Shown piece after piece: positions 1 through 64,000 of a stretch of 64,000 nucleotides of DNA. A program made the translations under genes and the position numbers. The notes beneath the pieces were generated by a model. That model saw only the letters and a list, made by a program, of their open reading frames with translations. It ran no database searches and had not been told where the DNA came from. Each line of letters begins with the position of its first letter. Positions within the stretch are counted from its first letter, which is position 1. This DNA is from Hydrogenophaga sp. (GTDB lineage: Bacteria; Pseudomonadota; Gammaproteobacteria; Burkholderiales; Burkholderiaceae_C), in the NCBI RefSeq assembly GCF_030651625.1, contig NZ_JAUSCF010000024.1, forward strand, positions 124,001 through 188,000. The letters are read 5' to 3'.

Positions 1-339
1 GCCACTTTCGGTGGCGTGGCTGGCGTCCTGTTTGCGTCCTTCATGCGCGGTGTCTATCCCGAGTCCTTCATCCTGATGGAGTCGGTGATGGTGGTGGCCA
101 TGGTGGTGCTGGGTGGCCTGGGCCACATTCCGGGCGTGATCCTGGGTGCGCTGGTACTGGCAGGCTTGCCCGAGTTGCTGCGCCATGTGGCGCATCCGCT
201 CACCGCCATGACAGACGGTCGCCTGGGCCCAGAGATCCTGCGCCAGTTGCTGATTGCGTTGGCAATGATCATCATCATGTTGATGCGCCCGAAGGGTCTG
301 TGGCCCTCGCCTTCGCACGGCAAGTCCCTGAGCAAGTGA
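1..339 (+). CDS. livM: LivM-type branched-chain amino acid ABC transporter permease, 3' end
   Basis: This is the C-terminal 112 residues of an inner-membrane permease; the gene begins before the window and the reading frame is open from base 1. The visible part holds hydrophobic segments and the glycine-rich stretch GGLGHIPGVILGALVL, which is typical of the last membrane helices of LivM/LivH permeases. It stops 12 bp before livG, so it belongs to the same operon as the two ATPases that follow. It would pass branched-chain amino acids or related carboxylates delivered by a periplasmic binding protein. The family is clear from context; the substrate is not proven. Confidence 0.9.
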   Translation, partial: ATFGGVAGVLFASFMRGVYPESFILMESVMVVAMVVLGGLGHIPGVILGALVLAGLPELLRHVAHPLTAMTDGRLGPEILRQLLIALAMIIIMLMRPKGLWPSPSHGKSLSK

Positions 340-351
340 GGAAGGCGAACC

Positions 352-1122
352 ATGTCTGAAACCATTCTGAGAGTCGCCAACGTCTCCAAGCGCTTCGGTG
401 GTCTCCAGGCCCTGAGCGATGTGGGCATCGAGATCAAGCGCGGCCAGGTCTACGGCCTGATCGGCCCCAACGGCGCGGGCAAGACCACATTCTTCAACGT
501 GCTGACCGGCCTTTACACGCCTGACAGCGGCTCGTTTGAACTGGCCGGCAAGCCTTACACGCCCTCGGCCGTGCACGAGGTGGCCAAGGCGGGCATCGCA
601 CGCACGTTCCAGAACATCCGGCTGTTCGCCGAAATGACTGCGCTGGAAAACGTGATGGTCGGGCGCCATGTGCGCACGCATTCGGGATTGATCGGGGCCA
701 TGCTTCGCACGCCAGGGTTCAAGCGTGAGGAGGCCGAGATCGCCCAGCGCGCACACGAGTTGTTGAACTACGTGGGCATCGGCAAGTTCGCCGACTACAA
801 GTCGCGCACGCTGAGCTATGGTGACCAGCGACGTCTTGAGATCGCACGCGCACTGGCCACCGATCCGCAACTCATTGCCCTGGACGAACCCGCTGCGGGC
901 ATGAACGCCACAGAAAAAGTGCTTTTGCGGGAACTGATCGACCAGATCCGGAAAGACAACCGCACCATCCTGCTGATCGAGCACGACGTGAAGCTGGTGA
1001 TGGGTCTGTGCGACCGTGTGACCGTGCTCGATTACGGCAAGCAGCTCTCGACCGGGTCGCCGGCAGAGGTGCAGCGCGATCCCAAGGTGATCGAAGCCTA
1101 TCTGGGCACGGGTGGAGGCTGA
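352..1122 (+). CDS. livG: Branched-chain amino acid ABC transporter ATPase LivG
   Basis: This 256-residue cytoplasmic ATPase powers import through the LivHM permeases. Visible motifs are Walker A (GPNGAGKT, residues 38-45), a Q-loop at TFQNIRLF (85-92), the ABC signature LSYGDQ (154-159, the LivG variant of LSGGQ), Walker B ending in LDEP (177-180) and the switch histidine in LLIEHD. The C-terminal extension ending in EAYLG is the usual LivG/LivF tail. The start at 352 follows a GGAAGG-like ribosome site and lies 12 bp after the livM stop. A structured repeat separates it from livF. Confidence 0.95.
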   Translation: MSETILRVANVSKRFGGLQALSDVGIEIKRGQVYGLIGPNGAGKTTFFNVLTGLYTPDSGSFELAGKPYTPSAVHEVAKAGIARTFQNIRLFAEMTALENVMVGRHVRTHSGLIGAMLRTPGFKREEAEIAQRAHELLNYVGIGKFADYKSRTLSYGDQRRLEIARALATDPQLIALDEPAAGMNATEKVLLRELIDQIRKDNRTILLIEHDVKLVMGLCDRVTVLDYGKQLSTGSPAEVQRDPKVIEAYLGTGGG

Positions 1123-1129
1123 CTTGGTC

Positions 1130-1223
1130 CACCCCCGCGCCGCTTCGCGTCACCCCCTCAAGGGGGCAACATCTGCGGCCCGGCGGAGCCGGTTCCGCGA
1201 TGTTCTGGATGGGGACATTTCGC
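1130..1223 (+). repeat. 3'-end hairpin repeat (family A), copy after livG
   Basis: This copy starts eight bases after the livG stop and reads in the same direction. It has the three parts seen in the whole family: a small hairpin around CGCTTCGCG, a hairpin CCCC-TCAA-GGGG, and a long stem at 1170-1202 in which CATC pairs with GATG, GCGG with CCGC and CCGGC with GCCGG. It ends with the tail CTGGATGGGGACATTTC. It lies inside the liv operon, so it cannot be a complete transcription terminator if livF is co-transcribed. Confidence 0.85.
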
Positions 1224-1255
1224 GCCGGATGAAGTAACGAACAAGGAATCTGGTT

Positions 1256-1972
1256 ATGGCAAACACACTCCTCAAAATCAGTGGCCTGAAGGTCGCTTAT
1301 GGCGGCATCAAGGCTGTCAAGGGCATCGATCTGGAGGTGCAGGAGGGCGAGCTGATCTCGCTGATCGGCTCCAATGGCGCCGGCAAGACCACCACCATGA
1401 AGGCGGTGACCGGATCGCTGGCATTTGAAGGTGGCGATATCGAATACATGGGCAATTCCATCAAGGGCAAGGGTGCCTGGGATCTGGTGAAAGAGGGCCT
1501 GGCCATGGTGCCTGAGGGGCGCGGCGTTTTCACGCGCATGTCCATCACGGAGAACCTGCAGATGGGCGCCTACATTCGCAGCGACAAGGCGGAGATTGCG
1601 AGCGACATCGAACGCATGTTTGTGATCTTCCCTCGTCTGCGCGAGCGCAAGGATCAGTTGGCGGGCACCATGAGTGGTGGCGAGCAGCAGATGCTTGCGA
1701 TGGCTCGCGCCCTGATGAGCCGGCCGAAGGTGCTGCTGCTGGACGAGCCCTCGATGGGACTCTCGCCCATCATGGTCGACAAGATTTTTGAGGTGGTGCG
1801 AGATGTGTCCGCACAGGGCGTGACCATTCTCCTGGTGGAGCAGAATGCCCAGCGGGCGCTGCAGATCGCTCACCGGGGCTATGTGATGGACTCGGGTGAA
1901 ATCACCATGACGGGTTCTGGCAAGGATTTGCTGACCGATCCCAAGGTGCGCGAGGCTTATTTGGGACACTGA
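1256..1972 (+). CDS. livF: Branched-chain amino acid ABC transporter ATPase LivF
   Basis: This 238-residue protein is the second ATPase of the transporter and would pair with LivG under the permease dimer. Walker A is GSNGAGKT (38-45), the signature is MSGGEQQ (139-145), Walker B ends at LLDEP (161-165), and the protein ends in REAYLGH, all typical for LivF. The start ATG at 1256 follows an AAGGAA-like site. Its length fits the family (about 235). It is the last gene of the operon; a family A repeat and a strong terminator follow before lysS. Confidence 0.95.
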   Translation: MANTLLKISGLKVAYGGIKAVKGIDLEVQEGELISLIGSNGAGKTTTMKAVTGSLAFEGGDIEYMGNSIKGKGAWDLVKEGLAMVPEGRGVFTRMSITENLQMGAYIRSDKAEIASDIERMFVIFPRLRERKDQLAGTMSGGEQQMLAMARALMSRPKVLLLDEPSMGLSPIMVDKIFEVVRDVSAQGVTILLVEQNAQRALQIAHRGYVMDSGEITMTGSGKDLLTDPKVREAYLGH

Positions 1973-1975
1973 GTT

Positions 1976-2088
1976 CCCCCCGCGCCGCCTGCGGCGTCAC
2001 CCCCACGGGGCAACGCGGTGCGGCCCGTCCTGAGCTTTGTCGAAGGGCGGTTCCGCCGCGTTCTGGTCTGCGACACTTCGCGCCGGAC
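1976..2088 (+). repeat. 3'-end hairpin repeat (family A), copy after livF with loop insertion
   Basis: This copy starts a few bases after the livF stop in the same orientation. Its first hairpin is a perfect CGCCGC/GCGGCG stem. In the long stem AACGCGG pairs with CCGCGTT, where the livG copy has other bases. The usual short loop (GGA or AAA) is replaced by about 20 bp containing TCCTGAGCTTTGTCGAAGG, which looks like a separate repeat placed into the loop without breaking the outer stem. Confidence 0.8.
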
Positions 2089-2146
2089 ACGACACACTTC
2101 AGTCGCATGCTGGGAGAAGGTGTCTTTCCGCCGGAACTTACAATGT

Positions 2147-2178
2147 CGGGTTGCGCTTTTCTAGCGCAACCCGTTTTT
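2147..2178 (+). terminator. Rho-independent terminator between liv operon and lysS
   Basis: A perfect 10-bp stem (CGGGTTGCGC at 2147-2156 pairing with GCGCAACCCG at 2164-2173) has a 7-base loop and is followed by five T residues. This is a textbook intrinsic terminator for the liv operon. It ends only 14 bp before the lysS start codon, so it could also lie in the lysS leader. A TACAAT sequence at 2139-2144 just before it could be a -10 element. Confidence 0.8.
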
Positions 2179-2192
2179 CATTGCAGAGCACC

Positions 2193-3740
2193 ATGACCAT
2201 CGATCACGCACCGTCCCTTCCTGCCGCCGACGACAACCAGCTGATTGCCGAGCGTCGGGAAAAGTTGAAAGCGCTTCGGGAGGCGCAGCGGCAGGGCAAG
2301 GGCGTTGCGTTTCCGAACGATTTCAAACCGGTGGACAAGGCCGCCGAGCTGTTTGCCTTGCACGGTGAAACGTCGAAAGAGGCGCTGGAAGCCACGCCGG
2401 TGCGGGCCAGCGTGGCTGGCCGCATGATGCTCAAGCGGGTGATGGGCAAGGCGAGCTTTGCCACGGTGCAGGACGCGTCCTTTGGCCCATCTGGCGGACG
2501 CATCCAGATCTACCTGAACAACGAAAGCGTGGGCGAGGCGGTGCATGCCGCGTTCAAACACTGGGACCTGGGCGACATCATCGCGGTGGAAGGTGTGCTC
2601 ATGCGCACCCGCACGGGTGAGCTCACCATTCACGCGGACAACATCCGCCTGATCACCAAGAGCCTGCGGCCGCTGCCCGACAAGTTTCACGGCGTGCACG
2701 ATCAGGAGATCAAGTACCGCCAGCGTTATGTCGACCTGATGACCGACGAGTCGGCCCGCAAGCGTTTCGTGGCGCGCAGCCATGCACTCTCCAGCATCCG
2801 TGATTTCATGGTGAGCCATGGTTTCCTGGAAGTGGAAACGCCCATGCTGCACCCGATTCCGGGCGGTGCCAACGCCAAACCCTTCGAGACCCACCACAAC
2901 GCCCTGGATCAGCAGATGTTCCTGCGCATCGCACCGGAGCTCTACCTCAAGCGCTTGCTGGTGGGCGGTTTTGACCGTGTGTTCGAGATCAACCGCAATT
3001 TCCGCAATGAAGGCATCAGCGTCCGGCACAACCCGGAATTCACGATGATGGAGTTCTATGCGGCCTACTGGAACTACCGCGACCTGATGGATTTCAACGA
3101 GGCACTGATCCGCCACGTGGTGCGCCAGGTGCATGGCGATGTGCCCTTGAGCTATCAGGGGCAGCCGGTGGACGTGATGTCGCCGTTCCAGCGTCTCACC
3201 ATACGTGAAGCGATTCAGAAATACACCGATGCCGGTGACCAGGTGGACGACGCCGCCTGGTTGCAGGTGCAGCTGAAGACGCTGGGTTTGAGCGAAGCGA
3301 AGCACCAGCTTTCCACCCGCAGCCTGCCGAGCTTGCAGGTGATGTACTTTGAGGAAAAAGTCGAAGACAAGCTCTGGAACCCGACCTTCATCATGGATCA
3401 CCCCACCGAGATCTCGCCACTGGCCCGCGCCAATGATGCGAATCCGGAAGTGACCGAGCGCTTCGAGCTCTACATCACCGGCCGGGAATTTGGTAATGCG
3501 TTTTCGGAACTCAACGACGCCGAAGACCAGGCCGCGCGCTTCCAGGCCCAGGCTTCGGCCAAGGACGGCGGTGACGAAGAAGCCATGTTCTATGACGCCG
3601 ACTACATTCGTGCGCTCGAATACGGCATGCCGCCGGCTGGCGGCTGCGGTATCGGCATTGACCGGCTGATGATGCTGCTGACCGACAGCCCCAGCATCCG
3701 CGACGTGATTCTCTTCCCGGCGTTGCGCCGGGAGGCTTGA
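2193..3740 (+). CDS. lysS: Lysyl-tRNA synthetase, class II
   Basis: This 515-residue enzyme charges tRNA-Lys with lysine using ATP in the cytoplasm. An N-terminal OB-fold anticodon-binding domain (about 60-180) is followed by the class II catalytic core. Recognisable core sequences are the PGGANAKPF segment, [11 protein letters not shown] (motif 2 region) and the C-terminal [10 protein letters not shown] (motif 3). Length is normal for bacterial LysS (about 500). The open frame runs upstream to 2037, but that part covers a repeat and the terminator, so the ATG at 2193 was chosen. Confidence 0.96.
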
Positions 3741-3743
3741 CCC

Positions 3744-3842
3744 ACCCCCGCGGCGCTGCGCGCCACCCCCTCAAGGGGGCACACCTTCGGACTGGCAAAG
3801 CCGGATCCTGGGTGTCGCTGGCGCTGGATGAAGGCATTTCGC
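3744..3842 (+). repeat. 3'-end hairpin repeat (family A), copy after lysS
   Basis: This copy begins directly after the lysS stop in the same orientation. The first hairpin is GGCGC-TGC-GCGCC, a fully compensated change from the livG copy. CCCCC-TCAA-GGGGG follows, then a stem around CTGGCAAAGCCGG, and the tail CTGGATGAAGGCATTTC. A further GC-rich palindromic stretch with the stem CCCTC/GAGGG continues to about 3905. Confidence 0.8.
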
Positions 3843-3921
3843 TCAGGATGGTGCGGCGCTCCCGCAGCGCTTCGCGCTGACCCTCATAGAGGGGCTGAGG
3901 GCTTGTGAATTCAGGACAGCG

Positions 3922-3950
3922 CAAGCGCCCCCAAGCGCCCCCAAGCGCCT
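3922..3950 (+). repeat. Short 10-bp tandem repeat
   Basis: Three head-to-tail copies of CAAGCGCCCC occur, the last one imperfect. They lie between the convergent ends of lysS and the sensor gene. No function is evident; such tracts often vary in copy number between strains. Confidence 0.7.
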
Positions 3951-3962
3951 CAGAAGAACGTT

Positions 3963-5741
3963 CTAGAAGTTCACAGTGTGGATGCTCTTGCGATTGTCTT
4001 TGCGCAGATCGTCCAGGGTACCGCGCAACCACTGCAAATGGGCTTGAGCGTCTTGCAGCAACTCCAGTCCAGGCTCGGGCAGCATCGCCACCACGATCTT
4101 GAAGCGCAGCGTGGCGCCCACTGGCAGCTGGGCTGACGGTCGAAGGCCTCCCGCGAGAATCTGGGTGGCCGCAGCCACCGCCTGAGCGGCCCTCATCGGG
4201 CCCTCCATCAGGAGTGCAAAGCTGCTGTCATCGACGCGCGTGGCGGTGTCCACATCGCGTGCCACGGCCCGCAGCAGCGAGCCTGTGAGCACCAGCGCCC
4301 GATCGGCCACTTCGCGGCCGTGCTCGCGTTCGAACCAGGCATGGTTGTCCAGGTCGATCAGAAGCAGGGCAATGGAATGGTGGTAGCGTTGCGCGCGCAC
4401 CAGGCTTTCGTGCAGCCGCAGCATGCCGTTGTGGCGGTTGGTCAGGCCTGTGAGCGGTTCGGTCAGGGCCAGCGCGCGGGCACGGGTCTGGGCTTCGTGC
4501 TGAATGGACGAGCGCTGCAACAACCCGTAGAACAGCAGGGGCGCCTCGATGGCGGCCGCGATCACCATGCCGTATTGCGACAGAAACCCGGACGACAGCA
4601 GATCCAGGTTGCGCATGACCGGAAGCGTACCGGTCAGCAGCACGGGCAGGATACCCAGCGCGATCCAGCGGACCCATCGATCGCCGGTACGCCAGGCGGC
4701 CCACAGCATCGCATAGACCAGAACCATCGTCGCAGCGCCACCCAGGGTCACCGCTCGCAGGCTGAATGCTGAAGGCGCCAGCCGATCCCACACCACCAGA
4801 AGCAAGAGCACAGTGGCCAGTGCGAGCGCCGTCTGGTTCAGGCCACGACCCAGCCTGCGAGGCTGAACCACATGCCGCACGAAAAGCAGCCCCACCACAG
4901 CCACCATGGGCAAAAGCACAAATTCGGCCATGCCGTTCCAGCGCGGAGAACCGGGCCAGAGGAACTGACCTGCCACGCCAAGCGAGGAAGCCAGCGCCAG
5001 ACCCAGCACCGTGATGTAGGCCGCGTAAAAAGCAAAGCTGCTGTCTCGAAACACCGCAGCATTGGCAATGGCGACGGTTGCCAGCAGCAACACCATGCCG
5101 AAATAGGCACCCAGCAAAAATTGCTGATGGATGCGAAGTTCCCGCAAGGTATTGTGGTTGTGGATGGTCAGCGGACCCGAGAACGGCACGCGGGCGTGCT
5201 CGATCCGAACCCAGTAGGTGACTGGAGCGTCGATTCGCGTGTCCAGCGCCATCACGGGAAAGCGGTCGGCATACACCCAGTCGTTCACAGCCAGTCTGTC
5301 ACCGGCTCGCTGTTCGTTCCATTGACCATCGGCCGCACGGTGGAAAAGGCTGACGAGATCGGTACCGGAATGGGCCAGCTCAAGCTCCCAGTGAACGAGG
5401 TTGTCTTTCACCTGGGCGTCAAAGCGCACCCACAGCGCGGCTCTCTCTCCCAGGTTCACCCTGTGCTGCTGGTCGCGCACGGCGAAGGGCAATCGATGCT
5501 GGTGTGCCTCAACCCATTGCACCGTTTTGTCGCCATCCGGATCCACCCAGTAAAGACTGCGTTGGGCCAGCGGAATGCTGGTTTTCGCTCCACTGAGGAC
5601 AATTGGTTCCAGGACAGCGGCTTGGGCCCATGCGCCAGAGGGTAGGAACAACAGGCACAGCGTCAAAAGCCTGAGCTGATGGAACAGCCTGACGAGCACA
5701 CAACGGGTCTCGAATGAATGCGTTTTTCGGACGGAAAGCAT
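3963..5741 (-). CDS. 7TMR-DISM membrane sensor with degenerate GGDEF domain
   Basis: This 592-residue protein looks like a membrane signal receptor. It has a signal peptide (to about residue 40), a periplasmic 7TMR-DISMED2-like sensor domain (about 45-190), seven or eight membrane helices (about 205-400) and a C-terminal GGDEF-fold domain (about 430-590). Active diguanylate cyclases carry GG(D/E)EF at the active site; here the corresponding sequence after TRV is DDSSF (504-508), so synthesis of cyclic di-GMP is unlikely. The domain may bind GTP or interact with partners. The gene stands alone, convergent with lysS. The domain assignment is firm and the ligand unknown. Confidence 0.8.
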   Translation of the reverse strand: MLSVRKTHSFETRCVLVRLFHQLRLLTLCLLFLPSGAWAQAAVLEPIVLSGAKTSIPLAQRSLYWVDPDGDKTVQWVEAHQHRLPFAVRDQQHRVNLGERAALWVRFDAQVKDNLVHWELELAHSGTDLVSLFHRAADGQWNEQRAGDRLAVNDWVYADRFPVMALDTRIDAPVTYWVRIEHARVPFSGPLTIHNHNTLRELRIHQQFLLGAYFGMVLLLATVAIANAAVFRDSSFAFYAAYITVLGLALASSLGVAGQFLWPGSPRWNGMAEFVLLPMVAVVGLLFVRHVVQPRRLGRGLNQTALALATVLLLLVVWDRLAPSAFSLRAVTLGGAATMVLVYAMLWAAWRTGDRWVRWIALGILPVLLTGTLPVMRNLDLLSSGFLSQYGMVIAAAIEAPLLFYGLLQRSSIQHEAQTRARALALTEPLTGLTNRHNGMLRLHESLVRAQRYHHSIALLLIDLDNHAWFEREHGREVADRALVLTGSLLRAVARDVDTATRVDDSSFALLMEGPMRAAQAVAAATQILAGGLRPSAQLPVGATLRFKIVVAMLPEPGLELLQDAQAHLQWLRGTLDDLRKDNRKSIHTVNF

Positions 5742-5840
5742 GTGCGATTGTGTGCTGCCTGAGAAGGCGGTCGATTCAACCTTCCGACGGTTGCCTCGCT
5801 GTGGAGGTCAACCGGCCTGATGGGTGACGCCAACCGCATG

Positions 5841-5875
5841 AAAAAGCCCCGAGACAGCTGACTGGCTCGGGGCTT
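5841..5875 (-). terminator. Rho-independent terminator of rpoH
   Basis: Read on the minus strand, AGCCCCGAG pairs with CTCGGGGCT around a 12-base loop and is followed by five T residues. It lies about 50 bp after the rpoH stop codon. Confidence 0.85.
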
Positions 5876-5922
5876 CGTGTGGCGAGATGGGTGCCTGCAT
5901 GGCACCATCGCGGAAGGGGCGA

Positions 5923-6879
5923 TCAGGCGTATTCGGCCAGGGCCTTGCGCATTTTCTTCATGGCAGCCACTTCAATCTGGCGCACGCGCTCTGCGCTCAC
6001 GCCGTATTCGGCGGCCAGTTCGTGCAGCGTCATACCGCCCGATCCATCGTCGTTGACCTTCAACCAGCGCTCACTCACGATTCGGCGCGAACGGTCGTCC
6101 AGCTCGCTCATGGCCCGTGCGATGCCTTCGGTGGCCAACCGGTCGCGATGGGCAGATTCCAGCATCGCTGTGGGTTCGTGGTGGGCATCTGCCAGATAGG
6201 CAATCGGCCCGAAGCTGTCTTCACCGTCGTCACCTGGTGAGGGATCGAGCACCACGTCGCCGCCCGAGAGCCGGGTTTCCATTTCGCGCACTTCTTCCGG
6301 CTTCACGTTGAGCTCGCGAGCCATCACGCCCACCTCGGTGTCGGAAAGCACCTCGCGGTGGGTGTCGCCGTTCAGCGCCTCGGAGCGGAAACCCTGTTTG
6401 CGTGAGCGAAGGTTGAAGAACAGTTTTCGCTGCGCCTTGGTGGTGGCCAGCTTGACCATGCGCCAGTTCTTCAGGATGTACTCATGGATCTCGGCCTTGA
6501 TCCAGTGCATGGCGTAGCTCACCAGGCGCACGCCCTGGTCGGGGTCGAAGCGCTTGACCGCCTTCATCAGGCCGACATTGCCTTCCTGGATCAGGTCGCC
6601 GTGCGGCAGGCCATAACCCAGGTACTGGCGCGCGATGGACACGACCAGGCGCAAGTGCGACATGACCAGCTGGCCAGCGGCCTCGAGATCGTTATCGTCA
6701 CGCAGGCGGCGGGCAGCGCTTTGCTCTTCGTCCAGCGTGAGCATGGGCATGCGGTTGACGGCCGAAATGTAGGCGTCGAGATTGCCCAGGGCGGGCAGCG
6801 TCAGCGAGCGGCTGGCCCATGGGCTGGCCACCGCCAGGGTGGCGGTGGGCAAAATGGCGGGGGCAAGGGATGCAGACAT
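5923..6879 (-). CDS. rpoH: RNA polymerase heat-shock sigma factor RpoH (sigma-32)
   Basis: This 318-residue protein directs RNA polymerase to heat-shock promoters. Region 2 includes LVVSIARQYLGYG, DLIQEGNVGLMKAV and RLVSYAMHWIKAEI; the RpoH box QRKLFFNLR separates it from housekeeping sigma factors. Region 4 carries the helix-turn-helix LHELAAEYGVSAERVRQIE. The open frame extends 14 codons upstream, but the ATG at 6879 has a strong GAGGAGGG site eight bases before it and matches the usual length. A perfect CIRCE operator lies 36 bp upstream, so HrcA repression is likely. A terminator follows the gene. Confidence 0.96.
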   Translation of the reverse strand: MSASLAPAILPTATLAVASPWASRSLTLPALGNLDAYISAVNRMPMLTLDEEQSAARRLRDDNDLEAAGQLVMSHLRLVVSIARQYLGYGLPHGDLIQEGNVGLMKAVKRFDPDQGVRLVSYAMHWIKAEIHEYILKNWRMVKLATTKAQRKLFFNLRSRKQGFRSEALNGDTHREVLSDTEVGVMARELNVKPEEVREMETRLSGGDVVLDPSPGDDGEDSFGPIAYLADAHHEPTAMLESAHRDRLATEGIARAMSELDDRSRRIVSERWLKVNDDGSGGMTLHELAAEYGVSAERVRQIEVAAMKKMRKALAEYA

Positions 6880-6914
6880 GTTCAGAACCCTCCTCAGGTT
6901 GTCTTCCAATGATG

Positions 6915-6941
6915 TTAGCACTCCATGAGACAGAGTGCTAA
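6915..6941 (-). promoter_or_regulatory. CIRCE operator (HrcA binding site) upstream of rpoH
   Basis: The sequence is TTAGCACTC, nine bases, then GAGTGCTAA, a perfect match to the CIRCE consensus bound by the repressor HrcA. It sits 36-62 bp before the rpoH start codon, in the promoter or leader. This places sigma-32 synthesis under HrcA control, a design reported for betaproteobacteria. The inverted repeat is seen directly; control by HrcA is inferred from the consensus. Confidence 0.93.
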
Positions 6942-7175
6942 TAGATTGGTTCCCTTGACCGCATGGTGAGCCGTACCTAATGCCGTGATTCCGGACATCC
7001 TGGGTGCCGAAGAAGCCAGCCGGGGAGCTGATTTCTTGTAAATCAATGACTTACGTCTTTTTCGTTTGCTGGCGTGGTTTCAGCCGAGCCTGTACATCCA
7101 GAGGGCTGTCTGCATGAAAAACCAGGTCTCCCCTGGCGGTGATGCCTGGCCCGGTGACCGGTGTTCCCGTGGGTT

Positions 7176-7676
7176 TCAAAGGCGCGACAAAGAGCGGTCG
7201 TAGAAAGCGTTCGGGTAGCCCTGGCTGTCTTTGGCAGCAGATGGGTTGCCGATCTGAAGGGTGTTGCCGCTCACTTGCAGCAACACTTTCGCAGAACCCT
7301 GGTCCGACGTTCCGGCGAACTTGTCGGCGGTCACGGCGCCCACCGCCTTGGTGCCGTCGTGAGACATCACCATGCGGGTGAACACTTTCTCGACTCGCAC
7401 GGCAGGACCGGAGCACGAAGTGCCGATGTAGGCATAGGCCACCACTTCGCCTGTGAAGCCGGTGGCCGATGCCTTGGTGAAGTCGGCGCGCAGGTGGGCC
7501 GAAGCACCTTTGTCGTCATAGCACTCGCTGAGCCAGGAGCCGATGTATTTGGACACCACGTCGTCCGATGGATCGTTGGGGAGGGGGTCGTCGTTACCGC
7601 CGCCGCAAGCGGTGAGTGCCGCGATGGCCAAGCTCAGCGTGACCAGTTTGAAACCATGGCGGAGTTGCGTTTTCAT
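7176..7676 (-). CDS. Putative lipoprotein, unknown function
   Basis: I do not recognise a family. The protein (166 residues from this start) has a signal peptide ending in the lipobox LTAC, followed by GGGNDD, so it is probably anchored in the outer membrane. The mature part has two cysteines and no obvious catalytic motif. Two in-frame ATGs lie six bases apart (7682 and 7676); the downstream one has better spacing to the CAGGAT site. It is monocistronic, between rpoH and the SOS cassette. Confidence 0.65.
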   Translation of the reverse strand: MKTQLRHGFKLVTLSLAIAALTACGGGNDDPLPNDPSDDVVSKYIGSWLSECYDDKGASAHLRADFTKASATGFTGEVVAYAYIGTSCSGPAVRVEKVFTRMVMSHDGTKAVGAVTADKFAGTSDQGSAKVLLQVSGNTLQIGNPSAAKDSQGYPNAFYDRSLSRL

Positions 7677-7924
7677 ATCCATATCCTGAAAGAAGTGAGC
7701 AATGCATCACAGGGGAGGGGGCAGGTGACCGGGAGAGCACCTGTTCAAGTGATGCCATTCTGGCGCAGGAAGTTTTTTGATTTGCAGCGTTCACGCTGCA
7801 GATGTAACCGAAGACCTTTCAGTAAAGGCTGTGTCGGTCCATTTCCAGCGAGGATGACGTGACTTTGGCCCACCGGACCCGTTGGCAACCCAAGGTGTTG
7901 CTGGACAGTGTGCCGGCTTTCGGA

Positions 7925-7943
7925 TACTGTACATGCATACAGT
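7925..7943 (+). promoter_or_regulatory. LexA box (SOS operator) of the imuA-imuB-dnaE2 cassette
   Basis: The sequence is TA-CTGT-ACATGCAT-ACAG-T, a perfect CTGT-N8-ACAG palindrome with the flanking bases of the proteobacterial LexA consensus. It ends nine bases before the imuA start codon, so the promoter and transcription start must be very close. DNA-damage induction of the downstream genes is expected. Confidence 0.93.
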
Positions 7944-7952
7944 TTCATCGCC

Positions 7953-8777
7953 ATGTCAGCCAACATTGAATCCCTTTCGCCCAGCGTTTTGACCATTGAG
8001 CGCAACCCCGCCGCCCGTCGCCCGGCGCTCTCGCCGGGTGGGTTGCCTGCGGCCGTGGCGGCGGCGCTGTGGCGGGGCGATCAGCTGGGCAGCCCGGTGT
8101 CGGCGGTGTGGCCCAGTGGTTTTGCCGAGCTGGATGCCCAGTTGCCCGGTGGCGGCTGGCCCGGCCATGCGGTGACCGACATCCTGAGTCCGCACAGCGG
8201 CACGCTGGAATGGCGCCTGCTGGGGCCGCTGCTGCGGCAGGTGTGTGCGGCCGGGCGCAGCGTGGTGGTGGTGGGGCCGCCACAGCAGCCGCACCTGCCG
8301 GGGCTGCGGTCCGAGGGCATTTCCGAGCGCCACCTGGTCTGGGTGCAGGCCGACACCGCGCCGGAACGCCTGTGGGCGACCGAACAACTGATCAAGGCCA
8401 ACGCCTGCGGCGCCTTGATCGCCTGGTTGCCTCAGGCTCGGCAGGAGCAGGTGCGCCGCCTTCAGGTGCTGGCGTCCGGATGCGAAGGGCCGGTGTTTCT
8501 GTGTCGGCCCGCGTCGGCGGCACAGGTGTCGTCGGCTGCGCCGCTCCGGCTGCAGGCCCGGGTCGGCCTGGACTGGGAGCTGCACATCGACATCGTCAAG
8601 CGCAAGGGGCCGCCGCTGTTGCAGGCCCTGCGCCTGCCGTCGGTGCCCGGCGGGCTGGCGTCCGTGCTCACGCCCCGCTTGCGCCTGCCCAGCGCCTTGA
8701 TCGTTCCCAGAGAGACAGACGATGTTGTGGTCAGCCCTGCTGCTCCCCAGCGCCGACGACACAGCCTCTTCCACTGA
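7953..8777 (+). CDS. imuA: ImuA, SOS mutagenesis cassette RecA/SulA-like protein
   Basis: This 274-residue protein belongs to the ImuA family, which has a RecA-like fold and works with ImuB and DnaE2 in damage-induced mutagenesis. The segment FAELDAQLPGGGWPGHAVTDIL resembles the start of the RecA core, although a classic Walker A is not kept. The start at 7953 lies just after the LexA box; the upstream in-frame ATG at 7908 would place the operator inside the gene. It overlaps imuB by 56 bp, which implies translational coupling. Confidence 0.88.
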   Translation: MSANIESLSPSVLTIERNPAARRPALSPGGLPAAVAAALWRGDQLGSPVSAVWPSGFAELDAQLPGGGWPGHAVTDILSPHSGTLEWRLLGPLLRQVCAAGRSVVVVGPPQQPHLPGLRSEGISERHLVWVQADTAPERLWATEQLIKANACGALIAWLPQARQEQVRRLQVLASGCEGPVFLCRPASAAQVSSAAPLRLQARVGLDWELHIDIVKRKGPPLLQALRLPSVPGGLASVLTPRLRLPSALIVPRETDDVVVSPAAPQRRRHSLFH

Positions 8778-10026
8778 CGCGGCGCTGCGTGCGCTGGCCA
8801 CCTGGGCGTTGCAATTCACGCCCCGCGTGGCCGTCGCTGACGGTGCCGTGCTCATGGAGGTGGAAGGCAGCGTACGCCTGTTCGGGGGCCGGCGAGCGCT
8901 GCGCGACCGCGTGTGGAGCGAAGGCCGCGAACTGGGCGTGAGTCAGCTGGCCTGGGCGCCCAACAGCCTGGCGGCGCTGGCGCTGGCGCGTGCCGGCATT
9001 GAAAACGGTTTTCGCCAGCCGCTGCCCGTGCTGCTGGATGCGCTGCCCATGGAATGCCTGAGTGCCGTGCACCCGCACCGGCTCACGCTGGCACACATCG
9101 GCTGCCGCACTCTGGGCGACGTGCGGCGCTTGCCGCGTGGCGGCATGGCCCGGCGGTTTGACAAGCACCTGCTCGCTGCCCTTGACCAGGCCTACGGCCT
9201 GGCCCCTGAGGTGCACCAGTGGGTGGCGCTGCCGGAACACTTTCATGAACGGCTGGAGCTGATGTTCCGCGTGGACGATGCGCCAGCCTTGCTGTTTGGC
9301 GCACGTCGCCTGCTGCTGGTCATGAGTGGCTGGCTGGCCGCGCGCCACAGCGGCGTCACGGCGTTCACGCTGCGCTGGGCGCACGACGCCATGCGGTCCA
9401 GGGCAGCAGGCGAAGGCGGCGAGATCACCATCCGCACGGCCGAACCCACGCGCGACATCGAGCACCTGTGCCGCCTGTTGGCCGAGCATCTGGCGCAGGT
9501 GAAACTGCTCGCACCGGTGGGCGACCTGGCGTTGCACGCGCAAGAGGTGCACCGGCTGAAGGAGCGCAGTGCTTCCCTGTTGCCCGACGCGGTGCGCCAG
9601 GGCGAAGCGCTGCACCTGGTGCTCGAGCGCCTGGCCGCGCGGCTGGGGCCACAGCGGGTGCTGCGCCCGGTGCTGCGCGAAGACCATCGGCAGGAATGGA
9701 TGTGCCACTGGCAGACTGCGCCAATGCCGTTGCCGCGCAAGCCCGCCCCCGCGCCTGACCTGCCGCAGCCCACGTTTGTGCTGCCCATGCCGCTGAAGCT
9801 GGCCGTGCGCGGGAACCGGCCCATTTACCAGGGCGAACTGCAGTTGCTGCTGGGGCCGCAGCGGGTGGAGGGCGGCTGGTGGGACCGCGATGAGGCGGCC
9901 GGCATCGCGCGCAATGTGGTGCGCGACTACTGGGTGGCGCTGTCGCAGCAGGCGGGGGTGTTGTGGGTGTTTCAGACGCGTCTGGATGAGGCGCCTGCGT
10001 GGTTTCTGCATGGGCACTTTGCATAG
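8722..10026 (+). CDS. imuB: ImuB, inactive Y-family polymerase homologue
   Basis: This 434-residue protein is the adaptor of the mutasome. It resembles Y-family polymerases but in this family lacks the catalytic acidic residues, and it links DnaE2 to the beta clamp and to ImuA. Here the N-terminus reads LWSALLLPS without the usual DxDxF metal-binding motif, which agrees with loss of catalysis. The C-terminal part (about 320-434) includes the conserved GGWWDRDEAAGIARNVVRDYW and the final FLHGHFA. The start overlaps imuA by 56 bp. A family A repeat separates it from dnaE2. Confidence 0.9.
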   Translation: MLWSALLLPSADDTASSTDAALRALATWALQFTPRVAVADGAVLMEVEGSVRLFGGRRALRDRVWSEGRELGVSQLAWAPNSLAALALARAGIENGFRQPLPVLLDALPMECLSAVHPHRLTLAHIGCRTLGDVRRLPRGGMARRFDKHLLAALDQAYGLAPEVHQWVALPEHFHERLELMFRVDDAPALLFGARRLLLVMSGWLAARHSGVTAFTLRWAHDAMRSRAAGEGGEITIRTAEPTRDIEHLCRLLAEHLAQVKLLAPVGDLALHAQEVHRLKERSASLLPDAVRQGEALHLVLERLAARLGPQRVLRPVLREDHRQEWMCHWQTAPMPLPRKPAPAPDLPQPTFVLPMPLKLAVRGNRPIYQGELQLLLGPQRVEGGWWDRDEAAGIARNVVRDYWVALSQQAGVLWVFQTRLDEAPAWFLHGHFA

Positions 10027-10035
10027 CATGAAGAA

Positions 10036-10140
10036 CACCCCCCGCGTCGCCTTTGGCGCCACCACCCTGCAAGGGGGGCGACATCTGAGGCCCGGCAGAG
10101 CCGGTTCCTCGGTGTCTCTGGATGGGTGTTGCTTCTTGCG
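10036..10140 (+). repeat. 3'-end hairpin repeat (family A), copy after imuB
   Basis: This copy begins ten bases after the imuB stop in the same orientation and fills most of the imuB-dnaE2 gap. In the long stem GAGG pairs with CCTC, where other copies have GCGG/CCGC or GTGG/CCAC, a compensated change. The tail CTGGATGGGTG follows. Confidence 0.8.
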
Positions 10141-10185
10141 TGACAGACGGCGCCCCGGTGTGATGTTCAGTCCGGAGAGGCGCTC

Positions 10186-13100
10186 ATGAACATCGCCGCC
10201 CTCCCCAACTACGCCGAACTGCGCTGCCTCTCCAACTTCAGCTTCCTGCGCGGCGCGAGCAAACCTGAAGAGCTGGTGGAGCGCGCCCAGGCGCTGGGCT
10301 ACAGCGCCCTGGCCCTGGTCGACGAATGCTCCATGGCCGGCATCGTGCGCGCGCATGTGGCCGCGAAAAAGCAGGGGCTGAAACTGCTGGTGGGTAGCCA
10401 GTTCCAGGTGCAGTGCGACACCCCGTTCACCCTGGTCGTGCTGGCCACCAACCTCAACGGTTACGGCAACCTCTGCGAGTTCATCACCCGCCTGCGCCGC
10501 TCGGCACCCAAGGGCACGTACCGGCTGGGGCTGGACGGTGTGGATGCCGATGCCTTGCACGATTGTCTGGCCATCGCCGTGCCCGACCGCGCCTGCGACC
10601 AGGCGCAGATGGACGTCATGGCGCGGTGGTTGCTGCAGCGCTTCCTGGGCCGTTGCTGGCTGGGCGTGGAACAGTTGCGCCGGCTTGATGACGAGATGCT
10701 GCTGCACAAGCTGCGCCAGAGCAGCGAACTTACCGCCGTGCCGCTGGTGGCCGTGGGCGACGTGCGCATGCACCTGCGCTCGCGCAAGCCCTTGCACGAC
10801 GTGCTCACTGCCACGCGCATCGGCCAGCCACTCACCGCCTGCGGTTTTGCGCTGGCGCAAAACGCCGAGCAACACCTTCGCTTGCGCTCGGCCCTGGCCC
10901 AGCGCTACCCGGCCGAGCTGCTGAGCGAGACCCTCCATGTGGCCGAGCGCTGCAGTTTCTCGCTCGACGAACTGCGCTACCAGTACCCCAGCGAAGTGGT
11001 GCCATCCGATGAAACGCCCACCAGCTACCTGCGCCGCCTGACCGGGGAAGGTGCGCGGCGGCGCTGGCCCGCAGGCACGTCGGCCAAGGAACGGCAACAA
11101 CTGGAGCACGAGCTGGCGCTGATTGCCGAGCTGGGCTACGAGCACTACTTCCTTACCGTGTACGACATCGTCGCTTTTGCGCGCTCGCAGAACATCCTCT
11201 GCCAGGGTCGGGGATCTGCGGCCAACAGTGTGGTCTGCTACTGCCTGGGCATCACCGAAGTGGACCCGGCGCGCGCTTCGGTGCTGTTCGAGCGCTTCAT
11301 ATCGAAAGAGCGCAACGAACCACCCGACATCGACGTGGACTTCGAGCACGAACGGCGCGAAGAAGTCATTCAGTACCTGTACCGCAAATACGGGCGCGAG
11401 CGCGCCGCACTCACCGCCACCGTCATCTGCTACCGCCCGCGCAGCGCCCTGCGAGACGTGGGCAAGGCGCTGGGGTTTGATGAAACCGCGCTCGACGTGC
11501 TGGGCAGCGGCCACCGCTGGTGGGACGTGGATGGCCTTGCGCCCGAGCGCATCCGCGAAGCGGGGCTCGACCCCGAAAGCCTGGCCGTGCGCCAGCTGGT
11601 GATGCTCACCGGCCAGCTCATGGGATTTCCGCGCCACCTCTCTCAGCACACCGGCGGCTTCGTGCTCACGCGCGGCCCGCTCTCACGCCTGGTGCCCATC
11701 GAAAACGCCACCATGGCCGACCGCACCGTCATCGAATGGGACAAGGACGACCTTGACGCCATGGGTCTGCTGAAGGTGGACGTGCTGGCGCTGGGCATGC
11801 TCACCGCGATCCGCAAGTCGCTCGCCTTCATCAGCCAGCGCAAGGGCTTTGAATTTCGCCTGCAGGACATCCCCGACAAGGACGACGCCACCTACGACAT
11901 GATCTGCGCCGCCGACACCGTGGGCGTGTTCCAGATCGAGAGCCGCGCACAGATGAGCATGCTGCCGCGCCTGCGCCCGCGTGAGTTCTACGATCTGGTG
12001 ATCGAAGTGGCGCTGGTGCGGCCCGGCCCCATCCAGGGCGGTGCGGTGCACCCCTACCTGAACCGTCGGCAAGGCAAAGAGCCGGTGGACTATCCCAAGG
12101 GTCTGGACGCTGCGCTGAAGCGCACGCTGGGTGTGCCCGTGTTCCAGGAGCAGTGCATGCAGATCGCCATCATCGCGGCCGGCTTCACCCCCGGTGAGGC
12201 TGACGGCCTGCGCCGCGCCATGGGTGCCTGGAAGCGCACGGGCGGCCTGGGACAGTACGAACACCGCCTGATCGACGGCATGACCGAGCGCGGCTACGAG
12301 CTGGACTTCGCCAAGCGCGTGGTGGAACAGGTGAAAGGTTTTTCCAGCTACGGTTTTCCCGAAAGCCATGCGGTCAGCTTCGCGCTGCTGGTCTACGACA
12401 GCTGCTGGATCAAACGCCACCACCCGGCCGAGTTCCTTGCCGCCATGCTCAACAGCCAGCCGCTGGGTTTTTATTCACCCAGCCAGCTGGTGCAGGACGC
12501 ACAACGCCATGGCGTGGAAGTGCGGCCGGTGGACGTGATGGTGAGCGACTGGGACTGCACGCTGGAAGAGGCAACTCCTCCGAGCGAAGTGTCCGACTCC
12601 CTCTCCCTCTGGGAGAGGGCAGGGGTGAGGGCCGGCCCACCAGAAGCCCCAGCCAACGCCCATGCCGTTAACTCACTTTCCCGCCATCGGAAGAGGGTTG
12701 GGGTGAGGGCTGTTCCCGAGTCCACCATGCCCGCCGTGCGCCTGGGTCTGTGCATGGTCAGTGGCTTGTCGAAAGACACCGCCGAACGCATCGTCGCCGC
12801 GCGTGAAGGAGCCGATCCAGCACACCGCACGGAACCGGCTTCGCCGGGCCGCAGGTGTGGCCCCCCTGGGGGGGTGACGCGAAGCGGCGCGGGGGGGGGC
12901 TTCCTTGACCCAGAAGACCTTGCCCGCCGCGCCGAGCTGGACCGGCAGACCATGCAGCAACTCGCCGCCGCCGACGCGCTGCAATCCCTGAGTGGCCACC
13001 GCCGCCAGCAGGTTTGGGACGCCGCTGCACTCAAGGCCCCTCCCGAGCTGCTCAAGGAAGCACCGGTGGACGAAGCCTCACTGGCCTTGCCCGAAGCCCC

Positions 13101-13518
13101 CGAAGGCGAAGCCATCGTCTGGGACTACGCCAGCCTGGGCCTGACCCTACGCCGCCATCCGCTGGCCCTGTTGCGCGAGCGCCTGCAGGCCCGTCGTTTC
13201 ATGACCGCCGAAACCCTGAACAGTCTGCCCAACGGCAAACTGGTGCGCGCCTGCGGCATCGTCACCGGCCGCCAGCAGCCCGAAACCTCCAAAGGCGTGG
13301 TCTTCGTGACGCTGGAAGACGAAACCGGCGTGGTGCAGGTCATCGTCTGGAAAGCCCTGCGCGACCGCCAGCGCACCGAACTCATCCGCTCAAGGCTGCT
13401 GGCCGTGCGCGGCGTGTGGCAGCGCGAAGGCGAGGTGTGCAACCTCATCGCCGGCCACCTGGAAGACCTGACGCCGCTGCTGGGCAGGCTCGCGACGGAG
13501 AGTCGGGATTTTCATTGA
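10186..13518 (+). CDS. dnaE2: Error-prone DNA polymerase DnaE2 with two in-frame repeat insertions
   Basis: This 1110-residue protein is the catalytic subunit of the damage-inducible ImuA-ImuB-DnaE2 polymerase. An N-terminal PHP domain (YAELRCLSNFSFLRGASKPEE) is followed by the C-family palm with PDIDVDFEHERREEV and by helix-hairpin-helix and OB-fold regions near the C-terminus. Usual length is about 1020-1080. Two segments have no family counterpart that I recognise: about 796-847 (repeat family B) and 875-905 (family A repeat in antisense). Both keep the frame open. The second contains a run of nine G at 12891-12899, a likely slippage site. GGAGAGG precedes the ATG. Whether the inserts affect activity is unknown. 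Confidence 0.92.
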   Translation: MNIAALPNYAELRCLSNFSFLRGASKPEELVERAQALGYSALALVDECSMAGIVRAHVAAKKQGLKLLVGSQFQVQCDTPFTLVVLATNLNGYGNLCEFITRLRRSAPKGTYRLGLDGVDADALHDCLAIAVPDRACDQAQMDVMARWLLQRFLGRCWLGVEQLRRLDDEMLLHKLRQSSELTAVPLVAVGDVRMHLRSRKPLHDVLTATRIGQPLTACGFALAQNAEQHLRLRSALAQRYPAELLSETLHVAERCSFSLDELRYQYPSEVVPSDETPTSYLRRLTGEGARRRWPAGTSAKERQQLEHELALIAELGYEHYFLTVYDIVAFARSQNILCQGRGSAANSVVCYCLGITEVDPARASVLFERFISKERNEPPDIDVDFEHERREEVIQYLYRKYGRERAALTATVICYRPRSALRDVGKALGFDETALDVLGSGHRWWDVDGLAPERIREAGLDPESLAVRQLVMLTGQLMGFPRHLSQHTGGFVLTRGPLSRLVPIENATMADRTVIEWDKDDLDAMGLLKVDVLALGMLTAIRKSLAFISQRKGFEFRLQDIPDKDDATYDMICAADTVGVFQIESRAQMSMLPRLRPREFYDLVIEVALVRPGPIQGGAVHPYLNRRQGKEPVDYPKGLDAALKRTLGVPVFQEQCMQIAIIAAGFTPGEADGLRRAMGAWKRTGGLGQYEHRLIDGMTERGYELDFAKRVVEQVKGFSSYGFPESHAVSFALLVYDSCWIKRHHPAEFLAAMLNSQPLGFYSPSQLVQDAQRHGVEVRPVDVMVSDWDCTLEEATPPSEVSDSLSLWERAGVRAGPPEAPANAHAVNSLSRHRKRVGVRAVPESTMPAVRLGLCMVSGLSKDTAERIVAAREGADPAHRTEPASPGRRCGPPGGVTRSGAGGGFLDPEDLARRAELDRQTMQQLAAADALQSLSGHRRQQVWDAAALKAPPELLKEAPVDEASLALPEAPEGEAIVWDYASLGLTLRRHPLALLRERLQARRFMTAETLNSLPNGKLVRACGIVTGRQQPETSKGVVFVTLEDETGVVQVIVWKALRDRQRTELIRSRLLAVRGVWQREGEVCNLIAGHLEDLTPLLGRLATESRDFH
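12592..12714 (+). repeat. Family B palindromic repeats inside dnaE2
   Basis: CCCTCTCCC pairs with GGGAGAGGG at about 12597-12621 and is followed by GGGGTGAGGGC; a second, partial unit with AGAGGGTTGGGGTGAGGGC ends near 12712. The same layout occurs between genes at 41763-41802 and 42035-42073. Here the insertion keeps the dnaE2 frame and adds about 50 residues, including SDSLSLWERAGVRAG. Confidence 0.8.
12808..12900 (-). repeat. Complete family A repeat inside dnaE2, antisense and in frame
   Basis: Read on the minus strand this is a full family A unit: CGCCGCTTCGCGTCA, the C7/G6 hairpin, the stem CACACC/GGTGTG around CCGGC-GAA-GCCGG, and the tail beginning CTGGATC. It is the only complete copy found inside a gene and the only one oriented against its host gene. 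It contains G9 at 12891-12899 and G7 at about 12868-12874 on the plus strand. Confidence 0.88.
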
Positions 13519-13573
13519 GCGTGATTAGGCGGGTAGCCGTTCATCGTCAGTCATAACGTTTGGCACCTTCAAA

Positions 13574-13975
13574 TTAAGCGGAGCGAATTTCAGTCAACAA
13601 CTCCGGATGTCGATCCAGCACCTGGAGCAATTTCACCAACGCCAGCGGCGGCTTGGTCTTGCCGTTCTCATACCGGGAAAACGCATTCACACCACCCCCA
13701 AAAATCTCGGCTGCCTCACGCTGGTCCAGTGCGAGCTTCTTGCGCACGTTGACAATGAAGGCAGGGTCCACGATGGTGGCGTTCACTTGTTTGTTGAACG
13801 CCAGCATGGCGGTGCTGACGCGGGCGGCTGCCTCAGAGTCGAGCACCGCTTCGCCGCAGGCAGGGCAGTAGTCGCCTGTAACACCCGGGATGGCGGTAGT
13901 TTCGCCCTTGTAGGTGTAGGGCATGTCGCGGGTGTCGTGCACCAGTTTCGCAGCGCCGCAGGCAGGGCATTTCAT
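13574..13975 (-). CDS. mqsA: MqsA-type antitoxin
   Basis: This 133-residue protein is a two-domain antitoxin and repressor. The N-terminal zinc domain has CxxC pairs at C3/C6 and C37/C40. The C-terminal helix-turn-helix (about 75-120) includes GGVNAFSRYENGKTKPP, in which the N and R of NAFSRYE contact operator DNA in characterised MqsA proteins. It follows mqsR by two bases, in the toxin-first order usual for mqsRA. It should neutralise MqsR and repress the operon through the palindrome before mqsR. Confidence 0.93.
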   Translation of the reverse strand: MKCPACGAAKLVHDTRDMPYTYKGETTAIPGVTGDYCPACGEAVLDSEAAARVSTAMLAFNKQVNATIVDPAFIVNVRKKLALDQREAAEIFGGGVNAFSRYENGKTKPPLALVKLLQVLDRHPELLTEIRSA

Positions 13976-13977
13976 GA

Positions 13978-14274
13978 TCAGAGTTCCTTGAAAGACACGA
14001 TGAGCACGTCGTCAACGACGGTAAGCTTCAGATAGACATCGCCCACCGATGTGGCGGGGCGGTACACGTCTTGCCAGATGCGGTGGTCGGCGTGGGTGGT
14101 CATGCTTTTGTAGAAGTCTGTTGGGGTCAGCGCCATCACCACAGCCATGATGCCTTCGAAGTCCAGTCCCAATGCGGCGGCGCCAGCCAAAGCCGAAAAC
14201 GTGGACTTCACTTGCCCTGCGCTCACCAAGCTTTTGACCACCTGCAGCTTGCAATGCGGCGTGCCTTTTTCCAT
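13978..14274 (-). CDS. mqsR: MqsR-type mRNA interferase toxin
   Basis: This 98-residue protein matches MqsR, a RelE-fold endoribonuclease that cleaves mRNA at GCU sites in E. coli. The segment TDFYKSMTTHADHRIWQDVYRP is nearly unchanged from E. coli MqsR, and the catalytic residues K56, Q68 and Y81 sit at the same positions. The toxin therefore looks intact. It is the first gene of the two-gene operon and overlaps neither neighbour. Confidence 0.94.
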   Translation of the reverse strand: MEKGTPHCKLQVVKSLVSAGQVKSTFSALAGAAALGLDFEGIMAVVMALTPTDFYKSMTTHADHRIWQDVYRPATSVGDVYLKLTVVDDVLIVSFKEL

Positions 14275-14298
14275 CCCTACTCCCTTTTTGCTGAAAGA

Positions 14299-14315
14299 TT
14301 AACCAAAATGGTTAA
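14299..14315 (-). promoter_or_regulatory. Probable MqsA operator
   Basis: TTAACCA-AAA-TGGTTAA is a perfect palindrome 25 bp upstream of mqsR. MqsA of E. coli binds AACCT/AGGTT palindromes, so this AACC/GGTT palindrome in an AT-rich patch is the expected autoregulatory site. Binding is inferred. Confidence 0.75.
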
Positions 14316-14451
14316 ATTTGGCAAGTAGGGTATTGATGAAGATCGGTTGGGAGGTGGTGGACTGATGCCCCGTCGCAGTCTGTCCGCATTCGCTTGTGTG
14401 AGAGACTGCAGCGCTCTCGAACTCACAGCGCGCAGACGCCCCACCCATCCG

Positions 14452-14880
14452 ATGTCCGATTGGAAACACCAGCAAATGATCAAGGCCTCGGCATGGCCGC
14501 TGGCCGCCGAACTGCTTGCCCCCGATGTCGATTTCACGGCCCGGCTGGAGGGGGGCCTGGTGCCCCTGCATTGGGCTTGCCGGGAGGGCAAGGCCGGGGT
14601 GGTGAAGTACATGGTCGAGCACGGTGCGAACGTGCACGACCTGACCGACGATGGCAAGAGCATGCTGGAGCTGGCGATCCCATCGAACAGCTTTCAGACG
14701 GTCATGCTGCTGATCGACCGGCTCAAGGCCACGGGTGCATCAGCACCCGATGAAGCGCTGAGAAAGCGGTTGAACAATGCGTTCAGCAAAGGCCACCCCG
14801 ACGCCAAAAACCGCCTTCAGCAGACGCTGCGGGATTGGGATCGCATCGCCAAGACATCGCCTTCGTCCAGATCGACCTGA
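14452..14880 (+). CDS. Small ankyrin-repeat protein
   Basis: This 142-residue protein contains about two ankyrin repeats, seen as VPLHWACREGKAGVVKYMVEHGANVHDL and the following DGKSMLELAI. Ankyrin repeats bind other proteins; no enzyme domain is attached. The open frame reaches upstream to 14347, but the ATG at 14452 (MSDWKHQQ) starts where recognisable sequence begins. There is no signal peptide. The gene is monocistronic next to mqsRA. Confidence 0.65.
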   Translation: MSDWKHQQMIKASAWPLAAELLAPDVDFTARLEGGLVPLHWACREGKAGVVKYMVEHGANVHDLTDDGKSMLELAIPSNSFQTVMLLIDRLKATGASAPDEALRKRLNNAFSKGHPDAKNRLQQTLRDWDRIAKTSPSSRST

Positions 14881-14983
14881 CCGTCTGAGATCGCAAGCCT
14901 CGTTTCACATCACCGCTCCCCACGGGTTGAAGCCGCGCCAGCGGCTTAGTACCATGGTGCCATTGCCACCGCAGGAGTGAACC

Positions 14984-15262
14984 ATGTGCCGCAACATCAA
15001 GACGCTGTTCAACTTCGAACCACCCGCCAGTGAGCTGGAGATTCGTGACGCTTCGCTGCAGTTCGTGCGCAAACTCAGCGGCTTCAGCGTGCCGTCGAAA
15101 GCGAACGAAGAAGCGTTCGAGCGCGCTGTGGCCGAGGTGGCGGAATCGGCACGTCGGCTCATCCGTTCGATGGTGACGAACGCCGAACCCAAGAACCGCG
15201 AGGTGGAGGCGCAAAAGTCACGTGAGCGATCGGTGCAGCGCTTTGTCGTGACGCGCCACTGA
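14984..15262 (+). CDS. DUF2277 family protein
   Basis: This 92-residue protein begins MCRNIKTLFNFEPPAS and continues FVRKLSGFSVPSKANEEAFE, the hallmark of the DUF2277 family found across proteobacteria and actinobacteria. The function is unknown. It is a soluble helical protein of normal family length. GCAGGAG before the ATG fixes the start. Confidence 0.88.
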   Translation: MCRNIKTLFNFEPPASELEIRDASLQFVRKLSGFSVPSKANEEAFERAVAEVAESARRLIRSMVTNAEPKNREVEAQKSRERSVQRFVVTRH

Positions 15263-15273
15263 TGTGTCGACCC

Positions 15274-15741
15274 TCAACTACCCAGCATCCGCTCCGTGAT
15301 CCACCGCCAGTGCTCCGCACTCACCGGTGTGATGGAGAGCCGGCTGCCACGCTGCAGCACCACCATGTCGGCCAGCTCGGGTGTGGCGCGCATTTCGGCC
15401 AGGCTGAGCAACCGCGTCTTCTTTGCGGCCTTCACATCTCGCAGCAGCCAGCGCGGCGCATCAGGCTTTGACTTGGGATCGAAGTAGGGGGATTCGGGGT
15501 CGAACTGGGTGGGGTCCGGGTACACATCCGAAGCCACATGGGCGATGCCTGCGATGCCCGGTTCTGGGCAACTGGAGTGATAGAACAGCACGCCGTCGCC
15601 CACCTGCATGGCGTCGCGCATGAAGTTGCGGGCCTGGTAGTTGCGCACGCCGGTCCAGGGTACGGTGGCTTTCGGGGCGGCCAGGGCGTCGTCGATGGAG
15701 CACTCGTCGGGCTCGGATTTCATCAGCCAGTAGGCGGTCAT
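15274..15741 (-). CDS. EVE domain-containing protein
   Basis: This 155-residue protein is a stand-alone EVE domain (PUA-like fold). It begins YWLMKSEPDECSIDD and includes WTGVRNYQARNFMRD and GVLFYHSSC, the family's nucleotide-pocket sequences. EVE domains are thought to bind modified bases in DNA or RNA. It converges with the DUF2277 gene, leaving 11 bp between the stops. The family is clear and the target unknown. Confidence 0.9.
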   Translation of the reverse strand: MTAYWLMKSEPDECSIDDALAAPKATVPWTGVRNYQARNFMRDAMQVGDGVLFYHSSCPEPGIAGIAHVASDVYPDPTQFDPESPYFDPKSKPDAPRWLLRDVKAAKKTRLLSLAEMRATPELADMVVLQRGSRLSITPVSAEHWRWITERMLGS

Positions 15742-15806
15742 GGCGGGATCTTAGGCCAATCTGTCAACGGCTTCTCAAAGCGGCCGACTTGCCGTAGGCT
15801 GCGCCC

Positions 15807-16550
15807 ATGCTGGATACCTTGTGGCCTTTGCTGCTGTTTTTTGCCTTTCCGCTGGTGCTGGTGGTATGGCTTGCACGCAGGCAAGCCCGGGAACGCCAGC
15901 AGCGTGAAGACAGCTTGCGCACAGCCGCTGTGACGCGCGGGTGGAGCTTCGATGCACAGCAAAGCGGCAGCTTGCAGAGCCTGCGCTGGCAAGGCGTCAC
16001 TGTCGGCACACGCTGGACGCTGGAATACCGCCTCCACCGCAGGAGCAAGCGCTCGAAAAATACGCAGGTGCACAGGGCGGTGTGGTGGGCCGATACCTTT
16101 CGCGGCCCGGCCTCTCCCGTGCTGTTCATTGGCGTGCCCACGGATACACAGAACCCGATGCTGAAATTGGCGCAAAGCGAAGGCGTGCTGGCGTCGATGG
16201 CGCAGAAGGCCGCCGGTTTTGCGTTGGACAAGGGGCTGGACGCGTACTTCGGAGAAGAAGCCGGGCTTGAGGTGGATGCTCGCCTGCTCAAGCCGGTGGA
16301 GGCCGCTGGGCTGCCAGGCTTTATGGTGATGGCTGCCGATGTGCCGCAGGCGATGTGGTTGCTGGGAGATGGCTGGTCGAAGTCGCTGGAGGCGCTGGTG
16401 CAAAAGGCGGGGGCGAGCATTGCTGACCGGCCCTGGGTACTGGTGTTGCCGCGCCGTGTGTATGTAGCCCGCCCGGCACCGATGCGCACAGAGCAAGACG
16501 TGCAGACCATGGTGGACGAAGGTCTGGCGTTGGTGGCGTCGCACGTCTGA
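15807..16550 (+). CDS. Membrane-anchored protein of unknown function
   Basis: I do not recognise a family. The 247-residue protein has one N-terminal membrane helix (about 3-22) followed by a charged stretch (RRQARERQQRED), so the body is probably cytoplasmic. The remainder is an alpha/beta domain with no catalytic motif that I can name. A GC-rich hairpin follows about 20 bp after the stop. Confidence 0.6.
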   Translation: MLDTLWPLLLFFAFPLVLVVWLARRQARERQQREDSLRTAAVTRGWSFDAQQSGSLQSLRWQGVTVGTRWTLEYRLHRRSKRSKNTQVHRAVWWADTFRGPASPVLFIGVPTDTQNPMLKLAQSEGVLASMAQKAAGFALDKGLDAYFGEEAGLEVDARLLKPVEAAGLPGFMVMAADVPQAMWLLGDGWSKSLEALVQKAGASIADRPWVLVLPRRVYVARPAPMRTEQDVQTMVDEGLALVASHV

Positions 16551-16572
16551 ATTGGTCGTGCACGTGGGCCAA

Positions 16573-16592
16573 GCCCCGCAAAGGTGCGGGGC
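16573..16592 (+). other. Strong GC hairpin after the 15807-16550 gene
   Basis: GCCCCGCA pairs with TGCGGGGC around AAGG. No T-run follows, so it is a weak or Rho-assisted terminator at best, or an RNA 3'-end stabiliser. Confidence 0.5.
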
Positions 16593-16673
16593 CTTGCAGG
16601 GCAATGATCCGGGGGAGTCGACGCAGTGCCACACTGCCTTTGCCTCCCTCCGTGTTTTTTTCTGATTGTGCCC

Positions 16674-17465
16674 ATGCCCACCAACGACATCGTTGCCGTC
16701 TCAAGCCTTCGTCATCGCGCAAGGCGTGTGCTCTGGATCTTCACTGCTGTCGCTGCTGGCCTGCTCGGTGGCTGTGCCTTGCCACGGGCCGCGCAGGTGC
16801 CCATGGAGGCGCTGTGGTTGCCCGCTTCACCCAATCAGCCGGGCCGCACCCTCATCGTGTTCCTGCCGGGTTCGCAGGAAGTGCCGCAGGACATCGTGCG
16901 AGAAGGATTTGTGGAGCAGGTGCGTGCGCGCCATCCCACGGTGGATGTGGTGGTGGCCGACGCGCATGTGGGCTACTTCCGCAACCGGAGTTTCGAAGAC
17001 CGCCTGCGTGCCGATGTGATGGCAACGGCCCGCGCGCGTGGTTATGAGTCGATCTGGCTGGCCGGCATCTCGCTGGGCGGTTTCGGCTCGCTGATGTACG
17101 CCAGAAGTGCGCCCGGCGAAATCGAAGGGGTGATCGCGCTGGCGCCCTTCATCGCGTCGCGCGATGTGCTGGCCGAGGTGGCCCAGGCCGGCGGGCTGGC
17201 AAGCTGGCAACCCACGCTGCCGCTGAAGGCCGACGATTACCAGCGCGACCTGTTGCTGTGGCTGAAGGGCTACGCCGATCCCGCGCAAGTTCGCCCACCG
17301 CTTTTCATCGGCTACGGCACCCGTGACCGGCTGGAGCCCTTCCCCGAACTGCTCGACAAGGTGCTGCCAGCCGAACGCCTGCTCAGCGCGCCCGGTGGCC
17401 ATGACTGGTCGCCCTGGAAGGCCATGTGGGCCGACGCGCTGGAGCGGGCGCCACTGAAGCCCTGA
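16674..17465 (+). CDS. Alpha/beta-hydrolase lipoprotein
   Basis: This 263-residue protein has a signal peptide with lipobox LGGC (C34), so it is a periplasm-facing lipoprotein. The body is an alpha/beta hydrolase with nucleophile motif GISLGG (S133), a likely acid in GTRD (D218) and a histidine in GGHDW (H243). A serine esterase or lipase activity follows from the family; the substrate is unknown. The ATG at 16674 was preferred to the upstream frame because it starts a normal signal peptide. Confidence 0.75.
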   Translation: MPTNDIVAVSSLRHRARRVLWIFTAVAAGLLGGCALPRAAQVPMEALWLPASPNQPGRTLIVFLPGSQEVPQDIVREGFVEQVRARHPTVDVVVADAHVGYFRNRSFEDRLRADVMATARARGYESIWLAGISLGGFGSLMYARSAPGEIEGVIALAPFIASRDVLAEVAQAGGLASWQPTLPLKADDYQRDLLLWLKGYADPAQVRPPLFIGYGTRDRLEPFPELLDKVLPAERLLSAPGGHDWSPWKAMWADALERAPLKP

Positions 17466-17634
17466 GAACGGTCGGCCAGCCTTGGTCGAAAGCCTATCGG
17501 CGGGCAGGTGGGCAGAGGGAGCAAAATCCGGGTAGCCTCAGCGGAGGTTGTTGTTCCTGCACGCCAGGCCGCCTCGAACCAGAATTTTCCGACTGCCATG
17601 TCGGCGGCGAGTTGCCGCCGCTCTCGCCTCCCCC

Positions 17635-18861
17635 ATGATTCCATCCCCCACCCGCCAGGCCCCGCACGGTCTGCTCATCGCCAATCTGCTGGGCCAACTG
17701 GCGTTTGGCCTGCTGGCCATGACCATCTGCCTGCCCTCCATGCAGGAATGGGCCGCGCTGCTCGGCTCCACGCAGGCCGCCGTGCAGCTCACCTTCAGTG
17801 GCTATGTGGTGGCCTATGGCCTGCTGCAACTGGTCTACGGGCCTTTGTCAGACCGGCTGGGGCGCAAGAACGTTTTGTTGTTCGGCCTCACGGTGGCGGG
17901 TGCGGGGTCGGTGCTGGCGGCGCTGTCCACCGACATGGCCACGCTGATTGCCGCGCGTGTGTTGCAGGGTGCCGGCAGTGCTGCGGGCATGGTGGTGGGG
18001 CGCGCGATGGTGCAGGACCTGTTCCAGGGCCCCGAACGCACCCGCGTGATGGCTTACGTGGGCATGGCCATGGGCCTGTGCCCACCGTTGGCCACGATTC
18101 TTGGCGGGCAGTTGCACGTGCGCCTGGGATGGCAGGCGAACTTTGTGTTGATTGCCGGGCTGGCGGTGGTGCTGTTCGTGGCGGCCTGGCGCGGCCTGCC
18201 GGATCACCGGCCATCGACCACGGTCCAGCCGCACTGGCTGCGGGCCATGGTGTCGTCGTACGCCCAGCTGGGCCGGGAACCGGCGTTCATCCTTTACGTG
18301 TCGATTTTGGCCATGACCACCGCCACTTTCTACGCCTTTCTGGGTGGCGCGCCCATCGTGCTGGGCAGCTACGGCGTGCGCCCCGACGGCATCGGTTTCT
18401 ACATCATGTTTGTGCCGGGTTCCTACATCCTGGGCAATTACCTCACCACCCATCTGGTGCACCGCGTGGGTGACCGCCGCATGATGTGGCTGGGCCAGTG
18501 GTTCACCCTGGGGGGCATTGGCCTGATGCTGGTGCTGGCGCTCGCCGGGCTGAACACCCCCTTGGCCTTCGCCCTGCCGCTGATGTTGCTGGGCGTGGGC
18601 AACGGCTTCCTGGTGCCGCCGGCGCTCGCCGGCACGGTGGGTCTGGTGCCGGCACTGGCCGGTTCGGCCGCTGCGGTGGCGGGTTTGATGCAGCAGATGC
18701 TGGGTGCGGTGGGTGGTTTTGCGGTGGGCTTGTTCACGCACGAGACCGCGGTGAACCTGGGCTGGCTGATGATTGGTCTGGCCATGCTGGGTCTGGTGGC
18801 GCAGGTGCTGCTGCGCCGGGTGGAGCCCAAACCGGCGGGGCCGGTGCGTGCCGCGCACTGA
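17635..18861 (+). CDS. Bcr/CflA-type MFS drug exporter
   Basis: This 408-residue protein has about 12 membrane helices. The loop GPLSDRLGRKNVLLFG between helices 2 and 3 is the MFS motif A, and RVLQGAGSAAGMVVGRAMV resembles the Bcr/CflA signature in helix 5. Such pumps export drugs or metabolites using the proton gradient. The start at 17635 begins shortly before helix 1; the open frame upstream contains no membrane sequence. It ends 12 bp before the next gene, so the two are probably co-transcribed. Confidence 0.85.
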   Translation: MIPSPTRQAPHGLLIANLLGQLAFGLLAMTICLPSMQEWAALLGSTQAAVQLTFSGYVVAYGLLQLVYGPLSDRLGRKNVLLFGLTVAGAGSVLAALSTDMATLIAARVLQGAGSAAGMVVGRAMVQDLFQGPERTRVMAYVGMAMGLCPPLATILGGQLHVRLGWQANFVLIAGLAVVLFVAAWRGLPDHRPSTTVQPHWLRAMVSSYAQLGREPAFILYVSILAMTTATFYAFLGGAPIVLGSYGVRPDGIGFYIMFVPGSYILGNYLTTHLVHRVGDRRMMWLGQWFTLGGIGLMLVLALAGLNTPLAFALPLMLLGVGNGFLVPPALAGTVGLVPALAGSAAAVAGLMQQMLGAVGGFAVGLFTHETAVNLGWLMIGLAMLGLVAQVLLRRVEPKPAGPVRAAH

Positions 18862-18873
18862 GGGACATCACGC

Positions 18874-19863
18874 ATGGCGCAACGGGTCTTCTGCATCGGC
18901 GCCACCGGCACCATTGGCCGCGCCACGGTGCTCGCGCTTGTGCGGCACGGGCACGAGGTGGTGTGTTTTGTTCGCCCCAACTCGGGGGTGGGCGGGCGCT
19001 TGGCGCCACAGGAATGTGAGCGCTTGTGGCCCGGCGCCACCGTGCGGGTGGGCAACGTGACCGACCCGGTCTCGCTGGTCCGAGACGGCTTTCAGGGCGA
19101 GCATTTCGACGCGGTGGTGTCGTGCCTGGCATCGCGCACCGGCACCCCACGCGACGCCTGGGCCATCGACCACCAGGCCCAGCTGCACGTGCTGGCCGCC
19201 GCCAAGCAGGCCGGCGTGGCGCACATGGTGCTGCTCTCGGCCATCTGCGTGCAGAAGCCTTTGCTGGCGTTCCAGCACGCCAAGCTTGCGTTTGAAAAGG
19301 CGCTGATCGCGTCCGGCCTCACGTATTCGATCGTGCGCCCCACGGCATTCTTCAAGTCGCTGTGCGGCCAGGTGGAGCGCGTGAAAAAGGGCAAGCCCTA
19401 CCTGGTGTTTGGCGACGGCACGCTCACCGCCTGCAAGCCCATCAGCGACGGCGATCTGGCCGACTATCTGGCGGCTTGCCTGATGGATGCCAACCTGCAC
19501 AACCGCGTGCTGCCTATTGGCGGGCCGGGTGAGGCCATCACGCCGCGCGCGCTGGGTGAACACCTGTTCAAGTTGCTGGGCCAGCCGGCCCGTTTCAGGC
19601 AGGTGCCGGTGGGTTTGCTGGACGGCATCATTGCCGGGCTCGGCGTGGCGGGGCGTGTGGTGCCCGCGCTGGCAGACAAGGCCAAGTTGGCACGCATTGG
19701 CCGCTACTACGCCACAGAATCCATGCTGGTGTGGGACGCGGAGGCTGGTCGGTACGACGCGGCGGCCACGCCTTCTACTGGGAGCGAAACGCTGTGGGCG
19801 TATTGCGAGCAACTGGTGCACGGGGCCGCTGCGCCGGAGCGGGGGGATCATGCGGTGTTCTGA
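18874..19863 (+). CDS. BciA-like NAD(P)H-binding reductase (divinyl chlorophyllide 8-vinyl reductase family)
   Basis: This 329-residue protein is an atypical short-chain dehydrogenase with the nucleotide-binding motif GATGTIG (9-15). The segments QHAKLAFEKALIASG, YSIVRPTAFFKSL, KPISDGDLADYL and RIGRYYATESMLVWD are those I associate with BciA, which reduces the 8-vinyl group of divinyl chlorophyllide in bacteriochlorophyll synthesis. No other photosynthesis gene lies in the window, so a different substrate is possible. It appears to form an operon with the MFS exporter. Confidence 0.72.
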   Translation: MAQRVFCIGATGTIGRATVLALVRHGHEVVCFVRPNSGVGGRLAPQECERLWPGATVRVGNVTDPVSLVRDGFQGEHFDAVVSCLASRTGTPRDAWAIDHQAQLHVLAAAKQAGVAHMVLLSAICVQKPLLAFQHAKLAFEKALIASGLTYSIVRPTAFFKSLCGQVERVKKGKPYLVFGDGTLTACKPISDGDLADYLAACLMDANLHNRVLPIGGPGEAITPRALGEHLFKLLGQPARFRQVPVGLLDGIIAGLGVAGRVVPALADKAKLARIGRYYATESMLVWDAEAGRYDAAATPSTGSETLWAYCEQLVHGAAAPERGDHAVF

Positions 19864-19934
19864 GATCTATTCGCGCGATCAAGGAAGCTGATTCGACCGC
19901 CAGCTTTGGGCCCGGAGCGGACGCCGCACTTGCA

Positions 19935-20297
19935 CTACAACACGTCCGGGACTGGCTTCCCCTGAGCGCGCAAAAAGCTGAACTTGTCCCAGTATCCCCG
20001 TTGAAACACGATGTGCGAATCACGCACCTGAAAGAAGCCGCAACCGCGCAGCCCAAGCGGGTCGCGCCATTCGAGTGCTGCCCATTCGCCATCCTCCAGG
20101 ACTTGTTCGACGATGCACTCCATATTGGCCAATGCGAATCCAGACTCGAACATCTGGCGGATTGCCGCGCGCCCTACAACAGGAGATTCGGCCACCTGAT
20201 AGTTCGTTGCATCCTCCGTATACATCTCTGTAAGGGCATCAACATCTGCACGGTTGAACGCTTCCACCCAGGCGAACACAAGCTCCCGCGGTGTCAT
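19935..20297 (-). CDS. SnoaL/NTF2-like domain protein
   Basis: This 120-residue protein has the cone-shaped NTF2-like fold, seen in FAWVEAFNRADVDALTEMYTEDATNY and GRAAIRQMF. The superfamily includes ketosteroid isomerases, polyketide cyclases and many proteins of unknown role. AAAGGAGAAG before the ATG gives a firm start. It is the last of three small minus-strand genes (tautomerase, VOC, SnoaL) in a locally less GC-rich region that resembles a gene-cassette array. Confidence 0.8.
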   Translation of the reverse strand: MTPRELVFAWVEAFNRADVDALTEMYTEDATNYQVAESPVVGRAAIRQMFESGFALANMECIVEQVLEDGEWAALEWRDPLGLRGCGFFQVRDSHIVFQRGYWDKFSFLRAQGKPVPDVL

Positions 20298-20324
20298 GAC
20301 TTCTCCTTTGCGTGGCTGCTCTCG

Positions 20325-20744
20325 TCATTTGTGTGGCCAACTTTTGTTCTTCGAACTCGGTTGCAACAGGTCCCACAGATTGCCATACAAGTCTTTGAAC
20401 ACAGCCACAGTGCCCTGCGCCTGTTCCTCAGGATTTCGAGTGAACTCGACCCCGACAGTCTTGTACCGTTCATAGTCGCGCCAAAAATCATCTGTATAGA
20501 GGAAGAGGAAGACACGACCACCGGTCTGCTGGCCCACGGCGGCCAGTTGACTCTCTGACGAGGCCCGTGCCAACAGCAGGCAAGCTCCTGCATGTCCATG
20601 CGGACGAACTACAACCCATCGCTTTTCCTGCGAGGGTATGGGCGTGTCTTCGACAAGTTCGAAGCCAAGTTTGCCGACATAGAAATCGAGTGCTTCTTCA
20701 TAGTCGCGTACTACAAGCGAAACCAAGCCGAGTGACTGCTGCAT
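20325..20744 (-). CDS. VOC (glyoxalase/bleomycin resistance) superfamily protein
   Basis: This 139-residue protein begins with the VOC pattern LVVRDYEEALDFYVGKLGFELVEDT and ends with VAVFKDLYGNLWDLLQP, where the acidic and histidine positions of the family usually bind a metal. Related proteins are glyoxalases, dioxygenases and antibiotic-binding proteins. The substrate is unknown. It starts eight bases from a 27-bp motif that also precedes the neighbouring tautomerase gene. Confidence 0.82.
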   Translation of the reverse strand: MQQSLGLVSLVVRDYEEALDFYVGKLGFELVEDTPIPSQEKRWVVVRPHGHAGACLLLARASSESQLAAVGQQTGGRVFLFLYTDDFWRDYERYKTVGVEFTRNPEEQAQGTVAVFKDLYGNLWDLLQPSSKNKSWPHK

Positions 20745-20751
20745 TGGTGGT

Positions 20752-20778
20752 CGAATGTCTGTTTTTGGCCGACTGTAG
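20752..20778 (-). repeat. 27-bp cassette-like motif, copy 1
   Basis: This 27-bp sequence (CGAATGTCT ... GGCCGACTGTAG on the plus strand) is 23/27 identical to the copy at 21230-21256. Each copy sits just upstream of a small minus-strand gene. Confidence 0.6.
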
Positions 20779-20809
20779 CCGGTCTCGGCCTCAGGCTCTC
20801 AGAGCTGTC

Positions 20810-21205
20810 TCACGCCTCGCCGGGCTTCCAGTCTGGGCTGTAACCGCCAAGCGCCGGGTGGTACATCTCGTCCCCGTCGTGCTGAGTGAACTCGACGTTG
20901 AGTCGGTTCTCTTGCAGGCCGAGAATGTCAACGCAGTGCTGGCAGAGGGCCTTTGCTACTTGCATTCGCAGCTCGGCGGGCCGGCCTCTGCGGATGTCCA
21001 ACATAAGCATTGAGACGGGAGTCGGCTCGTCCCCTATCTCTGGAATTCGCCACACCCCGCCCTCGCCCAGCTCACGGATGGCGACGCTGATTCGCCGAAT
21101 GTCCACGGACATCATGCGCGCGTAGGTTTCACTCATCGCCGCGGCCAACCGCTTCTTGTCGCCTACGGAATAGCTGCAGGTCACGTCTAACTGAAGGTAC
21201 GGCAT
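20810..21205 (-). CDS. Tautomerase family protein
   Basis: This 131-residue protein starts MPYLQLDVTCSYSVGDKKRLAAAMSETYARMM. The proline after the initiator methionine is the catalytic base of the tautomerase/MIF superfamily, which sets the start at 21205 although the frame stays open to 21355. It is about twice the length of 4-oxalocrotonate tautomerase monomers, nearer to MIF-sized members. The substrate is unknown. It is the first gene of the small-gene cluster. Confidence 0.78.
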   Translation of the reverse strand: MPYLQLDVTCSYSVGDKKRLAAAMSETYARMMSVDIRRISVAIRELGEGGVWRIPEIGDEPTPVSMLMLDIRRGRPAELRMQVAKALCQHCVDILGLQENRLNVEFTQHDGDEMYHPALGGYSPDWKPGEA

Positions 21206-21229
21206 AAAAAATCGATTGAACGAAGTGAG

Positions 21230-21256
21230 CGAATGTCCGGTCGTGGCCGACTGTAG
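21230..21256 (-). repeat. 27-bp cassette-like motif, copy 2
   Basis: CGAATGTCC ... GGCCGACTGTAG lies 25 bp upstream of the tautomerase gene and matches the copy before the VOC gene at 23 of 27 bases. Confidence 0.6.
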
Positions 21257-21318
21257 AAGATATTCTTCAGCATTCTCCAACCGACACCCAGCCAGATAGA
21301 TTGCCAAACGCTTGAGGC

Positions 21319-21831
21319 TCAAACACCCCCATGTGGATGCGTCGGGTCCACCCACAGCACCTGCTCCGGCTTCTCCACCGGCTCGATGTCCAGATTGATT
21401 GCCACCGCCTGGCCATCACTGCGGCAGAGCACGCACTCCAGCACCTCGGTGGGGCTGGCGTTGATTTCCTGGTGGGGCACGTAGGGCGGTACATAGATGA
21501 AATCGCCGGGGCCGGCTTCGGCGGTGAATTCGAGTTTTTCGCCCCAGCGCATGCGCGCACGACCCTTCACCACGTAGATAACGCTCTCCAGCGGACCGTG
21601 GTGGTGGGCGCCGGTCTTCGCGTCGGGGTGGATGGTCACGGTGCCGGCCCACAGCTTTTGAGCGCCCACGCGCGCGAAGTTGATGGCGGCCTTGCGGTCC
21701 ATGCCGGGGGTGCTGGGCACTTTGCCGTCGAGCTGGTTGCCCGGCACCACGCGCACACCGTCGTGCTTCCAGGGTGCATCGCCAGGGTGATTTTCGGCGG
21801 CATGGTGCGGGTCGTCGTGGGGGCTGGACAT
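21319..21831 (-). CDS. Cupin domain protein
   Basis: This 170-residue protein is a single-domain cupin. Motif 1 is seen as GAHHHGPLESVIYVVKGRARMRWG (metal ligands HHH and E) and motif 2 as PGDFIYVPPYVPHQEIN. Cupins of this size are dioxygenases, isomerases or small-molecule sensors; no substrate can be assigned. The N-terminus is rich in histidine and aspartate (HDDPHHAAENH). GGAGATGCC precedes the ATG. Confidence 0.82.
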   Translation of the reverse strand: MSSPHDDPHHAAENHPGDAPWKHDGVRVVPGNQLDGKVPSTPGMDRKAAINFARVGAQKLWAGTVTIHPDAKTGAHHHGPLESVIYVVKGRARMRWGEKLEFTAEAGPGDFIYVPPYVPHQEINASPTEVLECVLCRSDGQAVAINLDIEPVEKPEQVLWVDPTHPHGGV

Positions 21832-22021
21832 GGCATCTCCTGGGTGGCGGTGTGTGCCTGTTCACTCTAACGCCGGTCTCGGGTGCGTCAAGTCCACTGG
21901 CATCGCCTGACCTCAGTCGGCTACGGGTCAAGGCAAGCATTTGCCGCACACGGTACGCGGGGGCGGGAGAATACGCAACGCATTTGCGCGCTGTGCGCGT
22001 CACGCCACCTACGGAGATCCC

Positions 22022-22186
22022 ATGCAAGAAGACGAACGCTGCTGCGGCACTGGCACCTGCATCATTGACGAAAACGGTCTGTGCTGGTGCGGCCAGCGCT
22101 GGAACGGTCAGACCATGTGCCGCCCAGAGTCCGCAGGCGATGACGCCGAGACGGCGCACCAAGAGCGCGTGCCGGATGCCGACTGA
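22022..22186 (+). CDS. Small cysteine-rich protein
   Basis: This 54-residue protein contains six cysteines in about 27 residues, in the order CC, C, C, C, C (CCGTGTCIIDENGLCWC and then MCRP). I do not recognise a named family. The spacing suggests a small metal-binding or disulphide-rich fold. It has a GGAGAT ribosome site and overlaps the next gene by 11 bp, so it is probably translated with the PNPOx-like protein. Confidence 0.6.
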   Translation: MQEDERCCGTGTCIIDENGLCWCGQRWNGQTMCRPESAGDDAETAHQERVPDAD

Positions 22187-22742
22187 GGCCACCCTGGCAG
22201 GCGACACGCTGATCGGTCGCATCTGGCACGAACTGGAACGCGCCACGCGGGAGCGTGATCACGCCTGGCGCACGCCGGTGCTGGCCACGGTGGGCAGCGA
22301 CCACACACCGCAGGCGCGCACGGTGGTGCTGCGCGGGGCCGATCAGCAGCGCGGCGAACTGCGTGTGTTCACCGACGGGCGCAGCCCCAAGGTGGCTGAG
22401 TTGCGAGCCAGCCTGCAGGCGGTGCTGGTGTTCTGGAGCGCACCGCTCAACTGGCAGTTGCGGGTGAGGGTGGCCATGCAGGTGCTGGACAGCGGCGCCG
22501 AGGTGGCGGCGGCCTGGGAACGGATCGCTCGGTCGGCGGCGGCGTGCGACTACCTCGCACCTGCCGCGCCGGGGCAGCCGCTGCCGGGTTCAGAAGCGCA
22601 GGCGGATGCGCCTGGCGACGCGCACCATCTGACGGTGCTGGTGGCGCAGGTGCTGGCCATCGACTGGCTGGCACTGGGGCGCGACGGCCCGCATCAGCGA
22701 AGGCGGATCACGCCGGGTGGCGTGGAGCACCTCGTCCCCTGA
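22176..22742 (+). CDS. Pyridoxamine 5'-phosphate oxidase-like flavin-binding protein
   Basis: This 188-residue protein resembles the Alr4036/PNPOx-like FMN-binding split-barrel family: ATVGSDHTPQARTVVLRGAD is the usual opening strand pair and LRVFTDGRSPKVAEL contacts the flavin phosphate in relatives. It may be a flavin-dependent oxidase or reductase rather than true PdxH, because the C-terminal PdxH signature is not evident. The ATG at 22176 overlaps the upstream small gene. Confidence 0.75.
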   Translation: MPTEATLAGDTLIGRIWHELERATRERDHAWRTPVLATVGSDHTPQARTVVLRGADQQRGELRVFTDGRSPKVAELRASLQAVLVFWSAPLNWQLRVRVAMQVLDSGAEVAAAWERIARSAAACDYLAPAAPGQPLPGSEAQADAPGDAHHLTVLVAQVLAIDWLALGRDGPHQRRRITPGGVEHLVP

Positions 22743-22763
22743 ACGCACGTGTGTGTTGCTGCT

Positions 22764-23525
22764 TCAGACGCAGCGCGCGCCATCCACTTCCAGGCACACG
22801 CCCGAGATGAAAGCGGCTTCCGCGCTGGCGAGGTACAGCACCGCGTTGGCCACGTCGAGCGCGGTGGAGAAGCGCCCCAGTGGAATGCCCGAACGAAACT
22901 TGCTCAGCCGCTCTTCGGTCGGCTCGCCGCCGGCAAACGAGGCGCCCAGTCCGGTGAAGGGGTTCATCACCGGGTTGATACAGTTGACGCGGATGTTGTC
23001 GGGCCCGAACTCGGCGGCCAGCGACTTGCTGGTGGTGATGACCGCACCCTTGGAGCCGTTGTACCAGGTGAGCCCCGGGCGCGGGCGCACGCCGGCGGTG
23101 GAGGCGATGTTGATGAACGCGCCGCCGCCGGTTCGCCGGAATTCGGGCACGGCGTGAAGGGTGGACAGGTAGATGCTCTTCACGTTCACCGCGTAGCAGC
23201 GGTCGAACTCGTCTTCGGGCACGTCCAGCGCGGGCTGGTTCTTGTGTGTCCACCCGGCGTTGTTGACCATCACGTCGAGCCGGCCATGCGCTTCCACGGC
23301 AGCAGCCACCAGGGCCTTCACATCGTCGGAACGGGTCATGTCGGCGCGACAGAAAAAAGCCTTGCCCCCCGCGGCCACGATCTCGGCCGTGACGCGCTCG
23401 CCCTGTTCGGTGTTCACATCGTTGACGACGACCGCCGCGCCTTCTTCGGCCAGGCGTTTGGCAATGCCTTCACCAATGCCGCTGCCTGCGCCGGTGACGA
23501 TGATGGAAAGGTCTTTGACTCGCAT
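22764..23525 (-). CDS. Short-chain dehydrogenase/reductase (SDR)
   Basis: This 253-residue classical SDR has the cofactor motif TGAGSGIG (11-18), the structural NNAG, and the catalytic S/YxxxK in IASTAGVRP...WYNGSKG. It probably uses NAD because an acidic residue (ND) ends the second strand. It lies downstream of an aldehyde dehydrogenase and of the threonate/erythronate operon on the same strand, so it may oxidise a related polyol or aldose. That role is inferred from position only. Confidence 0.85.
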   Translation of the reverse strand: MRVKDLSIIVTGAGSGIGEGIAKRLAEEGAAVVVNDVNTEQGERVTAEIVAAGGKAFFCRADMTRSDDVKALVAAAVEAHGRLDVMVNNAGWTHKNQPALDVPEDEFDRCYAVNVKSIYLSTLHAVPEFRRTGGGAFINIASTAGVRPRPGLTWYNGSKGAVITTSKSLAAEFGPDNIRVNCINPVMNPFTGLGASFAGGEPTEERLSKFRSGIPLGRFSTALDVANAVLYLASAEAAFISGVCLEVDGARCV

Positions 23526-23582
23526 GAATTTGAACTCCTATGAACGAAGAAACTTGATCGAGATGATGGTCTCGGCGGAGTG

Positions 23583-23680
23583 AAATGCCTCCATCCAGAG
23601 ATGCCGTGGAACCGGCTTTGCCGGGCCACAGGCATCGCCTCCCTTCCAGGGGGGTGACGCCGAAGGCGGCGCGGGGGGTA
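23583..23680 (-). repeat. 3'-end hairpin repeat (family A), copy after the aldehyde dehydrogenase
   Basis: Read on the minus strand this unit starts about 15 bases after the stop of the gene at 23695. The first stem is CGCCG/CGGCG. The long stem pairs GATGCC with GGCATC, GTGG with CCAC and CCGGC with GCCGG, all compensated relative to the livG copy. The tail is CTGGATGGAGGCATTTC. Confidence 0.88.
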
Positions 23681-23694
23681 GTCAGTCCTTGGGG

Positions 23695-25128
23695 TCAACC
23701 GTGCTTGATGGCGACTGTCTTCAAGACCGTGAACCCGTACAGCGCCTCAAAGCCCTTTTCGCGCCCGTGGCCGGAAGACTTCACACCGCCAAACGGCAGC
23801 TCCACGCCGCCGCCGGCACCGTAGTTGTTGATGAACACCTGGCCCGCGCGCACGCGTTTGGCCATGCGGAACTGGCGCCCGCCATCGCGCGTCCACACCC
23901 CGGCCACCAGGCCGAAGGACGTGCCGTTGGCGAGTTGCACCGCGTGGTCTTCGTCGTCGAAGGCCATGGCGGAGAGCACCGGGCCGAACACCTCTTCCTG
24001 CGCCAGCCGGTGGTCTGCCGGCACGTCGCGCAGCAGGGTGGGGGCGGCGTAGAAACCGGCGCTCGCGGCCTCCGCCACCACGCGGCCTTGTGCCACGGTG
24101 GCGATGCCATCGGCCTCGGCCTGCGCCAGGAATCCCTGCACACGCTCCATCTGGCTCTGGCGGATCAGCGGGCCCAGGTCCAGGTTCATGGCGGGGGGGC
24201 CAGCGCGCAGCTCGGTGAAGCGCTGGCCCAGCCGCTCCAGCAAGGGCTCATACAGCGACCGTTCCACCAGCAGACGCGAACCAGCGCTGCAGGTCTGGCC
24301 GCTGTTCTGCACGATGGCGTTGACGATGAAGGGCAGGGCAGCGTCGATGTCGGCGTCGGCAAACACGATCTGTGGCCCCTTGCCACCCAGCTCCAGCGTC
24401 ACCGGGCAGTGGCGCTCGGCGGCAGCCTGCTGGATCAGCGTGCCCACGCGTGGGCTGCCGGTGAAGCTGATGTGGTCGATGCCGGGGTGGCGCGCCAGCG
24501 CGTCGCCCACCTCGTGGCCGTAGCCGGTGACGATGTTGATGCAGCCCGCAGGAAAGCCGGCTTCCACTGCCAGTTCGGCCACGCGCAGCAGCGACAGGCA
24601 GGCGTCTTCCGACGGTTTGACCACGCACACATTGCCGGCGGCCAGCGCGCCACCCACGCAGCGGCCAAAGATCTGCATGGGGTAGTTCCAGGGCACCACG
24701 TGGCCAGTCACGCCGTGTGGCTCGCGCCAGGTGAGCACGCTGTAGCCCTCGAGGTAGGGAATGGTGTCGCCGTGCAGCTTGTCGCCCGCGCCAGCGTAAA
24801 ACTCGAAGTAGCGCACCAGCGCCAGCGCGTCGGCTTTGGCCTGTGCCACGGGCTTGCCGCAGTCGCGCTGTTCAATGGCGGCGAGTTCGTCGGCGTGCTC
24901 GGCCACCTTCTGGCTCAGCTTCATGAGCAGGCGCCCGCGCTCGGCGGCGGTGGTGCGCGCCCAGGTGCGCTCATAACATTCGCGGGCGGCGCGCACGGCG
25001 TCGTCGATATCAACCGCGTTGCTGCGCTCGATGGTGTCATAGGCCTGGCCGTCTGCCGGGTCAATCACCGGCAGCGTCTGGCCCGAGGCCGAGCGCACGG
25101 CGGTGTTGGCGATGTGGTTCAGTGCCAT
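23695..25128 (-). CDS. NAD(P)-dependent aldehyde dehydrogenase
   Basis: This 477-residue enzyme oxidises an aldehyde to the acid. The catalytic cysteine is in NSGQTCSAGSR, the general-base glutamate in LELGGKGPQ, and VPWNYPMQIFG is the usual substrate/cofactor segment. Length is normal for the superfamily (about 480). It follows the TRAP transporter genes by 16 bp and may belong to the acid-sugar operon, for example oxidising a C2-C4 aldehyde. The exact substrate is not visible. Confidence 0.88.
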   Translation of the reverse strand: MALNHIANTAVRSASGQTLPVIDPADGQAYDTIERSNAVDIDDAVRAARECYERTWARTTAAERGRLLMKLSQKVAEHADELAAIEQRDCGKPVAQAKADALALVRYFEFYAGAGDKLHGDTIPYLEGYSVLTWREPHGVTGHVVPWNYPMQIFGRCVGGALAAGNVCVVKPSEDACLSLLRVAELAVEAGFPAGCINIVTGYGHEVGDALARHPGIDHISFTGSPRVGTLIQQAAAERHCPVTLELGGKGPQIVFADADIDAALPFIVNAIVQNSGQTCSAGSRLLVERSLYEPLLERLGQRFTELRAGPPAMNLDLGPLIRQSQMERVQGFLAQAEADGIATVAQGRVVAEAASAGFYAAPTLLRDVPADHRLAQEEVFGPVLSAMAFDDEDHAVQLANGTSFGLVAGVWTRDGGRQFRMAKRVRAGQVFINNYGAGGGVELPFGGVKSSGHGREKGFEALYGFTVLKTVAIKHG

Positions 25129-25144
25129 GGAGATGCTTTCACTG

Positions 25145-26470
25145 TCATTGAGGCCCGATGCTCGGCCCGATCACGGGTTCGACCACTGGCGGCTTGGCAA
25201 ACACCGCATCGCGCAGGGCCAGCGAGATGGACGGCAGGTAGGTGATGAGGGCCAGGCAACCCATGATGACCAGCACGAAGGGCAGCAGATGGCCCACGAT
25301 GCGGTCGAGCGAGATCTTGGCCACGGTGCAGGCGGCGAACAGGTTCACGCCGAAGGGCGGCGTGATCATGCCCATGGCCAGGTTGACCACCATGATGATG
25401 CCGAAGTGCACCGGGTCCACACCGAAGTGGATGGCCACTGGCACCAGGATGGGCGCGAGCACGATGATGGCGGCCGAGGTCTCGATGAACATGCCGATCA
25501 CGAACAGCGCCGCGTTCACACCCAGCAGGAAGTAAGCGGGCGAGCGCAGCATTTCGGTCAGCCACATGCCAATCGCGTCCGGGATGCCGGCGCGCGTGAT
25601 GAGGAAGGCGAACAAGCCGGCGTTGGCGATGATGAACATGATCACCGCGCTGGACAGCACCGATTTGCGCAGCACGGTGACGATACCTTTGAGCGTGAGT
25701 TCGCGGTGGATCACAAAGCCCACGATCAGCGCATAGAACACGGCCACCACCGAGGCTTCGGTGGGCGTGAAGATGCCACCGTAAATGCCACCCAGAATGA
25801 CCACCGGCATCAACAGCGCCCAGCCCGCGTCGCGGGTGGCAGGCAACATGCCCAGGCGGTCATCACCGTCGTTTTTGCCCAGGCCCTTGAAGCGGCACCA
25901 CAGGTGCACGAACAGCATCAGCGATGCGCCGATCAGCAGTCCAGGCACCACGCCGGCGATGAACAGTTCGCCAATGGAGACTTCTGCGGCCACACCAAAC
26001 AGAATCAGCGGGATCGATGGCGGAATGACCACGCCCAGCTCGGCCGACGTGGCCTGCAGCGAGGCCGCGTAGCCCACCGGGTAGCCGTGCTTGACCAGCG
26101 CCGGAATGAGGATGGAGCCGATGGCGAACGTGGTGGCCACCGACGAGCCGGACACAGCCGCGAAAATCATGCAGGTGAGCACGCAGGTCATGGGCAGGCC
26201 GCCCTGCACACCGCCCACCAGCGACTTGGCGAAGTTGACCAGCCGGCGCGAGATGCCACCCTTTTCCATGAGATTGCCGGCCAGGATGAAGAAGGGAATG
26301 GCGGCCAGCGGGAACTTGTCGATGGCCGAGAACATCTCCTTGGGCACGAGGATGAGCTGCCGGCTGTCGAACAGCGCAATGCCCAGCACGGCCGAGCCGC
26401 CAATGGCCACGGCGATGGAAATGCTGAAGGCGAAGCACACCAGCATGGTGACGAGCAGGGTCAAAGGCAT
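25145..26470 (-). CDS. dctM: TRAP transporter large permease DctM
   Basis: This 441-residue membrane protein has about 12 hydrophobic helices and the family sequences FPLAAIPFFILAGNLMEKGGISRRLVNFA and GYAASLQATSAELGVVIPPSIPLILFG. It is the sodium-coupled channel subunit that imports an organic acid delivered by DctP. It follows dctQ by 80 bp. In this operon the likely substrates are L-threonate or D-erythronate. Confidence 0.93.
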   Translation of the reverse strand: MPLTLLVTMLVCFAFSISIAVAIGGSAVLGIALFDSRQLILVPKEMFSAIDKFPLAAIPFFILAGNLMEKGGISRRLVNFAKSLVGGVQGGLPMTCVLTCMIFAAVSGSSVATTFAIGSILIPALVKHGYPVGYAASLQATSAELGVVIPPSIPLILFGVAAEVSIGELFIAGVVPGLLIGASLMLFVHLWCRFKGLGKNDGDDRLGMLPATRDAGWALLMPVVILGGIYGGIFTPTEASVVAVFYALIVGFVIHRELTLKGIVTVLRKSVLSSAVIMFIIANAGLFAFLITRAGIPDAIGMWLTEMLRSPAYFLLGVNAALFVIGMFIETSAAIIVLAPILVPVAIHFGVDPVHFGIIMVVNLAMGMITPPFGVNLFAACTVAKISLDRIVGHLLPFVLVIMGCLALITYLPSISLALRDAVFAKPPVVEPVIGPSIGPQ

Positions 26471-26550
26471 GGCGGTGTTCCAGCGGTAATCAGGGTGGAA
26501 AAGAGAGTCATGGGGAGGTGGGCTTCACTGCGCGGCTTCATGGCGCAAAT

Positions 26551-27042
26551 TCATTGCGCGGTGGCCAGCTCTTCGTGTTTGGGATCGGCGTGGTGGGCCA
26601 CCGTGGCCAGCAGCGCGAGCAGCGCACCCGCAGGAATGGCCGAATACGCCCAGGCCATCGACAGGTCGAGGCTGGCAAAGGTCTGGAAGCGCACGCGCCA
26701 GACCAGGTCAACACCGAACCACAGCACCACCGAAAAGAAAGCCGTGTTCACCAGGGTGATGATCCAGCGCACGGTGGTGCGCCACGCGCCGCGCGAGACG
26801 CGAAGCATCAGGTCGACCGAGATCAGGGCGCCCTGACGCAGGGCCACCACGGTGCCGAGCATCACCATCCAGATCAGCAGCCGTCGCATGACCTCTTCGG
26901 TCCAGGTGGACGGCTGCGAAAAAACGAAGCGCGTCACCACCTGCCACATCCCCAGACACGAGATCACGGCCAGGATGACGCAGGCCAGCGACAGGCACAG
27001 CCCGGTGACATGGCGGTCGATGGCAAGGATGAAGGATTTCAT
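26551..27042 (-). CDS. dctQ: TRAP transporter small permease DctQ
   Basis: This 163-residue protein has four membrane helices and the DctQ sequence FSQPSTWTEEVMRRLLIWMVMLGTVVALRQGALI. It supports the large permease in TRAP import. It lies between dctP and dctM, with a family A repeat between dctP and this gene. Confidence 0.92.
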   Translation of the reverse strand: MKSFILAIDRHVTGLCLSLACVILAVISCLGMWQVVTRFVFSQPSTWTEEVMRRLLIWMVMLGTVVALRQGALISVDLMLRVSRGAWRTTVRWIITLVNTAFFSVVLWFGVDLVWRVRFQTFASLDLSMAWAYSAIPAGALLALLATVAHHADPKHEELATAQ

Positions 27043-27090
27043 GGGCTGGTGGCGCTACAGAAAATGAGGCCCTCGACGAGCGAGGGGAAG

Positions 27091-27209
27091 TGAAATCCAG
27101 TCACACCAAGGGTCCGGCTCCGCCGGCCCAAGGTGTTGTGCCCCTGGGGGGAATACGGGCCGGAAGGCCCGGCGCAGAGGGCGAGTCTGTCCTTCCGGCG
27201 CAGGGGGCG
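27091..27209 (-). repeat. 3'-end hairpin repeat (family A), diverged copy after dctP
   Basis: This copy directly abuts the dctP stop and reads in the gene's direction, filling most of the dctP-dctQ gap. The long stem is CACC-TTGGG with CCC-TTGGTG around GGC-GGA-GCC. It is longer and more diverged than other copies. A separate small hairpin CCCTCG/CGAGGG lies at 27070-27087. Confidence 0.7.
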
Positions 27210-28181
27210 TTACTTCACAGCTTGAATGGCAGCGATTTTGTCGGCACCGAACTCTTTCGCGAAGGCAGCGTAGGCAGGTGCTACGGCCTTGCGGAAGCTC
27301 TCCCCGTCGACCTTCTCGACCACCTGCATGCCTTCGCTCTTGAGCTGGGCGATGCCGTTGTTCTCGTCGTCGTTGACTTTCTTGCGCTGGGCAGCGGCGC
27401 CCTTCTTGGCGGCGTCGGTGAAAGCGGCCTTGTCGGCGGCGGACAGCTTGCTCCACACGGCAGGCGAGAGGATCAAGGCGGCGGGTGAATACACGTGGCC
27501 GGTCAGCGACAGGTGCTTCTGCACCTGCGAGAACTTGGACGCCAGGATCACTGGAATGGGGTTTTCCTGTCCGTCAACCGTGCCTTGCTGCAGCGCGGTG
27601 AACAGCTCCGGGAAGGCCATGGGCGTGGGCAGGATGCCGAAGGTCTTGTAGCCGTCCATGTGCACCTTGTTTTCCATGGTGCGCATCTTCAGGCCGTTGG
27701 CATCGGTGGCCTGGTTGATGGCGCGCTTGCTGTTGGTCATGTGGCGGAAGCCGTTTTCGGTCCAGGCCAGGTTGATCAGGCCCTTGGCTTCCATCTTCTT
27801 CTGCAGGTCCTGGCCGATGGGGCCGTCCATCACCTTGCGGGCATGGTCGTAGTCGCGGAACAGGAAGGGGATGTCGACGATCTTCACTTCCGGCACGAAG
27901 TTGCCGAGCGGGCCGGTGGAGGTGTTGACGATGTCCTGTGTGCCCAGTTGCACCGCTTCGATCTGCTCGCGTTCACCGCCCAGCGCCGAGTTGGGGAACT
28001 GCTGGCACTTGTAGCGGCCTTGTGTGCCCTTTTCCATTTCTTCGCAGAACACGGTGGAGCCCACGCCGTAGTGCGAGGTGGCCGAGGTGGCGTATCCGAT
28101 CTTCAGCACGGTCTGGGCCTGCACGGCGCCCGAGGCGGCCAGGATGGCGGCGAGAGCGATGGGTTTGATGAGTTGTTTCAT
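27210..28181 (-). CDS. dctP: TRAP transporter periplasmic binding protein DctP
   Basis: This 323-residue protein has a cleavable signal peptide (MKQLIKPIALAAILAASGA, then VQAQ) and the DctP fold, including GFRHMTNSKRAI, which contains the arginine that binds the carboxylate of the ligand in this family. It is the first transporter gene in the operon and should bind a four-carbon sugar acid. The upstream open frame to 28298 is not needed; the ATG at 28181 starts the signal peptide. Confidence 0.93.
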   Translation of the reverse strand: MKQLIKPIALAAILAASGAVQAQTVLKIGYATSATSHYGVGSTVFCEEMEKGTQGRYKCQQFPNSALGGEREQIEAVQLGTQDIVNTSTGPLGNFVPEVKIVDIPFLFRDYDHARKVMDGPIGQDLQKKMEAKGLINLAWTENGFRHMTNSKRAINQATDANGLKMRTMENKVHMDGYKTFGILPTPMAFPELFTALQQGTVDGQENPIPVILASKFSQVQKHLSLTGHVYSPAALILSPAVWSKLSAADKAAFTDAAKKGAAAQRKKVNDDENNGIAQLKSEGMQVVEKVDGESFRKAVAPAYAAFAKEFGADKIAAIQAVK

Positions 28182-28242
28182 GGACGGTGTCTCCGTTGTG
28201 GTTAGGGGAAGGGAACAGGGGAACGCAAAAAAATGTGGGGCT

Positions 28243-29361
28243 TCAGCGCAGCGGTGGCAGGCCCAGCCTTGCACGGGCCTGCGGGTGGCACACCGCATCG
28301 GGCTGGTCTTGCACGTACTGCTGGAGCACGGTGGTGAAGCTGGCGTCGGCCGTCAGGCCCAGGCGCGGAGCGCGAATGCTCTCAAAACGCGCCGGCCAGG
28401 CCGACACGATGTTGACGATGGCGGCGTCGGGCACGTGCGTGATCAGGCTCATCACCTCCGGCCCGGCCAGGGCTTCGAGGGCGGCCAGCATGTCGCGCAC
28501 GCTCACGGTGAGCGCGGGCAGGTTGATCGCGGTGCGTCCGCCAAAGGCCTCGCGGCTGGCTTCGGCCACGGCCATGATGCCGGCCACCGTGTTGGCCGGG
28601 GAAGACAGCGCCACGCGCGTGTCCAGGTCCACCGGGCAGGCGCTGGGCTGGCCCGCCAGGGGTTCGCGGAAAAGGCCAGACAAAAAGCCCGAGGCGGCAC
28701 CGTTGGGGCGACCCGGGCGCACCGACACGGTCATGAGGCGCGCCGCGCGGCCATCGATGAAGCCCTTGCGGGTGTAGTCGGCCACTAGCTGTTCGCACAC
28801 GAACTTGTGGATGCCGTAGCTGCCCTGCGGCGTGGGCAGGGTGTCATCTCGCACCACATCCGGCAAGGGCAGGGCGGCGTCGCTGCCGAACACCGCGACC
28901 GAGCTGGAGAAGAAGAACAGGGGTGGTTCGAAGGCCCCGACGCTCCCCGCTGCGTGAGGTTCGCTGCCCGCCGAGGGGGCTTGCGCCGCCATGGGGCGGC
29001 CCGGCGGCGACGCATGGCCCGCCAGTGTCTGCGCGCGGCAGGCATCGAGCAGGCGGCGCGTGGTGTCCAGGTTGGCGTGCAGGCCGAGGTCGAAGTCGGC
29101 CTCGCATTCGCCCGACACGGCCGAGGCCAGGTGGAACACCGCGTCCCAGCGCTGTGCGAAAAGGGCGGGAATTTCTGCGAGCAGATCACCGGTGTGGTGG
29201 CGCACGCGGGGGTCGGCCAGCAGGGTCGCGTCGCGCGGGGCCACCAGGTCGGCCAGCATGAGTTGTTCGATGCGCTGGCCGCGCAGTGTGCGTTGCTGCA
29301 GCAGGGTGCGGGCGAGGCGGTCGCCGAGGAAGCCGGCGCCGCCGGTGATGAGGATGTTCAT
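28243..29361 (-). CDS. denD: D-erythronate dehydrogenase-like NAD-dependent epimerase/dehydrogenase with repeat-derived insert
   Basis: This 372-residue protein is an extended SDR with GGAGFLG (7-13) and the catalytic SSSVAVFG...YGIHKFVCE. Next to otnI, otnC and otnK it is best read as DenD, which oxidises D-erythronate to 2-oxo-tetronate. Family members are about 320-330 residues; the surplus lies at about 111-147 (AGHASPPGRPMAAQAPSAG and following), encoded by a GC-rich repeat-like insertion that keeps the frame. The insert precedes the SSSVAVFG strand and could form a surface loop. Function is inferred from context. Confidence 0.82.
   Translation of the reverse strand: MNILITGGAGFLGDRLARTLLQQRTLRGQRIEQLMLADLVAPRDATLLADPRVRHHTGDLLAEIPALFAQRWDAVFHLASAVSGECEADFDLGLHANLDTTRRLLDACRAQTLAGHASPPGRPMAAQAPSAGSEPHAAGSVGAFEPPLFFFSSSVAVFGSDAALPLPDVVRDDTLPTPQGSYGIHKFVCEQLVADYTRKGFIDGRAARLMTVSVRPGRPNGAASGFLSGLFREPLAGQPSACPVDLDTRVALSSPANTVAGIMAVAEASREAFGGRTAINLPALTVSVRDMLAALEALAGPEVMSLITHVPDAAIVNIVSAWPARFESIRAPRLGLTADASFTTVLQQYVQDQPDAVCHPQARARLGLPPLR
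28927..29031 (-). repeat. Repeat-like in-frame insertion inside denD
   Basis: On the plus strand this GC-rich stretch contains CTCCCCGCTGCGTGAGG, CTGCCCGCCGAGGGGGC and GCCATGGGGCGGCCCGG. It encodes about 35 residues absent from the family. It resembles Comamonadaceae intergenic repeats by composition and hairpin content, but no second copy is in the window, so the assignment is tentative. Confidence 0.5.
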
Positions 29362-29368
29362 GCGGTGG

Positions 29369-30166
29369 TCATGCAGGGGTTTTGCGTGAAGCCTGGTACA
29401 GGTGCAGCCAGCCCAGGCCTTCGCTGGTACCGGCCTTGGGGCGGTATTCGCAACCCACGAAGCCTTCAAATCCCAGTCTGTCGAGCAGGTCGAACAGGTG
29501 CGGGAAGTTCACCTCGCCGTGGTCGGGTTCGTGGCGGTCGGGCACACCAGCGATCTGGATGTGACCCACGCCGGCAAAGTGCTTCTGCAGCCGCTTGCTC
29601 AGGTCACCTTCCATGATCTGGCAGTGGTAGAAGTCCATCTGCACCTTCAGGTTGGGTGCGCCCACCTCGGCCAGCACGTCGTGTGCCTGCTGCTGCAAGC
29701 TGAGGAAGTAGCCCGGCATGTCGCGGCTGTTGATGGGCTCGATCAGCAGGCTCACGCCCAGTGGGGCCAGTCGCGCGGCGGCGCGGCGCAGGTTGGCGAC
29801 ATAGGAGGCACGCTGTGAGGCCGCATCGCTACCAGCGGGCACCAGACCCGCCATGGCATGCACGCGCTGGCAGCCTGTGGCTTCGATGTAGGGGATGGCC
29901 CGTTCCAGTGCGGTGGCGAATTCGGCTTCACGCCCCGGGTGGCAGGCCATGCCGCGTTCGCCGGCGACCCAGTCGCCCGGCGGCAGGTTGAACAGGGCCT
30001 GTGTGAGGTCATGCGCCTTTAGGCGCACGGCGATCTCGGCCGGCGTGTGCTCGTAGGGAAAGAGGTACTCCACCGCGTCGAAACCGTCGCGCGCGGCTGC
30101 GCCGAAGCGGTCGAGGAACGGCACCTCGGTGTACATCATGGTCAGGTTGGCGGCGAAGCGAGGCAT
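29369..30166 (-). CDS. otnI: 2-oxo-tetronate isomerase OtnI (hydroxypyruvate isomerase-like)
   Basis: This 265-residue TIM-barrel protein belongs to the hydroxypyruvate isomerase-like group: [19 protein letters not shown] at the start, [13 protein letters not shown] (metal-binding glutamate) and [14 protein letters not shown]. In tetronate catabolism OtnI converts 2-oxo-tetronate to 3-oxo-tetronate. It ends seven bases before denD and begins 21 bp after otnC, inside the operon. The role follows from the full set of partner genes. Confidence 0.9.
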
Positions 30167-30187
30167 GCTGTGTTTTGATGTTTCGGG

Positions 30188-30865
30188 TTACCAGAGGGTG
30201 GTGAATCGGGCCTGAAGTTCGGCAATCTGCGATTCGGTCAAGGGTTCTGGGCGGCGCTCGGTCAGCAGCCAGAGGCGCGCGGTTTCTTCGAGTTCTTCGA
30301 GCAGGGCCATGGCGCTGCCCGGGCTGTCGTGCCACACGGTGGGACCCAGGCGGTCCTGCATCACGGCATGCAGTGGTCGCAGGGTATTGGCAATCAGGGC
30401 GGCGACGTCGTCGGCCACGCTCGCATCGCCCGGCACGCGGTACGGAACCAGCGGCACATGGCCCACCTTCATCAGCTGGTAGGGGGTGAGCGGCGGCAGG
30501 ATGTCGTTGTGGCGCCAGACGCCTTGCAGCGTGAGCGCCACCAGATGCGTGGAATGGGTGTGCAGCACGCAGTGCGCATCGGGCGCGGCGGCGTAAATGC
30601 GGCGGTGCAGGGTGAGGGTTTTGCTGGCGCGCGCACCGGCCAGTGCGGTGCCGTCTCCGCTCACCCAGGCCAGTTGTGCCGGGTCGATGAATCCCAGGCA
30701 GGCATCGGTGGGCGTGATGAGAAAGCCGCCGCCCTGTTCAGCCGTGAGGCGCACGCTGATGTTACCGGCGGTGGAGTGCACCAGCCCGCGCTGGAACAGG
30801 CTGGCGCCCACGCGGGCGATGTCGGCCCGCACGGCGTTTTGTGAGTCTGGCCAGGGCTGGCTCAC
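30188..30865 (-). CDS. otnC: 3-oxo-tetronate 4-phosphate decarboxylase OtnC (class II aldolase family)
   Basis: This 225-residue protein is a class II aldolase/adducin-family enzyme. Metal-binding histidines are in VLHTHSTHLV and a glycine-rich phosphate site is in VHSTAGNISVRL. OtnC decarboxylates 3-oxo-tetronate 4-phosphate to dihydroxyacetone phosphate. It uses a GTG start that overlaps the otnK stop by four bases (GTGA), so the two are translationally coupled. Confidence 0.9.
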   Translation of the reverse strand: MSQPWPDSQNAVRADIARVGASLFQRGLVHSTAGNISVRLTAEQGGGFLITPTDACLGFIDPAQLAWVSGDGTALAGARASKTLTLHRRIYAAAPDAHCVLHTHSTHLVALTLQGVWRHNDILPPLTPYQLMKVGHVPLVPYRVPGDASVADDVAALIANTLRPLHAVMQDRLGPTVWHDSPGSAMALLEELEETARLWLLTERRPEPLTESQIAELQARFTTLW

Positions 30866-32139
30866 AGTGCCACTCCCGCTTGTTGCAGGGCTTGCGCGAA
30901 GAAATCGACACCGCCGAAGTTGCCCGACTTGAGCGCCAGTTGCAACGCTTCGCCGTTGTCAGGCAATGCGGATTGTGTCCACGGCACGCCGGGGCAGATG
31001 GCGGCACCAATGCGCAACTGCTGCACACCCAGGGCCTGCACCACCGAGCCGGAGGTTTCGCCCCCGGCCACCACCAGGCGGCGCGCGCCGGCCTGTACCA
31101 AACCCTTTGCGATGTGGGCCAGCGCATGTTCCACCAGATCACCCGCCGCCTGTACGCCCAGCGCCTGCTGCACGGCGCGCACGCTGTCAGGTGCGGCGGT
31201 GGCGTAGACCAGCACCGGGCCTTGAATCAGCGCTTCAAGGGCATGTGCAAGTACCGCGACGGCGGTTTGTCGGCCTTCGTGCAGCGCCAGAGGGTCGATC
31301 TGAAACCCGGTGCGGCCGGCGCTCAGCCACTGCGCCACCTGCGCGTTGGTGGCTTCCGAACACGAACCCGAGACCACGGCGGCAGGGCCTTGCAGACGGT
31401 CCAGGTCAGCAGCGTTGGCCTTGGGTGTGAACCAGCCTCGCTTTGCGTAGGCGGGTGGCAGACCCAGGGCCACGCCCGATCCGGCAGTGAGCAAGGGCAG
31501 GTCGGCGCAGGCCTCGGCCAGGGTCAGCAGGTGGGCGTTGCTGGTCGCATCGGCCACGGCGATCTTCACGCCTTCCTTGCGCAACTGGGTGATGCGGTCC
31601 TGCGCGGCGGATGCGCCACCATCGAGTGCATCGTGACGCAGCAGGCCCACGGTTTGAGATGTTTGCGCCTGCAGCACCCGCACCAGATTGGCATCTGTCA
31701 TGGGCGTGAGCGGGTGGTTGCGCATGCCCGAATCGCTCAGCAGCACATCGCCCACGAACAGGTGACCGCGGAACACGGTGCGGCCGTTCTCCGGGAAGGC
31801 GGGGCAGGCGATCGTGAAGTCGGTGCCGAGCGCGGCCATGAGCGCGTCGGTGACCGGGCCGATGTTGCCCTGCGGCGTGGAGTCGAAGGTGGAGCAGTAC
31901 TTGAAGTAGACCTGCCGTGCGCCGGCGGCGCGCAGGGCGGCGAGTGCGGACAGGCTCTGTGCGACCGCATCGGTCGGTCCGATGGTGCGGGTCTTGAGCG
32001 CGATGACCACCGCGTCGGCCTGCGGCAATTCGCCTTCGGGCACGCCCAGCACCTGCACCGTGTGCATGCCGGCGCGCACCAGCATGCTGGCCACATCGGT
32101 GGCGCCGGTGAAGTCGTCCGCGATGACGCCGAGGATCAT
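30862..32139 (-). CDS. otnK: 3-oxo-tetronate kinase OtnK (DUF1537 family)
   Basis: This 425-residue protein is a DUF1537 four-carbon acid sugar kinase. The N-terminal domain begins ILGVIADDFTGATDVASML, with the family's ADDFTGA motif; the C-terminal nucleotide-binding domain has VVAGGETSGSVVQALG. It phosphorylates 3-oxo-tetronate at C4. Overlaps of four bases with ltnD upstream and otnC downstream indicate a tight operon. Confidence 0.93.
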   Translation of the reverse strand: MILGVIADDFTGATDVASMLVRAGMHTVQVLGVPEGELPQADAVVIALKTRTIGPTDAVAQSLSALAALRAAGARQVYFKYCSTFDSTPQGNIGPVTDALMAALGTDFTIACPAFPENGRTVFRGHLFVGDVLLSDSGMRNHPLTPMTDANLVRVLQAQTSQTVGLLRHDALDGGASAAQDRITQLRKEGVKIAVADATSNAHLLTLAEACADLPLLTAGSGVALGLPPAYAKRGWFTPKANAADLDRLQGPAAVVSGSCSEATNAQVAQWLSAGRTGFQIDPLALHEGRQTAVAVLAHALEALIQGPVLVYATAAPDSVRAVQQALGVQAAGDLVEHALAHIAKGLVQAGARRLVVAGGETSGSVVQALGVQQLRIGAAICPGVPWTQSALPDNGEALQLALKSGNFGGVDFFAQALQQAGVAL

Positions 32140-33059
32140 GCTTCGGCCTTGACGTTGGCTGGCAGTTCGATGCCGGCCAGCTGCGCGTAGTACTTCACCA
32201 CCGCAGAATCGTCTTCGCCACCCAGACCCATGGCGGCGGTGGACAGGTACAGCTGGTGCGCAGCAGCGGCCAGTGGCAGGGGAAACTTGAGCTGGCGCGC
32301 GGCATCCAGCACGATGCCCAGGTCCTTTACGAAGATGTTCACCGCCGACAACGGCGTGTAGTCGCCGTCCAGGATGTGCGGCACGCGGTTCTCGAACATC
32401 CAGCTCATGCCGGCGGAATTGCAGATCACCTCGTACAGCTGGCGCGGCTCAGCACCGGCGCGCATGCCCAGGGCCATCGCTTCGCAGGCGGTGGCAATGT
32501 GCACGCCCGCCAGATGCTGGTTGACCATCTTCACCGTGGAGCCAATGCCGGCCTTGTCGCCCAGTCGGTAGACCTTGCCGGCGAAGCTTTCCAGCACGCT
32601 GCCGGCGGCAGCAAAGGCTTCGGGTTGACCAGAGGCCATCACCGTCATCTGCCCCGCAGCGGCCTTCTTGGCGCCGCCCGACACCGGTCCGTCGATCAGC
32701 CAGTGGCCGGTCTCGCTCAGGCGCTGTTCCCACACCGGGGGCAGGGCCGGGTCCACTGTGGCCGAGCACACCACCACGCCGCCGCGCTTCAGGCTGGAGG
32801 CCACGCCCTGCGCGCCGAACAGCACGTCCTCGGTCTGTACGGCATTGACCACCAGCACCAGCACCACGTCGCACTGGGCGGCCAGTTCCGCCACGCTTGC
32901 AGTGGCACGGCCCCCAGCTTGCTCGAACGCGGCGCACGCTTCGGCACGCGGGTCGCAGCCCCAGGTGGGTACGCCCTGGCGCAGTGCAGACAGGGCTGCG
33001 CCCATGCCCATGGAACCCAGGCCGACGACGCCCAGCGTGAGAGAAGAAGGATTGCTCAT
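32136..33059 (-). CDS. ltnD: L-threonate dehydrogenase LtnD
   Basis: This 307-residue protein is a beta-hydroxyacid dehydrogenase with the cofactor motif GLGSMG (13-18), the substrate loop DGPVSGG (123-129) and the catalytic lysine K177 in VKMVNQ. With otnI, otnK and otnC it is assigned as LtnD, which oxidises L-threonate to 2-oxo-tetronate with NAD. It overlaps the regulator gene upstream and otnK downstream by four bases each. Confidence 0.92.
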   Translation of the reverse strand: MSNPSSLTLGVVGLGSMGMGAALSALRQGVPTWGCDPRAEACAAFEQAGGRATASVAELAAQCDVVLVLVVNAVQTEDVLFGAQGVASSLKRGGVVVCSATVDPALPPVWEQRLSETGHWLIDGPVSGGAKKAAAGQMTVMASGQPEAFAAAGSVLESFAGKVYRLGDKAGIGSTVKMVNQHLAGVHIATACEAMALGMRAGAEPRQLYEVICNSAGMSWMFENRVPHILDGDYTPLSAVNIFVKDLGIVLDAARQLKFPLPLAAAAHQLYLSTAAMGLGGEDDSAVVKYYAQLAGIELPANVKAEA

Positions 33060-33820
33060 GAAGATGTGGAACCGGTGGAAGGAGGAGCCAGCAGCGCACC
33101 CAGGGCGCGACGGATGGGCGGATCGGCGTTTTCAATGCGTTGCGCCGCGTTGTGCATGTGCAGCATGGCGGCCTGGCGCGCGCCCGCTGCGTCGCCGCGC
33201 ATCACGGCCTTGGCAATGGCGCGGTGTTCTTCGCGCACCTGCACCATGTAGCCACTGTCCAGCGCTTCGTTGGTGCGGGTCACGCGCATGGCCTCGCGCT
33301 GGTACTGCTCCAGAAAACCCAGCAGGCGTTCGTAGTGCGGGTTTTCGGTGGCGCGAGCGATGCTGCGGTGAAACGCCAGATCGGCCTCCACCCCTTCGGC
33401 GCCTTGCGGCGGGCAGGCTTCCAGCTGGGCCAGCGCGTCGGCAATGGTGCTGGCCTTCTCGGGTGTCATGCGCTGTGCGGCCAGTGCGGCCACATCGGCC
33501 TCCAGCCCCCGCCGGACCTCCACCACCTGCAACACGCTTTCCATCGACGTGACCACCAAAGGGTCGAACGCCAGTGCACGGGCCTGGTGGCGCGGCGCCA
33601 CAAACACGCCAGCGCCCTGGCGCGAGGTGAGCAGGCCGATGGACTTCAGCCGGCTCACCGCTTCACGCACCACGGTGCGCGACACACCGAACTGCTCAGA
33701 CAGCTTCTGCTCGGTAGGCAGACGTTCGTCGGGCGCCAGATCACCCGACTCGATGCGTTGCATCAGCAGGCCAGCCAGCTTGTCGGTGAGGCGTTCGGGC
33801 GCTTGAAGGGCGTCGCTCAT
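33056..33820 (-). CDS. GntR-family (FCD) regulator of the tetronate operon
   Basis: This 254-residue protein has an N-terminal winged helix (DERLPTEQKLSEQFGVSRTVVREAVSRLKSIGLL) and a C-terminal all-helical FCD ligand domain with conserved histidines. FCD regulators usually respond to organic acids. It is the first gene of the operon and overlaps ltnD by four bases, so it probably represses its own operon until threonate, erythronate or an intermediate is present. A 19-bp imperfect palindrome lies 27 bp upstream of its start. Confidence 0.92.
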   Translation of the reverse strand: MSDALQAPERLTDKLAGLLMQRIESGDLAPDERLPTEQKLSEQFGVSRTVVREAVSRLKSIGLLTSRQGAGVFVAPRHQARALAFDPLVVTSMESVLQVVEVRRGLEADVAALAAQRMTPEKASTIADALAQLEACPPQGAEGVEADLAFHRSIARATENPHYERLLGFLEQYQREAMRVTRTNEALDSGYMVQVREEHRAIAKAVMRGDAAGARQAAMLHMHNAAQRIENADPPIRRALGALLAPPSTGSTSS

Positions 33821-33847
33821 GGGGGAATGGGTGGTCTCATTGTCTGG

Positions 33848-33866
33848 TTATATGGTCATCATACAA
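33848..33866 (-). promoter_or_regulatory. Putative operator of the GntR regulator
   Basis: TTATATGGTCATCATACAA is an imperfect 19-bp inverted repeat (TATG/CATA core) in the only AT-rich patch before the operon. Its size, symmetry and position suit an FCD-GntR dimer. Binding is inferred. The following 33890-34070 is GC-rich sequence in which I see no gene. Confidence 0.6.
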
Positions 33867-34074
33867 ATTTGACCGAGATTGTCGGTCGGGGTTTTCCCTT
33901 GGATGCGCCCGATGCGCTTTCGCCTGCGGCAAGGGACCCGACGCGAAGCGACGCAAAGTGGAATTTCCCCGGGAGTCAGGCTCGCAGCGTGCGAAGTGAC
34001 CCTTCCCAGGGGCACCGAAGAACCATCGCATGGGAGAACCCTCCCGGAGCGCGAGTTGTACTGGACGCGGACAT

Positions 34075-34180
34075 CTGTTCCAGGGGCACCGCAGAACCGG
34101 CTATGCCGGGCTGAGGGTGCCGTCCCCCTCCAAGCCGAAGGCGCAAGAGAGGGGGAAGCCGCGAAGCGGCGCAGGGGGTG
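34075..34180 (-). repeat. 3'-end hairpin repeat (family A), copy after the serine hydrolase
   Basis: This unit abuts the stop of the gene at 34182 and reads in its direction. The long stem pairs GCACC with GGTGC around CCGGC-ATA-GCCGG. The CCCCC/GGGGG hairpin is enlarged and encloses CAAGCCGAAGGCGCAAG, as in the egtB copies. Confidence 0.8.
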
Positions 34181-34181
34181 C

Positions 34182-35387
34182 TTACTCCAACGCAGCGTAG
34201 GCCAACGTGCGAAAAAGCTGGCGGAAGTGATCGCGCTGGTTCGGCGCCTGGGCCAGCAGGATGCCAAAGAAATCTTCAGCCGGGTCCACGAAGAAGGTGG
34301 TACCGGCTATACCGCCCCAGTGGTAGGTGCCGACCGAACCGGGCAGCGTGGACAGGCCGGCTGCGGTGCGCACCGCAAAGCCCAGGCCAAACCCGTGGCC
34401 GGGCTGCAGCAGCATGCCGTCTCCTGCAATGCTGCCCAGGTGGTCGGCCGTCATGTGCGCCACGGTGTGGGAGCCGAGCAGGCGCGTACCACCCAGTTCG
34501 CCCTTGTTGAGCATGAACTGCAGGAAGCGCGCGTAGTCGGCGGCTGTGGACATGAGGCCGCCACCGCCGCTCTCCATGGCGGGCGCCTTGCGCGGCTCGA
34601 GCACCCGCAGCGGAACGCCGCCATCGGGATCGTGTGCATAAGGTTCCGCGATGCGGTGGTGGTCGGCTTCGGGCACCACGAAGGCGGTGTCGACCATGCC
34701 CAGCGGGTCGAAGATGGCCTGTTTCAGATGCTGGCCCAGCGTCTGCCCGGTCAGTACTTCCAGCAGACGGCCCAGCACGTCGGTGGCGCGGCTGTACCCC
34801 CATTGGGTGCCTGGCAGCAGGAACAGCGGCATGGCCGCCAGGGTGCGGCTGAACTCGGCGTTGCTGCGCTCACGCGAAGCGATCTGGGCTTGCGCATACA
34901 GGCGTTGCACGTGCGCAGCACCCAGAAACTCATAGGTGAGGCCGGCCGTGTGGCGCAGCAGGTCCTGCACCGTGGCAGGCGTGGTCACGGGTTGCAACTG
35001 CACCTCGCCATTGCGCTCCACAGCCACTTGTTGATCGGCAAACTCGGGCAGGTGCCTGGCCACCGGGTCGGTCAGCAGCACACGGCCCTGTTCCACCTGC
35101 ATCATGACCGCCACCGACACGATGGGTTTGGTCATCGAATAAATGCGGAAGATCGCGTCGTTCGTCATGGCCGCGCCGGTGGCCGGGTCGAGCTGGCCCA
35201 GGCTTTCCATCAGTGCGAGCTTGCCGCGCCGCCCCAGCACCGCCACCGCGCCCGGCAGGCGACCGCGCGCATTTTCGTCGAGCAACACATCCATCAGGCG
35301 GCGTGTGCGGTCGGGGCACAGGCCCAGCTCTGCCGGTTCGGCCAGGGGCAGCTGCAGTGCGGAGAGGCTGGCGGGATTCTGGGTCAT
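34182..35387 (-). CDS. Serine hydrolase of the beta-lactamase/penicillin-binding family
   Basis: This 401-residue protein has the class C-type catalytic pattern: SxxK as SMTK (S84, K87), YSR at 198-200 in place of YxN, and a C-terminal GYGxG-like HWGG (TYHWGGIAGT) in place of KTG. Relatives are esterases, D-aminopeptidases and lactamases; the modified motifs favour an esterase (EstB-like). No signal peptide is apparent from the ATG at 35387, so it is likely cytoplasmic. The upstream open frame to 35588 lacks family sequence. Confidence 0.82.
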   Translation of the reverse strand: MTQNPASLSALQLPLAEPAELGLCPDRTRRLMDVLLDENARGRLPGAVAVLGRRGKLALMESLGQLDPATGAAMTNDAIFRIYSMTKPIVSVAVMMQVEQGRVLLTDPVARHLPEFADQQVAVERNGEVQLQPVTTPATVQDLLRHTAGLTYEFLGAAHVQRLYAQAQIASRERSNAEFSRTLAAMPLFLLPGTQWGYSRATDVLGRLLEVLTGQTLGQHLKQAIFDPLGMVDTAFVVPEADHHRIAEPYAHDPDGGVPLRVLEPRKAPAMESGGGGLMSTAADYARFLQFMLNKGELGGTRLLGSHTVAHMTADHLGSIAGDGMLLQPGHGFGLGFAVRTAAGLSTLPGSVGTYHWGGIAGTTFFVDPAEDFFGILLAQAPNQRDHFRQLFRTLAYAALE

Positions 35388-35595
35388 GGGGACGGAGGGT
35401 GGTTGCTTGCGATCGATGCATCTTAAAGAACCTGTCGATAGGTACGCAGACACCCACCCGGTGACCCCAAGGCCCGGTTGCAGGCGACGCCCCGATGGCC
35501 AACGATCCAGCCGGTCTATGGTCTGCACGCAGATTCCGTCGGGTCCTGTCTCCCATGCAGCCTCCTCGAGCTGGCTGCTGGCGGACAATCACGGC

Positions 35596-36474
35596 ATGGC
35601 TCTCGCAATCAATTCCGACATCGTCAACACCCCGCCGGTGCCGGCCGCCACCGTGATGGTGGTGCGTGACGGTGAGCGAGGTCTGGAGGTGCTGCTGGTG
35701 CGCCGCCATGCCAACTCCGGCGTGCTGGGTGGCGTGCATGTGTTTCCCGGGGGCAAGCTCGACGCTGCCGATCGGCAGGTGGCCGCTGCCGCGCTGGACC
35801 GGCCGGTGGCCGATTGCCTGCAGGCCCTGGGAGAAGCCGACCTGGACGCCGGCACCGCCGTCGGTCTGCACGTGGCGGCGCTGCGCGAGACGTTTGAAGA
35901 ATGCGGTCTGTTGCTGGGGTTGCAAGGCGCACAAGGCCTGGTGGCACGCTTGCGCCAACAGACTCAGAATGGCACGGCTTTTGGTGATGCGGTGCAGGCG
36001 CTGGGGCTGGTGCTGCCGGTGTCGAGTTTGCTTCCCTGGTCTCGCTGGGTCACGCCGCGCGTTCCCTCGGTGACCAACAAGCGTTTCGACACGCGCTTTT
36101 TCATGGCGGTGGCTCCCTCGGACCAGGAGGCCGAACATTGCACCTTTGAAGCCACCGAGGCGGTGTGGCTTTCTCCCCGCGCGGGACTGGAGCGGTTCTG
36201 GGCGGGTGAGATCGATCTGGCACCGCCTCAGATCATGAGCCTGTGCCAGCTCGGCGGACTGGCCGACGTGGCACAGGTTCAGGCGGCCGCCCGCAGCCGC
36301 GCACCGGTGCTGATCGCACCCGAGCCGTTTGACGTGGATGGTCAGCGGGTGATCTGTTATCCCGGCGATCCGTCACACAGTTGCGCAGATCGCGCCTGGC
36401 CAGGGCCGACACGGCTGATCTACCGGAACCAGCGGTTCGAGCCCGACGGTGGGTTGGCGGCATTGTTCGTTTGA
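35596..36474 (+). CDS. NUDIX hydrolase (NUDT19-like)
   Basis: This 292-residue protein has a split Nudix box: VFPGGKLDAAD (49-59), a long insertion, and RETFEECGLLL (97-107). This layout is typical of the NUDT19/RP2-like group, some members of which cleave acyl-CoA or other diphosphates. The FPGG and RExxEE residues needed for metal binding are present. It is divergent from the serine hydrolase with 208 bp between the starts. The substrate is not known. Confidence 0.83.
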   Translation: MALAINSDIVNTPPVPAATVMVVRDGERGLEVLLVRRHANSGVLGGVHVFPGGKLDAADRQVAAAALDRPVADCLQALGEADLDAGTAVGLHVAALRETFEECGLLLGLQGAQGLVARLRQQTQNGTAFGDAVQALGLVLPVSSLLPWSRWVTPRVPSVTNKRFDTRFFMAVAPSDQEAEHCTFEATEAVWLSPRAGLERFWAGEIDLAPPQIMSLCQLGGLADVAQVQAAARSRAPVLIAPEPFDVDGQRVICYPGDPSHSCADRAWPGPTRLIYRNQRFEPDGGLAALFV

Positions 36475-36559
36475 AAAACACACCGCGAGGATGCGCTCAA
36501 CCACCTGTGTGCAGGAAGATCCGCTGCGCGGCACAATCGTGCCCAACTAGGAGTAGCGC

Positions 36560-37126
36560 ATGTGGATGCTGATCGCGGGACTGGTTCTGTTTCTCGGGGT
36601 GCACTCGGTGTCCATCGTCGCGCGCGGCGGCCGTGACCGGCTGGTGCAGCGGCTTGGCGAAGGCCCATGGAAGGGTCTGTATTCGCTTGTTGCGCTGGCC
36701 GGCTTCGTGCTCATCATTTACGGCTATGCGCAGGCCCGGGAAGCGCCGGTGCTGCTGTACACCCTGCCCACTGGTTTTCGACACCTCGCGGCCTTGCTGA
36801 TGCTGCCGGTGTTTGTGCTGCTGGCCGCTGCCTACCTGCCCGGACGCATACAGCGAACCGCCAAACATCCCATGTTGCTGGCGGTGAAGTTCTGGGCCCT
36901 GGCTCACCTGCTCGCGAACGGCACCCTCGCGGATGTGCTGCTTTTCGGTGGCTTTCTGGCGTGGGCCGTGGCCGACCGCATTTCGGTCAAACGCCGGGGC
37001 GCCACGCCGCAGCGCAATGGCAGCACCTTGAACGACGTGATTGCCGTGGTGGCGGGTTTGGCCATTTATGTGCTGTTCGTGGTCTGGGCGCACGCCTGGC
37101 TGTTTGGTGTGCGCCCCTTCGGCTGA
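36560..37126 (+). CDS. NnrU family membrane protein
   Basis: This 188-residue protein has about five hydrophobic helices and the NnrU features HSVSI near the N-terminus and KHPMLLAVKFWALAHLLANG, which contains conserved histidines. NnrU was named for a role in nitrite/nitric oxide reduction in Rhodobacter and is related to isoprenoid-type membrane enzymes; no denitrification genes are nearby, so the role here is open. TAGGAG precedes the ATG. Confidence 0.85.
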   Translation: MWMLIAGLVLFLGVHSVSIVARGGRDRLVQRLGEGPWKGLYSLVALAGFVLIIYGYAQAREAPVLLYTLPTGFRHLAALLMLPVFVLLAAAYLPGRIQRTAKHPMLLAVKFWALAHLLANGTLADVLLFGGFLAWAVADRISVKRRGATPQRNGSTLNDVIAVVAGLAIYVLFVVWAHAWLFGVRPFG

Positions 37127-37136
37127 GGTCACGAAT

Positions 37137-37186
37137 CACCCCCGCCTCGCTTTGCGCGAATCCCTCAAGGGGGCGGCGCCCTGGAC
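37137..37186 (+). repeat. 3'-end repeat (family A), partial copy after the NnrU gene
   Basis: Only the first part is recognisable: CACCCCCGCCTCGCTTTGCG, then CCCTCAAGGGGGC, and a remnant CCCTGGA. It lies ten bases after the stop in the same orientation; the covarying stem is lost. Confidence 0.6.
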
Positions 37187-37336
37187 TGCGCACTCACATG
37201 CGCTGCAGATCCGGCTCCGGGGTGATAGAAAGAAGACCGATACCGGGTCGCGGAACCTGTTGAAGTTGCCTGCCGGGGGAACCCACGCCCCTTGTCGGCA
37301 TCCACCCATGCTGTGTTTGGCCTTCAGGAGACCGAT

Positions 37337-38521
37337 TTGACCCATTTCACCGCCACCCCAGCTGCCCGTCTTCCCTCTCCCCTTGCCCCATGGCGTGACG
37401 CGCTATGGCTGATCGGCGCCTCGCTGTTGGCCGCACCGGCACTGGCACAAGCACCGGCTGCTTCGCCCAACGTCACCACCGAGGTGGTTGCCAAGGGCCT
37501 GCAGAACGCCTGGGCCGTGGCTTTCATTGGCGATGGCCGCATGCTGGTGACGGAGCGGCCGGGGCGCATGCGCGTGGTCCAGGCCAACGGCCAGCTCAGC
37601 GAGCCACTCGCCGGTGTCCCAAAGGTGGAGGCCGTGGGGCAGGGCGGCTTGCTCGACCTGATCACGGATCGTGATTTCGAGAACAACCGTCGCGTGCACT
37701 TCTGCTATTCCGAGCCTGGCCCGGGCGGCAACTCCACTGCGCTGGCCTCAGCCCGGCTTTCGGCCGATGCAAGCCGGCTCGAAGACTTGAAAGTCATCTT
37801 CAGCCAGAAACCCAAAGTCAGCAGCCGGTTGCACTTTGGCTGCCGCATCGTGCAGGCAGCCGACAACAGCCTGTTCCTCACGCTCGGCGATCGTTACCAG
37901 CGCATGAAGGACGCACAGACGCTGGACAACCACCACGGCAAGGTGGTCCGCGTGCAACCCGACGGCACACCGCACCCGGGCAATCCGTTTCTCAACCGCA
38001 GCGGTGCCTTGCCTGAAATCTGGAGCATCGGCCACCGCAACCTGCAGGGTGCAGCCCTGGGGTCGGACGGGAGTCTGTGGACCCATGAGCACGGGCCCCA
38101 GGGCGGTGACGAGGTCAACCGCGCCGAAGCGGGCAAAAACTACGGCTGGCCAGTGATCACCTACGGGGAGAACTACGGCGGTGGCGCCATCGGCGACGGC
38201 ATCACTGAAAAGGCCGGAATGGAACAACCGCTGTTCCAGTGGACGCCGTCCATCGCGCCTTCGGGCATGGCCTTTGTGACCACCGACATGTACGGCCCAG
38301 GTTGGCAGGGCAGCCTGCTGGTGGGCTCGCTGAAGTTCCGCTACCTGGCAAAGTTGCAGGTCGACGGCGCGCGGGTGGTGAAGGAAGACAAGCTGCTGAC
38401 CAATCTCGGCCAGCGCGTGCGCGATGTGCGCGAGGGGCCGGATGGATTCATCTACCTGCTGACCGATGCCAGCGATGGCGAGTTGCTGCGCTTGCGTCCA
38501 CCGACCGGAGCGGGGTCGTGA
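37337..38521 (+). CDS. PQQ-dependent aldose sugar dehydrogenase-like protein
   Basis: This 394-residue periplasmic protein is a six-bladed beta-propeller of the glucose/sorbosone dehydrogenase family (YliI-like). It has a signal peptide ending near APALAQA and family sequences such as GGLLDLITDRDFENNRRVHFCYS, HHGKVVRVQPDGT, SIGHRNLQGAA and THEHGPQGGDEVN. It would oxidise aldoses using PQQ. AGGAG lies six bases before a TTG codon at 37337, which gives the best start. Its stop overlaps the GTG start of egtB. Confidence 0.85.
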   Translation: MTHFTATPAARLPSPLAPWRDALWLIGASLLAAPALAQAPAASPNVTTEVVAKGLQNAWAVAFIGDGRMLVTERPGRMRVVQANGQLSEPLAGVPKVEAVGQGGLLDLITDRDFENNRRVHFCYSEPGPGGNSTALASARLSADASRLEDLKVIFSQKPKVSSRLHFGCRIVQAADNSLFLTLGDRYQRMKDAQTLDNHHGKVVRVQPDGTPHPGNPFLNRSGALPEIWSIGHRNLQGAALGSDGSLWTHEHGPQGGDEVNRAEAGKNYGWPVITYGENYGGGAIGDGITEKAGMEQPLFQWTPSIAPSGMAFVTTDMYGPGWQGSLLVGSLKFRYLAKLQVDGARVVKEDKLLTNLGQRVRDVREGPDGFIYLLTDASDGELLRLRPPTGAGS

Positions 38522-39852
38522 GACGTCCGCAGGCGCCGGCCGGTCGCCGCCCAGGTGCCCCCGCTGCCGCTGTGTCAGCCAAGCGCACCGCGCTGGCACG
38601 CCATTACCAGGCAGTGCGAGAACGCAGCCTGGCGCTGGCCGCACCGCTTTCTTCGGAAGATTGCCAGGCCCAGTCCATGCCTGACGCCAGCCCGGTCAAA
38701 TGGCACTTGGCACACGTGACCTGGTTTTTCGAGACCTTTTTGCTGGAGCCTTTCGAGCCCGGCTTTCAACCCTTCCATCCGGCGTATCGGGTGCTTTACA
38801 ACAGCTACTACAACGGCGTGGGCGAACAGTTCACCCGGCACCAGCGGGGCCTGGTCACCCGGCCGGATCTGGAAGGCGTGAAATCGTGGCGCGCTCAGGT
38901 CGACGAACGCATGCTGCGGCTGATTGCAGAGACCGACTGCGAAGACGCGTTGCGCCGGATCGAACTGGGCCTGCATCACGAGCAGCAGCACCAGGAACTG
39001 CTGCTCACCGACCTCAAGCACCTGCTGTCCATCAATCCGCTGCAGCCCGCCTACCTGCCTGCCTGGCCCTTGGCCCGCGTCTCGGCGGTACCGGCACGCT
39101 GGGTGGAAAACGAAGGTGGCCTGGTCGACATCGGCCATGCGGGTGGCGGTTTTGCCTTTGACAACGAAACACCGCGGCATCGGCAATGGCTGGCGCCGTA
39201 CGCGCTCATGAACCGCCCGGTCACCCATGGGGAATGGCTGGAATTTGTGCACGATGGAGGCTATACCGACCCGCATTGGTGGCTCTCAAGTGGGTGGGAC
39301 TGGGTGCGCAGCCAGCGCATCGAGGCGCCGCTGTACTGGACCTTGCCCAGCGATACGGGCGAACCGGTGCGCGTGTTCACCCTGCACGGCGCTGTGCCGC
39401 TGGACCCGCACACGCCGGTGACCCACATCAGCTATTTCGAAGCCGACGCCTATGCCCGTTGGGCATCTGTCACGCGCGCCGAATGGGCTGGCGCACGCCT
39501 GCCGCTGGAAGGGGAATGGGAGGCCAGCGCCGCTTCCCTGCCACTGCAAGGCAATTTCCAGGAATCGGACGCGCTGCACCCCATGCCCGCACGAAGCGAC
39601 ACCCCGGGTTTGCTGCAGATGTTGGGTGATGTGTGGGAATGGACCGCCAGCAGCTACAGCGCCTACCCCGGCTTTGCCCCAGCCGAGGGTGCGGTGGGCG
39701 AATACAACGGCAAGTTCATGGTGAACCAGTACGTGCTGCGCGGCGGTTCGTGTGCCACGCCAGCTTCGCACATCCGCGCCAGCTACCGCAACTTCTTTCC
39801 CACCGACGCGCGCTGGCAGTTCACAGGGCTGCGGCTGGCAAGGAGTGAGTGA
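38518..39852 (+). CDS. egtB: EgtB-type sulfoxide synthase (ergothioneine biosynthesis)
   Basis: This 444-residue enzyme has an N-terminal DinB-like domain with iron-binding histidines (WHLAHVTW, H66; HHEQQH, H154 and H158) and a C-terminal formylglycine-enzyme-like domain ending in NQYVLRGGSCATP and RNFFPTDARWQFTGLRLAR. EgtB joins hercynine to a thiol (cysteine or gamma-glutamylcysteine) with oxygen. The GTG start overlaps the previous stop (GTGA). Hercynine would come from EgtD at 44988. It differs from SenA at 46029, so two hercynine-using enzymes occur within 8 kb. Confidence 0.88.
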   Translation: MRRPQAPAGRRPGAPAAAVSAKRTALARHYQAVRERSLALAAPLSSEDCQAQSMPDASPVKWHLAHVTWFFETFLLEPFEPGFQPFHPAYRVLYNSYYNGVGEQFTRHQRGLVTRPDLEGVKSWRAQVDERMLRLIAETDCEDALRRIELGLHHEQQHQELLLTDLKHLLSINPLQPAYLPAWPLARVSAVPARWVENEGGLVDIGHAGGGFAFDNETPRHRQWLAPYALMNRPVTHGEWLEFVHDGGYTDPHWWLSSGWDWVRSQRIEAPLYWTLPSDTGEPVRVFTLHGAVPLDPHTPVTHISYFEADAYARWASVTRAEWAGARLPLEGEWEASAASLPLQGNFQESDALHPMPARSDTPGLLQMLGDVWEWTASSYSAYPGFAPAEGAVGEYNGKFMVNQYVLRGGSCATPASHIRASYRNFFPTDARWQFTGLRLARSE

Positions 39853-39853
39853 C

Positions 39854-40253
39854 ACCCCCCTGCGCCGCTGACGCGGCTTCCCCCCTCTCTGGCGCGGCTT
39901 TGCCGCTTGGAGGGGGGACGCACCTGGTGGCCCGGCAAGCCGGTTCCACGGGTGCCCTGGATGGGGGCATCTCTCGCCAGTGGCTCTTTGGAACTCCCCC
40001 CTGCGCTGCTGACGCAGCTTTCCCCCTCTCTGGCGCGGCTTTGCCGCTTGGAGGGGGGACGCACCCTGTGGCCCGGCAAGCCGGTTCCACGGGTGCCCTG
40101 GATTGAGGCATCTCTCGCCGGAGGCTCTTTGGAACTCTCCCCTGCGCTGCTGACGCGGCTTCCCCCCTCTCTGGCGCGCCTTCGGCGCTTGGAGGGGGGA
40201 CGGCACGTTGGGCCGGCGGAGCCGGACCCTTGGTGCCCCTGGATGGGTTCACT
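39854..40253 (+). repeat. Three tandem copies of the family A 3'-end repeat, period 141 bp
   Basis: Copies begin with TGCGC at 39861, 40002 and 40143, exactly 141 bp apart, directly after the egtB stop and in its orientation. In these copies the C6/G6 hairpin encloses a second hairpin (GCGGC/GCCGC). The long stem pairs GCACC with GGTGC and GTGG with CCAC in copies 1 and 2; copy 3 has diverged (GGCGGAGCC core). No gene lies in this 400-bp stretch. Confidence 0.92.
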
Positions 40254-40928
40254 TCACTCCGGGTAGCCCAGTGCAGGATGGCCCACGCCTTCTGCGGCAC
40301 GCCAACCAGGGCGCTTGAACCAGTCTCGCCAACTGGCCTCATCTGCCGGCCATGGCTGATCGGGGAAACGCTTTTCCCATTCGGTGCGCGCCTGTGCCAT
40401 TGAACGGTGGTGGGGCACTTTGTTCAGCGTTGCGGACAACGTGGCTGAACGCCAGCCCTCGTCCTGAATGTCTTGCCAGATCGGATCTGCATGGCCGATG
40501 TGCCAGGTGGGGTCGAGTGACCACGCGGCCTGCGCAGCCGCACTGCCGAAGATGTACAGGCGCCCATCCACGATCTGCCAGTGCGTGGGATCGCTGCCGA
40601 ACTTGCGGCCGAATGCCAGTCCGTGCGCGCAGAAGCCGCCGTACTGTGGTTCGTATTTCGCAGGGTCGGCGATGAAGTCGAAGCGGTTCTGGTCGGTGGC
40701 GAAGTAGTAGGTGCGCTGGAACATCACCAGCTTGTGCTGCGCGCTTCCCTTCACCTGCTTGCTTTCGGTGAAGTACGCCACCGGGTCGTGGCCCAGCAGC
40801 ATCACGGGTTCGCCCGCGCGGTTGGGCACTGTGGCCCAGGGAGCGCCGCAACCACCCAGAAATGCCGTCAGAAAAAGAACAGAAAGGAATCTGAATAGGG
40901 AATGCATGACCGCCATCTTGCCCTGCAT
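40254..40928 (-). CDS. YHS domain-containing lipoprotein
   Basis: This 224-residue protein has a signal peptide with lipobox FLGGC and a YHS-like domain (GHDPVAYFTESKQVKGS ... QYGGFCAHGLAFG). YHS domains are linked to copper or other metals. The start ATG follows the stop of the upstream permease with no gap (TGAATG), so it is translationally coupled to the ABC transporter; internal ATGs at 40916 and 40907 are also possible. Its place as the last gene of a transporter operon suggests a role in handling the imported compound. Confidence 0.78.
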   Translation of the reverse strand: MQGKMAVMHSLFRFLSVLFLTAFLGGCGAPWATVPNRAGEPVMLLGHDPVAYFTESKQVKGSAQHKLVMFQRTYYFATDQNRFDFIADPAKYEPQYGGFCAHGLAFGRKFGSDPTHWQIVDGRLYIFGSAAAQAAWSLDPTWHIGHADPIWQDIQDEGWRSATLSATLNKVPHHRSMAQARTEWEKRFPDQPWPADEASWRDWFKRPGWRAAEGVGHPALGYPE

Positions 40929-41756
40929 TCAGTGCGTGAGCCAGCGCCGTGCGCCGTGGCTGGCCGCGTCCACCACCGCCACCATCAGCAGCATGGCGCC
41001 CAGGATGGTGGCGGTCTTGTTCATCTGGAACAGGCCCATGTGGAAGGCGAGCAGTTGTCCCAGGCCGCCGGCGCCCACCACACCCAGCACCGCAGCGGCG
41101 CGGATGTTGTTTTCCCAGCGGTACAAGGTGTAGCTCATGAGCTGCGGCACCACCTGCGGCAGCGTGGCGTAGAGAAACACCCGCACGTTGCTCACACCGT
41201 GTGTGCGCAGTGCGGTGCCCGGGCCAGGCGGCGCATTCTCGATCGCTTCGGCAAACAGCCGGCCCAGCACGCCGGTGGTGTGAAGCGCCAGCGCCAGCGT
41301 GCCGGCAAACGGTCCCAACCCGGCCGAAATCAGCAGCAGCGCAGCCCATACCAGTTCCGGGATGCTGCGCAAGACATTGAGTACCAGGCGCGTTGGCGTG
41401 CGGGCCCATGCGCTATCGCCGTCGAACAAGCGGCTGGCCGGCAGCGCCAGTGCCAACCCTGCCACCGCCGCCAGCACGGTACCCAGGGCCGACATGGCCA
41501 AGGTTTCCCAACTGCCGATGGCCACCTTGATCAGGAACTCTCGCGAGGTGTCTGGCGGAAAGAATTCGGCCAGGAAGCGACCCATGCTTCGCGCCGCGTC
41601 AAGGGAGAAGAACTGGCCCCATTGCAGGTCCAGCGACCAGAAGCTGGTGATCACCAGCGCGATCAGCGCGGCGGTGAACCAGCAGGCTTTGCAGCGTGCG
41701 CTGAACAAGCGCGGTGGCAGTTTGTACGGCAGATTGGCTGCGGAGGGGCGGTTCAT
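40929..41756 (-). CDS. phnE: PhnE-type ABC transporter permease (second)
   Basis: This 275-residue membrane protein has the PhnE pattern, including the EAA loop ENAPPGPGTALRTHGVSNVRVFLYATLPQ and GVVGAGGLGQLLAFHM. It would form the channel together with the other permease. The frame stays open upstream to 41894 across repeat sequence; the ATG at 41756 (MNRPSAANL) is preferred. The substrate class is phosphonate-like by homology, but members of this family also carry phosphite and other oxyanions. Confidence 0.87.
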   Translation of the reverse strand: MNRPSAANLPYKLPPRLFSARCKACWFTAALIALVITSFWSLDLQWGQFFSLDAARSMGRFLAEFFPPDTSREFLIKVAIGSWETLAMSALGTVLAAVAGLALALPASRLFDGDSAWARTPTRLVLNVLRSIPELVWAALLLISAGLGPFAGTLALALHTTGVLGRLFAEAIENAPPGPGTALRTHGVSNVRVFLYATLPQVVPQLMSYTLYRWENNIRAAAVLGVVGAGGLGQLLAFHMGLFQMNKTATILGAMLLMVAVVDAASHGARRWLTH

Positions 41757-41762
41757 TGCGCG

Positions 41763-41802
41763 CGTCACCCCCATCCCAACCTTCCCCCAGAGGGGGAAGG
41801 AG
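41763..41802 (-). repeat. Family B repeat, left outer copy
   Basis: CCTTCCCCC-AGA-GGGGGAAGG forms a near-perfect hairpin at 41780-41800, and on the minus strand it is followed by TTGGGATGGGGGTGAC. This is the family B layout seen inside dnaE2. Confidence 0.75.
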
Positions 41803-41971
41803 CTAGGAGCCTGCGCGGCAGAAGGCATCGAAGCGAAACGTGTGGGAAAAGAGCCCAGTTCGGCGCCGATTTTGAGGACTGTGGCTGTAGCCACAGCCGG
41901 AAAAACGGGGGCGAAGTGGGACTTTTCTCCATGCGTTGCAGCCGATGTCGTTCTGCCGCGCAGGCTCCTAG
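41803..41971. repeat. 169-bp palindromic element between two permease genes
   Basis: The ends are perfect 21-bp inverted repeats (41803-41823 and 41951-41971, beginning CTAGGAGCCTGCGCGG), and the interior remains largely complementary up to a central CTGTGGCT-GT-AGCCACAG at 41879-41896. The whole unit can therefore fold as one long hairpin. It contains no open frame of note. Size and symmetry resemble a MITE or a structured RNA gene. Family B repeats flank it in opposite orientations. Confidence 0.85.
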
Positions 41972-42034
41972 GAGCATCTGAGTGCGAATGCTCACGCTCC
42001 TGCTCCTTCCACTGTTACGGATGGCAATGCCTTC

Positions 42035-42073
42035 GCTCCATCCCCCAGTGGGGGAGGGCTGGGGTGGGGGCCC
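42035..42073 (+). repeat. Family B repeat, right outer copy
   Basis: CTCCATCCCCC-AGT-GGGGGAGGG followed by CTGGGGTGGGGGC mirrors the copy at 41763-41802, so the palindrome between them is enclosed by inverted family B units. Confidence 0.75.
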
Positions 42074-42095
42074 GCCGAGCAAAAAAGAGTCACGT

Positions 42096-42932
42096 TCAAC
42101 CCAATGCTTTCCTGAGCCATGCACTCACCCTGTCAGCCAGCGCCACAAGACCAATGAACACCAGCAACATGCTGGCCACCTCACCCCCATTGAACATCTT
42201 CATCGAGTTGTCCAGTTGCTGGCCCAACCCGCCCGCACCCACAAAACCCAGTACCACGGAAGACCGGATTGCGCACTCCCAGCGGTACACCGTGTAGCTG
42301 GTGAGCTCGGCCGCGTTGGTCGGCAGCAGGCCATAGAAAAATGCCTGCAACCTGCCACTACCGTTGCGCAGCAGGTTTTCGGTGGCGTGGGTCTCGCCGC
42401 TTTCCAGAATTTCGCCGTACACCTTGCCCAGCATGCCGCCATACGTGAGCGCAATGGCCAGCACGCCGGCCGTGGGCCCCAAACCCACCACGCGCACGAA
42501 CACCAGTGCCCACACCAGTTCAGGGATGCTGCGCAGCACGATCAGCAGCCAGCGCACGGCCTGTCGCAGCGCATAAGGGCCGCGAGCCATGCGCCCCGAC
42601 AGGGCCGATAGCGACAGCACACGCGTGCCCAGCAGCGTGAGCGGAATCGCCACCACCAGCGCCAGCGTCACACCCGCCGTGGCCATGGCCACCGTGCGCC
42701 AGGTGTCGCGCGCCACCATGGCCAGAAACTCTGCGTCATGCGCCAGCGGCCAGAAGCTGCCGATGAACTGCGCGGTGATCCGGAGGTTGTCAGGCTCCAG
42801 CAGCACCCAGGGCTTGAATTCCGTGGCGACGCCCAGCGGCCACAGCAGCACCAGGCACAGGCCAATCCAGAACACACGGCCCAGCCATGCCGGGTCGCGA
42901 GTGGGCGCGCGGTGGAGTGCGAGATCAGTCAT
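42096..42932 (-). CDS. phnE: PhnE-type ABC transporter permease (first)
   Basis: This 278-residue protein has about six membrane helices and the PhnE signature sequences LRSIPELVWALVFVRVVGLGP and GFVGAGGLGQQLDNSMKMF. It is encoded after phnC and before the second permease; paired PhnE proteins are common in this transporter class. The start ATG at 42932 excludes an upstream part of the frame that is only a family A repeat. Confidence 0.88.
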   Translation of the reverse strand: MTDLALHRAPTRDPAWLGRVFWIGLCLVLLWPLGVATEFKPWVLLEPDNLRITAQFIGSFWPLAHDAEFLAMVARDTWRTVAMATAGVTLALVVAIPLTLLGTRVLSLSALSGRMARGPYALRQAVRWLLIVLRSIPELVWALVFVRVVGLGPTAGVLAIALTYGGMLGKVYGEILESGETHATENLLRNGSGRLQAFFYGLLPTNAAELTSYTVYRWECAIRSSVVLGFVGAGGLGQQLDNSMKMFNGGEVASMLLVFIGLVALADRVSAWLRKALG

Positions 42933-42971
42933 GGCAACTTGTGACCAGACGCGGCGTACGGCAGCGGCGCC

Positions 42972-43059
42972 GTCCAGCAGCAGCCACAGAACCGGCTCTG
43001 TCGGGCTGCAGGCTGCGCCCCCCTTCCGGGGGGGTGACGCGAAGCGGCGCGGGGGGTAT
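42972..43059 (-). repeat. 3'-end hairpin repeat (family A), copy after phnC
   Basis: This unit begins about six bases after the phnC stop and reads in its direction. It has CGCCGCTTCGCGTCA, a C7/G6 hairpin and the core CCCGACAGAGCCGG, in which the stem is partly weakened. It fills the phnC-phnE gap inside an operon. Confidence 0.8.
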
Positions 43060-43065
43060 CCATCC

Positions 43066-43953
43066 CTACCTGCAATGCATGGCCACCGGTTGTGGTCCGC
43101 TGGACACGGCATCGGGCGCAGCCACCGGCACTTCACCGCGCAACTCGTGCTCGAACTGATCGTACAGCTGGGTCAACAGCTCGCGCGTCACCAAGCTTGC
43201 GGGCAGATCGAACGCCAGCGCACCGTCGCGCAGACCCACGATGCGTGGAAAGCTGGCCAGAGCCACGTCCACCTGGTGCAGTGTGGCCACGAGCGTGGCA
43301 CCATGGTCCCGTGCGCTGTTCACCAGGGTGGTAATGGCTTGACGTGAGCGGGTGGGGTCCAGGGCCGATAAAGGCTCATCGATCAAAAGCAATGTGGAAC
43401 CCTCTGGCCCTCGCTCATTCGGGTTGCCTGCTTCCGAGGCAGGACGTGCCATGGCAATCAACGCCCGAGCCAGTCCCACCCGCTGTCGTTCTCCACCAGA
43501 AAGCCGGTCCACACGTTCAAACAGCTTGTCGCCCAGATCAAACCGCTCCAGCGCTTCAAATGCCGCGGGAATGTAGGACGGGTAGAACAGCGAGCGCAGG
43601 CTGGCCCACAGACCCATGTGGGGCAGGCGCCCGGCCAACACCGCAGTGACCACCCGCTGCCGTGGCGGTAGCGGGGGTACCTGGGGTGCCAGGAACAGGC
43701 GGGCGCGCAGCTTCTGCAACGCACTGCGTCGCAGTTGCCATGGCGCGATGCCATCCAGGCTTAGTTGCCCGGTGGTGGGTGGCAGTGCGCAGGCCAGCAC
43801 CTGCAGCAGCGTGGTTTTGCCCGCGCCCGATGGGCCGATCACCGCCACTTGCTCACCGGCCGCAATGCGCAGGCTCAGGTCCTTGATGGCGGGTGGCGCA
43901 TTGCCGCGCGCGGCCGGGTGGCGGGCGCTGACCGCTTCGAGTTCCAGCTTCAA
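43066..43953 (-). CDS. phnC: PhnC-type ABC transporter ATPase
   Basis: This 295-residue ATPase has Walker A GPSGAGKT (40-47), signature LSGGE (151-155) and Walker B LLLIDEP (188-194). Between signature and Walker B there are about 14 extra residues (ASEAGNPNERGPEG) compared with usual PhnC proteins. The best start is a TTG at 43953 (LKLELEAVSA), 22 bp after the phnD stop; no upstream ATG or GTG fits better. It energises the PhnE permeases. Confidence 0.85.
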   Translation of the reverse strand: MKLELEAVSARHPAARGNAPPAIKDLSLRIAAGEQVAVIGPSGAGKTTLLQVLACALPPTTGQLSLDGIAPWQLRRSALQKLRARLFLAPQVPPLPPRQRVVTAVLAGRLPHMGLWASLRSLFYPSYIPAAFEALERFDLGDKLFERVDRLSGGERQRVGLARALIAMARPASEAGNPNERGPEGSTLLLIDEPLSALDPTRSRQAITTLVNSARDHGATLVATLHQVDVALASFPRIVGLRDGALAFDLPASLVTRELLTQLYDQFEHELRGEVPVAAPDAVSSGPQPVAMHCR

Positions 43954-43975
43954 GGGGCTGAGCTCCGTGGTCAGG

Positions 43976-44842
43976 TCAGAGCAGGCCAGCGCTGCGTGCG
44001 GCCGTCTCCAGGCCCTTGTAGTTGTCGGGCGTGGTGGCGATATAGCGGGTGGCGCGGTTGAGCCTGAGGATCTCGGCGTGTTCGGGGTTCGCCGGGTCGA
44101 GCGCCAGCAGCGCGGCTTTCACCTTGGCCTGCATGTCGGCCGGCATGTCGGCGTGCACCGACCAGTTGTAGTTGAAGTAGCCGGGCGTGGTGAAGAACAC
44201 GTCGACCGCCTGGGTGTCCACCTTGTTCTCGCTCACGAACTTGCGCCACACGGTGATGTCCAGCGCGGCGGCGTCCACCTTGCCGCTCACCACCGAGGCG
44301 ATGGTGGCATCGTGGGCGCCGCTGTAGGCAATGCGTCGGAAATCTTTCTCAGGGTTGATGTTGGCCTGCAGCAGGAAACTGCGCGGCATCAGGTGCCCCG
44401 ATGTGCTGCTTTGTGAACCGAAGGAAATCTGCTTGCCTTTCATATCGGCCAGACTCTTGATGCCGGAGTCCGTCTTGGCAATGAACACCGACTGGAACTT
44501 CGTGTCTTCTTCGCGCTGTGCCAGTGGCACCACTTTGCCACCCGAGCGCAGGTTGGCCTGCACGAAGGTGAAGCCGCCGAACCACACCAGGTCCACCTTC
44601 TTGTTCACCAGCGTTTCCACGGCGGCCGGGTAGTCGCTCACCGGGGTGAATTCCACCTTCACGCCCAGCGCCTTTTCAAGGTAGCTGGCCAGCGGGGTGA
44701 ACTTGCGCACCTGTTCGGTGGCGGCTTCTTCTGGGATGGTGGTCACGCGGAACACGCTCTGGGCGTGAGCGAACGTGGTGGCAGACAGCACGGCGCAGGT
44801 CAAGAGTGCGCGCAGGGTGCGGGAAGGCAGGAAGTGGGTCAT
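43976..44842 (-). CDS. phnD: PhnD-type periplasmic binding protein
   Basis: This 288-residue protein has a signal peptide ending near TTFAHA and PhnD-family sequences such as YLEKALGVKVEFTPVSDYPAAVETLVNKKVDLVWFGGFTFVQA and SFGSQSSTSGHLMPR. Relatives bind phosphonates, phosphite or phosphate. It is the first gene of the operon phnD-phnC-phnE-phnE-YHS and is divergent from egtD with 145 bp between them. The position between egtB and egtD-sen genes raises the possibility of a selenium or trimethylammonium ligand; that is conjecture. Confidence 0.86.
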   Translation of the reverse strand: MTHFLPSRTLRALLTCAVLSATTFAHAQSVFRVTTIPEEAATEQVRKFTPLASYLEKALGVKVEFTPVSDYPAAVETLVNKKVDLVWFGGFTFVQANLRSGGKVVPLAQREEDTKFQSVFIAKTDSGIKSLADMKGKQISFGSQSSTSGHLMPRSFLLQANINPEKDFRRIAYSGAHDATIASVVSGKVDAAALDITVWRKFVSENKVDTQAVDVFFTTPGYFNYNWSVHADMPADMQAKVKAALLALDPANPEHAEILRLNRATRYIATTPDNYKGLETAARSAGLL

Positions 44843-44987
44843 GAGGCATCCGGTAAAGAAGGATCGGGAGCCTTATTAGACCCCGTTCGCCAATCCCCTC
44901 GCCGGTGCGGTCACCCTGGTGGGAGCCCCTGGTCACACACAACGGGGTGTCAGCCGGTATAAACCCCCAGAGGAGACCCCCAGCCGC

Positions 44988-45992
44988 ATGTACACCACCG
45001 ACCAGCGTCCGCACTTCGTCCAGACCCACCTGACCGACCCTGGCGCCGTGCGTGCAGAGCTTCAGGCCGGTCTGCTGGCCACTCCGGCGCAGATCGCGCC
45101 GAAGTTTCTCTACGACGCCCTGGGCTCGCGCCTGTTTGACGCGATCACCGAACTGCCCGAGTACTACCCCACCCGCACCGAAGCCGCCATCTTCGCGCAG
45201 CACGGTGCCGCCATGGCCCGCCACCTGTCGGCCGGATCGGTGCTCATCGATCTGGGGGCGGGCAGTTGCGCCAAGGCCGCACGCCTGTTCCCCGTGCTGC
45301 ACCCGGCCGGCTATGTGGCGGTGGACATTTCGGTGGACTACCTGCGCGATGCGCTCGGGGCGCTGCAGCAGCGCCATCCTTCGCTGTCGATGCTGGGCCT
45401 GGGCATGGACTTTTCGGCTTCATTGGCAATGGACTCCGCTGCGGCCGACTTGCTGCACACCCATGACCTGCAGGCCGCGCCTCGCACGGTGTTCTACCCT
45501 GGCTCCAGCATCGGCAATTTCGATCCCGCACAAGCGCTGATCCTGCTTCGCCAGGCCCACGCCCTCTGCCGTGAAGGTGGCCCGGGTGGCGGCTTGCTGA
45601 TCGGGGTGGATCTGGTCAAGCCCATCTCTGTGCTCGAACCCGCCTACGACGACGCGCTGGGCGTGACCGCCGCCTTCAACCGCAACCTGCTGCTCAACGT
45701 CAACCGCTGGCTGGGCAGCGACTTTGCCCCTGCACAGTGGAAGCACAAGGCATTTTTCAATTCGGACGATTCGCGGATTGAAATGCATCTGCAGGCCCTG
45801 GGCGTGCAGACCGTACGCTGGCCAGGCGGCGAACGCAGGTTCGCGGCAGGCGAAAGCCTGCACACCGAAAATTCATACAAGTGGACACCGGTCGCCTTTG
45901 AAGCCCTGTTGCACGAGGCGGGCTTTGGTTCGGTGCGCAGGTGGTCGGACGAGCGGGAGTGGTTTGGGGTGTTTGCGGCGCTGGCCTCATGA
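44988..45992 (+). CDS. egtD: L-histidine N-alpha-methyltransferase EgtD
   Basis: This 334-residue enzyme trimethylates histidine to hercynine with S-adenosylmethionine. The family segments are YDALGSRLFDAITELPEYYPTRTE (42-65), the cofactor motif DLGAGSCAKA (88-97), FYPGSSIGNF and GVDLVKP. Hercynine is the shared precursor of ergothioneine and selenoneine. AGAGGAGA lies upstream of the ATG. It converges with senA (36 bp between the stops) and is divergent from phnD. Confidence 0.93.
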   Translation: MYTTDQRPHFVQTHLTDPGAVRAELQAGLLATPAQIAPKFLYDALGSRLFDAITELPEYYPTRTEAAIFAQHGAAMARHLSAGSVLIDLGAGSCAKAARLFPVLHPAGYVAVDISVDYLRDALGALQQRHPSLSMLGLGMDFSASLAMDSAAADLLHTHDLQAAPRTVFYPGSSIGNFDPAQALILLRQAHALCREGGPGGGLLIGVDLVKPISVLEPAYDDALGVTAAFNRNLLLNVNRWLGSDFAPAQWKHKAFFNSDDSRIEMHLQALGVQTVRWPGGERRFAAGESLHTENSYKWTPVAFEALLHEAGFGSVRRWSDEREWFGVFAALAS

Positions 45993-46028
45993 CCTTCGGA
46001 TGAACGGCCTCCTGGACACAGGGGTCTT

Positions 46029-47291
46029 TCAATGCGGTTTGCCAGCGCTCCTGAAACCCGCCATCACATCGTTTCTCTGGGGTTCGAAATAGTTGCGGTA
46101 GGCCAGATGCCGCATGCGCGGATGGGTGGCGCTGCTGGCGCCCTTGAGCACCGGCCGCCCGTCGAACCAGGGGACCGAGTAGTCCACGTAGGGGTGCGGT
46201 GCAAAGCCTCGAAAAGGCGCGAAGGGCGTGGCCGTCCATTCCCACACATGGCCCCATTGGAAGCCGGGAGCGGTCTGGGTCGCAAACGCCCATTCGGCTT
46301 CACTGGGCAGGCGCCGACCGGCCCAGGCGCACCAGGCCTCGGCCTCGAAAGCGCTCAGGTGACAGGCGGCATCGTTCAGGTCCAGCGGTTCCCAAAGGCC
46401 CCAGCGTTGGCGTTCCCATTCCTGCGTGTCGATGCGCCGAAGGTAGCGCGGCACCTTTCGCTGTTGTGCGCACCGCCATGCCCAGCCGGCCTCGCTCCAC
46501 CACCGTGCCTGCTCGTAGCCACCCGCTTCGATGAAGGGCAGGTAGCGCCCCCAGGTCACGGGCGTGGCATCGATCTGGAAGGCGGGCACGTGCAGGGTGT
46601 GGACACCGAGTTCGTTGTCGAAGGCAAACCCGGGCGCCTGATGGCCCATGCGCCAGTCACCGGCGGGTACCGTCAGCGTTTCGCTGGCGGCGGGGTCGGC
46701 GATGGGGCGCATGGGCGGATGGGGCAGGGCGCCACCGGCGAAAGGGTCGTGGCCCAGCGTCTGTGCCATGTAGACGGCTGCTTCCGCGTGCATGTCCTCG
46801 TGGAACAGCGCCAGCCGGAAAAAATACAGGCCATCATCGGTGTCTGGTGCTTGGCTCAGCAGCGCCAGCGTGTCGCTGAGGCTCGCCGCCAGATCCTCGG
46901 TGGTGCTGGCTGTGTCGGGCAGCGGCAGCTGCCAGCGCGAAGTGTGGGCGACCCGGCTCGAATCGTACAGGGCGTCGGTGTCAAGGCCCCGCCGGGCCTG
47001 ACGCGCCGGTGTGCGCAGGGCCTGCGGGTCTGCGCGCACGCCGAGCCCACGCTGAGGGTTGCGGGCGATCCACCAGTCGGCAAACCAGCCGATGTGGCCC
47101 AGCTCCCACAGCGGTGGATTCAGCTCGGGCGAGTGCGGAACGACCGGGGGATCACCCAACGCCATACAGCTGGCCGAAAAAAGTGCCACGGTGCGTTCGC
47201 GCGCAGCCAGCAGGTGGCGCGCCAGGGCTTGCCGGTCCGCGGTGCGGGCTGCTTGGGCTTGCGACACAATGGGTGCCCATCCAATGTCCAT
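46029..47291 (-). CDS. senA: Selenoneine synthase SenA (EgtB-like)
   Basis: This protein of about 420 residues has an N-terminal DinB-like domain with iron-binding histidines (LGHIGWF, H66; FHEDMH, H164 and H168) and a C-terminal formylglycine-enzyme-like domain with GHVWEWTATPFAPFRGFAPHPYVDYS and RNYFEPQRNDVMAGFR. In the characterised Variovorax pathway SenA joins hercynine to a selenosugar and cleaves it to selenoneine. Adjacent senB and senC support SenA over a second EgtB. The start is uncertain: the frame is open to 47348, and 47291 overlaps the divergent senB start; a GTG at 47267 is an alternative. Confidence 0.9.
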   Translation of the reverse strand: MDIGWAPIVSQAQAARTADRQALARHLLAARERTVALFSASCMALGDPPVVPHSPELNPPLWELGHIGWFADWWIARNPQRGLGVRADPQALRTPARQARRGLDTDALYDSSRVAHTSRWQLPLPDTASTTEDLAASLSDTLALLSQAPDTDDGLYFFRLALFHEDMHAEAAVYMAQTLGHDPFAGGALPHPPMRPIADPAASETLTVPAGDWRMGHQAPGFAFDNELGVHTLHVPAFQIDATPVTWGRYLPFIEAGGYEQARWWSEAGWAWRCAQQRKVPRYLRRIDTQEWERQRWGLWEPLDLNDAACHLSAFEAEAWCAWAGRRLPSEAEWAFATQTAPGFQWGHVWEWTATPFAPFRGFAPHPYVDYSVPWFDGRPVLKGASSATHPRMRHLAYRNYFEPQRNDVMAGFRSAGKPH

Positions 47292-48270
47292 CATCAAATC
47301 TTCGCTTTGCATCGTGACTCCGGCGCTGGCCGACGCCAACAACGGCAACTGGCAGACGGCGCGCAGATGGGCGCGCCTGCTGGCGGGCCATTATGCGGTG
47401 CGCCTGGCTCGCCAGTGGCCGGACGGGCCATCACCGGACGACCACACCGACATCCTGCTGGCCCTGCACGCGCGCCGCTCCGCCGCTTCGGTGGCAGCCT
47501 GGGCCGCCGCGCACCCGCAACGGCCGCTGGTGCTGACCCTCACCGGCACGGATCTCTACCGCGACATCGCCAGCGATGCCGATGCCCAGCGCTCGCTGGC
47601 ATTGGCGCATCGACTCATTGTGCTGCAGGAACGGGGTCCGCTGGCCCTGCCTGAGGCGCTAAGGGCGAAGTGCCGCGTGGTGTTCCAGTCGGCCAGCGCA
47701 CGGCAGGCGCTGCACAAGACGACGGCGCACCTGCGTGCGGTGGCGGTGGGACATCTGCGCCCCGAAAAATCACCCGCCACGCTGTGGGCCGCTGCGCAGT
47801 TGCTGACACCAAACGAGGGCATCTTCATCGACCACATGGGTGCCGCGCTCAGCCCCGACCTCGGGGTCGCGGCGCAGCAGACGGCGCTGGAATGCCCGCA
47901 CTACCGCTGGCTGGGTGGCTTGCCGCATGCCTCGGTGCGAGCCCGCATGCAGCGTGCCCATGTGCTGGTGCATCCCAGTGCCATGGAAGGGGGCGCCCAT
48001 GTGGTGATGGAGGCCGTGCTCAGCGGCACACCCGTGCTGGCCTCGCGGGTGGATGGCAACGTGGGAATGCTGGGGTCGGACTACGAAGGATACTTCCCCG
48101 TGGGCGACGCCACCGCGCTGGCTGATGGCCTGCGGCAGTTGCGCAGGGGCTTGGGCCACAGCACCGGCCAGCTCGCCACGCTGCAAGCACAATGCGAGGC
48201 GAGGGCGGCGCTGTTTGCGCCCGAGGCCGAGCGGCAATCGCTGCTGACCCTGCTGGCAGAACTGCGCTGA
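47284..48270 (+). CDS. senB: Selenosugar synthase SenB (glycosyltransferase-like, TIGR04348 type)
   Basis: This 328-residue protein starts with the family hallmark IVTPALADANNGNWQTARRW (10-29) and has GT-B features such as LTGTDLYRD, HPSAMEGGAHVVMEAVLSGTPVLAS and VDGNVGMLG. SenB uses selenophosphate from SenC and a UDP-sugar to make a seleno-sugar, the selenium donor for SenA. It is transcribed away from senA and towards senC, which starts 61 bp downstream. The start at 47284 leaves no space before senA, so its promoter must lie inside senA. Confidence 0.92.
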   Translation: MSIIKSSLCIVTPALADANNGNWQTARRWARLLAGHYAVRLARQWPDGPSPDDHTDILLALHARRSAASVAAWAAAHPQRPLVLTLTGTDLYRDIASDADAQRSLALAHRLIVLQERGPLALPEALRAKCRVVFQSASARQALHKTTAHLRAVAVGHLRPEKSPATLWAAAQLLTPNEGIFIDHMGAALSPDLGVAAQQTALECPHYRWLGGLPHASVRARMQRAHVLVHPSAMEGGAHVVMEAVLSGTPVLASRVDGNVGMLGSDYEGYFPVGDATALADGLRQLRRGLGHSTGQLATLQAQCEARAALFAPEAERQSLLTLLAELR

Positions 48271-48331
48271 GCCGGGGCCACCCGGCGGGCACCCTTCCCA
48301 CTGCAACCGATCACCCCCACTGGAGCCACCG

Positions 48332-49396
48332 ATGAACGCACCCCTACCCACCCAACCCCGCCTGACCAGCCTTTCTCATGGTGGCGGCTGCGGTTGCAAG
48401 ATCGCGCCCGGCGTGCTCAGCGAGATCCTCAAGGGCACCAGCGCCATGCCCATTCCAAAGGAATTGCTGGTGGGCATTGAAACGGCAGACGACGCCGCCG
48501 TGTACCAGCTCAACGACGAGCAGGCGCTGATCGCCACCACCGACTTTTTCATGCCCATCGTGGACGACCCGTACGACTTCGGTCGCATCGCGGCCACCAA
48601 CGCCATCAGCGACGTGTACGCCATGGGTGGCACACCCATCATGGCCCTGGCCCTGGTGGGCATGCCTGTCAGCGTGCTGTCCACCGAGACCATCGGCCGC
48701 ATTCTGGCCGGTGGTCAGGATGTGTGCAAAGCCGCCGGCATTCCGATTGCAGGCGGTCACACCATCGATTCGGTAGAGCCGATCTACGGCCTTGTGGCAC
48801 TGGGGCTGATGCATCCGAAACAAGTCAAGCGAAATGCGGATGCGCGGGTCGGCGACCGCCTGATCCTGGGCAAGCCGCTGGGCGTGGGTGTGCTTTCGGC
48901 CGCACTGAAGAAGGACGCGCTTTCCAACGCAGGATACGAGCAGATGATCGCTTTCACCACCCAGCTCAACACGCCCGGCCCGGCGCTTGCCAAGCTGGAT
49001 GGTGTGCACGCGCTGACCGACATCACCGGTTTCGGTCTGGCAGGCCATGCGCTGGAGATGGCGCGTGGCAGCGCATCCACGGTGCGGCTGGAAATGGCGC
49101 GTGTGCCCCTGATCGAAGGTGTGCGCAACCTCGCTGCACAGGGCATGGTCACCGGTGCTTCGGGCCGCAACTGGGCCGCTTTCGGCCACGAGGTGCGCCT
49201 GGGTGACCATCTGGACCCAGTGGACCAGGCGCTGCTGAGCGACCCCCAGACCAGTGGTGGCCTTCTGGTGGCCTGCGCGCCAGATACGGTGGACGAAGTG
49301 CTGGCCATCTTCCACCGCATGGGGTTTGGCCATGCCGCCGAGGTGGGCGAGATCGTGGCGGTCGAAGCTGATCAGGTGCGGTTGCGCGTGGTCTGA
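48332..49396 (+). CDS. senC: Selenophosphate synthetase SenC/SelD
   Basis: This 354-residue enzyme makes selenophosphate from selenide and ATP. The N-terminal GGGCGCK carries the catalytic cysteine and lysine (C20, K23), followed by the ATP-binding TADDAAVY and TTDFFMPIVDDPYDFGRIAATNAISDVYAMGG. By sequence alone it is SelD; its place behind senB makes it the SenC of the selenoneine cluster, but it could equally serve selenocysteine or selenouridine synthesis. TGGAG precedes the ATG. Confidence 0.93.
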   Translation: MNAPLPTQPRLTSLSHGGGCGCKIAPGVLSEILKGTSAMPIPKELLVGIETADDAAVYQLNDEQALIATTDFFMPIVDDPYDFGRIAATNAISDVYAMGGTPIMALALVGMPVSVLSTETIGRILAGGQDVCKAAGIPIAGGHTIDSVEPIYGLVALGLMHPKQVKRNADARVGDRLILGKPLGVGVLSAALKKDALSNAGYEQMIAFTTQLNTPGPALAKLDGVHALTDITGFGLAGHALEMARGSASTVRLEMARVPLIEGVRNLAAQGMVTGASGRNWAAFGHEVRLGDHLDPVDQALLSDPQTSGGLLVACAPDTVDEVLAIFHRMGFGHAAEVGEIVAVEADQVRLRVV

Positions 49397-49494
49397 TCGT
49401 TCTCCACCACAGATGGTCACGAACAGATCACGTCCGGTGACCCCGTGCTGTGGTGCCCTCGGGCGCACGCCCTGTTGCAGGCGTGCGTGACCGC

Positions 49495-49824
49495 ATGAAG
49501 TTGCGTTCCACAACCGGCATCTTTGGCGCGATGCTGATCGTGTACGGGCTGGCCCTGCTACCTGCACTGTTCTTTGACGGCTATCTCGACTCGCCCGTGG
49601 GTGTGCTGTTGTTGCTGCCGTATCTCAGTGTCTACCTCTTTCACACGGCTGGCGTGCCCGGCTTGCTGGTCAATGAGGGTGCCTGCGGCTGGGGCTGGTG
49701 CGCACCCACTTTGCTGGGCTGGGCGTTCGTGGCGGTGTTCTGGTCGGGCCTGACATGGCTGCTGGCCTCGTTGATCGCAAAGCTCATCCGGATCAGTGCA
49801 GGTCGCAAGCGTTCTGGAGAATGA
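49495..49824 (+). CDS. Small membrane protein of unknown function
   Basis: This 109-residue protein has three hydrophobic segments (about 8-25, 33-50 and 65-95). A short loop, NEGACGWGWCAP, carries two cysteines. I do not recognise the family. The ATG at 49495 fits the first helix. It follows senC by about 100 bp on the same strand and could be co-transcribed. Confidence 0.55.
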   Translation: MKLRSTTGIFGAMLIVYGLALLPALFFDGYLDSPVGVLLLLPYLSVYLFHTAGVPGLLVNEGACGWGWCAPTLLGWAFVAVFWSGLTWLLASLIAKLIRISAGRKRSGE

Positions 49825-49966
49825 GGCAGCCCATGCGGTCGGAAGGGGTGTGGATTCACCACACGATACCGACATTCACAGGCTGCAAATGTGATTCAAT
49901 GGCTGACTTCAATCAACGCCCTGGCAACCGCACGATAGCGGCTCAGCCGACCACTGGAGAGAAACT

Positions 49967-50188
49967 GTGAACCCCACCCGTCTTGTTGCCGTCTTGCTCA
50001 TCGTTGCCGGCGCACTTGCCCTGGCTTATGGCGGTTTCAGCTACACCAAGGACACCACGGCCGTGAAGCTCGGGCCGCTTGAGCTCACGGTCAAGGAAAA
50101 AGAAACCGTCAATGTGCCGCTGTGGGCCGGCATTGGCGCCATCGTGATCGGAGGCGCCCTTCTGCTGGCTGGAAGCAAGAGAGGCTGA
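49967..50188 (+). CDS. Small two-helix membrane protein
   Basis: This 73-residue protein has two membrane helices (about 6-24 and 52-68) joined by a short polar region with LGPLELTVKEKETVNVP. Such proteins occur widely in proteobacteria with no assigned function. It uses a GTG start preceded by GGAGAG. It converges with the ABC binding-protein gene, seven bases between the stops. Confidence 0.65.
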   Translation: MNPTRLVAVLLIVAGALALAYGGFSYTKDTTAVKLGPLELTVKEKETVNVPLWAGIGAIVIGGALLLAGSKRG

Positions 50189-50195
50189 CCCCGAG

Positions 50196-51326
50196 TCAAT
50201 AGCGCAACTGACCGTCCGCACCGATGATGGCCAGCTCGACGTAGCTGGAGCCGTTGTGCGATTCGGGTGAATAACGGGCCCGGAACGGTCCAAAAGCGAT
50301 TTCACCGGTGTTCTGCATGGTGCGGGTGAAGCTCTCCGTGGTGAGGTCGCGCCCGGTACGGCGCAGGCCTTCGATCAGCAGACGGGCGTGTACAAAGCCG
50401 TCGAACTGCGACGCGGATGGCACTGCATCCGGAGATTTTTTCTTCAGCAGTTCAAGGTACTCGGTGACCACCGGAACGGTGGCGCTGCGCAGCGACGGCA
50501 TGATCTGCGCCAGGATGACGCCGCGCGCCCGGTCCTTGAGTTCGCGGTTGATCACGTCCAGGCTTGCTACTGAAAAGCCGTAGAAGGTGGGCTTGGCGCC
50601 CGACTCATGCACCGCCTTGATGAAGCTGGTGAAGGTGCTGCCGGCCGTGCCGAGCACCACCGCCTGGGGCTGGGCCTTGGCCATGGTCGCGGCTGCGGCG
50701 GCAAAATCGGGTTGTTTGGGGTCCACGCTGACCTCGACCGCGAAGGGCACGCCTTCGGATTCCGACGCGCGCTTGAGTTCGCCCAGCAGGGCTTTGCCAA
50801 AGCCATCGTCCTGGTAAAACACGCCCACCCGGGTGATGCCCATCTGCTTGATCTGCGACAGTATGCGACGCGCCTCGTTGCCGTAGCTGGCACGCACGTG
50901 AAACATCAGCGGGTTGAAGTTGTCGCGAAACGACGATGCGCCGGTCACCGGCCCGAACACGATGGTGCGAGAGGCTTTCAACATCGGCAGGATCGCTGCC
51001 GTCTGGGCGGTGCCGGTGTTGTGGTAAATCATGAAGACCTTGTTCTCATCGACCAGCTTGCGGGTGTTTTCCACCGTGCGCGCAGGGTCGAAGCCGTCGT
51101 CCAGCGTGACGTAGCTGATCTTGCGGCCATGAATGCCACCGGCCTCGTTGACCGCGTCGAACAGCAGGCGCGAGCCGACGCTGTATTCAGCGGTCTGCGG
51201 CCCGAGCGGACCGGAGAGCACCACCGACGCACCCAGGCGGATTTCAGTGGGTGTGACGCCGGCATTGCTGGCGTGCGCCGAAGCGCCGACGAACAGTGCG
51301 AGAACGGAACAGAGAAAGCGGACCAT
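50196..51326 (-). CDS. LivK-type ABC transporter substrate-binding protein
   Basis: This 376-residue periplasmic protein has a signal peptide (MVRFLCSVLALFVGASAHA) and the type I binding fold typical of branched-chain amino acid and aromatic-acid transporters (IRLGASVVLSGPLG, AVNEAGGIHGRKISYVTLDDGFDP, VGVFYQDDGFGKALLG). No permease or ATPase genes are adjacent. Beside benzoate-CoA ligase it may bind benzoate or a related aromatic acid; that is inferred from position. AAGGA fits the second of two close ATGs (51326). Confidence 0.82.
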   Translation of the reverse strand: MVRFLCSVLALFVGASAHASNAGVTPTEIRLGASVVLSGPLGPQTAEYSVGSRLLFDAVNEAGGIHGRKISYVTLDDGFDPARTVENTRKLVDENKVFMIYHNTGTAQTAAILPMLKASRTIVFGPVTGASSFRDNFNPLMFHVRASYGNEARRILSQIKQMGITRVGVFYQDDGFGKALLGELKRASESEGVPFAVEVSVDPKQPDFAAAAATMAKAQPQAVVLGTAGSTFTSFIKAVHESGAKPTFYGFSVASLDVINRELKDRARGVILAQIMPSLRSATVPVVTEYLELLKKKSPDAVPSASQFDGFVHARLLIEGLRRTGRDLTTESFTRTMQNTGEIAFGPFRARYSPESHNGSSYVELAIIGADGQLRY

Positions 51327-51415
51327 AAACATCCTTGCAACCGGCGGGCATCGCCGTTGCAGTGAATTATGGTTATGCAATGTAGTTATTACTAGAAATC
51401 AAATTGGCGTTTTCG

Positions 51416-52999
51416 TCAGGGTTTACCCCCGTCTGGTGTGGCATTTTTCTCGAATTCGCGCAACTTGAAGCGCTGGATCTTCCCTGTGGCGGTTTTGGGC
51501 AGATCGGGCAGAAACTCGATGAACCTCGGGTACTTGTAAGGTGCCAGCTTTTCCTTCACGAAGGCCTGCAATTCGGCCTCGGTGGCCTGGGCACCAGCCC
51601 GCAGCACCACGAAGGCTTTGGTTTTTGTGAGGCCTTCTTCATCGTCTTTCCCGATCACGGCAGCCTCAAGCACAGCGGGGTGTTGCACCAGGGTGGCCTC
51701 CACTTCAAACGGGCTCACGTAAATGCCGCTGACCTTGAGCATGTCGTCGTTGCGTCCCGCATAGGTGTAATAGCCGTCGGGGTCGCGGGTGTACTTGTCG
51801 CCGCTCTTGGTCCAGGGGCCCTGGAAGGTGTCGCGCGACTTGGCGCGGTTGTTCCAGTACATCAGCGCCGCGCTGGGTCCCTGGATGTAGAGATCGCCAA
51901 TCTGGTTGTGCCCCTTGATGATGCTGCCGTCTTCGTCGCGCAGTTGCACCTCGTAGCCGGGCACGGCCTTGCCCGTGGTGCCGTAGCGCACGTGACCGGG
52001 CCGGTTCGAGAGGAAGATGTGCAGCATCTCGGTGGAGCCGATGCCGTCGATGATCTCCACGCCGAAGTGCTTCGTCCAGCGCTGGCCGATGTCTTGCGGC
52101 AGTGCTTCGCCGGCCGAAGAACACAGGCGCAGGGCGACCTGCTCCTTTGCCGGCAGGTCAGGACTGGCCAGCATGCCGCCGTAACCAGTGGGCGCACCGT
52201 AGAACAGCGTGGGCTTCAGGTCGACAAAGCGCTTGAAGCAGGCCTGCGGAGTGGGCCGTTCTGCCATCAGCACCACGCTCGCACCCACGCTGAGCGGAAA
52301 GCTCAGGGCGTTGCCCAGTCCGTAGGCGAAGAACAGCTTGGCAGCAGAAAACACTACGTCGTTTTCCGTCAGGGCAAGCACGCCTTTGCCATACAGCTCG
52401 GCGGTCCAGTACAGGTTGGCCTGGGTGTGTACCGTGCCCTTGGGGGCGCCGGTGGAGCCGGAGGAATACAGCCAGAAAGCGGGCTCGTCGCCGTGCGTGT
52501 CGGCGGCGCTGCCGGCAGGCTGGGTATTGAGCCATGCCGAGAAATCGAGCGCACCGGGCGGCAGTCCATTGCCAGCACGCGAGACGATGAGCTGGCGCAC
52601 CTCGTGCCCCCTCATGTCCAGCGCGCTCTGCAGCGTCGGCAACAGCGCGCCGGAAACCAGCGCCACTTGTGCACGGCTGTCGCCCAGCATGTAGGCATAG
52701 TCCCTTGCGGTCAGTAAGGTATTGACCGCCACAGGCACCACGCCCGCGTGCAGCGCACCCAGGAAGCTCACCACCCAGTCGCTGCAGTCGTGCATGAGCA
52801 ACAACACGCGGTCTTCGCGCCGCAGCCCCAGGGCCTGCAGAGCAGCCGAGCAACGCTGCACCTGATCGGCCAGCTGGCCATAGGTGAGCGTGCCGGCATC
52901 GTCGATCAGCGCGGTCTTGTCTGCGCGACCGGCGTTGAGGTCCATCAGGTGGCGCGCGAAATTGAAGCGATCGGGCGGGGCGGCGGTTTCCTGGGGCAT
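51416..52999 (-). CDS. bclA: Benzoate-CoA ligase
   Basis: This 527-residue enzyme activates benzoate with ATP and CoA to benzoyl-CoA. AMP-ligase motifs are YSSGSTGAPKGTVH (A3), DGIGSTEMLHIFLSNRPG (A5), YYTYAGRNDDMLKVSGIYVSPFEVE (A7-A8) and the catalytic lysine in KTATGKIQRFKLRE (A10). The IGSTEMLHIFLSN segment is characteristic of benzoate-type ligases. The ATG at 52999 follows AAGGAGACAG. It opens the box pathway and is read in the same direction as boxD upstream of it. Confidence 0.93.
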   Translation of the reverse strand: MPQETAAPPDRFNFARHLMDLNAGRADKTALIDDAGTLTYGQLADQVQRCSAALQALGLRREDRVLLLMHDCSDWVVSFLGALHAGVVPVAVNTLLTARDYAYMLGDSRAQVALVSGALLPTLQSALDMRGHEVRQLIVSRAGNGLPPGALDFSAWLNTQPAGSAADTHGDEPAFWLYSSGSTGAPKGTVHTQANLYWTAELYGKGVLALTENDVVFSAAKLFFAYGLGNALSFPLSVGASVVLMAERPTPQACFKRFVDLKPTLFYGAPTGYGGMLASPDLPAKEQVALRLCSSAGEALPQDIGQRWTKHFGVEIIDGIGSTEMLHIFLSNRPGHVRYGTTGKAVPGYEVQLRDEDGSIIKGHNQIGDLYIQGPSAALMYWNNRAKSRDTFQGPWTKSGDKYTRDPDGYYTYAGRNDDMLKVSGIYVSPFEVEATLVQHPAVLEAAVIGKDDEEGLTKTKAFVVLRAGAQATEAELQAFVKEKLAPYKYPRFIEFLPDLPKTATGKIQRFKLREFEKNATPDGGKP

Positions 53000-53045
53000 G
53001 ACTGTCTCCTTGTTTCTAGTGGTGGGCCGGTTCGGGGTCCGGAGC

Positions 53046-53137
53046 GCGAGGCCTCTGTTCCAGAACACCGCGGAACCGGCTTTGCCGGGCCGCTGGTGTT
53101 GCCCCCTGGGGGGTGACGCCGAAGGCGGCGCGGGGGG
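53046..53137 (-). repeat. 3'-end hairpin repeat (family A), copy after boxD
   Basis: This unit directly abuts the boxD stop and reads in its direction, filling most of the boxD-bclA gap. The long stem pairs AACACC with GGTGTT, GCGG with CCGC and CCGGC with GCCGG; the first stem is CGCCG/CGGCG. All pairs are compensated relative to other copies. The tail is CTGGAACAGAGGC. Confidence 0.88.
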
Positions 53138-54709
53138 TTAATACATTACGCCTTGGCTTGCCAGCACGTCCAGTGCCGCTGTGCTTCCCTGTACCGCACT
53201 GCGCCGGTGGTAGAACCCCAGCGCACGCAGGCCACCCAGTTCCTCGCCGCCGCCCGCCCGGCCTGGTCCACCGTGCAGGCTCATGGGCATCACGTTGCCA
53301 TGGCCGCTTTGCACGGCCGCGACATCGGGCGAAATGGCGTGCACGCGGCCATGGCTGTCGGCCAGTGCGGCGGCGGCGCGGGCAATGAAGGCCGGGTCGC
53401 TGCTGTACACCGACGCCACCAGCGAGCCTTCGCCGCGTCGAATCAACTCATAGGCCTGTTCTTCGTTGTCGTAGGCCATCAGGGTGGCCACAGGCCCGAA
53501 CACTTCCACTTCGTGAAGCACTTTGGCCTGCAACGGCTGTCGGTGACCCAGCAGCACCGGCGCCACGCAGGCGGCCACCGTCGGGTCGGCATCGATCAGT
53601 GCGGCCGACCGTCCATCGAACAGCGTCTCGGCTTCCGTCTGCAGGTGAGCGATCCCGGCGGTCACGCTGTCGAATTGTTCGCGACTCACCAGGGCGCCCA
53701 TGCGCGCGGTTTCGTTGCGCGGATTGCCCACCGTGGTCTTGGAGAGCTTGGCGCCGATGGCCTGGGCGGCGGCATCAAACAGCGCGCCGGGCACGAATAT
53801 GCGCCGGATGGCGGTGCACTTCTGACCGCTCTTGACCGTCATCTCGCGCACCACCTCGCTCACCAGGAGGTTGAAGGCTTCGTCGCCTGCGGCGGCCGCC
53901 GGGTCGAGCAAGGCGCTGTTGAGGCTGTCGGCCTCGATGTTGCAACGCACCGAACGCTGCGCCACCGCCGGGTGGCTGCGTATGATGCGCGCGGTTTCGG
54001 CCGATCCGGTGAAGCTCACCACATCAAAGGGCTGCAACTGGTCCATCAGCCCGGCGGACGAGCCGCACACCACGGACAGCGCGCCTGCGGGCAGGATGCC
54101 GGCGTCCACCACGTCCTTCACCATGCGCTGCGTCAGCCAGGCGGTGGCGGTGGCGGGTTTCACGATCACCGGCACGCCCGAAAGCAGGGCGGGTGCCGCT
54201 TTTTCCCACAAACCCCAACTGGGGAAGTTGAAAGCATTGATGAACAGCGCCACGCCGCGCGTGGGGCTCATGATGTGCTGGGTCTGGAACACCGGGTCCT
54301 TGGCCATGCGGATGCGCTCGCCATCCAGCAGCAGCGTTGCATCACCAAGGGCTTCGCCCTGTTTGGCGTAGTAGCCCAGGGTGAAGATGCCGCCGTCGAT
54401 GTCCACCGCCGAATCCTTGGTGGTGGTGCCGCAATTGGCGGTGGCGATTTCATAGTACGCATCGCGGTGGGTTTGCAGCACCTTGACGATCTCGCCCAGC
54501 AGCGCGGCCCTTTGTTTGTAAGTGAGCGCTCGCAGGGCTGCTCCGCCTTGTTCGCGCGCAAAGGCGAAACCTTCGGACAGTTCCAGCCCGGTGCTGCTTA
54601 CGCGGACCAAGGGGGTGCCCAGCAGCGGATCCATCAGGGTGGCGCCGTTGCCGGTTCCTTCTTGCCAGCGGCCAGCGATGAAATTGGGGAGTAGGGGCGT
54701 TGGGTTCAT
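53138..54709 (-). CDS. boxD: 3,4-dehydroadipyl-CoA semialdehyde dehydrogenase BoxD
   Basis: This 523-residue aldehyde dehydrogenase oxidises the ring-opened semialdehyde from BoxC, with NADP in studied members. The catalytic cysteine is in KSGQKCTAIRR, the glutamate in NIEADSLNSA, and INAFNFPSWGLWEKAAPAL is typical of the BoxD/PaaZ-like branch. It is divergent from boxR across a 152-bp region with BoxR-type operators. Confidence 0.92.
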   Translation of the reverse strand: MNPTPLLPNFIAGRWQEGTGNGATLMDPLLGTPLVRVSSTGLELSEGFAFAREQGGAALRALTYKQRAALLGEIVKVLQTHRDAYYEIATANCGTTTKDSAVDIDGGIFTLGYYAKQGEALGDATLLLDGERIRMAKDPVFQTQHIMSPTRGVALFINAFNFPSWGLWEKAAPALLSGVPVIVKPATATAWLTQRMVKDVVDAGILPAGALSVVCGSSAGLMDQLQPFDVVSFTGSAETARIIRSHPAVAQRSVRCNIEADSLNSALLDPAAAAGDEAFNLLVSEVVREMTVKSGQKCTAIRRIFVPGALFDAAAQAIGAKLSKTTVGNPRNETARMGALVSREQFDSVTAGIAHLQTEAETLFDGRSAALIDADPTVAACVAPVLLGHRQPLQAKVLHEVEVFGPVATLMAYDNEEQAYELIRRGEGSLVASVYSSDPAFIARAAAALADSHGRVHAISPDVAAVQSGHGNVMPMSLHGGPGRAGGGEELGGLRALGFYHRRSAVQGSTAALDVLASQGVMY

Positions 54710-54768
54710 GTTGGAATCGTCTTGTGTGGGCTGCAGGGCTGGTGGGCGGACGCGATTGGCGCTATAAA

Positions 54769-54808
54769 TGCACTATCTTGCGTCTTGCCATTCATGCATT
54801 AAAGTGCA
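54769..54808. promoter_or_regulatory. BoxR-type operators between boxD and boxR
   Basis: TGCA-TTAAAG-TGCA at 54795-54808 matches the TGCA-N6-TGCA operator of the BzdR/BoxR family. A near-match TGCA-CTATCT-TGCG lies at 54769-54782, 26 bp away. The pair sits in an AT-rich patch between the divergent boxD and boxR starts and could control both. Binding is inferred from the consensus. Confidence 0.8.
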
Positions 54809-54861
54809 TGTTTGGTGGGAAAGCAACCCTGATCAGGGTTAACCCTCAAAAACCATTGCCC

Positions 54862-55803
54862 ATGAAAGAACCGGCCACCCTCGACGTCGTGCCCGAAGCT
54901 GGTACTGGCCTTGCCGAACCCGAAGAATCCCCACGCCATCCGTTCCTGCTGGCCCTGGGTGAACGGGTGCGCATGTTGCGATCGCGCCGGGGCATGACCC
55001 GCAAGGCGGTCGCGGTGGCGGCCGACGTTTCCGAGCGCCACCTGGCCAATCTTGAATACGGCACTGGCAACGCCTCCATTCTGGTGTTGCTGCAGGTGGC
55101 TCAGGCGTTGCAGTGTTCGCTCACCGAACTGCTGGGCGATGTCACCACTTCGACGCCCGAATGGCTGCTGATCCGCGAACTGCTGGAGAAGCGTAATGAG
55201 GCCGATCTGCGGCGCGTGCGTGTGGCCATTGGTGGTTTGCTGGACGGGCATGCAGCGCCCATCAACGATGCCGGGCGCCAGGCCCGCATCGCCTTGATCG
55301 GCTTGCGTGGCGCCGGCAAGTCCACCTTGGGGCAGCGACTGGCCGATGACCTCGGCTATGCCTTTGTGGAGCTGAGCCGCGAGATCGAAAAATTTGCCGG
55401 ATGCAGCATCAATGAAATTCACGCGCTGTACGGCACGCCGGCTTACCGCCGCTACGAGCGCCGCGCCCTCGAAGAAACCATCCAGATCTACCCCGAGGTG
55501 GTGATCGCCACGCCGGGAGGCCTTGTCTCCGATGCGGCCAACTTCAACCTGTTGCTCACCCATTGCACCACCGTCTGGCTGCAGGCCGATCCGACCGATC
55601 ACATGGGCCGCGTGGCTGCTCAGGGGGACACGCGCCCCATGGCCGCCAGCCGGGAGGCGATGGAAGACTTGAAGCGCATCCTGGCCGGGCGTTCGGCCTT
55701 TTATTCCAAGGCCGACCTGCACTTCAATACCAGTGGCCAGAGCGTGGACGACGCCTTCGATGGCTTGCGCACCCAGGTGCGGGAGGTGCTGGGCATTTTG
55801 TGA
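54862..55803 (+). CDS. boxR: BoxR, benzoyl-CoA-responsive regulator
   Basis: This 313-residue repressor has an N-terminal XRE-type helix-turn-helix (about 32-92; MTRKAVAVAADVSERHLANLEYG) and a C-terminal shikimate kinase-like domain with P-loop GLRGAGKS (147-154) that senses benzoyl-CoA in BzdR/BoxR proteins. It probably represses boxD and boxC and its own gene until benzoyl-CoA builds up. The ATG at 54862 excludes an upstream extension that covers the operators. Confidence 0.93.
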   Translation: MKEPATLDVVPEAGTGLAEPEESPRHPFLLALGERVRMLRSRRGMTRKAVAVAADVSERHLANLEYGTGNASILVLLQVAQALQCSLTELLGDVTTSTPEWLLIRELLEKRNEADLRRVRVAIGGLLDGHAAPINDAGRQARIALIGLRGAGKSTLGQRLADDLGYAFVELSREIEKFAGCSINEIHALYGTPAYRRYERRALEETIQIYPEVVIATPGGLVSDAANFNLLLTHCTTVWLQADPTDHMGRVAAQGDTRPMAASREAMEDLKRILAGRSAFYSKADLHFNTSGQSVDDAFDGLRTQVREVLGIL

Positions 55804-55805
55804 CA

Positions 55806-55848
55806 TGCATAAAAATGCATTGACGGTTTTCAAAAGATGCAATATTAT
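55806..55848 (+). promoter_or_regulatory. boxC promoter with BoxR-type operator
   Basis: TGCA-TAAAAA-TGCA (55806-55819) adjoins a strong sigma-70 promoter: TTGACG at 55820-55825, a 17-bp spacer and TATTAT at 55843-55848. A further TGCA half-site lies in the spacer at 55838-55841. The operator starts five bases after the end of the boxR coding sequence, and bound repressor would cover the -35 element. Confidence 0.85.
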
Positions 55849-55931
55849 TCACATCACTCGGTGCCGCAGTGATGAGTTGCAGGTCGGCACCCTTTGCTTC
55901 CCTCGCGCAGATGCACACACAGGAGACCGCC

Positions 55932-57587
55932 ATGAACACCGACACCGTCGACTACCGCACCGACCCCAGCCAGTACCGTCACTGGAAACTCAGTTTTGAA
56001 GGTGACGTCGCCACATTGGCGGTGGACATCGACGAAGACGGTGGCATTCGCCCCGGCTACAAGCTCAAGCTCAACAGCTACGACCTGGGCGTGGACATCG
56101 AATTGCACGACGCGCTCAACCGCATCCGCTTCGAGCACCCGGAAGTGCGCACCGTGGTGGTCACCAGCGGCAAAGACCGCGTGTTCTGCTCCGGTGCCAA
56201 CATTTTCATGCTTGGTGTCTCCAGCCACGCCTGGAAGGTGAACTTCTGCAAGTTCACCAACGAAACCCGCAACGGCATTGAAGACACCAGCAAGCACAGC
56301 GGCCTGAAATTTCTGGCCGCCCTCAACGGCGCCTGTGCCGGTGGTGGCTATGAGCTGGCCCTGGCATGTGACGAGATCCTGCTGGTGGACGACCGCTCCA
56401 GTGCAGTGAGCCTGCCTGAGGTGCCCCTGCTGGGAGTGCTGCCGGGCACCGGCGGCCTGACCCGCGTGACCGACAAGCGCCATGTGCGCCACGACTTGGC
56501 CGACATCTTCTGCACCACCAGCGAAGGCGTGCGTGGCCAGAAGGCCGTGGACTGGCGCCTGGTGGACGCCGTGGCCAAGCCCCAGCAGTTCGCCAATGCC
56601 GTGAGCGAGCGCGCTGCCAGGCTGGCCGCCCAGAGCAGTCGCCCCGCCGGTGCCAAGGGCGTGAATCTGCCCCGCGTCGAGCGCACCGACAGCGCCGACG
56701 GCATTGCCTACACCCATGTGAATGTGGCCATCGACCGCGCCAGGCGCAGCGCCACCATCACCTTGAAAGCGCCCACTGGCCAGCAGCCCACCGGCATCGG
56801 CGGCATCGAAGCGGCGGGCGCTGCCTGGTACCCGCTGCAAATGGCGCGTGAACTGGACGACGCCATCCTCAACCTGCGCACCAACGAACTCGACATTGGC
56901 ACCTGGGTGCTGAAAACCGAAGGCGACGCGGCCGCCGTGCTGGCCAACGACGCCCTCATGCTGGCGCACAAGGACCACTGGTTCGTGAACGAGACCATCG
57001 GCGCGCTGCGCCGGACCTTCGCCCGCCTGGACGTGTCTTCGCGCAGTCTGTTTGCCTTGATCGAAGAAGGCTCGTGCTTCGCCGGCAGCCTGGCCGAACT
57101 GGCGTTCTGTGCCGACCGCGCCTACATGCTGGCCCTGCCGGACGATGCGGACAAGGCGCCCAAACTGCACTTGAGTGAATTCAACTTCGGCTACCTGCCC
57201 ATGGTGAATGACCAGTCACGACTGCAGCGCCGCTTCTATGAAGAAGTGGGTCCGATGGAGGCGGTGCGTGGCGCCATCGGCAAGGCACTGGACGCCGACG
57301 CCGCCTTTGCGCTGGGTCTGGTGACCGCCGCGCCTGACGACATCGACTGGACCGACGAGGTGCGCATGGCGCTGGAAGAGCGCGCTGCCATGTCGCCCGA
57401 TGCGCTCACCGGCATGGAAGCCAATCTGCGATTCGCCCAGAAAGAGAACATGGCCACCCGCGTGTTCGGCCGCCTGACCGCCTGGCAAAACTGGATTTTC
57501 CAGCGCCCGAACGCCGTGGGTGAGAAGGGTGCATTGAAGGTCTATGGCAAGGGCGACAAGGCCGTCTTTGACATGAACAGAGTTTAG
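55932..57587 (+). CDS. boxC: 2,3-epoxybenzoyl-CoA dihydrolase BoxC
   Basis: This 551-residue enzyme opens the epoxidised ring of benzoyl-CoA with two waters, releasing formate and 3,4-dehydroadipyl-CoA semialdehyde. It is a double crotonase-fold protein; oxyanion-hole regions are visible in FCSGANIFMLG and NGACAGGGYELALACDEILLVDD. Length is normal for BoxC (about 550). GGAGACC precedes the ATG. A family A repeat separates it from boxB. Confidence 0.95.
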   Translation: MNTDTVDYRTDPSQYRHWKLSFEGDVATLAVDIDEDGGIRPGYKLKLNSYDLGVDIELHDALNRIRFEHPEVRTVVVTSGKDRVFCSGANIFMLGVSSHAWKVNFCKFTNETRNGIEDTSKHSGLKFLAALNGACAGGGYELALACDEILLVDDRSSAVSLPEVPLLGVLPGTGGLTRVTDKRHVRHDLADIFCTTSEGVRGQKAVDWRLVDAVAKPQQFANAVSERAARLAAQSSRPAGAKGVNLPRVERTDSADGIAYTHVNVAIDRARRSATITLKAPTGQQPTGIGGIEAAGAAWYPLQMARELDDAILNLRTNELDIGTWVLKTEGDAAAVLANDALMLAHKDHWFVNETIGALRRTFARLDVSSRSLFALIEEGSCFAGSLAELAFCADRAYMLALPDDADKAPKLHLSEFNFGYLPMVNDQSRLQRRFYEEVGPMEAVRGAIGKALDADAAFALGLVTAAPDDIDWTDEVRMALEERAAMSPDALTGMEANLRFAQKENMATRVFGRLTAWQNWIFQRPNAVGEKGALKVYGKGDKAVFDMNRV

Positions 57588-57594
57588 GAAAGAT

Positions 57595-57692
57595 CCCCCC
57601 GCGCCGCGCTTCGCGCGTCACCCCCCAGGGGGCGATGCGAGTGGCCCGGCAAAGCCGGTTCCACCGCACCCTGGATTGAAGACATTTCACCC
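57595..57692 (+). repeat. 3'-end hairpin repeat (family A), copy after boxC
   Basis: This unit starts seven bases after the boxC stop in the same orientation. The first hairpin is CGCGC-TTC-GCGCG, then CCCCC-CA-GGGGG. The long stem pairs TGCG with CGCA, GTGG with CCAC and CCGGC with GCCGG. The tail is CTGGATTGAAGACATTTC. Confidence 0.88.
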
Positions 57693-57722
57693 CACTGATT
57701 CACCCACCCGCAGGAGACCAAC

Positions 57723-59150
57723 ATGTCCACCATCGACTACAGCGACAAGATCCCGAACAACGTCAACCTGAGTGAAGACCGCACACTGCAGCGCGCGCTG
57801 GAGCAGTGGCAGCCCAACTACCTCAAGTGGTGGGACGACATGGGCCCGGACGGCTCGCAGAATTTCGACGTCTACCTGCGCACAGCGGTCAGCGTCGATC
57901 CGCAGGGCTGGGCGCAGTTCGGCCACGTGAAGATGCCTGACTACCGCTGGGGCATCTTCCTGAATCCGGCCGAGCAGGACCGCAAGATTCATTTCGGTGA
58001 CCACAAAGGCGAAGCCGCCTGGCAAGACATCCCCGGCGAATACCGCGCCAACCTGCGCCGCATCATCGTGACGCAGGGCGACACCGAACCGGCGTCGGTC
58101 GAGCAGCAACGCCACCTGGGCCTCACCGCGCCCAGCCAGTACGACCTGCGCAACCTGTTTCAGGTCAACGTGGAAGAAGGTCGCCACCTCTGGGCCATGG
58201 TGTACCTGCTGCACAAGTACTTTGGCAAGGACGGCCGCGAAGAAGGCGAAGCCCTGCTCGAGCGCAACAGCGGCAACGCCGACAACCCGCGCATTCTGGA
58301 GGCCTTCAACGAAGAAACGCCCGACTGGCTGAGCTTCTTCATGTTCACCTACTTCACCGACCGCGACGGCAAGTTCCAGCTCTGTGCTCTCGCCGAATCC
58401 AGTTTCGACCCGCTGGCCCGCACCACCAAGTTCATGCTGACCGAAGAGGCCCACCACATGTTCGTGGGCGAGTCCGGCGTGAGCCGCGTGATCAACCGCA
58501 CCTGCCAGGTGATGAACGAGCTCAAGACCGACGACCCGGCCAAGTTGCGTGCCGCCGGCGTGATCGACCTGCCGACCATCCAGCGTTACCTGAACTTCCA
58601 CTTCAGCGTGACCATCGACCTGTTCGGTGCTGACGAGTCCAGCAACGCCGCCACCTTCTACAGCACCGGTCTCAAGGGTCGCTATGAAGAAGGCAAGCGC
58701 ACCGACGACCACGTGCTCAAAGGCCAGTTCTACAAGGTGCTCAACGTGCAGAACGGCCAGCTGGTCGAAAAAGAGGTGCCGATGCTCAACGCACTCAACG
58801 AAGTGCTGCGCGACGATTACATCAAGGACAGCGTCGGTGGCGTGGAGCGCTGGAACAAGGTGATCGACAAGGCCGGCATCCCGTTCCGTCTGACCGTGCC
58901 CCACAAGGCTTTCCACCGCAACATCGGCCTGCTCAAGGGCGTGAAGGTCGCACCCGATGGCCGTGTGGTGTCCGAGGCCGAATGGAACGCCAACCGCGAC
59001 AACTGGTTGCCCAGCGAGTCTGATCGCGCATTTGTGGCCAGCCTGATGGGTCGCGTGGTGGAGCCGGGCAAGTTCGCCAACTGGATCGCGCCGCCTGTCA
59101 TGGGCATCAACCGTCAGCCGGTGGACTTCGAGTATGTAAGGTTCGGATAA
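57723..59150 (+). CDS. boxB: Benzoyl-CoA 2,3-epoxidase oxygenase subunit BoxB
   Basis: This 475-residue enzyme is a soluble di-iron oxygenase. Carboxylate and histidine ligands fit the pattern expected for BoxB: E122, E152 and H155 (VEEGRHLW), D213 (FTDRDG), E242 and H245 (EEAHHMF). It adds one oxygen atom across the benzoyl-CoA ring, with electrons from BoxA. GGAGACC lies before the ATG. A family A-like repeat flanked by 12-bp direct repeats separates it from boxA; the left direct repeat overlaps its last codons. Confidence 0.95.
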   Translation: MSTIDYSDKIPNNVNLSEDRTLQRALEQWQPNYLKWWDDMGPDGSQNFDVYLRTAVSVDPQGWAQFGHVKMPDYRWGIFLNPAEQDRKIHFGDHKGEAAWQDIPGEYRANLRRIIVTQGDTEPASVEQQRHLGLTAPSQYDLRNLFQVNVEEGRHLWAMVYLLHKYFGKDGREEGEALLERNSGNADNPRILEAFNEETPDWLSFFMFTYFTDRDGKFQLCALAESSFDPLARTTKFMLTEEAHHMFVGESGVSRVINRTCQVMNELKTDDPAKLRAAGVIDLPTIQRYLNFHFSVTIDLFGADESSNAATFYSTGLKGRYEEGKRTDDHVLKGQFYKVLNVQNGQLVEKEVPMLNALNEVLRDDYIKDSVGGVERWNKVIDKAGIPFRLTVPHKAFHRNIGLLKGVKVAPDGRVVSEAEWNANRDNWLPSESDRAFVASLMGRVVEPGKFANWIAPPVMGINRQPVDFEYVRFG

Positions 59151-59281
59151 CCCCCCTGCGCCGCTGACGCGGCTTCCCCCCTTTCTGGCGCGCCTGCGGC
59201 GCATGAAGGGGGGACGGCATCTTGAGCCGGCGGAGCCGTCCCTTGCTGCCCCTGGACTGGGGCACGCGCGCCGGCTCCGTT
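59147..59281 (+). repeat. Family A repeat after boxB, flanked by 12-bp direct repeats
   Basis: TGTAAGGTTCGG occurs at 59135-59146 (last codons of boxB) and again at 59282-59293, exactly bracketing the repeat unit. This suggests a duplication made when the unit arrived. The unit has the enlarged C6/G6 hairpin as in the egtB copies. Downstream, CCGGCTCCGTT at about 59271 is inversely repeated at about 59388-59398 (AACGGAGCCGG), so the rest of the 334-bp gap can also fold. I see no gene in it. Confidence 0.8.
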
Positions 59282-59484
59282 TGTAAGGTTCGGTGTCCCA
59301 CCTATCTGCTGGCCTGCTAGCGTGAGTGTGGGTGGTTGGCGCAGTGAGGTAAAGGAGGAGCCGGCCGCAGGCCGGCGGGGGACACGAACGGAGCCGGTCA
59401 CCCCAGCCCATGCGTTACCCCCACGAAGTCAATACAAGCGACACAATAGAACGCAGAACGCCACGAGAAAGCACGGAGACCGCC

Positions 59485-60795
59485 ATGAACGCCCCCGCAG
59501 AAGCCGCTGTCATCAAGCAGCACCTGATCGACCCGGAAATCTGCATCCGTTGCAACACCTGCGAGTCGATCTGCCCGGTGGGTGCCATCACCCACGATTC
59601 GAACAATTACGTGGTGGACGCCGAGAAGTGCAACTGGTGCAACGACTGCATCTCGCCATGCCCCACCGGCTCCATCGACAACTACCGCAAGGTGTTGCGT
59701 GTGAAGGCCTACACGCTGGAAGAGCAACTGGGCTGGGAAGAGTTGCCGCCGGAGATCCCCAGCAGCGAGCTGGCTGCCTTGGCCGGCGACGCGGGTGTGC
59801 AGACGCTGGCTGATGCCGAACCGGAAGAGGTCATCGTTGCCGAGCAGGTCGCTGATCCGAGCGGTCAGACACCGCTCAACACCAGCGCGCTGGGTGCCAC
59901 CCTGCCGCCCTGGAGCGCGGCCCACGCCTACACCAACCTGTACGGCCCCAAGGCCACGCAGAAATCCATCACCGCCACCGTGGTGGGCAATGTGCGTGTC
60001 ACCGAAGTCGGCAAGACCGCTGGCGGCGACTACGACACCCATCACATCGTGCTCGACTTCGGCAGCATGCCTTTCCCGGTGCTCGAGGGCCAGAGTGTCG
60101 GAGTCGTCCCACCCGGTGTCGATGCCAAAGGCAAGCCACACCATGCAAGGCAGTACTCCATCGCCAGTCCGCGCAACGGCGAGCGTCCGGGTTACAACAA
60201 CCTGTCGCTCACCATCAAGCGCGTGCTCGAAGACCACCACGGCAATGCGGTGCGTGGTGTGGCCAGCAACTTCATGTGCGACCTCAAGGTGGGTGACAAG
60301 GTGGATGTGATCGGGCCGTTCGGCACCAGCTTCCTGATGCCGAACCACCCCAGGTCCAGCATCGTGATGATATGCACCGGCACCGGTAGCGCGCCCATGC
60401 GCGCCATGACGGAATGGCGCCGGCGTCTGCGCCAGAGCGGAAAATTTGAAGGCGGGAAGCTGATGCTGTTCTTTGGTGCCCGCACCCAGGAAGAGCTGCC
60501 GTACTTCGGCCCGTTGCAGAGTCTGCCGAAGGACTTCATCGACATCAACTTCGCGTTCAGTCGCACACCAGGTCAACCCAAACGCTATGTGCAGGACGCC
60601 ATGCGGGAGCGGGCGGCCGATCTGGTGCTGCTGCTGCAAGACCCCAACACGTATTTTTATGTGTGCGGGCTCAAGAGCATGGAAGAGGGTGTGGTGCTGG
60701 CGATGCGAGACGTGGCGAAAGCCGCAGGCCTCGACTGGGACAGCCTCGGTGCTGCCCTCAAGCGCGACGCCCGGCTGCACCTGGAAACCTATTGA
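59485..60795 (+). CDS. boxA: Benzoyl-CoA 2,3-epoxidase reductase subunit BoxA
   Basis: This 436-residue iron-sulphur flavoprotein passes electrons from NADPH to BoxB. Two [4Fe-4S] ferredoxin motifs are at C20/C23/C26/C30 and C49/C52/C55/C59, followed by a ferredoxin-NADP reductase-like part with [15 protein letters not shown] (flavin), [14 protein letters not shown] (NADP) and the C-terminal LHLETY. GGAGACC precedes the ATG at 59485. It is the last box gene in the cluster here. Confidence 0.94.
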
Positions 60796-60918
60796 AGTCG
60801 GGTACCTGGCGGGTGGAAGCCGGGCGTTTCGATTCGAAAATGCCACCCGGACCCCGGTGGGGAGATGCACAGGCGTCTGGTCGTCCCTGCACCGGATGCC
60901 GTACAGTGCAGGCCTCGT

Positions 60919-61548
60919 ATGGAAAAAGCCACCCTCTCTGCAACGACTGTTCAGCGCCCGGCCATCGAAGTGGACGTGGTGATGCGCCGCGAGCCGGTGA
61001 TCGGCCCCATGAGCCGCTGGCAGCCCTTTCGCTGGGTACTGGCCGACGTGATGGTGCGCACCAGCCCCGACGAAACGCCTGCCGACACCCCGGACGATGC
61101 CCACGAGCCGATGGCCGTGCTGCCAGTGGACGCCGCCCCCGATGCCGGCGCAGACACCACGCACTGGCTGTTCCCGCGTTTTCGGGTGATGCTGTTTCGC
61201 GACGATGCCGAAGGCTATTTCCTCAATCTCAACAGTCCCAATCCCTGCTTCTGGGTCTTCTGGCGTGCCGACGAGGCCCGCCTGCTGGATGGCGAGCCGA
61301 TGGCCGTGCCGCAGATCGTGACCCTCAGCTACCACGACGCCGGGCGCTGGCTGGATGCGCAGGAGCGCGTCGACCAGGTGCCCGCGCCTGAGGAAGTGGT
61401 GGACTGGTTGCGCAGCTTTGTGGATGCCACCTACCAGCCCGAACCCAAGCGCCGCAAGCGCCCGGAAAGTTTCAAACCCCTCACAGACCGTTTCGGTCAG
61501 CCCGTGCGCATCTCCACTGAAAAGCACGGTACAGGACCCAAGACATGA
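60919..61548 (+). CDS. DUF3305 family protein
   Basis: This 209-residue protein matches DUF3305 (PMSRWQPFRWVLADVMV ... GYFLNLNSPNPCFWVFWR ... VTLSYHDAGRWLDAQERVD). The family usually sits with DUF3306 and a 4Fe-4S protein next to formate dehydrogenase genes, where it probably helps maturation. The function is not established. It overlaps the next gene by four bases. Confidence 0.85.
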   Translation: MEKATLSATTVQRPAIEVDVVMRREPVIGPMSRWQPFRWVLADVMVRTSPDETPADTPDDAHEPMAVLPVDAAPDAGADTTHWLFPRFRVMLFRDDAEGYFLNLNSPNPCFWVFWRADEARLLDGEPMAVPQIVTLSYHDAGRWLDAQERVDQVPAPEEVVDWLRSFVDATYQPEPKRRKRPESFKPLTDRFGQPVRISTEKHGTGPKT

Positions 61549-62387
61549 CGCTTCGCATTGGCATCAGCGCTCGCCTGTTGCACACCCCCCCGGACGGGCT
61601 GGGGCTGCCATTGAAGCGGTTGCAGTTTCTGGAAAGCACCATGGCGCACTGGATCATGGCCCACCGGGCCATTGCGCTGATGGTGCCCTTCGTCGACGAA
61701 GAAAGCCCACTCTCGGCCAACCGCGCGCCCATGACCGAGATCGTCGATCTGCTCGACGGGCTGGTCCTTCAGGGTGGTATCGACGTCTGCCCCGAAACCT
61801 ATGGCGATACATTGCGCGATCCTGCCTGGGCGGGTGACGCCATTCGCGACCGCTATGAACTCGCGCTGCTGCGCGGCTTCATCGATGCAGGCAAGCCGGT
61901 GCTCGGGGTGTGTCGTGGCGCCCAACTCATCAATGTGTATTTTGGTGGCACCCTGGTGCAGGACATCCCGTCATTGCGTCCCGGCTCGGTCGAGCACCAG
62001 GACACCAGCCGCTACGACCGCTTGATGCACGACGTGCAATTTGTGGAAGGATCGTCGCTGCACCGGTTGTACGGCAACAGCGAACCACACCGTGTCACCA
62101 GCATCCATCACCAGTGCCTGGACCGGCTCGGTGAGGGTCTGGTGGTCGAGGCACACAGCCCACGTGACGGCATCATCGAAGCCGTCCGCCTCCAAGGCCC
62201 AGGTTACGTGCTGGGTGTGCAGTGGCATCCCGAGTTCCATCTTTCTCCCGGCGAGGAAACCCAGGGTTTGCTCGACAGCGGACCGATGATGATGGACTTC
62301 CTGCATGCGGCGCGCGCGCGGGCCGACCGCCACCAGAGTGGCGCAGCCGTCGTGCATGCGGGCATGGCGATACCGACCAGAACATGA
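61545..62387 (+). CDS. Gamma-glutamyl-gamma-aminobutyrate hydrolase-like protein (peptidase C26)
   Basis: This 280-residue class I glutamine amidotransferase-like hydrolase has the nucleophile elbow GVCRGAQ (C123) and the H228/E230 pair in VQWHPEF. Relatives such as PuuD cleave gamma-glutamyl-GABA in putrescine use. It overlaps the DUF3305 gene before it and the DUF3306 gene after it by four bases each, so it is embedded in the formate-dehydrogenase accessory operon. Its substrate there is unknown. Confidence 0.85.
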   Translation: MTLRIGISARLLHTPPDGLGLPLKRLQFLESTMAHWIMAHRAIALMVPFVDEESPLSANRAPMTEIVDLLDGLVLQGGIDVCPETYGDTLRDPAWAGDAIRDRYELALLRGFIDAGKPVLGVCRGAQLINVYFGGTLVQDIPSLRPGSVEHQDTSRYDRLMHDVQFVEGSSLHRLYGNSEPHRVTSIHHQCLDRLGEGLVVEAHSPRDGIIEAVRLQGPGYVLGVQWHPEFHLSPGEETQGLLDSGPMMMDFLHAARARADRHQSGAAVVHAGMAIPTRT

Positions 62388-63070
62388 CGACCGAAGACGA
62401 CAACTTCTTCTCACGCTGGTCGCGCCGCAAGGTCCAGGTGCGCTCGGGCGAGCCCATGCCGGCGGAACCGGTGGCTCCCCGCCCAGCCGCGGCTGCCGCG
62501 CCGGTGGCCGTCGTGGTCCAGCCGGCTGTGGCCGAACCGGCGCCGGTCGAAAAGCCCGAAGAAGTGCCACCCGCCCTGACCCTGGAAGACGTGGCCAGAC
62601 TCACGCCGGAATCCGATTTTTCTTCCTTTGTGGGGCGCGGCGTGCCTGCCAATGTGCGCAATGCCGCCGTGAAAAAACTGTTTGCCGACCCGCGCTTCAA
62701 CGTCATGGACGGGCTGGACATCTACATCGACGATTACTCCAAACCCAGCCCGCTGTCCGTGGCCGAAATGGCCAAGATGGTGGGGGCCCAGTTCCTGAAG
62801 CTGGTGGACGATCCGAACGACAAGCGCGAGCCGGTTGCGGCGACGCCATCCGGACCGGATCCGCAGCCAGTCGACGATTCCACACCGGCCGACACCGCGG
62901 CCAGCGCGCCTGCAGAAACCCCCGATGGCGCTCCCACGGACGCAGTCCCTCTGCAAGCGCCTGCCATCGATCCCACAGAACCCAACGACTCCCAAGATGA
63001 CCACGCTGATCTGCAACTGCAACCAGACCATGCCCCTGGACCCCAAGGTCCTGGGCGAGGCGCTGGATGA
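62384..63070 (+). CDS. DUF3306 family protein
   Basis: This 228-residue protein matches DUF3306: it opens DNFFSRWSRRKVQVRSG and has the core LTLEDVARLTPESDFSSFVGRGVPANVRNAAVKKLFADPRFNVMDGLDIYIDDYSKP. The ends are low-complexity and rich in Pro, Ala and Asp. It accompanies formate dehydrogenase gene sets; the role is unknown. Its 3' end overlaps the ferredoxin-like gene by 74 bp. Confidence 0.86.
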   Translation: MTTEDDNFFSRWSRRKVQVRSGEPMPAEPVAPRPAAAAAPVAVVVQPAVAEPAPVEKPEEVPPALTLEDVARLTPESDFSSFVGRGVPANVRNAAVKKLFADPRFNVMDGLDIYIDDYSKPSPLSVAEMAKMVGAQFLKLVDDPNDKREPVAATPSGPDPQPVDDSTPADTAASAPAETPDGAPTDAVPLQAPAIDPTEPNDSQDDHADLQLQPDHAPGPQGPGRGAG

Positions 63071-64000
63071 AGACCTGACCCTGCATACCACGCTGTGCCG
63101 GCGCGATGCACCTGCGTTCCAGCGGGCCTGCCGCAGCAGCGAAGACCTGGTGGTCGCCTGCACCCAGGAAGCCCGGTTGTTCACCGAGCTCTCCGAGCAG
63201 ACCGAAGGCGCTGTTTCGCTCGACGTGCGCCCGATCCATTTCGTCAACATCCGCGAAACCGGCGGCTGGGGACGCGAGGCCGCGAAGGCCATGCCCAAGA
63301 TCGCCGCCTTGCTGGCGGCCGCCCGCCTGCCCGACGCCGAACCCGTGCCCACCGTGACCTACAAGAGCACCGGGCGTTTGCTGGTGATCGGCGAGCTCGA
63401 TCAGGCCGAGCGTGCAGCTGGCATGGTGGCCGATGTGCTGGAGGTGTCGCTGATGGCCACTGGCGGCGCCGGGATGCAGGACCGTCGGTATCCCGTGATC
63501 GCCGCGCAGGCGCCACAGGTGCGTGGCTGGCTGGGTGCTTTTGACGTGAGCTGGACGACCGGCAACCCGATCGACCTGGATTTGTGTACCCGCTGCAACG
63601 CCTGTGTGGCTGCGTGCCCGGAAGGTGCGATTGGTCTGGATTACCAGGTCGACCTGAACCGCTGCAAATCGCACCGCGCTTGTGTGGCCGCCTGCGAGGC
63701 GGTGGGCGCCATCAATTTCCAGCGCGAACCCCGGGACCACAGCGAACGGTTCGATCTGGTGCTCGACCTGCGGCGTGATCCGGCGTTCAGCCAGCATGCT
63801 CACCCGCAGGGCTATTTCCACCTGCCGCATGGTCTGAGCGATGCCAAGGCGATCGATGCGATGCTCAAGGTGCGTGAACTGGTGGGCGAATTCGAAAAAC
63901 CGAAATTCTTCAACTACAAGCAGAAGGTGTGCGCGCACGGCCGCAACGAAACCGTGGGTTGCAATGCCTGTGTCGAAGTCTGCTCGGCACTGGCCATCAG
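62997..64000 (+). CDS. 4Fe-4S binding protein of the formate dehydrogenase cluster, 5' part
   Basis: The gene runs past the window end; 334 residues are visible. After an N-terminal domain starting LICNCNQTMPLD, a ferredoxin-like motif appears as C197-TR-C200-NA-C203-VAA-C207, then a second cysteine set in CKSHRACVAAC, and a further CNACVEVC near the end. It is the usual partner of DUF3305/DUF3306 beside formate dehydrogenase and probably delivers electrons or matures the enzyme. The start overlaps DUF3306 by 74 bp; that overlap is supported by continuous coding in both frames. Confidence 0.85.
   Translation, partial: MTTLICNCNQTMPLDPKVLGEALDEDLTLHTTLCRRDAPAFQRACRSSEDLVVACTQEARLFTELSEQTEGAVSLDVRPIHFVNIRETGGWGREAAKAMPKIAALLAAARLPDAEPVPTVTYKSTGRLLVIGELDQAERAAGMVADVLEVSLMATGGAGMQDRRYPVIAAQAPQVRGWLGAFDVSWTTGNPIDLDLCTRCNACVAACPEGAIGLDYQVDLNRCKSHRACVAACEAVGAINFQREPRDHSERFDLVLDLRRDPAFSQHAHPQGYFHLPHGLSDAKAIDAMLKVRELVGEFEKPKFFNYKQKVCAHGRNETVGCNACVEVCSALAI

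Follow-up and report, generated by a model that had tools for sequence, protein, structure and literature searches.

Repeat copies in the window

Why interspersed palindromes lie at the 3' ends of genes is unsettled, though they have been known for decades. The question arises again in a stretch of 64,000 nucleotides from a Hydrogenophaga sp. contig (NZ_JAUSCF010000024.1, positions 124,001 to 188,000; hereafter the window), where a unit of roughly 100 bp had been predicted to occur about 15 times behind 13 genes and to be a selected structure, probably at the RNA 3' end, rather than a set of inert insertions. In our analysis the repeat looks more like a mobile DNA element that obeys a strict landing rule than like an established RNA signal.

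A covariance model (R1) built from eight window copies detected 16 copies there (E ≤ 0.0034), of which 15 are intergenic and follow the 13 genes originally named. The remaining copy, new to this analysis, lies within dnaE2, antisense and in frame, and protein matches to orthologs break off there. The copies starting at 37137 and 59151 score lowest. By our own gene calls, all 11 co-directional intergenic copies read in the direction of the upstream gene, as had been proposed, and the other four intergenic copies (after lysS and egtB) lie in convergent spacers, oriented with the gene behind which they stand. The copies are:

1130..1227, plus strand: copy after livG, at the livG/livF junction, 7 nt past the stop; R1 105.1 bits; site empty in five relatives
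1975..2085, plus strand: copy after livF in which a CTGAGC-TTGTCGAAG repeat takes the place of the core loop; R1 46.1 bits
3743..3846, plus strand: copy after lysS, 2 nt past the stop, in a convergent spacer; R1 83.2 bits; absent in L220 and L072
10037..10140, plus strand: copy after imuB, at the imuB/dnaE2 junction; R1 88.0 bits; no insert in 11 of 16 readable genomes
12797..12897, minus strand: copy within dnaE2, antisense, translated through in frame; R1 88.4 bits; ortholog protein matches break off at this point
23576..23679, minus strand: copy after the aldehyde dehydrogenase gene (23695-25128, minus); R1 101.8 bits
27081..27180, minus strand: copy after dctP (27210-28181, minus); R1 37.0 bits
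34061..34179, minus strand: copy after the serine hydrolase gene (34182-35387, minus); R1 62.3 bits
37137..37248, plus strand: degenerate copy after the NnrU-like gene; R1 28.1 bits
39855..39979, plus strand: egtB 3' tandem copy 1 of 3, repeat period 141 bp; R1 55.5 bits; tandem family D1
39996..40120, plus strand: egtB 3' tandem copy 2 of 3; R1 59.4 bits
40137..40261, plus strand: egtB 3' tandem copy 3 of 3; R1 43.6 bits
42955..43057, minus strand: copy after the phnC-like gene (43066-43953, minus); R1 78.6 bits
53040..53138, minus strand: copy after boxD (53138-54709, minus); R1 94.3 bits
57594..57694, plus strand: copy after boxC, at the boxC/boxB junction; R1 89.3 bits; alternate occupants in relatives
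59151..59273, plus strand: copy immediately past the boxB stop codon; R1 22.0 bits; other subtype at the same place in relative G015

Curated NCBIfam cut-offs were passed by lysS, dnaE2, dctP, egtB, boxD, boxC and boxB, while the best NCBIfam matches of livG, livF, phnC and the aldehyde dehydrogenase and serine hydrolase genes fall below cut-off. The imuB and NnrU open reading frames had no NCBIfam match, so these two names are those of the original prediction.

In the window the core pattern matched 34 times where 7.0 matches were expected, a number reached in 0 of 100 shuffles; the count covers both strands, and most copies appear in it twice. Genome-wide, 163 core matches with at most one mismatch were found, compared with 0 for a reversed control. 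Copy density is about four times higher in the window (16 in 64 kb) than in systematically sampled stretches (50 in 800 kb, from five of 39 contigs). No Rfam family overlapped any window copy at E ≤ 1.

Position and orientation relative to stop codons

The 179 copies of the genome comprise 125 co-directional intergenic, 37 convergent and 6 divergent copies, 7 in called coding sequence and 4 at edges. Both position and orientation proved non-random: 120 of the 125 co-directional copies are in sense orientation relative to the upstream gene and 5 are antisense, and most copies begin 0-10 nt past stops. Among 28 roomy spacers the first copy starts within 20 nt of the stop in 20, versus 2.5 expected, and in none does it come that close to the next start. 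Beyond the genus the same rule was followed in 12 of 13 instances (14 genomes, 12 other genera). A comparison repeat carrying the CCCCCACGCTC motif obeys a weaker rule (sense at 10 and antisense at 4 co-directional places), and the CTGAGC-TTGTCGAAG pattern, being palindromic, is uninformative on orientation. The stop codons ahead of copies lean mildly toward TA stops (TGA 54, TAG 17, TAA 12; n = 83, versus 846, 130 and 86 among 1062 called genes).

Hairpin structure and covariation

The unit folds into three hairpins. An asymmetric bulge recurs and is present in 148 of 150 copies in an alignment that was itself fitted to the model. Across these 150 own-genome copies 94.9% of cells are paired, against 38.9-51.4% in slid controls, and 451 cells carry double changes compared with a shuffle mean of 118.4 (0 of 500 shuffles as high). 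The covariation first noticed in the main stem is therefore strong in a larger alignment; the first hairpin also covaries, but is the weakest of the hairpins (88.3% paired). Among 128 well-paired copies there are 42 distinct outer stems.

Wobble pairs tell a different story from the one expected of a selected RNA 3' end. At rarely deviating stem pairs we counted 24 G-U versus 23 A-C, a test of 47 events (columns with either kind above 5% dropped) with which weak RNA selection remains compatible; in the main stem the rarely deviating pairs gave 26 versus 22. Totals before column removal were 45 versus 25, and the main-stem excess of G-U arises mainly from a few pairs with G-U fixed in many copies. 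Several highly variable pairs switch among AU, GC and CG with few G-U intermediates. Because G-U does not exceed A-C at rarely deviating pairs, selection on pairing in the sense-strand RNA is not supported. The missing excess also carries a general lesson, that covariation among repeat copies alone does not prove a selected RNA, since palindrome correction at the DNA level could yield the same pattern.

Turnover at orthologous sites

Orthologous junctions in relatives are empty, occupied by other repeats, or occupied by other subtypes. The livG/livF junction measures 12-17 nt in five relatives versus 133 nt here. At imuB/dnaE2, besides the 11 readable genomes lacking an insert, four hold a copy and one a different palindrome. 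Several kinds of occupant are found at boxC/boxB across relatives, different subtypes stand behind boxB in G000 and G015, and the site after livF holds a full copy in L072, a shrunken one in L220 and none in L073. Only 5 of 80 lysS loci carry any copy. Three copies deep inside genes, in dnaE2, recG and a third gene, are all antisense and in frame. Empty and alternately filled sites, intragenic copies, tandem arrays and subfamilies together show mobile insertions, and the original preference for a selected structure over inert insertions is not supported.

Flanking duplications are less regular. The imuB/dnaE2 insert of G003 has ATGAACA on both flanks, and that of G000 only a near-match (ATGAAGAAC versus ATGAAC), so that a target duplication is possible in one, perhaps two, of the four filled junctions, and no consistent duplication is seen.

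Change within retained copies is mixed. At one orthologous site (L240 7954 versus L242 7663) the entire core has been exchanged while the outer stem is unchanged, and at another (L241, L250 and L258, about 92% coding identity) the differences are compensatory. In eight close orthologous pairs the element is more alike than the upstream coding DNA in four and less alike in four; for L240_9400 and L249_13300 the values are 97.8% (gaps excluded) and 89.1%. The higher identity of the element in half of these pairs could reflect selection in place.

Distribution and candidate mobilizers

Of 200 genomes from the GTDB family, 141 carry copies. With at most 150 candidates scored per genome, R1 counts were 37, 103 and 69 in Polaromonas, 36 and 15 in Acidovorax, 22 and 13 in Rhodoferax, 3 and 3 in Delftia, and 0 and 0 in Comamonas; some genomes have well over 100 sites. 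Matches occurred in 8 of 72,556 plasmid records, five of them Variovorax. Six of the eight were inspected (all except H5 and H8), two of which have no gene table at the match. On the SRS16, PBL-E5 and Diaphorobacter plasmids the match is in sense and starts 29, 61 and 14 nt past the annotated stop, distances measured from a match that begins at query letter 14, and on the Methylibium plasmid it is antisense within an annotated transposase. One window copy searched against 50,697 phage records gave no match at E ≤ 1e-3.

A RAYT/Y1 transposase, the mobilizer of REPINs, was considered and rejected: R1, run at E ≤ 0.1 on 30 Y1_Tnp loci with about 1.5 kb of sequence on their flanks, gave no hit, and copy number does not track the gene. 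At E ≤ 0.001 Y1_Tnp was detected in 33 of the 37 genomes, in most as one gene, with or without copies. It is present in G250, G253, G254 and G259, which have 0 copies, and absent from G245, G258 and G002, which have 60, 24 and 24; G256 has neither. Of 179 copies, 11 have a GTAG tag close to the 5' end and 3 have CTAC close to the 3' end. CGTC, the motif at the hairpin end of REPs tagged with it (stems of 8-9 bp), is found in 131 of 179 (15-nt flanks included), as part of the GGCGTC or GCGTC of the first hairpin. Terminal inverted repeats, which together with a fixed target duplication mark some MITEs, were not visible by eye in the copies listed. An integron attC site stands behind each stop codon; an attC reading was set aside because the copies follow housekeeping genes.

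Origin of the position rule

On balance we lean towards the view that these are non-autonomous repeats of about 100 bp, of the REP/YPAL/BRE kind, that spread in Comamonadaceae-type Burkholderiaceae and land behind stops with a fixed sense polarity. Stem complementarity would then be a DNA-level effect, maintained by conversion within the palindrome or by template switching, with a protein that recognises the folded single strand as an alternative or additional keeper. The polarity might arise if copies insert where transcription exposes single-stranded DNA immediately beyond the last translated codon, or else if other insertions are rapidly lost. A copy in 3' untranslated RNA may add a hairpin barrier to decay, as a by-product that need not be what keeps the family. 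Against this reading stand the failure of our searches to find a mobilizing enzyme and the lack of a consistent target-site duplication, and the four orthologous pairs with the element more alike than coding DNA may also speak against it. More tentatively, the repeats could represent an element class with expression-coupled insertion, which enters single-stranded untranslated DNA past stops in one polarity, colonises gene 3' ends family-wide and swaps hairpin modules between copies.

A selected RNA element, whose folded sense transcript blocks exonucleases or tunes polarity so that only stop-adjacent sense copies are kept, is rather doubtful, although much agrees with it: sense orientation, proximity to stops, covariation, the asymmetric bulge, the compensatory differences at an orthologous site and the four pairs more conserved than coding DNA. 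It does not predict the G-U counts at rarely deviating pairs or the scarcity of G-U intermediates at highly variable ones, and junction turnover means that relatives keep the gene pairs without the repeat. Of the original interpretation, then, the covariation and the non-random placement stand, while the step to a selected RNA structure is not supported, although single copies may still have an RNA role. Neutral insertion anywhere and in either polarity, with purifying selection leaving stop-adjacent copies and antisense copies harming the downstream gene, would account for the few divergent copies (6 of 179) and for only three copies deep inside genes. We nevertheless find it improbable, as copies hug the stop even in roomy spacers and so few co-directional copies are antisense; why antisense orientation should do such harm a few nucleotides past a stop is not evident to us. 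A terminator or attenuator at operon ends has in its favour the GC-rich hairpins past stop codons and a sense strand whose first 50 nt are rich in C (47% C against 29% G), a bias that Rho sites may also have. However, TTTT, taken as the U tract of an intrinsic terminator, is present in just 23 of 179 copies between 30 nt ahead of the model end and 25 nt past it, copies sit at the livG/livF, imuB/dnaE2 and boxC/boxB junctions, and across the systematic 800 kb convergent ends (7 of 188) are occupied no more often than co-directional gaps of 0-40 nt (8 of 128), which makes this role very unlikely, in agreement with the original view that the unit is not a simple terminator.

The near-uniform sense orientation, the large number of sites in some genomes, the empty sister sites and the many stems make targeting versus selection directly testable.

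Comparison with known repeat families

Among known kinds, REP, YPAL and especially BRE come nearest, the last compared by description only; what follows draws on the available text of each source. GTAG/CGTC-tagged REPs are palindromes of 20-40 bp, often dimers, the GTAG ones tied to RAYTs; they lie near the 3' ends of upstream ORFs in co-directional and convergent spacers, some are intragenic, many of these in replication or repair genes, and GT pairing in their stems is read as a sign of transcription (PMC3733652, 2013). Our repeats share the location at gene 3' ends and the intragenic copies in replication and repair genes (dnaE2 and recG), but form a polar three-hairpin unit in sense orientation, without a RAYT link or, at rarely deviating pairs, an excess of G-U over A-C. 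YPAL/RU-2 and ERIC are mobile palindromes of 100-170 bp with RNA hairpins, empty and filled sites, and open frames that fuse to genes; YPAL target duplications range from 3 to 26 bp, and the effect of ERIC on RNA depends on orientation (PMC2229807, 2007). By description they share the size class, hairpins and empty/filled sites, whereas the hosts differ and no comparable orientation count was found in the available text. Pneumococcal BOX elements are small interspersed transcribed repeats over-represented between convergent genes (PMC3049150, 2011); they differ in their modular boxA-B-C design, and the text available contains no strict sense rule.

The accessible text of PMC12306157 and PMC2267715 holds nothing on this family, and the open-access literature as far as available yielded no orientation rule for such repeats in Comamonadaceae. 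What is new here is the strict sense polarity together with some 42 outer-stem types held complementary.

BRE, the beta-proteobacterial repeat element, is a GC-rich unit of about 90 bp (Hot et al., 2011; PMC3110155). It is reported from Comamonadaceae (29 in Polaromonas JS666, 13 in Delftia acidovorans SPH-1) and Bordetella (in B. pertussis, a repeat at 3605317-3605401), with tandem copies, some copies within coding genes and variability between genomes, and none of the 13 loci in its table is divergent, all being tandem or convergent (PMC3110155). Compared by description rather than sequence, our repeat resembles BRE in size, GC-richness, occurrence in Comamonadaceae, tandem and intragenic copies, and few or no divergent copies; the stop-codon and orientation rule and the covariation found here are not described for BRE in the available text of PMC3110155. 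SPH-1 has 13 BRE, but R1 finds 3 copies in each of two other Delftia genomes. The R1 counts agree with the BRE trait of being multicopy in Comamonadaceae and rare or absent in some genera.

Abundance and distribution

R1 is a covariance model derived from eight copies in the window; it describes the element, a three-hairpin repeat of roughly 100 bp lying just behind stop codons. R1 detected 16 copies in the window, recovering 15 intergenic copies, as in the original prediction of about 15, and one further copy inside dnaE2. In the whole genome (4.27 Mb, 39 contigs) the core pattern with at most one mismatch has 163 matches and the reversed pattern none. R1 matched at least 150 times, with all 150 scored candidates positive out of 2392 first-look candidates. 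Systematic stretches (800 kb, five contigs) contained 50 copies at E ≤ 0.05, or 66 including the window, which suggests about 270 copies per genome if the five contigs are typical; the window is a copy-rich spot. These 66 copies and 113 from 20 stretches picked for richness form a set of 179 copies in 1.24 Mb.

At E ≤ 1e-4, R1 copies are present in at least 141 of 200 genomes and at least 101 of 126 genera of the GTDB family. Named lysS orthologs assign the window to Hydrogenophaga or its immediate vicinity. All 24 genomes examined from the genus of the window carry copies, and none of the 16 examined from other families of the order does. Among named genomes, at least 17 of 22 carry copies, in numbers from 0 to at least 148, and the distribution is therefore patchy.

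Copies of the element per named genome (lower bounds, among the candidates scored)
Variovorax: at least 62, at least 60, at least 148
Ramlibacter: at least 114, at least 24
Polaromonas: at least 37, at least 103, at least 69
Hydrogenophaga flava: at least 51
Pseudorhodoferax: at least 49
Hylemonella: at least 37
Acidovorax: at least 36, at least 15
Rhodoferax: at least 22, at least 13
Delftia: at least 3, at least 3
Comamonas: 0, 0
Curvibacter, Corticibacter, Brachymonas: 0

Structure and covariation

The element begins with a GC hairpin, often GCGCCGC-TTCG-GCGTC, followed by a C-tract/G-tract hairpin whose loop may contain an additional hairpin. The main stem has three parts: an outer one of 6 bp, one of 4 bp, and a CCGGC/GCCGG core closed by a three-base loop. 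It is followed by CTGGAT and a tail resembling GGCACTTCGCTCCGG. Across 150 copies from the genome, standard pairs fill 94.9% of pair cells and double changes occur at 20 of 25 pairs (451 double-change cells, 118 in shuffles), demonstrating that the predicted stem covariation persists in a larger alignment. An internal main-stem bulge of one base against two, mostly C/TT, T/CC or A/AT, was found in 148 of the 150 aligned copies; fitting this alignment to the model tends to raise the count. The A of the A/AT type can pair, which leaves a single bulged base. In some copies (window 1975-2085 and the fetched stretches L042 2694, L054 6516 and L048 9064) the core loop is swapped for a CTGAGC-TTGTCGAAG palindrome and the outer stems differ; parts of the element thus behave as modules.

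Position and orientation

Using a simple gene caller of our own, with uncertain start positions, 120 of the 179 copies were placed between co-directional genes in the sense orientation and five in antisense, in agreement with the predicted gene-orientation rule. The others are convergent (37), divergent (6), in called coding regions (7) or at edges (4). In the systematic set and window only, 42/42 co-directional copies are sense. Convergent copies are closer to the gene they read from in 26 of 37 cases, and several convergent spacers (L153, L156, L158, L161, L167) hold two opposed copies, each directly behind its own gene.

The co-directional copies with clean gaps number 108, and 71 of them begin no more than 10 nt behind the stop; in 2000 runs of uniform placement the mean was 18.9 and the maximum 33, or 34.8 and 47 with the last 25 nt barred. 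Where a spacer had at least 150 nt free beside its first copy (n = 28; further copies count as free, and choosing the stop-nearest copy slightly favors closeness), that copy starts no more than 20 nt behind the stop in 20 cases, against 2.5 under uniform placement, and in no case lies within 20 nt of the following gene's start. Other genera (16 copies, 14 genomes, 12 genera; stretches around strong hits, gene caller trained on Hydrogenophaga) gave 12 co-directional sense copies, one antisense, two sense copies that run across the end of a called gene and one at an edge. In the window's own genome, stop codons with a copy no more than 8 nt away are more commonly TAG or TAA (29/83) than those of called genes (216/1062).

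The element is unlikely to be a terminator, in line with the original prediction that it is not a simple one: TTTT occurs near the copy end in just 23/179, and in the systematic 800 kb convergent ends are occupied in 7/188 cases compared with 8/128 for co-directional gaps that measure 0-40 nt once the element is deducted. Occupancy of longer co-directional gaps is 12/114 (40-100 nt), 5/64 (100-200 nt) and 3/71 (>200 nt), and of negative gaps 1/103.

Turnover at orthologous junctions

Among 80 lysS loci, examined with as much as 6 kb of flank, only 5 carry any copy, and of these five only L072 has it at livF|lysS. This junction holds a full copy in L072, a shrunken one in L220, another repeat in L077 and no copy in L073. 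The livG|livF gap is 12-17 nt in five relatives versus 133 nt in the window. At imuB|dnaE2, four of 16 readable genomes carry the element (G000, the window's own genome, G003, and, judged by eye, G005 and G007); G001 has another palindrome and eleven have no insert. The sequence ATGAACA, with which dnaE2 starts, flanks this insert on both sides in G003; in G000 the upstream flank is only a near match. Among 13 readable boxC|boxB loci, our own included, six carry the element (of the five others, G003 and G018 are also R1 hits and three were called by eye), and four another hairpin; one locus is filled by a third repeat, and in two the genes are just 35-36 nt apart. G015 has the other hairpin. 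Directly after the boxB stop, G000 and G015 carry different element subtypes.

A second hairpin repeat (GTTGTGCGGTGGG...GGAGCCAGCCGCAACC) lies in the boxC|boxB spacer of L199, L207, L209 and L212, from other Hydrogenophaga genomes, and at L221 9735-9862; its 3' half is absent from the 61 own-genome stretches searched. A third repeat, starting CCCCCACGCTCCGCC, also stands behind stop codons (L173 imuB|dnaE2, L077 livF|lysS); in own-genome stretches this start motif is sense at 10 co-directional places and antisense at 4.

As for a mobilizing transposase, the genome encodes one Y1 transposase, with no copies nearby. Y1 presence does not correspond to copy number over 37 genomes, and none of 30 Y1 loci carries a copy.

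Origin of the paired changes

A selected sense RNA fold would tolerate G-U pairs and not A-C. With stem positions set by Watson-Crick pairs only, at least 12 of 15 pairs were formed in 128 of the 179 copies. In columns where neither kind exceeded 5%, these gave 24 GU and 23 AC, a result that does not support the selected RNA structure originally proposed, from which a G-U excess would be expected. Copies with at least 10 pairs (n = 158) gave 25 and 24. Over all columns the counts are 45 GU to 25 AC (128 copies), one pair supplying 21 of the 45, and 83 to 38 (158 copies). In the model alignment (150 copies), rarely deviating columns gave 26/22 (GU/AC) in the main stem, 6/10 in the second hairpin and 4/3 in the first; totals were 69/27, 9/30 and 104/5, with 84 of the 104 from one pair.

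Several highly variable pairs switch among AU, GC and CG with GU intermediates nearly absent. One core pair at an orthologous site is T-A in G003, C-G in G012 and G-C in G010, with coding DNA about 92% alike, and behind boxB the entire core is exchanged between G003 and G011. These sequence patterns are consistent with double changes in one step, which imperfect palindromes are known to undergo by template switching. In highly transcribed yeast DNA, template switching is linked to RNA-DNA hybrids (PMC3820800). Against one-step changes at the DNA level, the element is more alike than upstream coding DNA in four of eight close orthologous pairs (97.8 vs 89.1, 97.1 vs 90.8, 95.8 vs 87.9 and 91.0 vs 87.8%, gaps excluded); it is less alike in the other four (86.6 vs 92.4, 84.8 vs 91.7, 80.0 vs 91.7 and 85.3 vs 88.7%). 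Plain palindrome correction would also erase the asymmetric bulge, yet the bulge persists, and some recognition of the element's shape is therefore likely.

Relationship to known repeats

The beta-proteobacterial repeat element (BRE), as described in PMC3110155, resembles our element in size, GC content and hosts, and likewise occurs in tandem and within coding regions; not one of the 13 loci tabled there is divergent. Proximity to 3' ends of upstream ORFs is already reported in a REP survey (PMC3733652). Strict sense polarity, stem-repertoire size and the missing GU bias were not found in the open-access literature searched, largely titles and abstract starts, and are new to that extent; the element is therefore classed as a variant within a known kind of repeat.

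Copies inside genes

Three copies lie deep within genes (dnaE2, recG and a histidine-kinase frame), all antisense and read through in frame; the remaining four of seven coding-region copies are at called gene ends. A similar peptide, judged by eye, recurs elsewhere in the recG frame. In DnaE2 (window 10186-13518), a further stretch, SLSLWERAGVRA..., lies upstream of the antisense copy; most orthologs align without it, and it resembles an in-frame insertion of another repeat.
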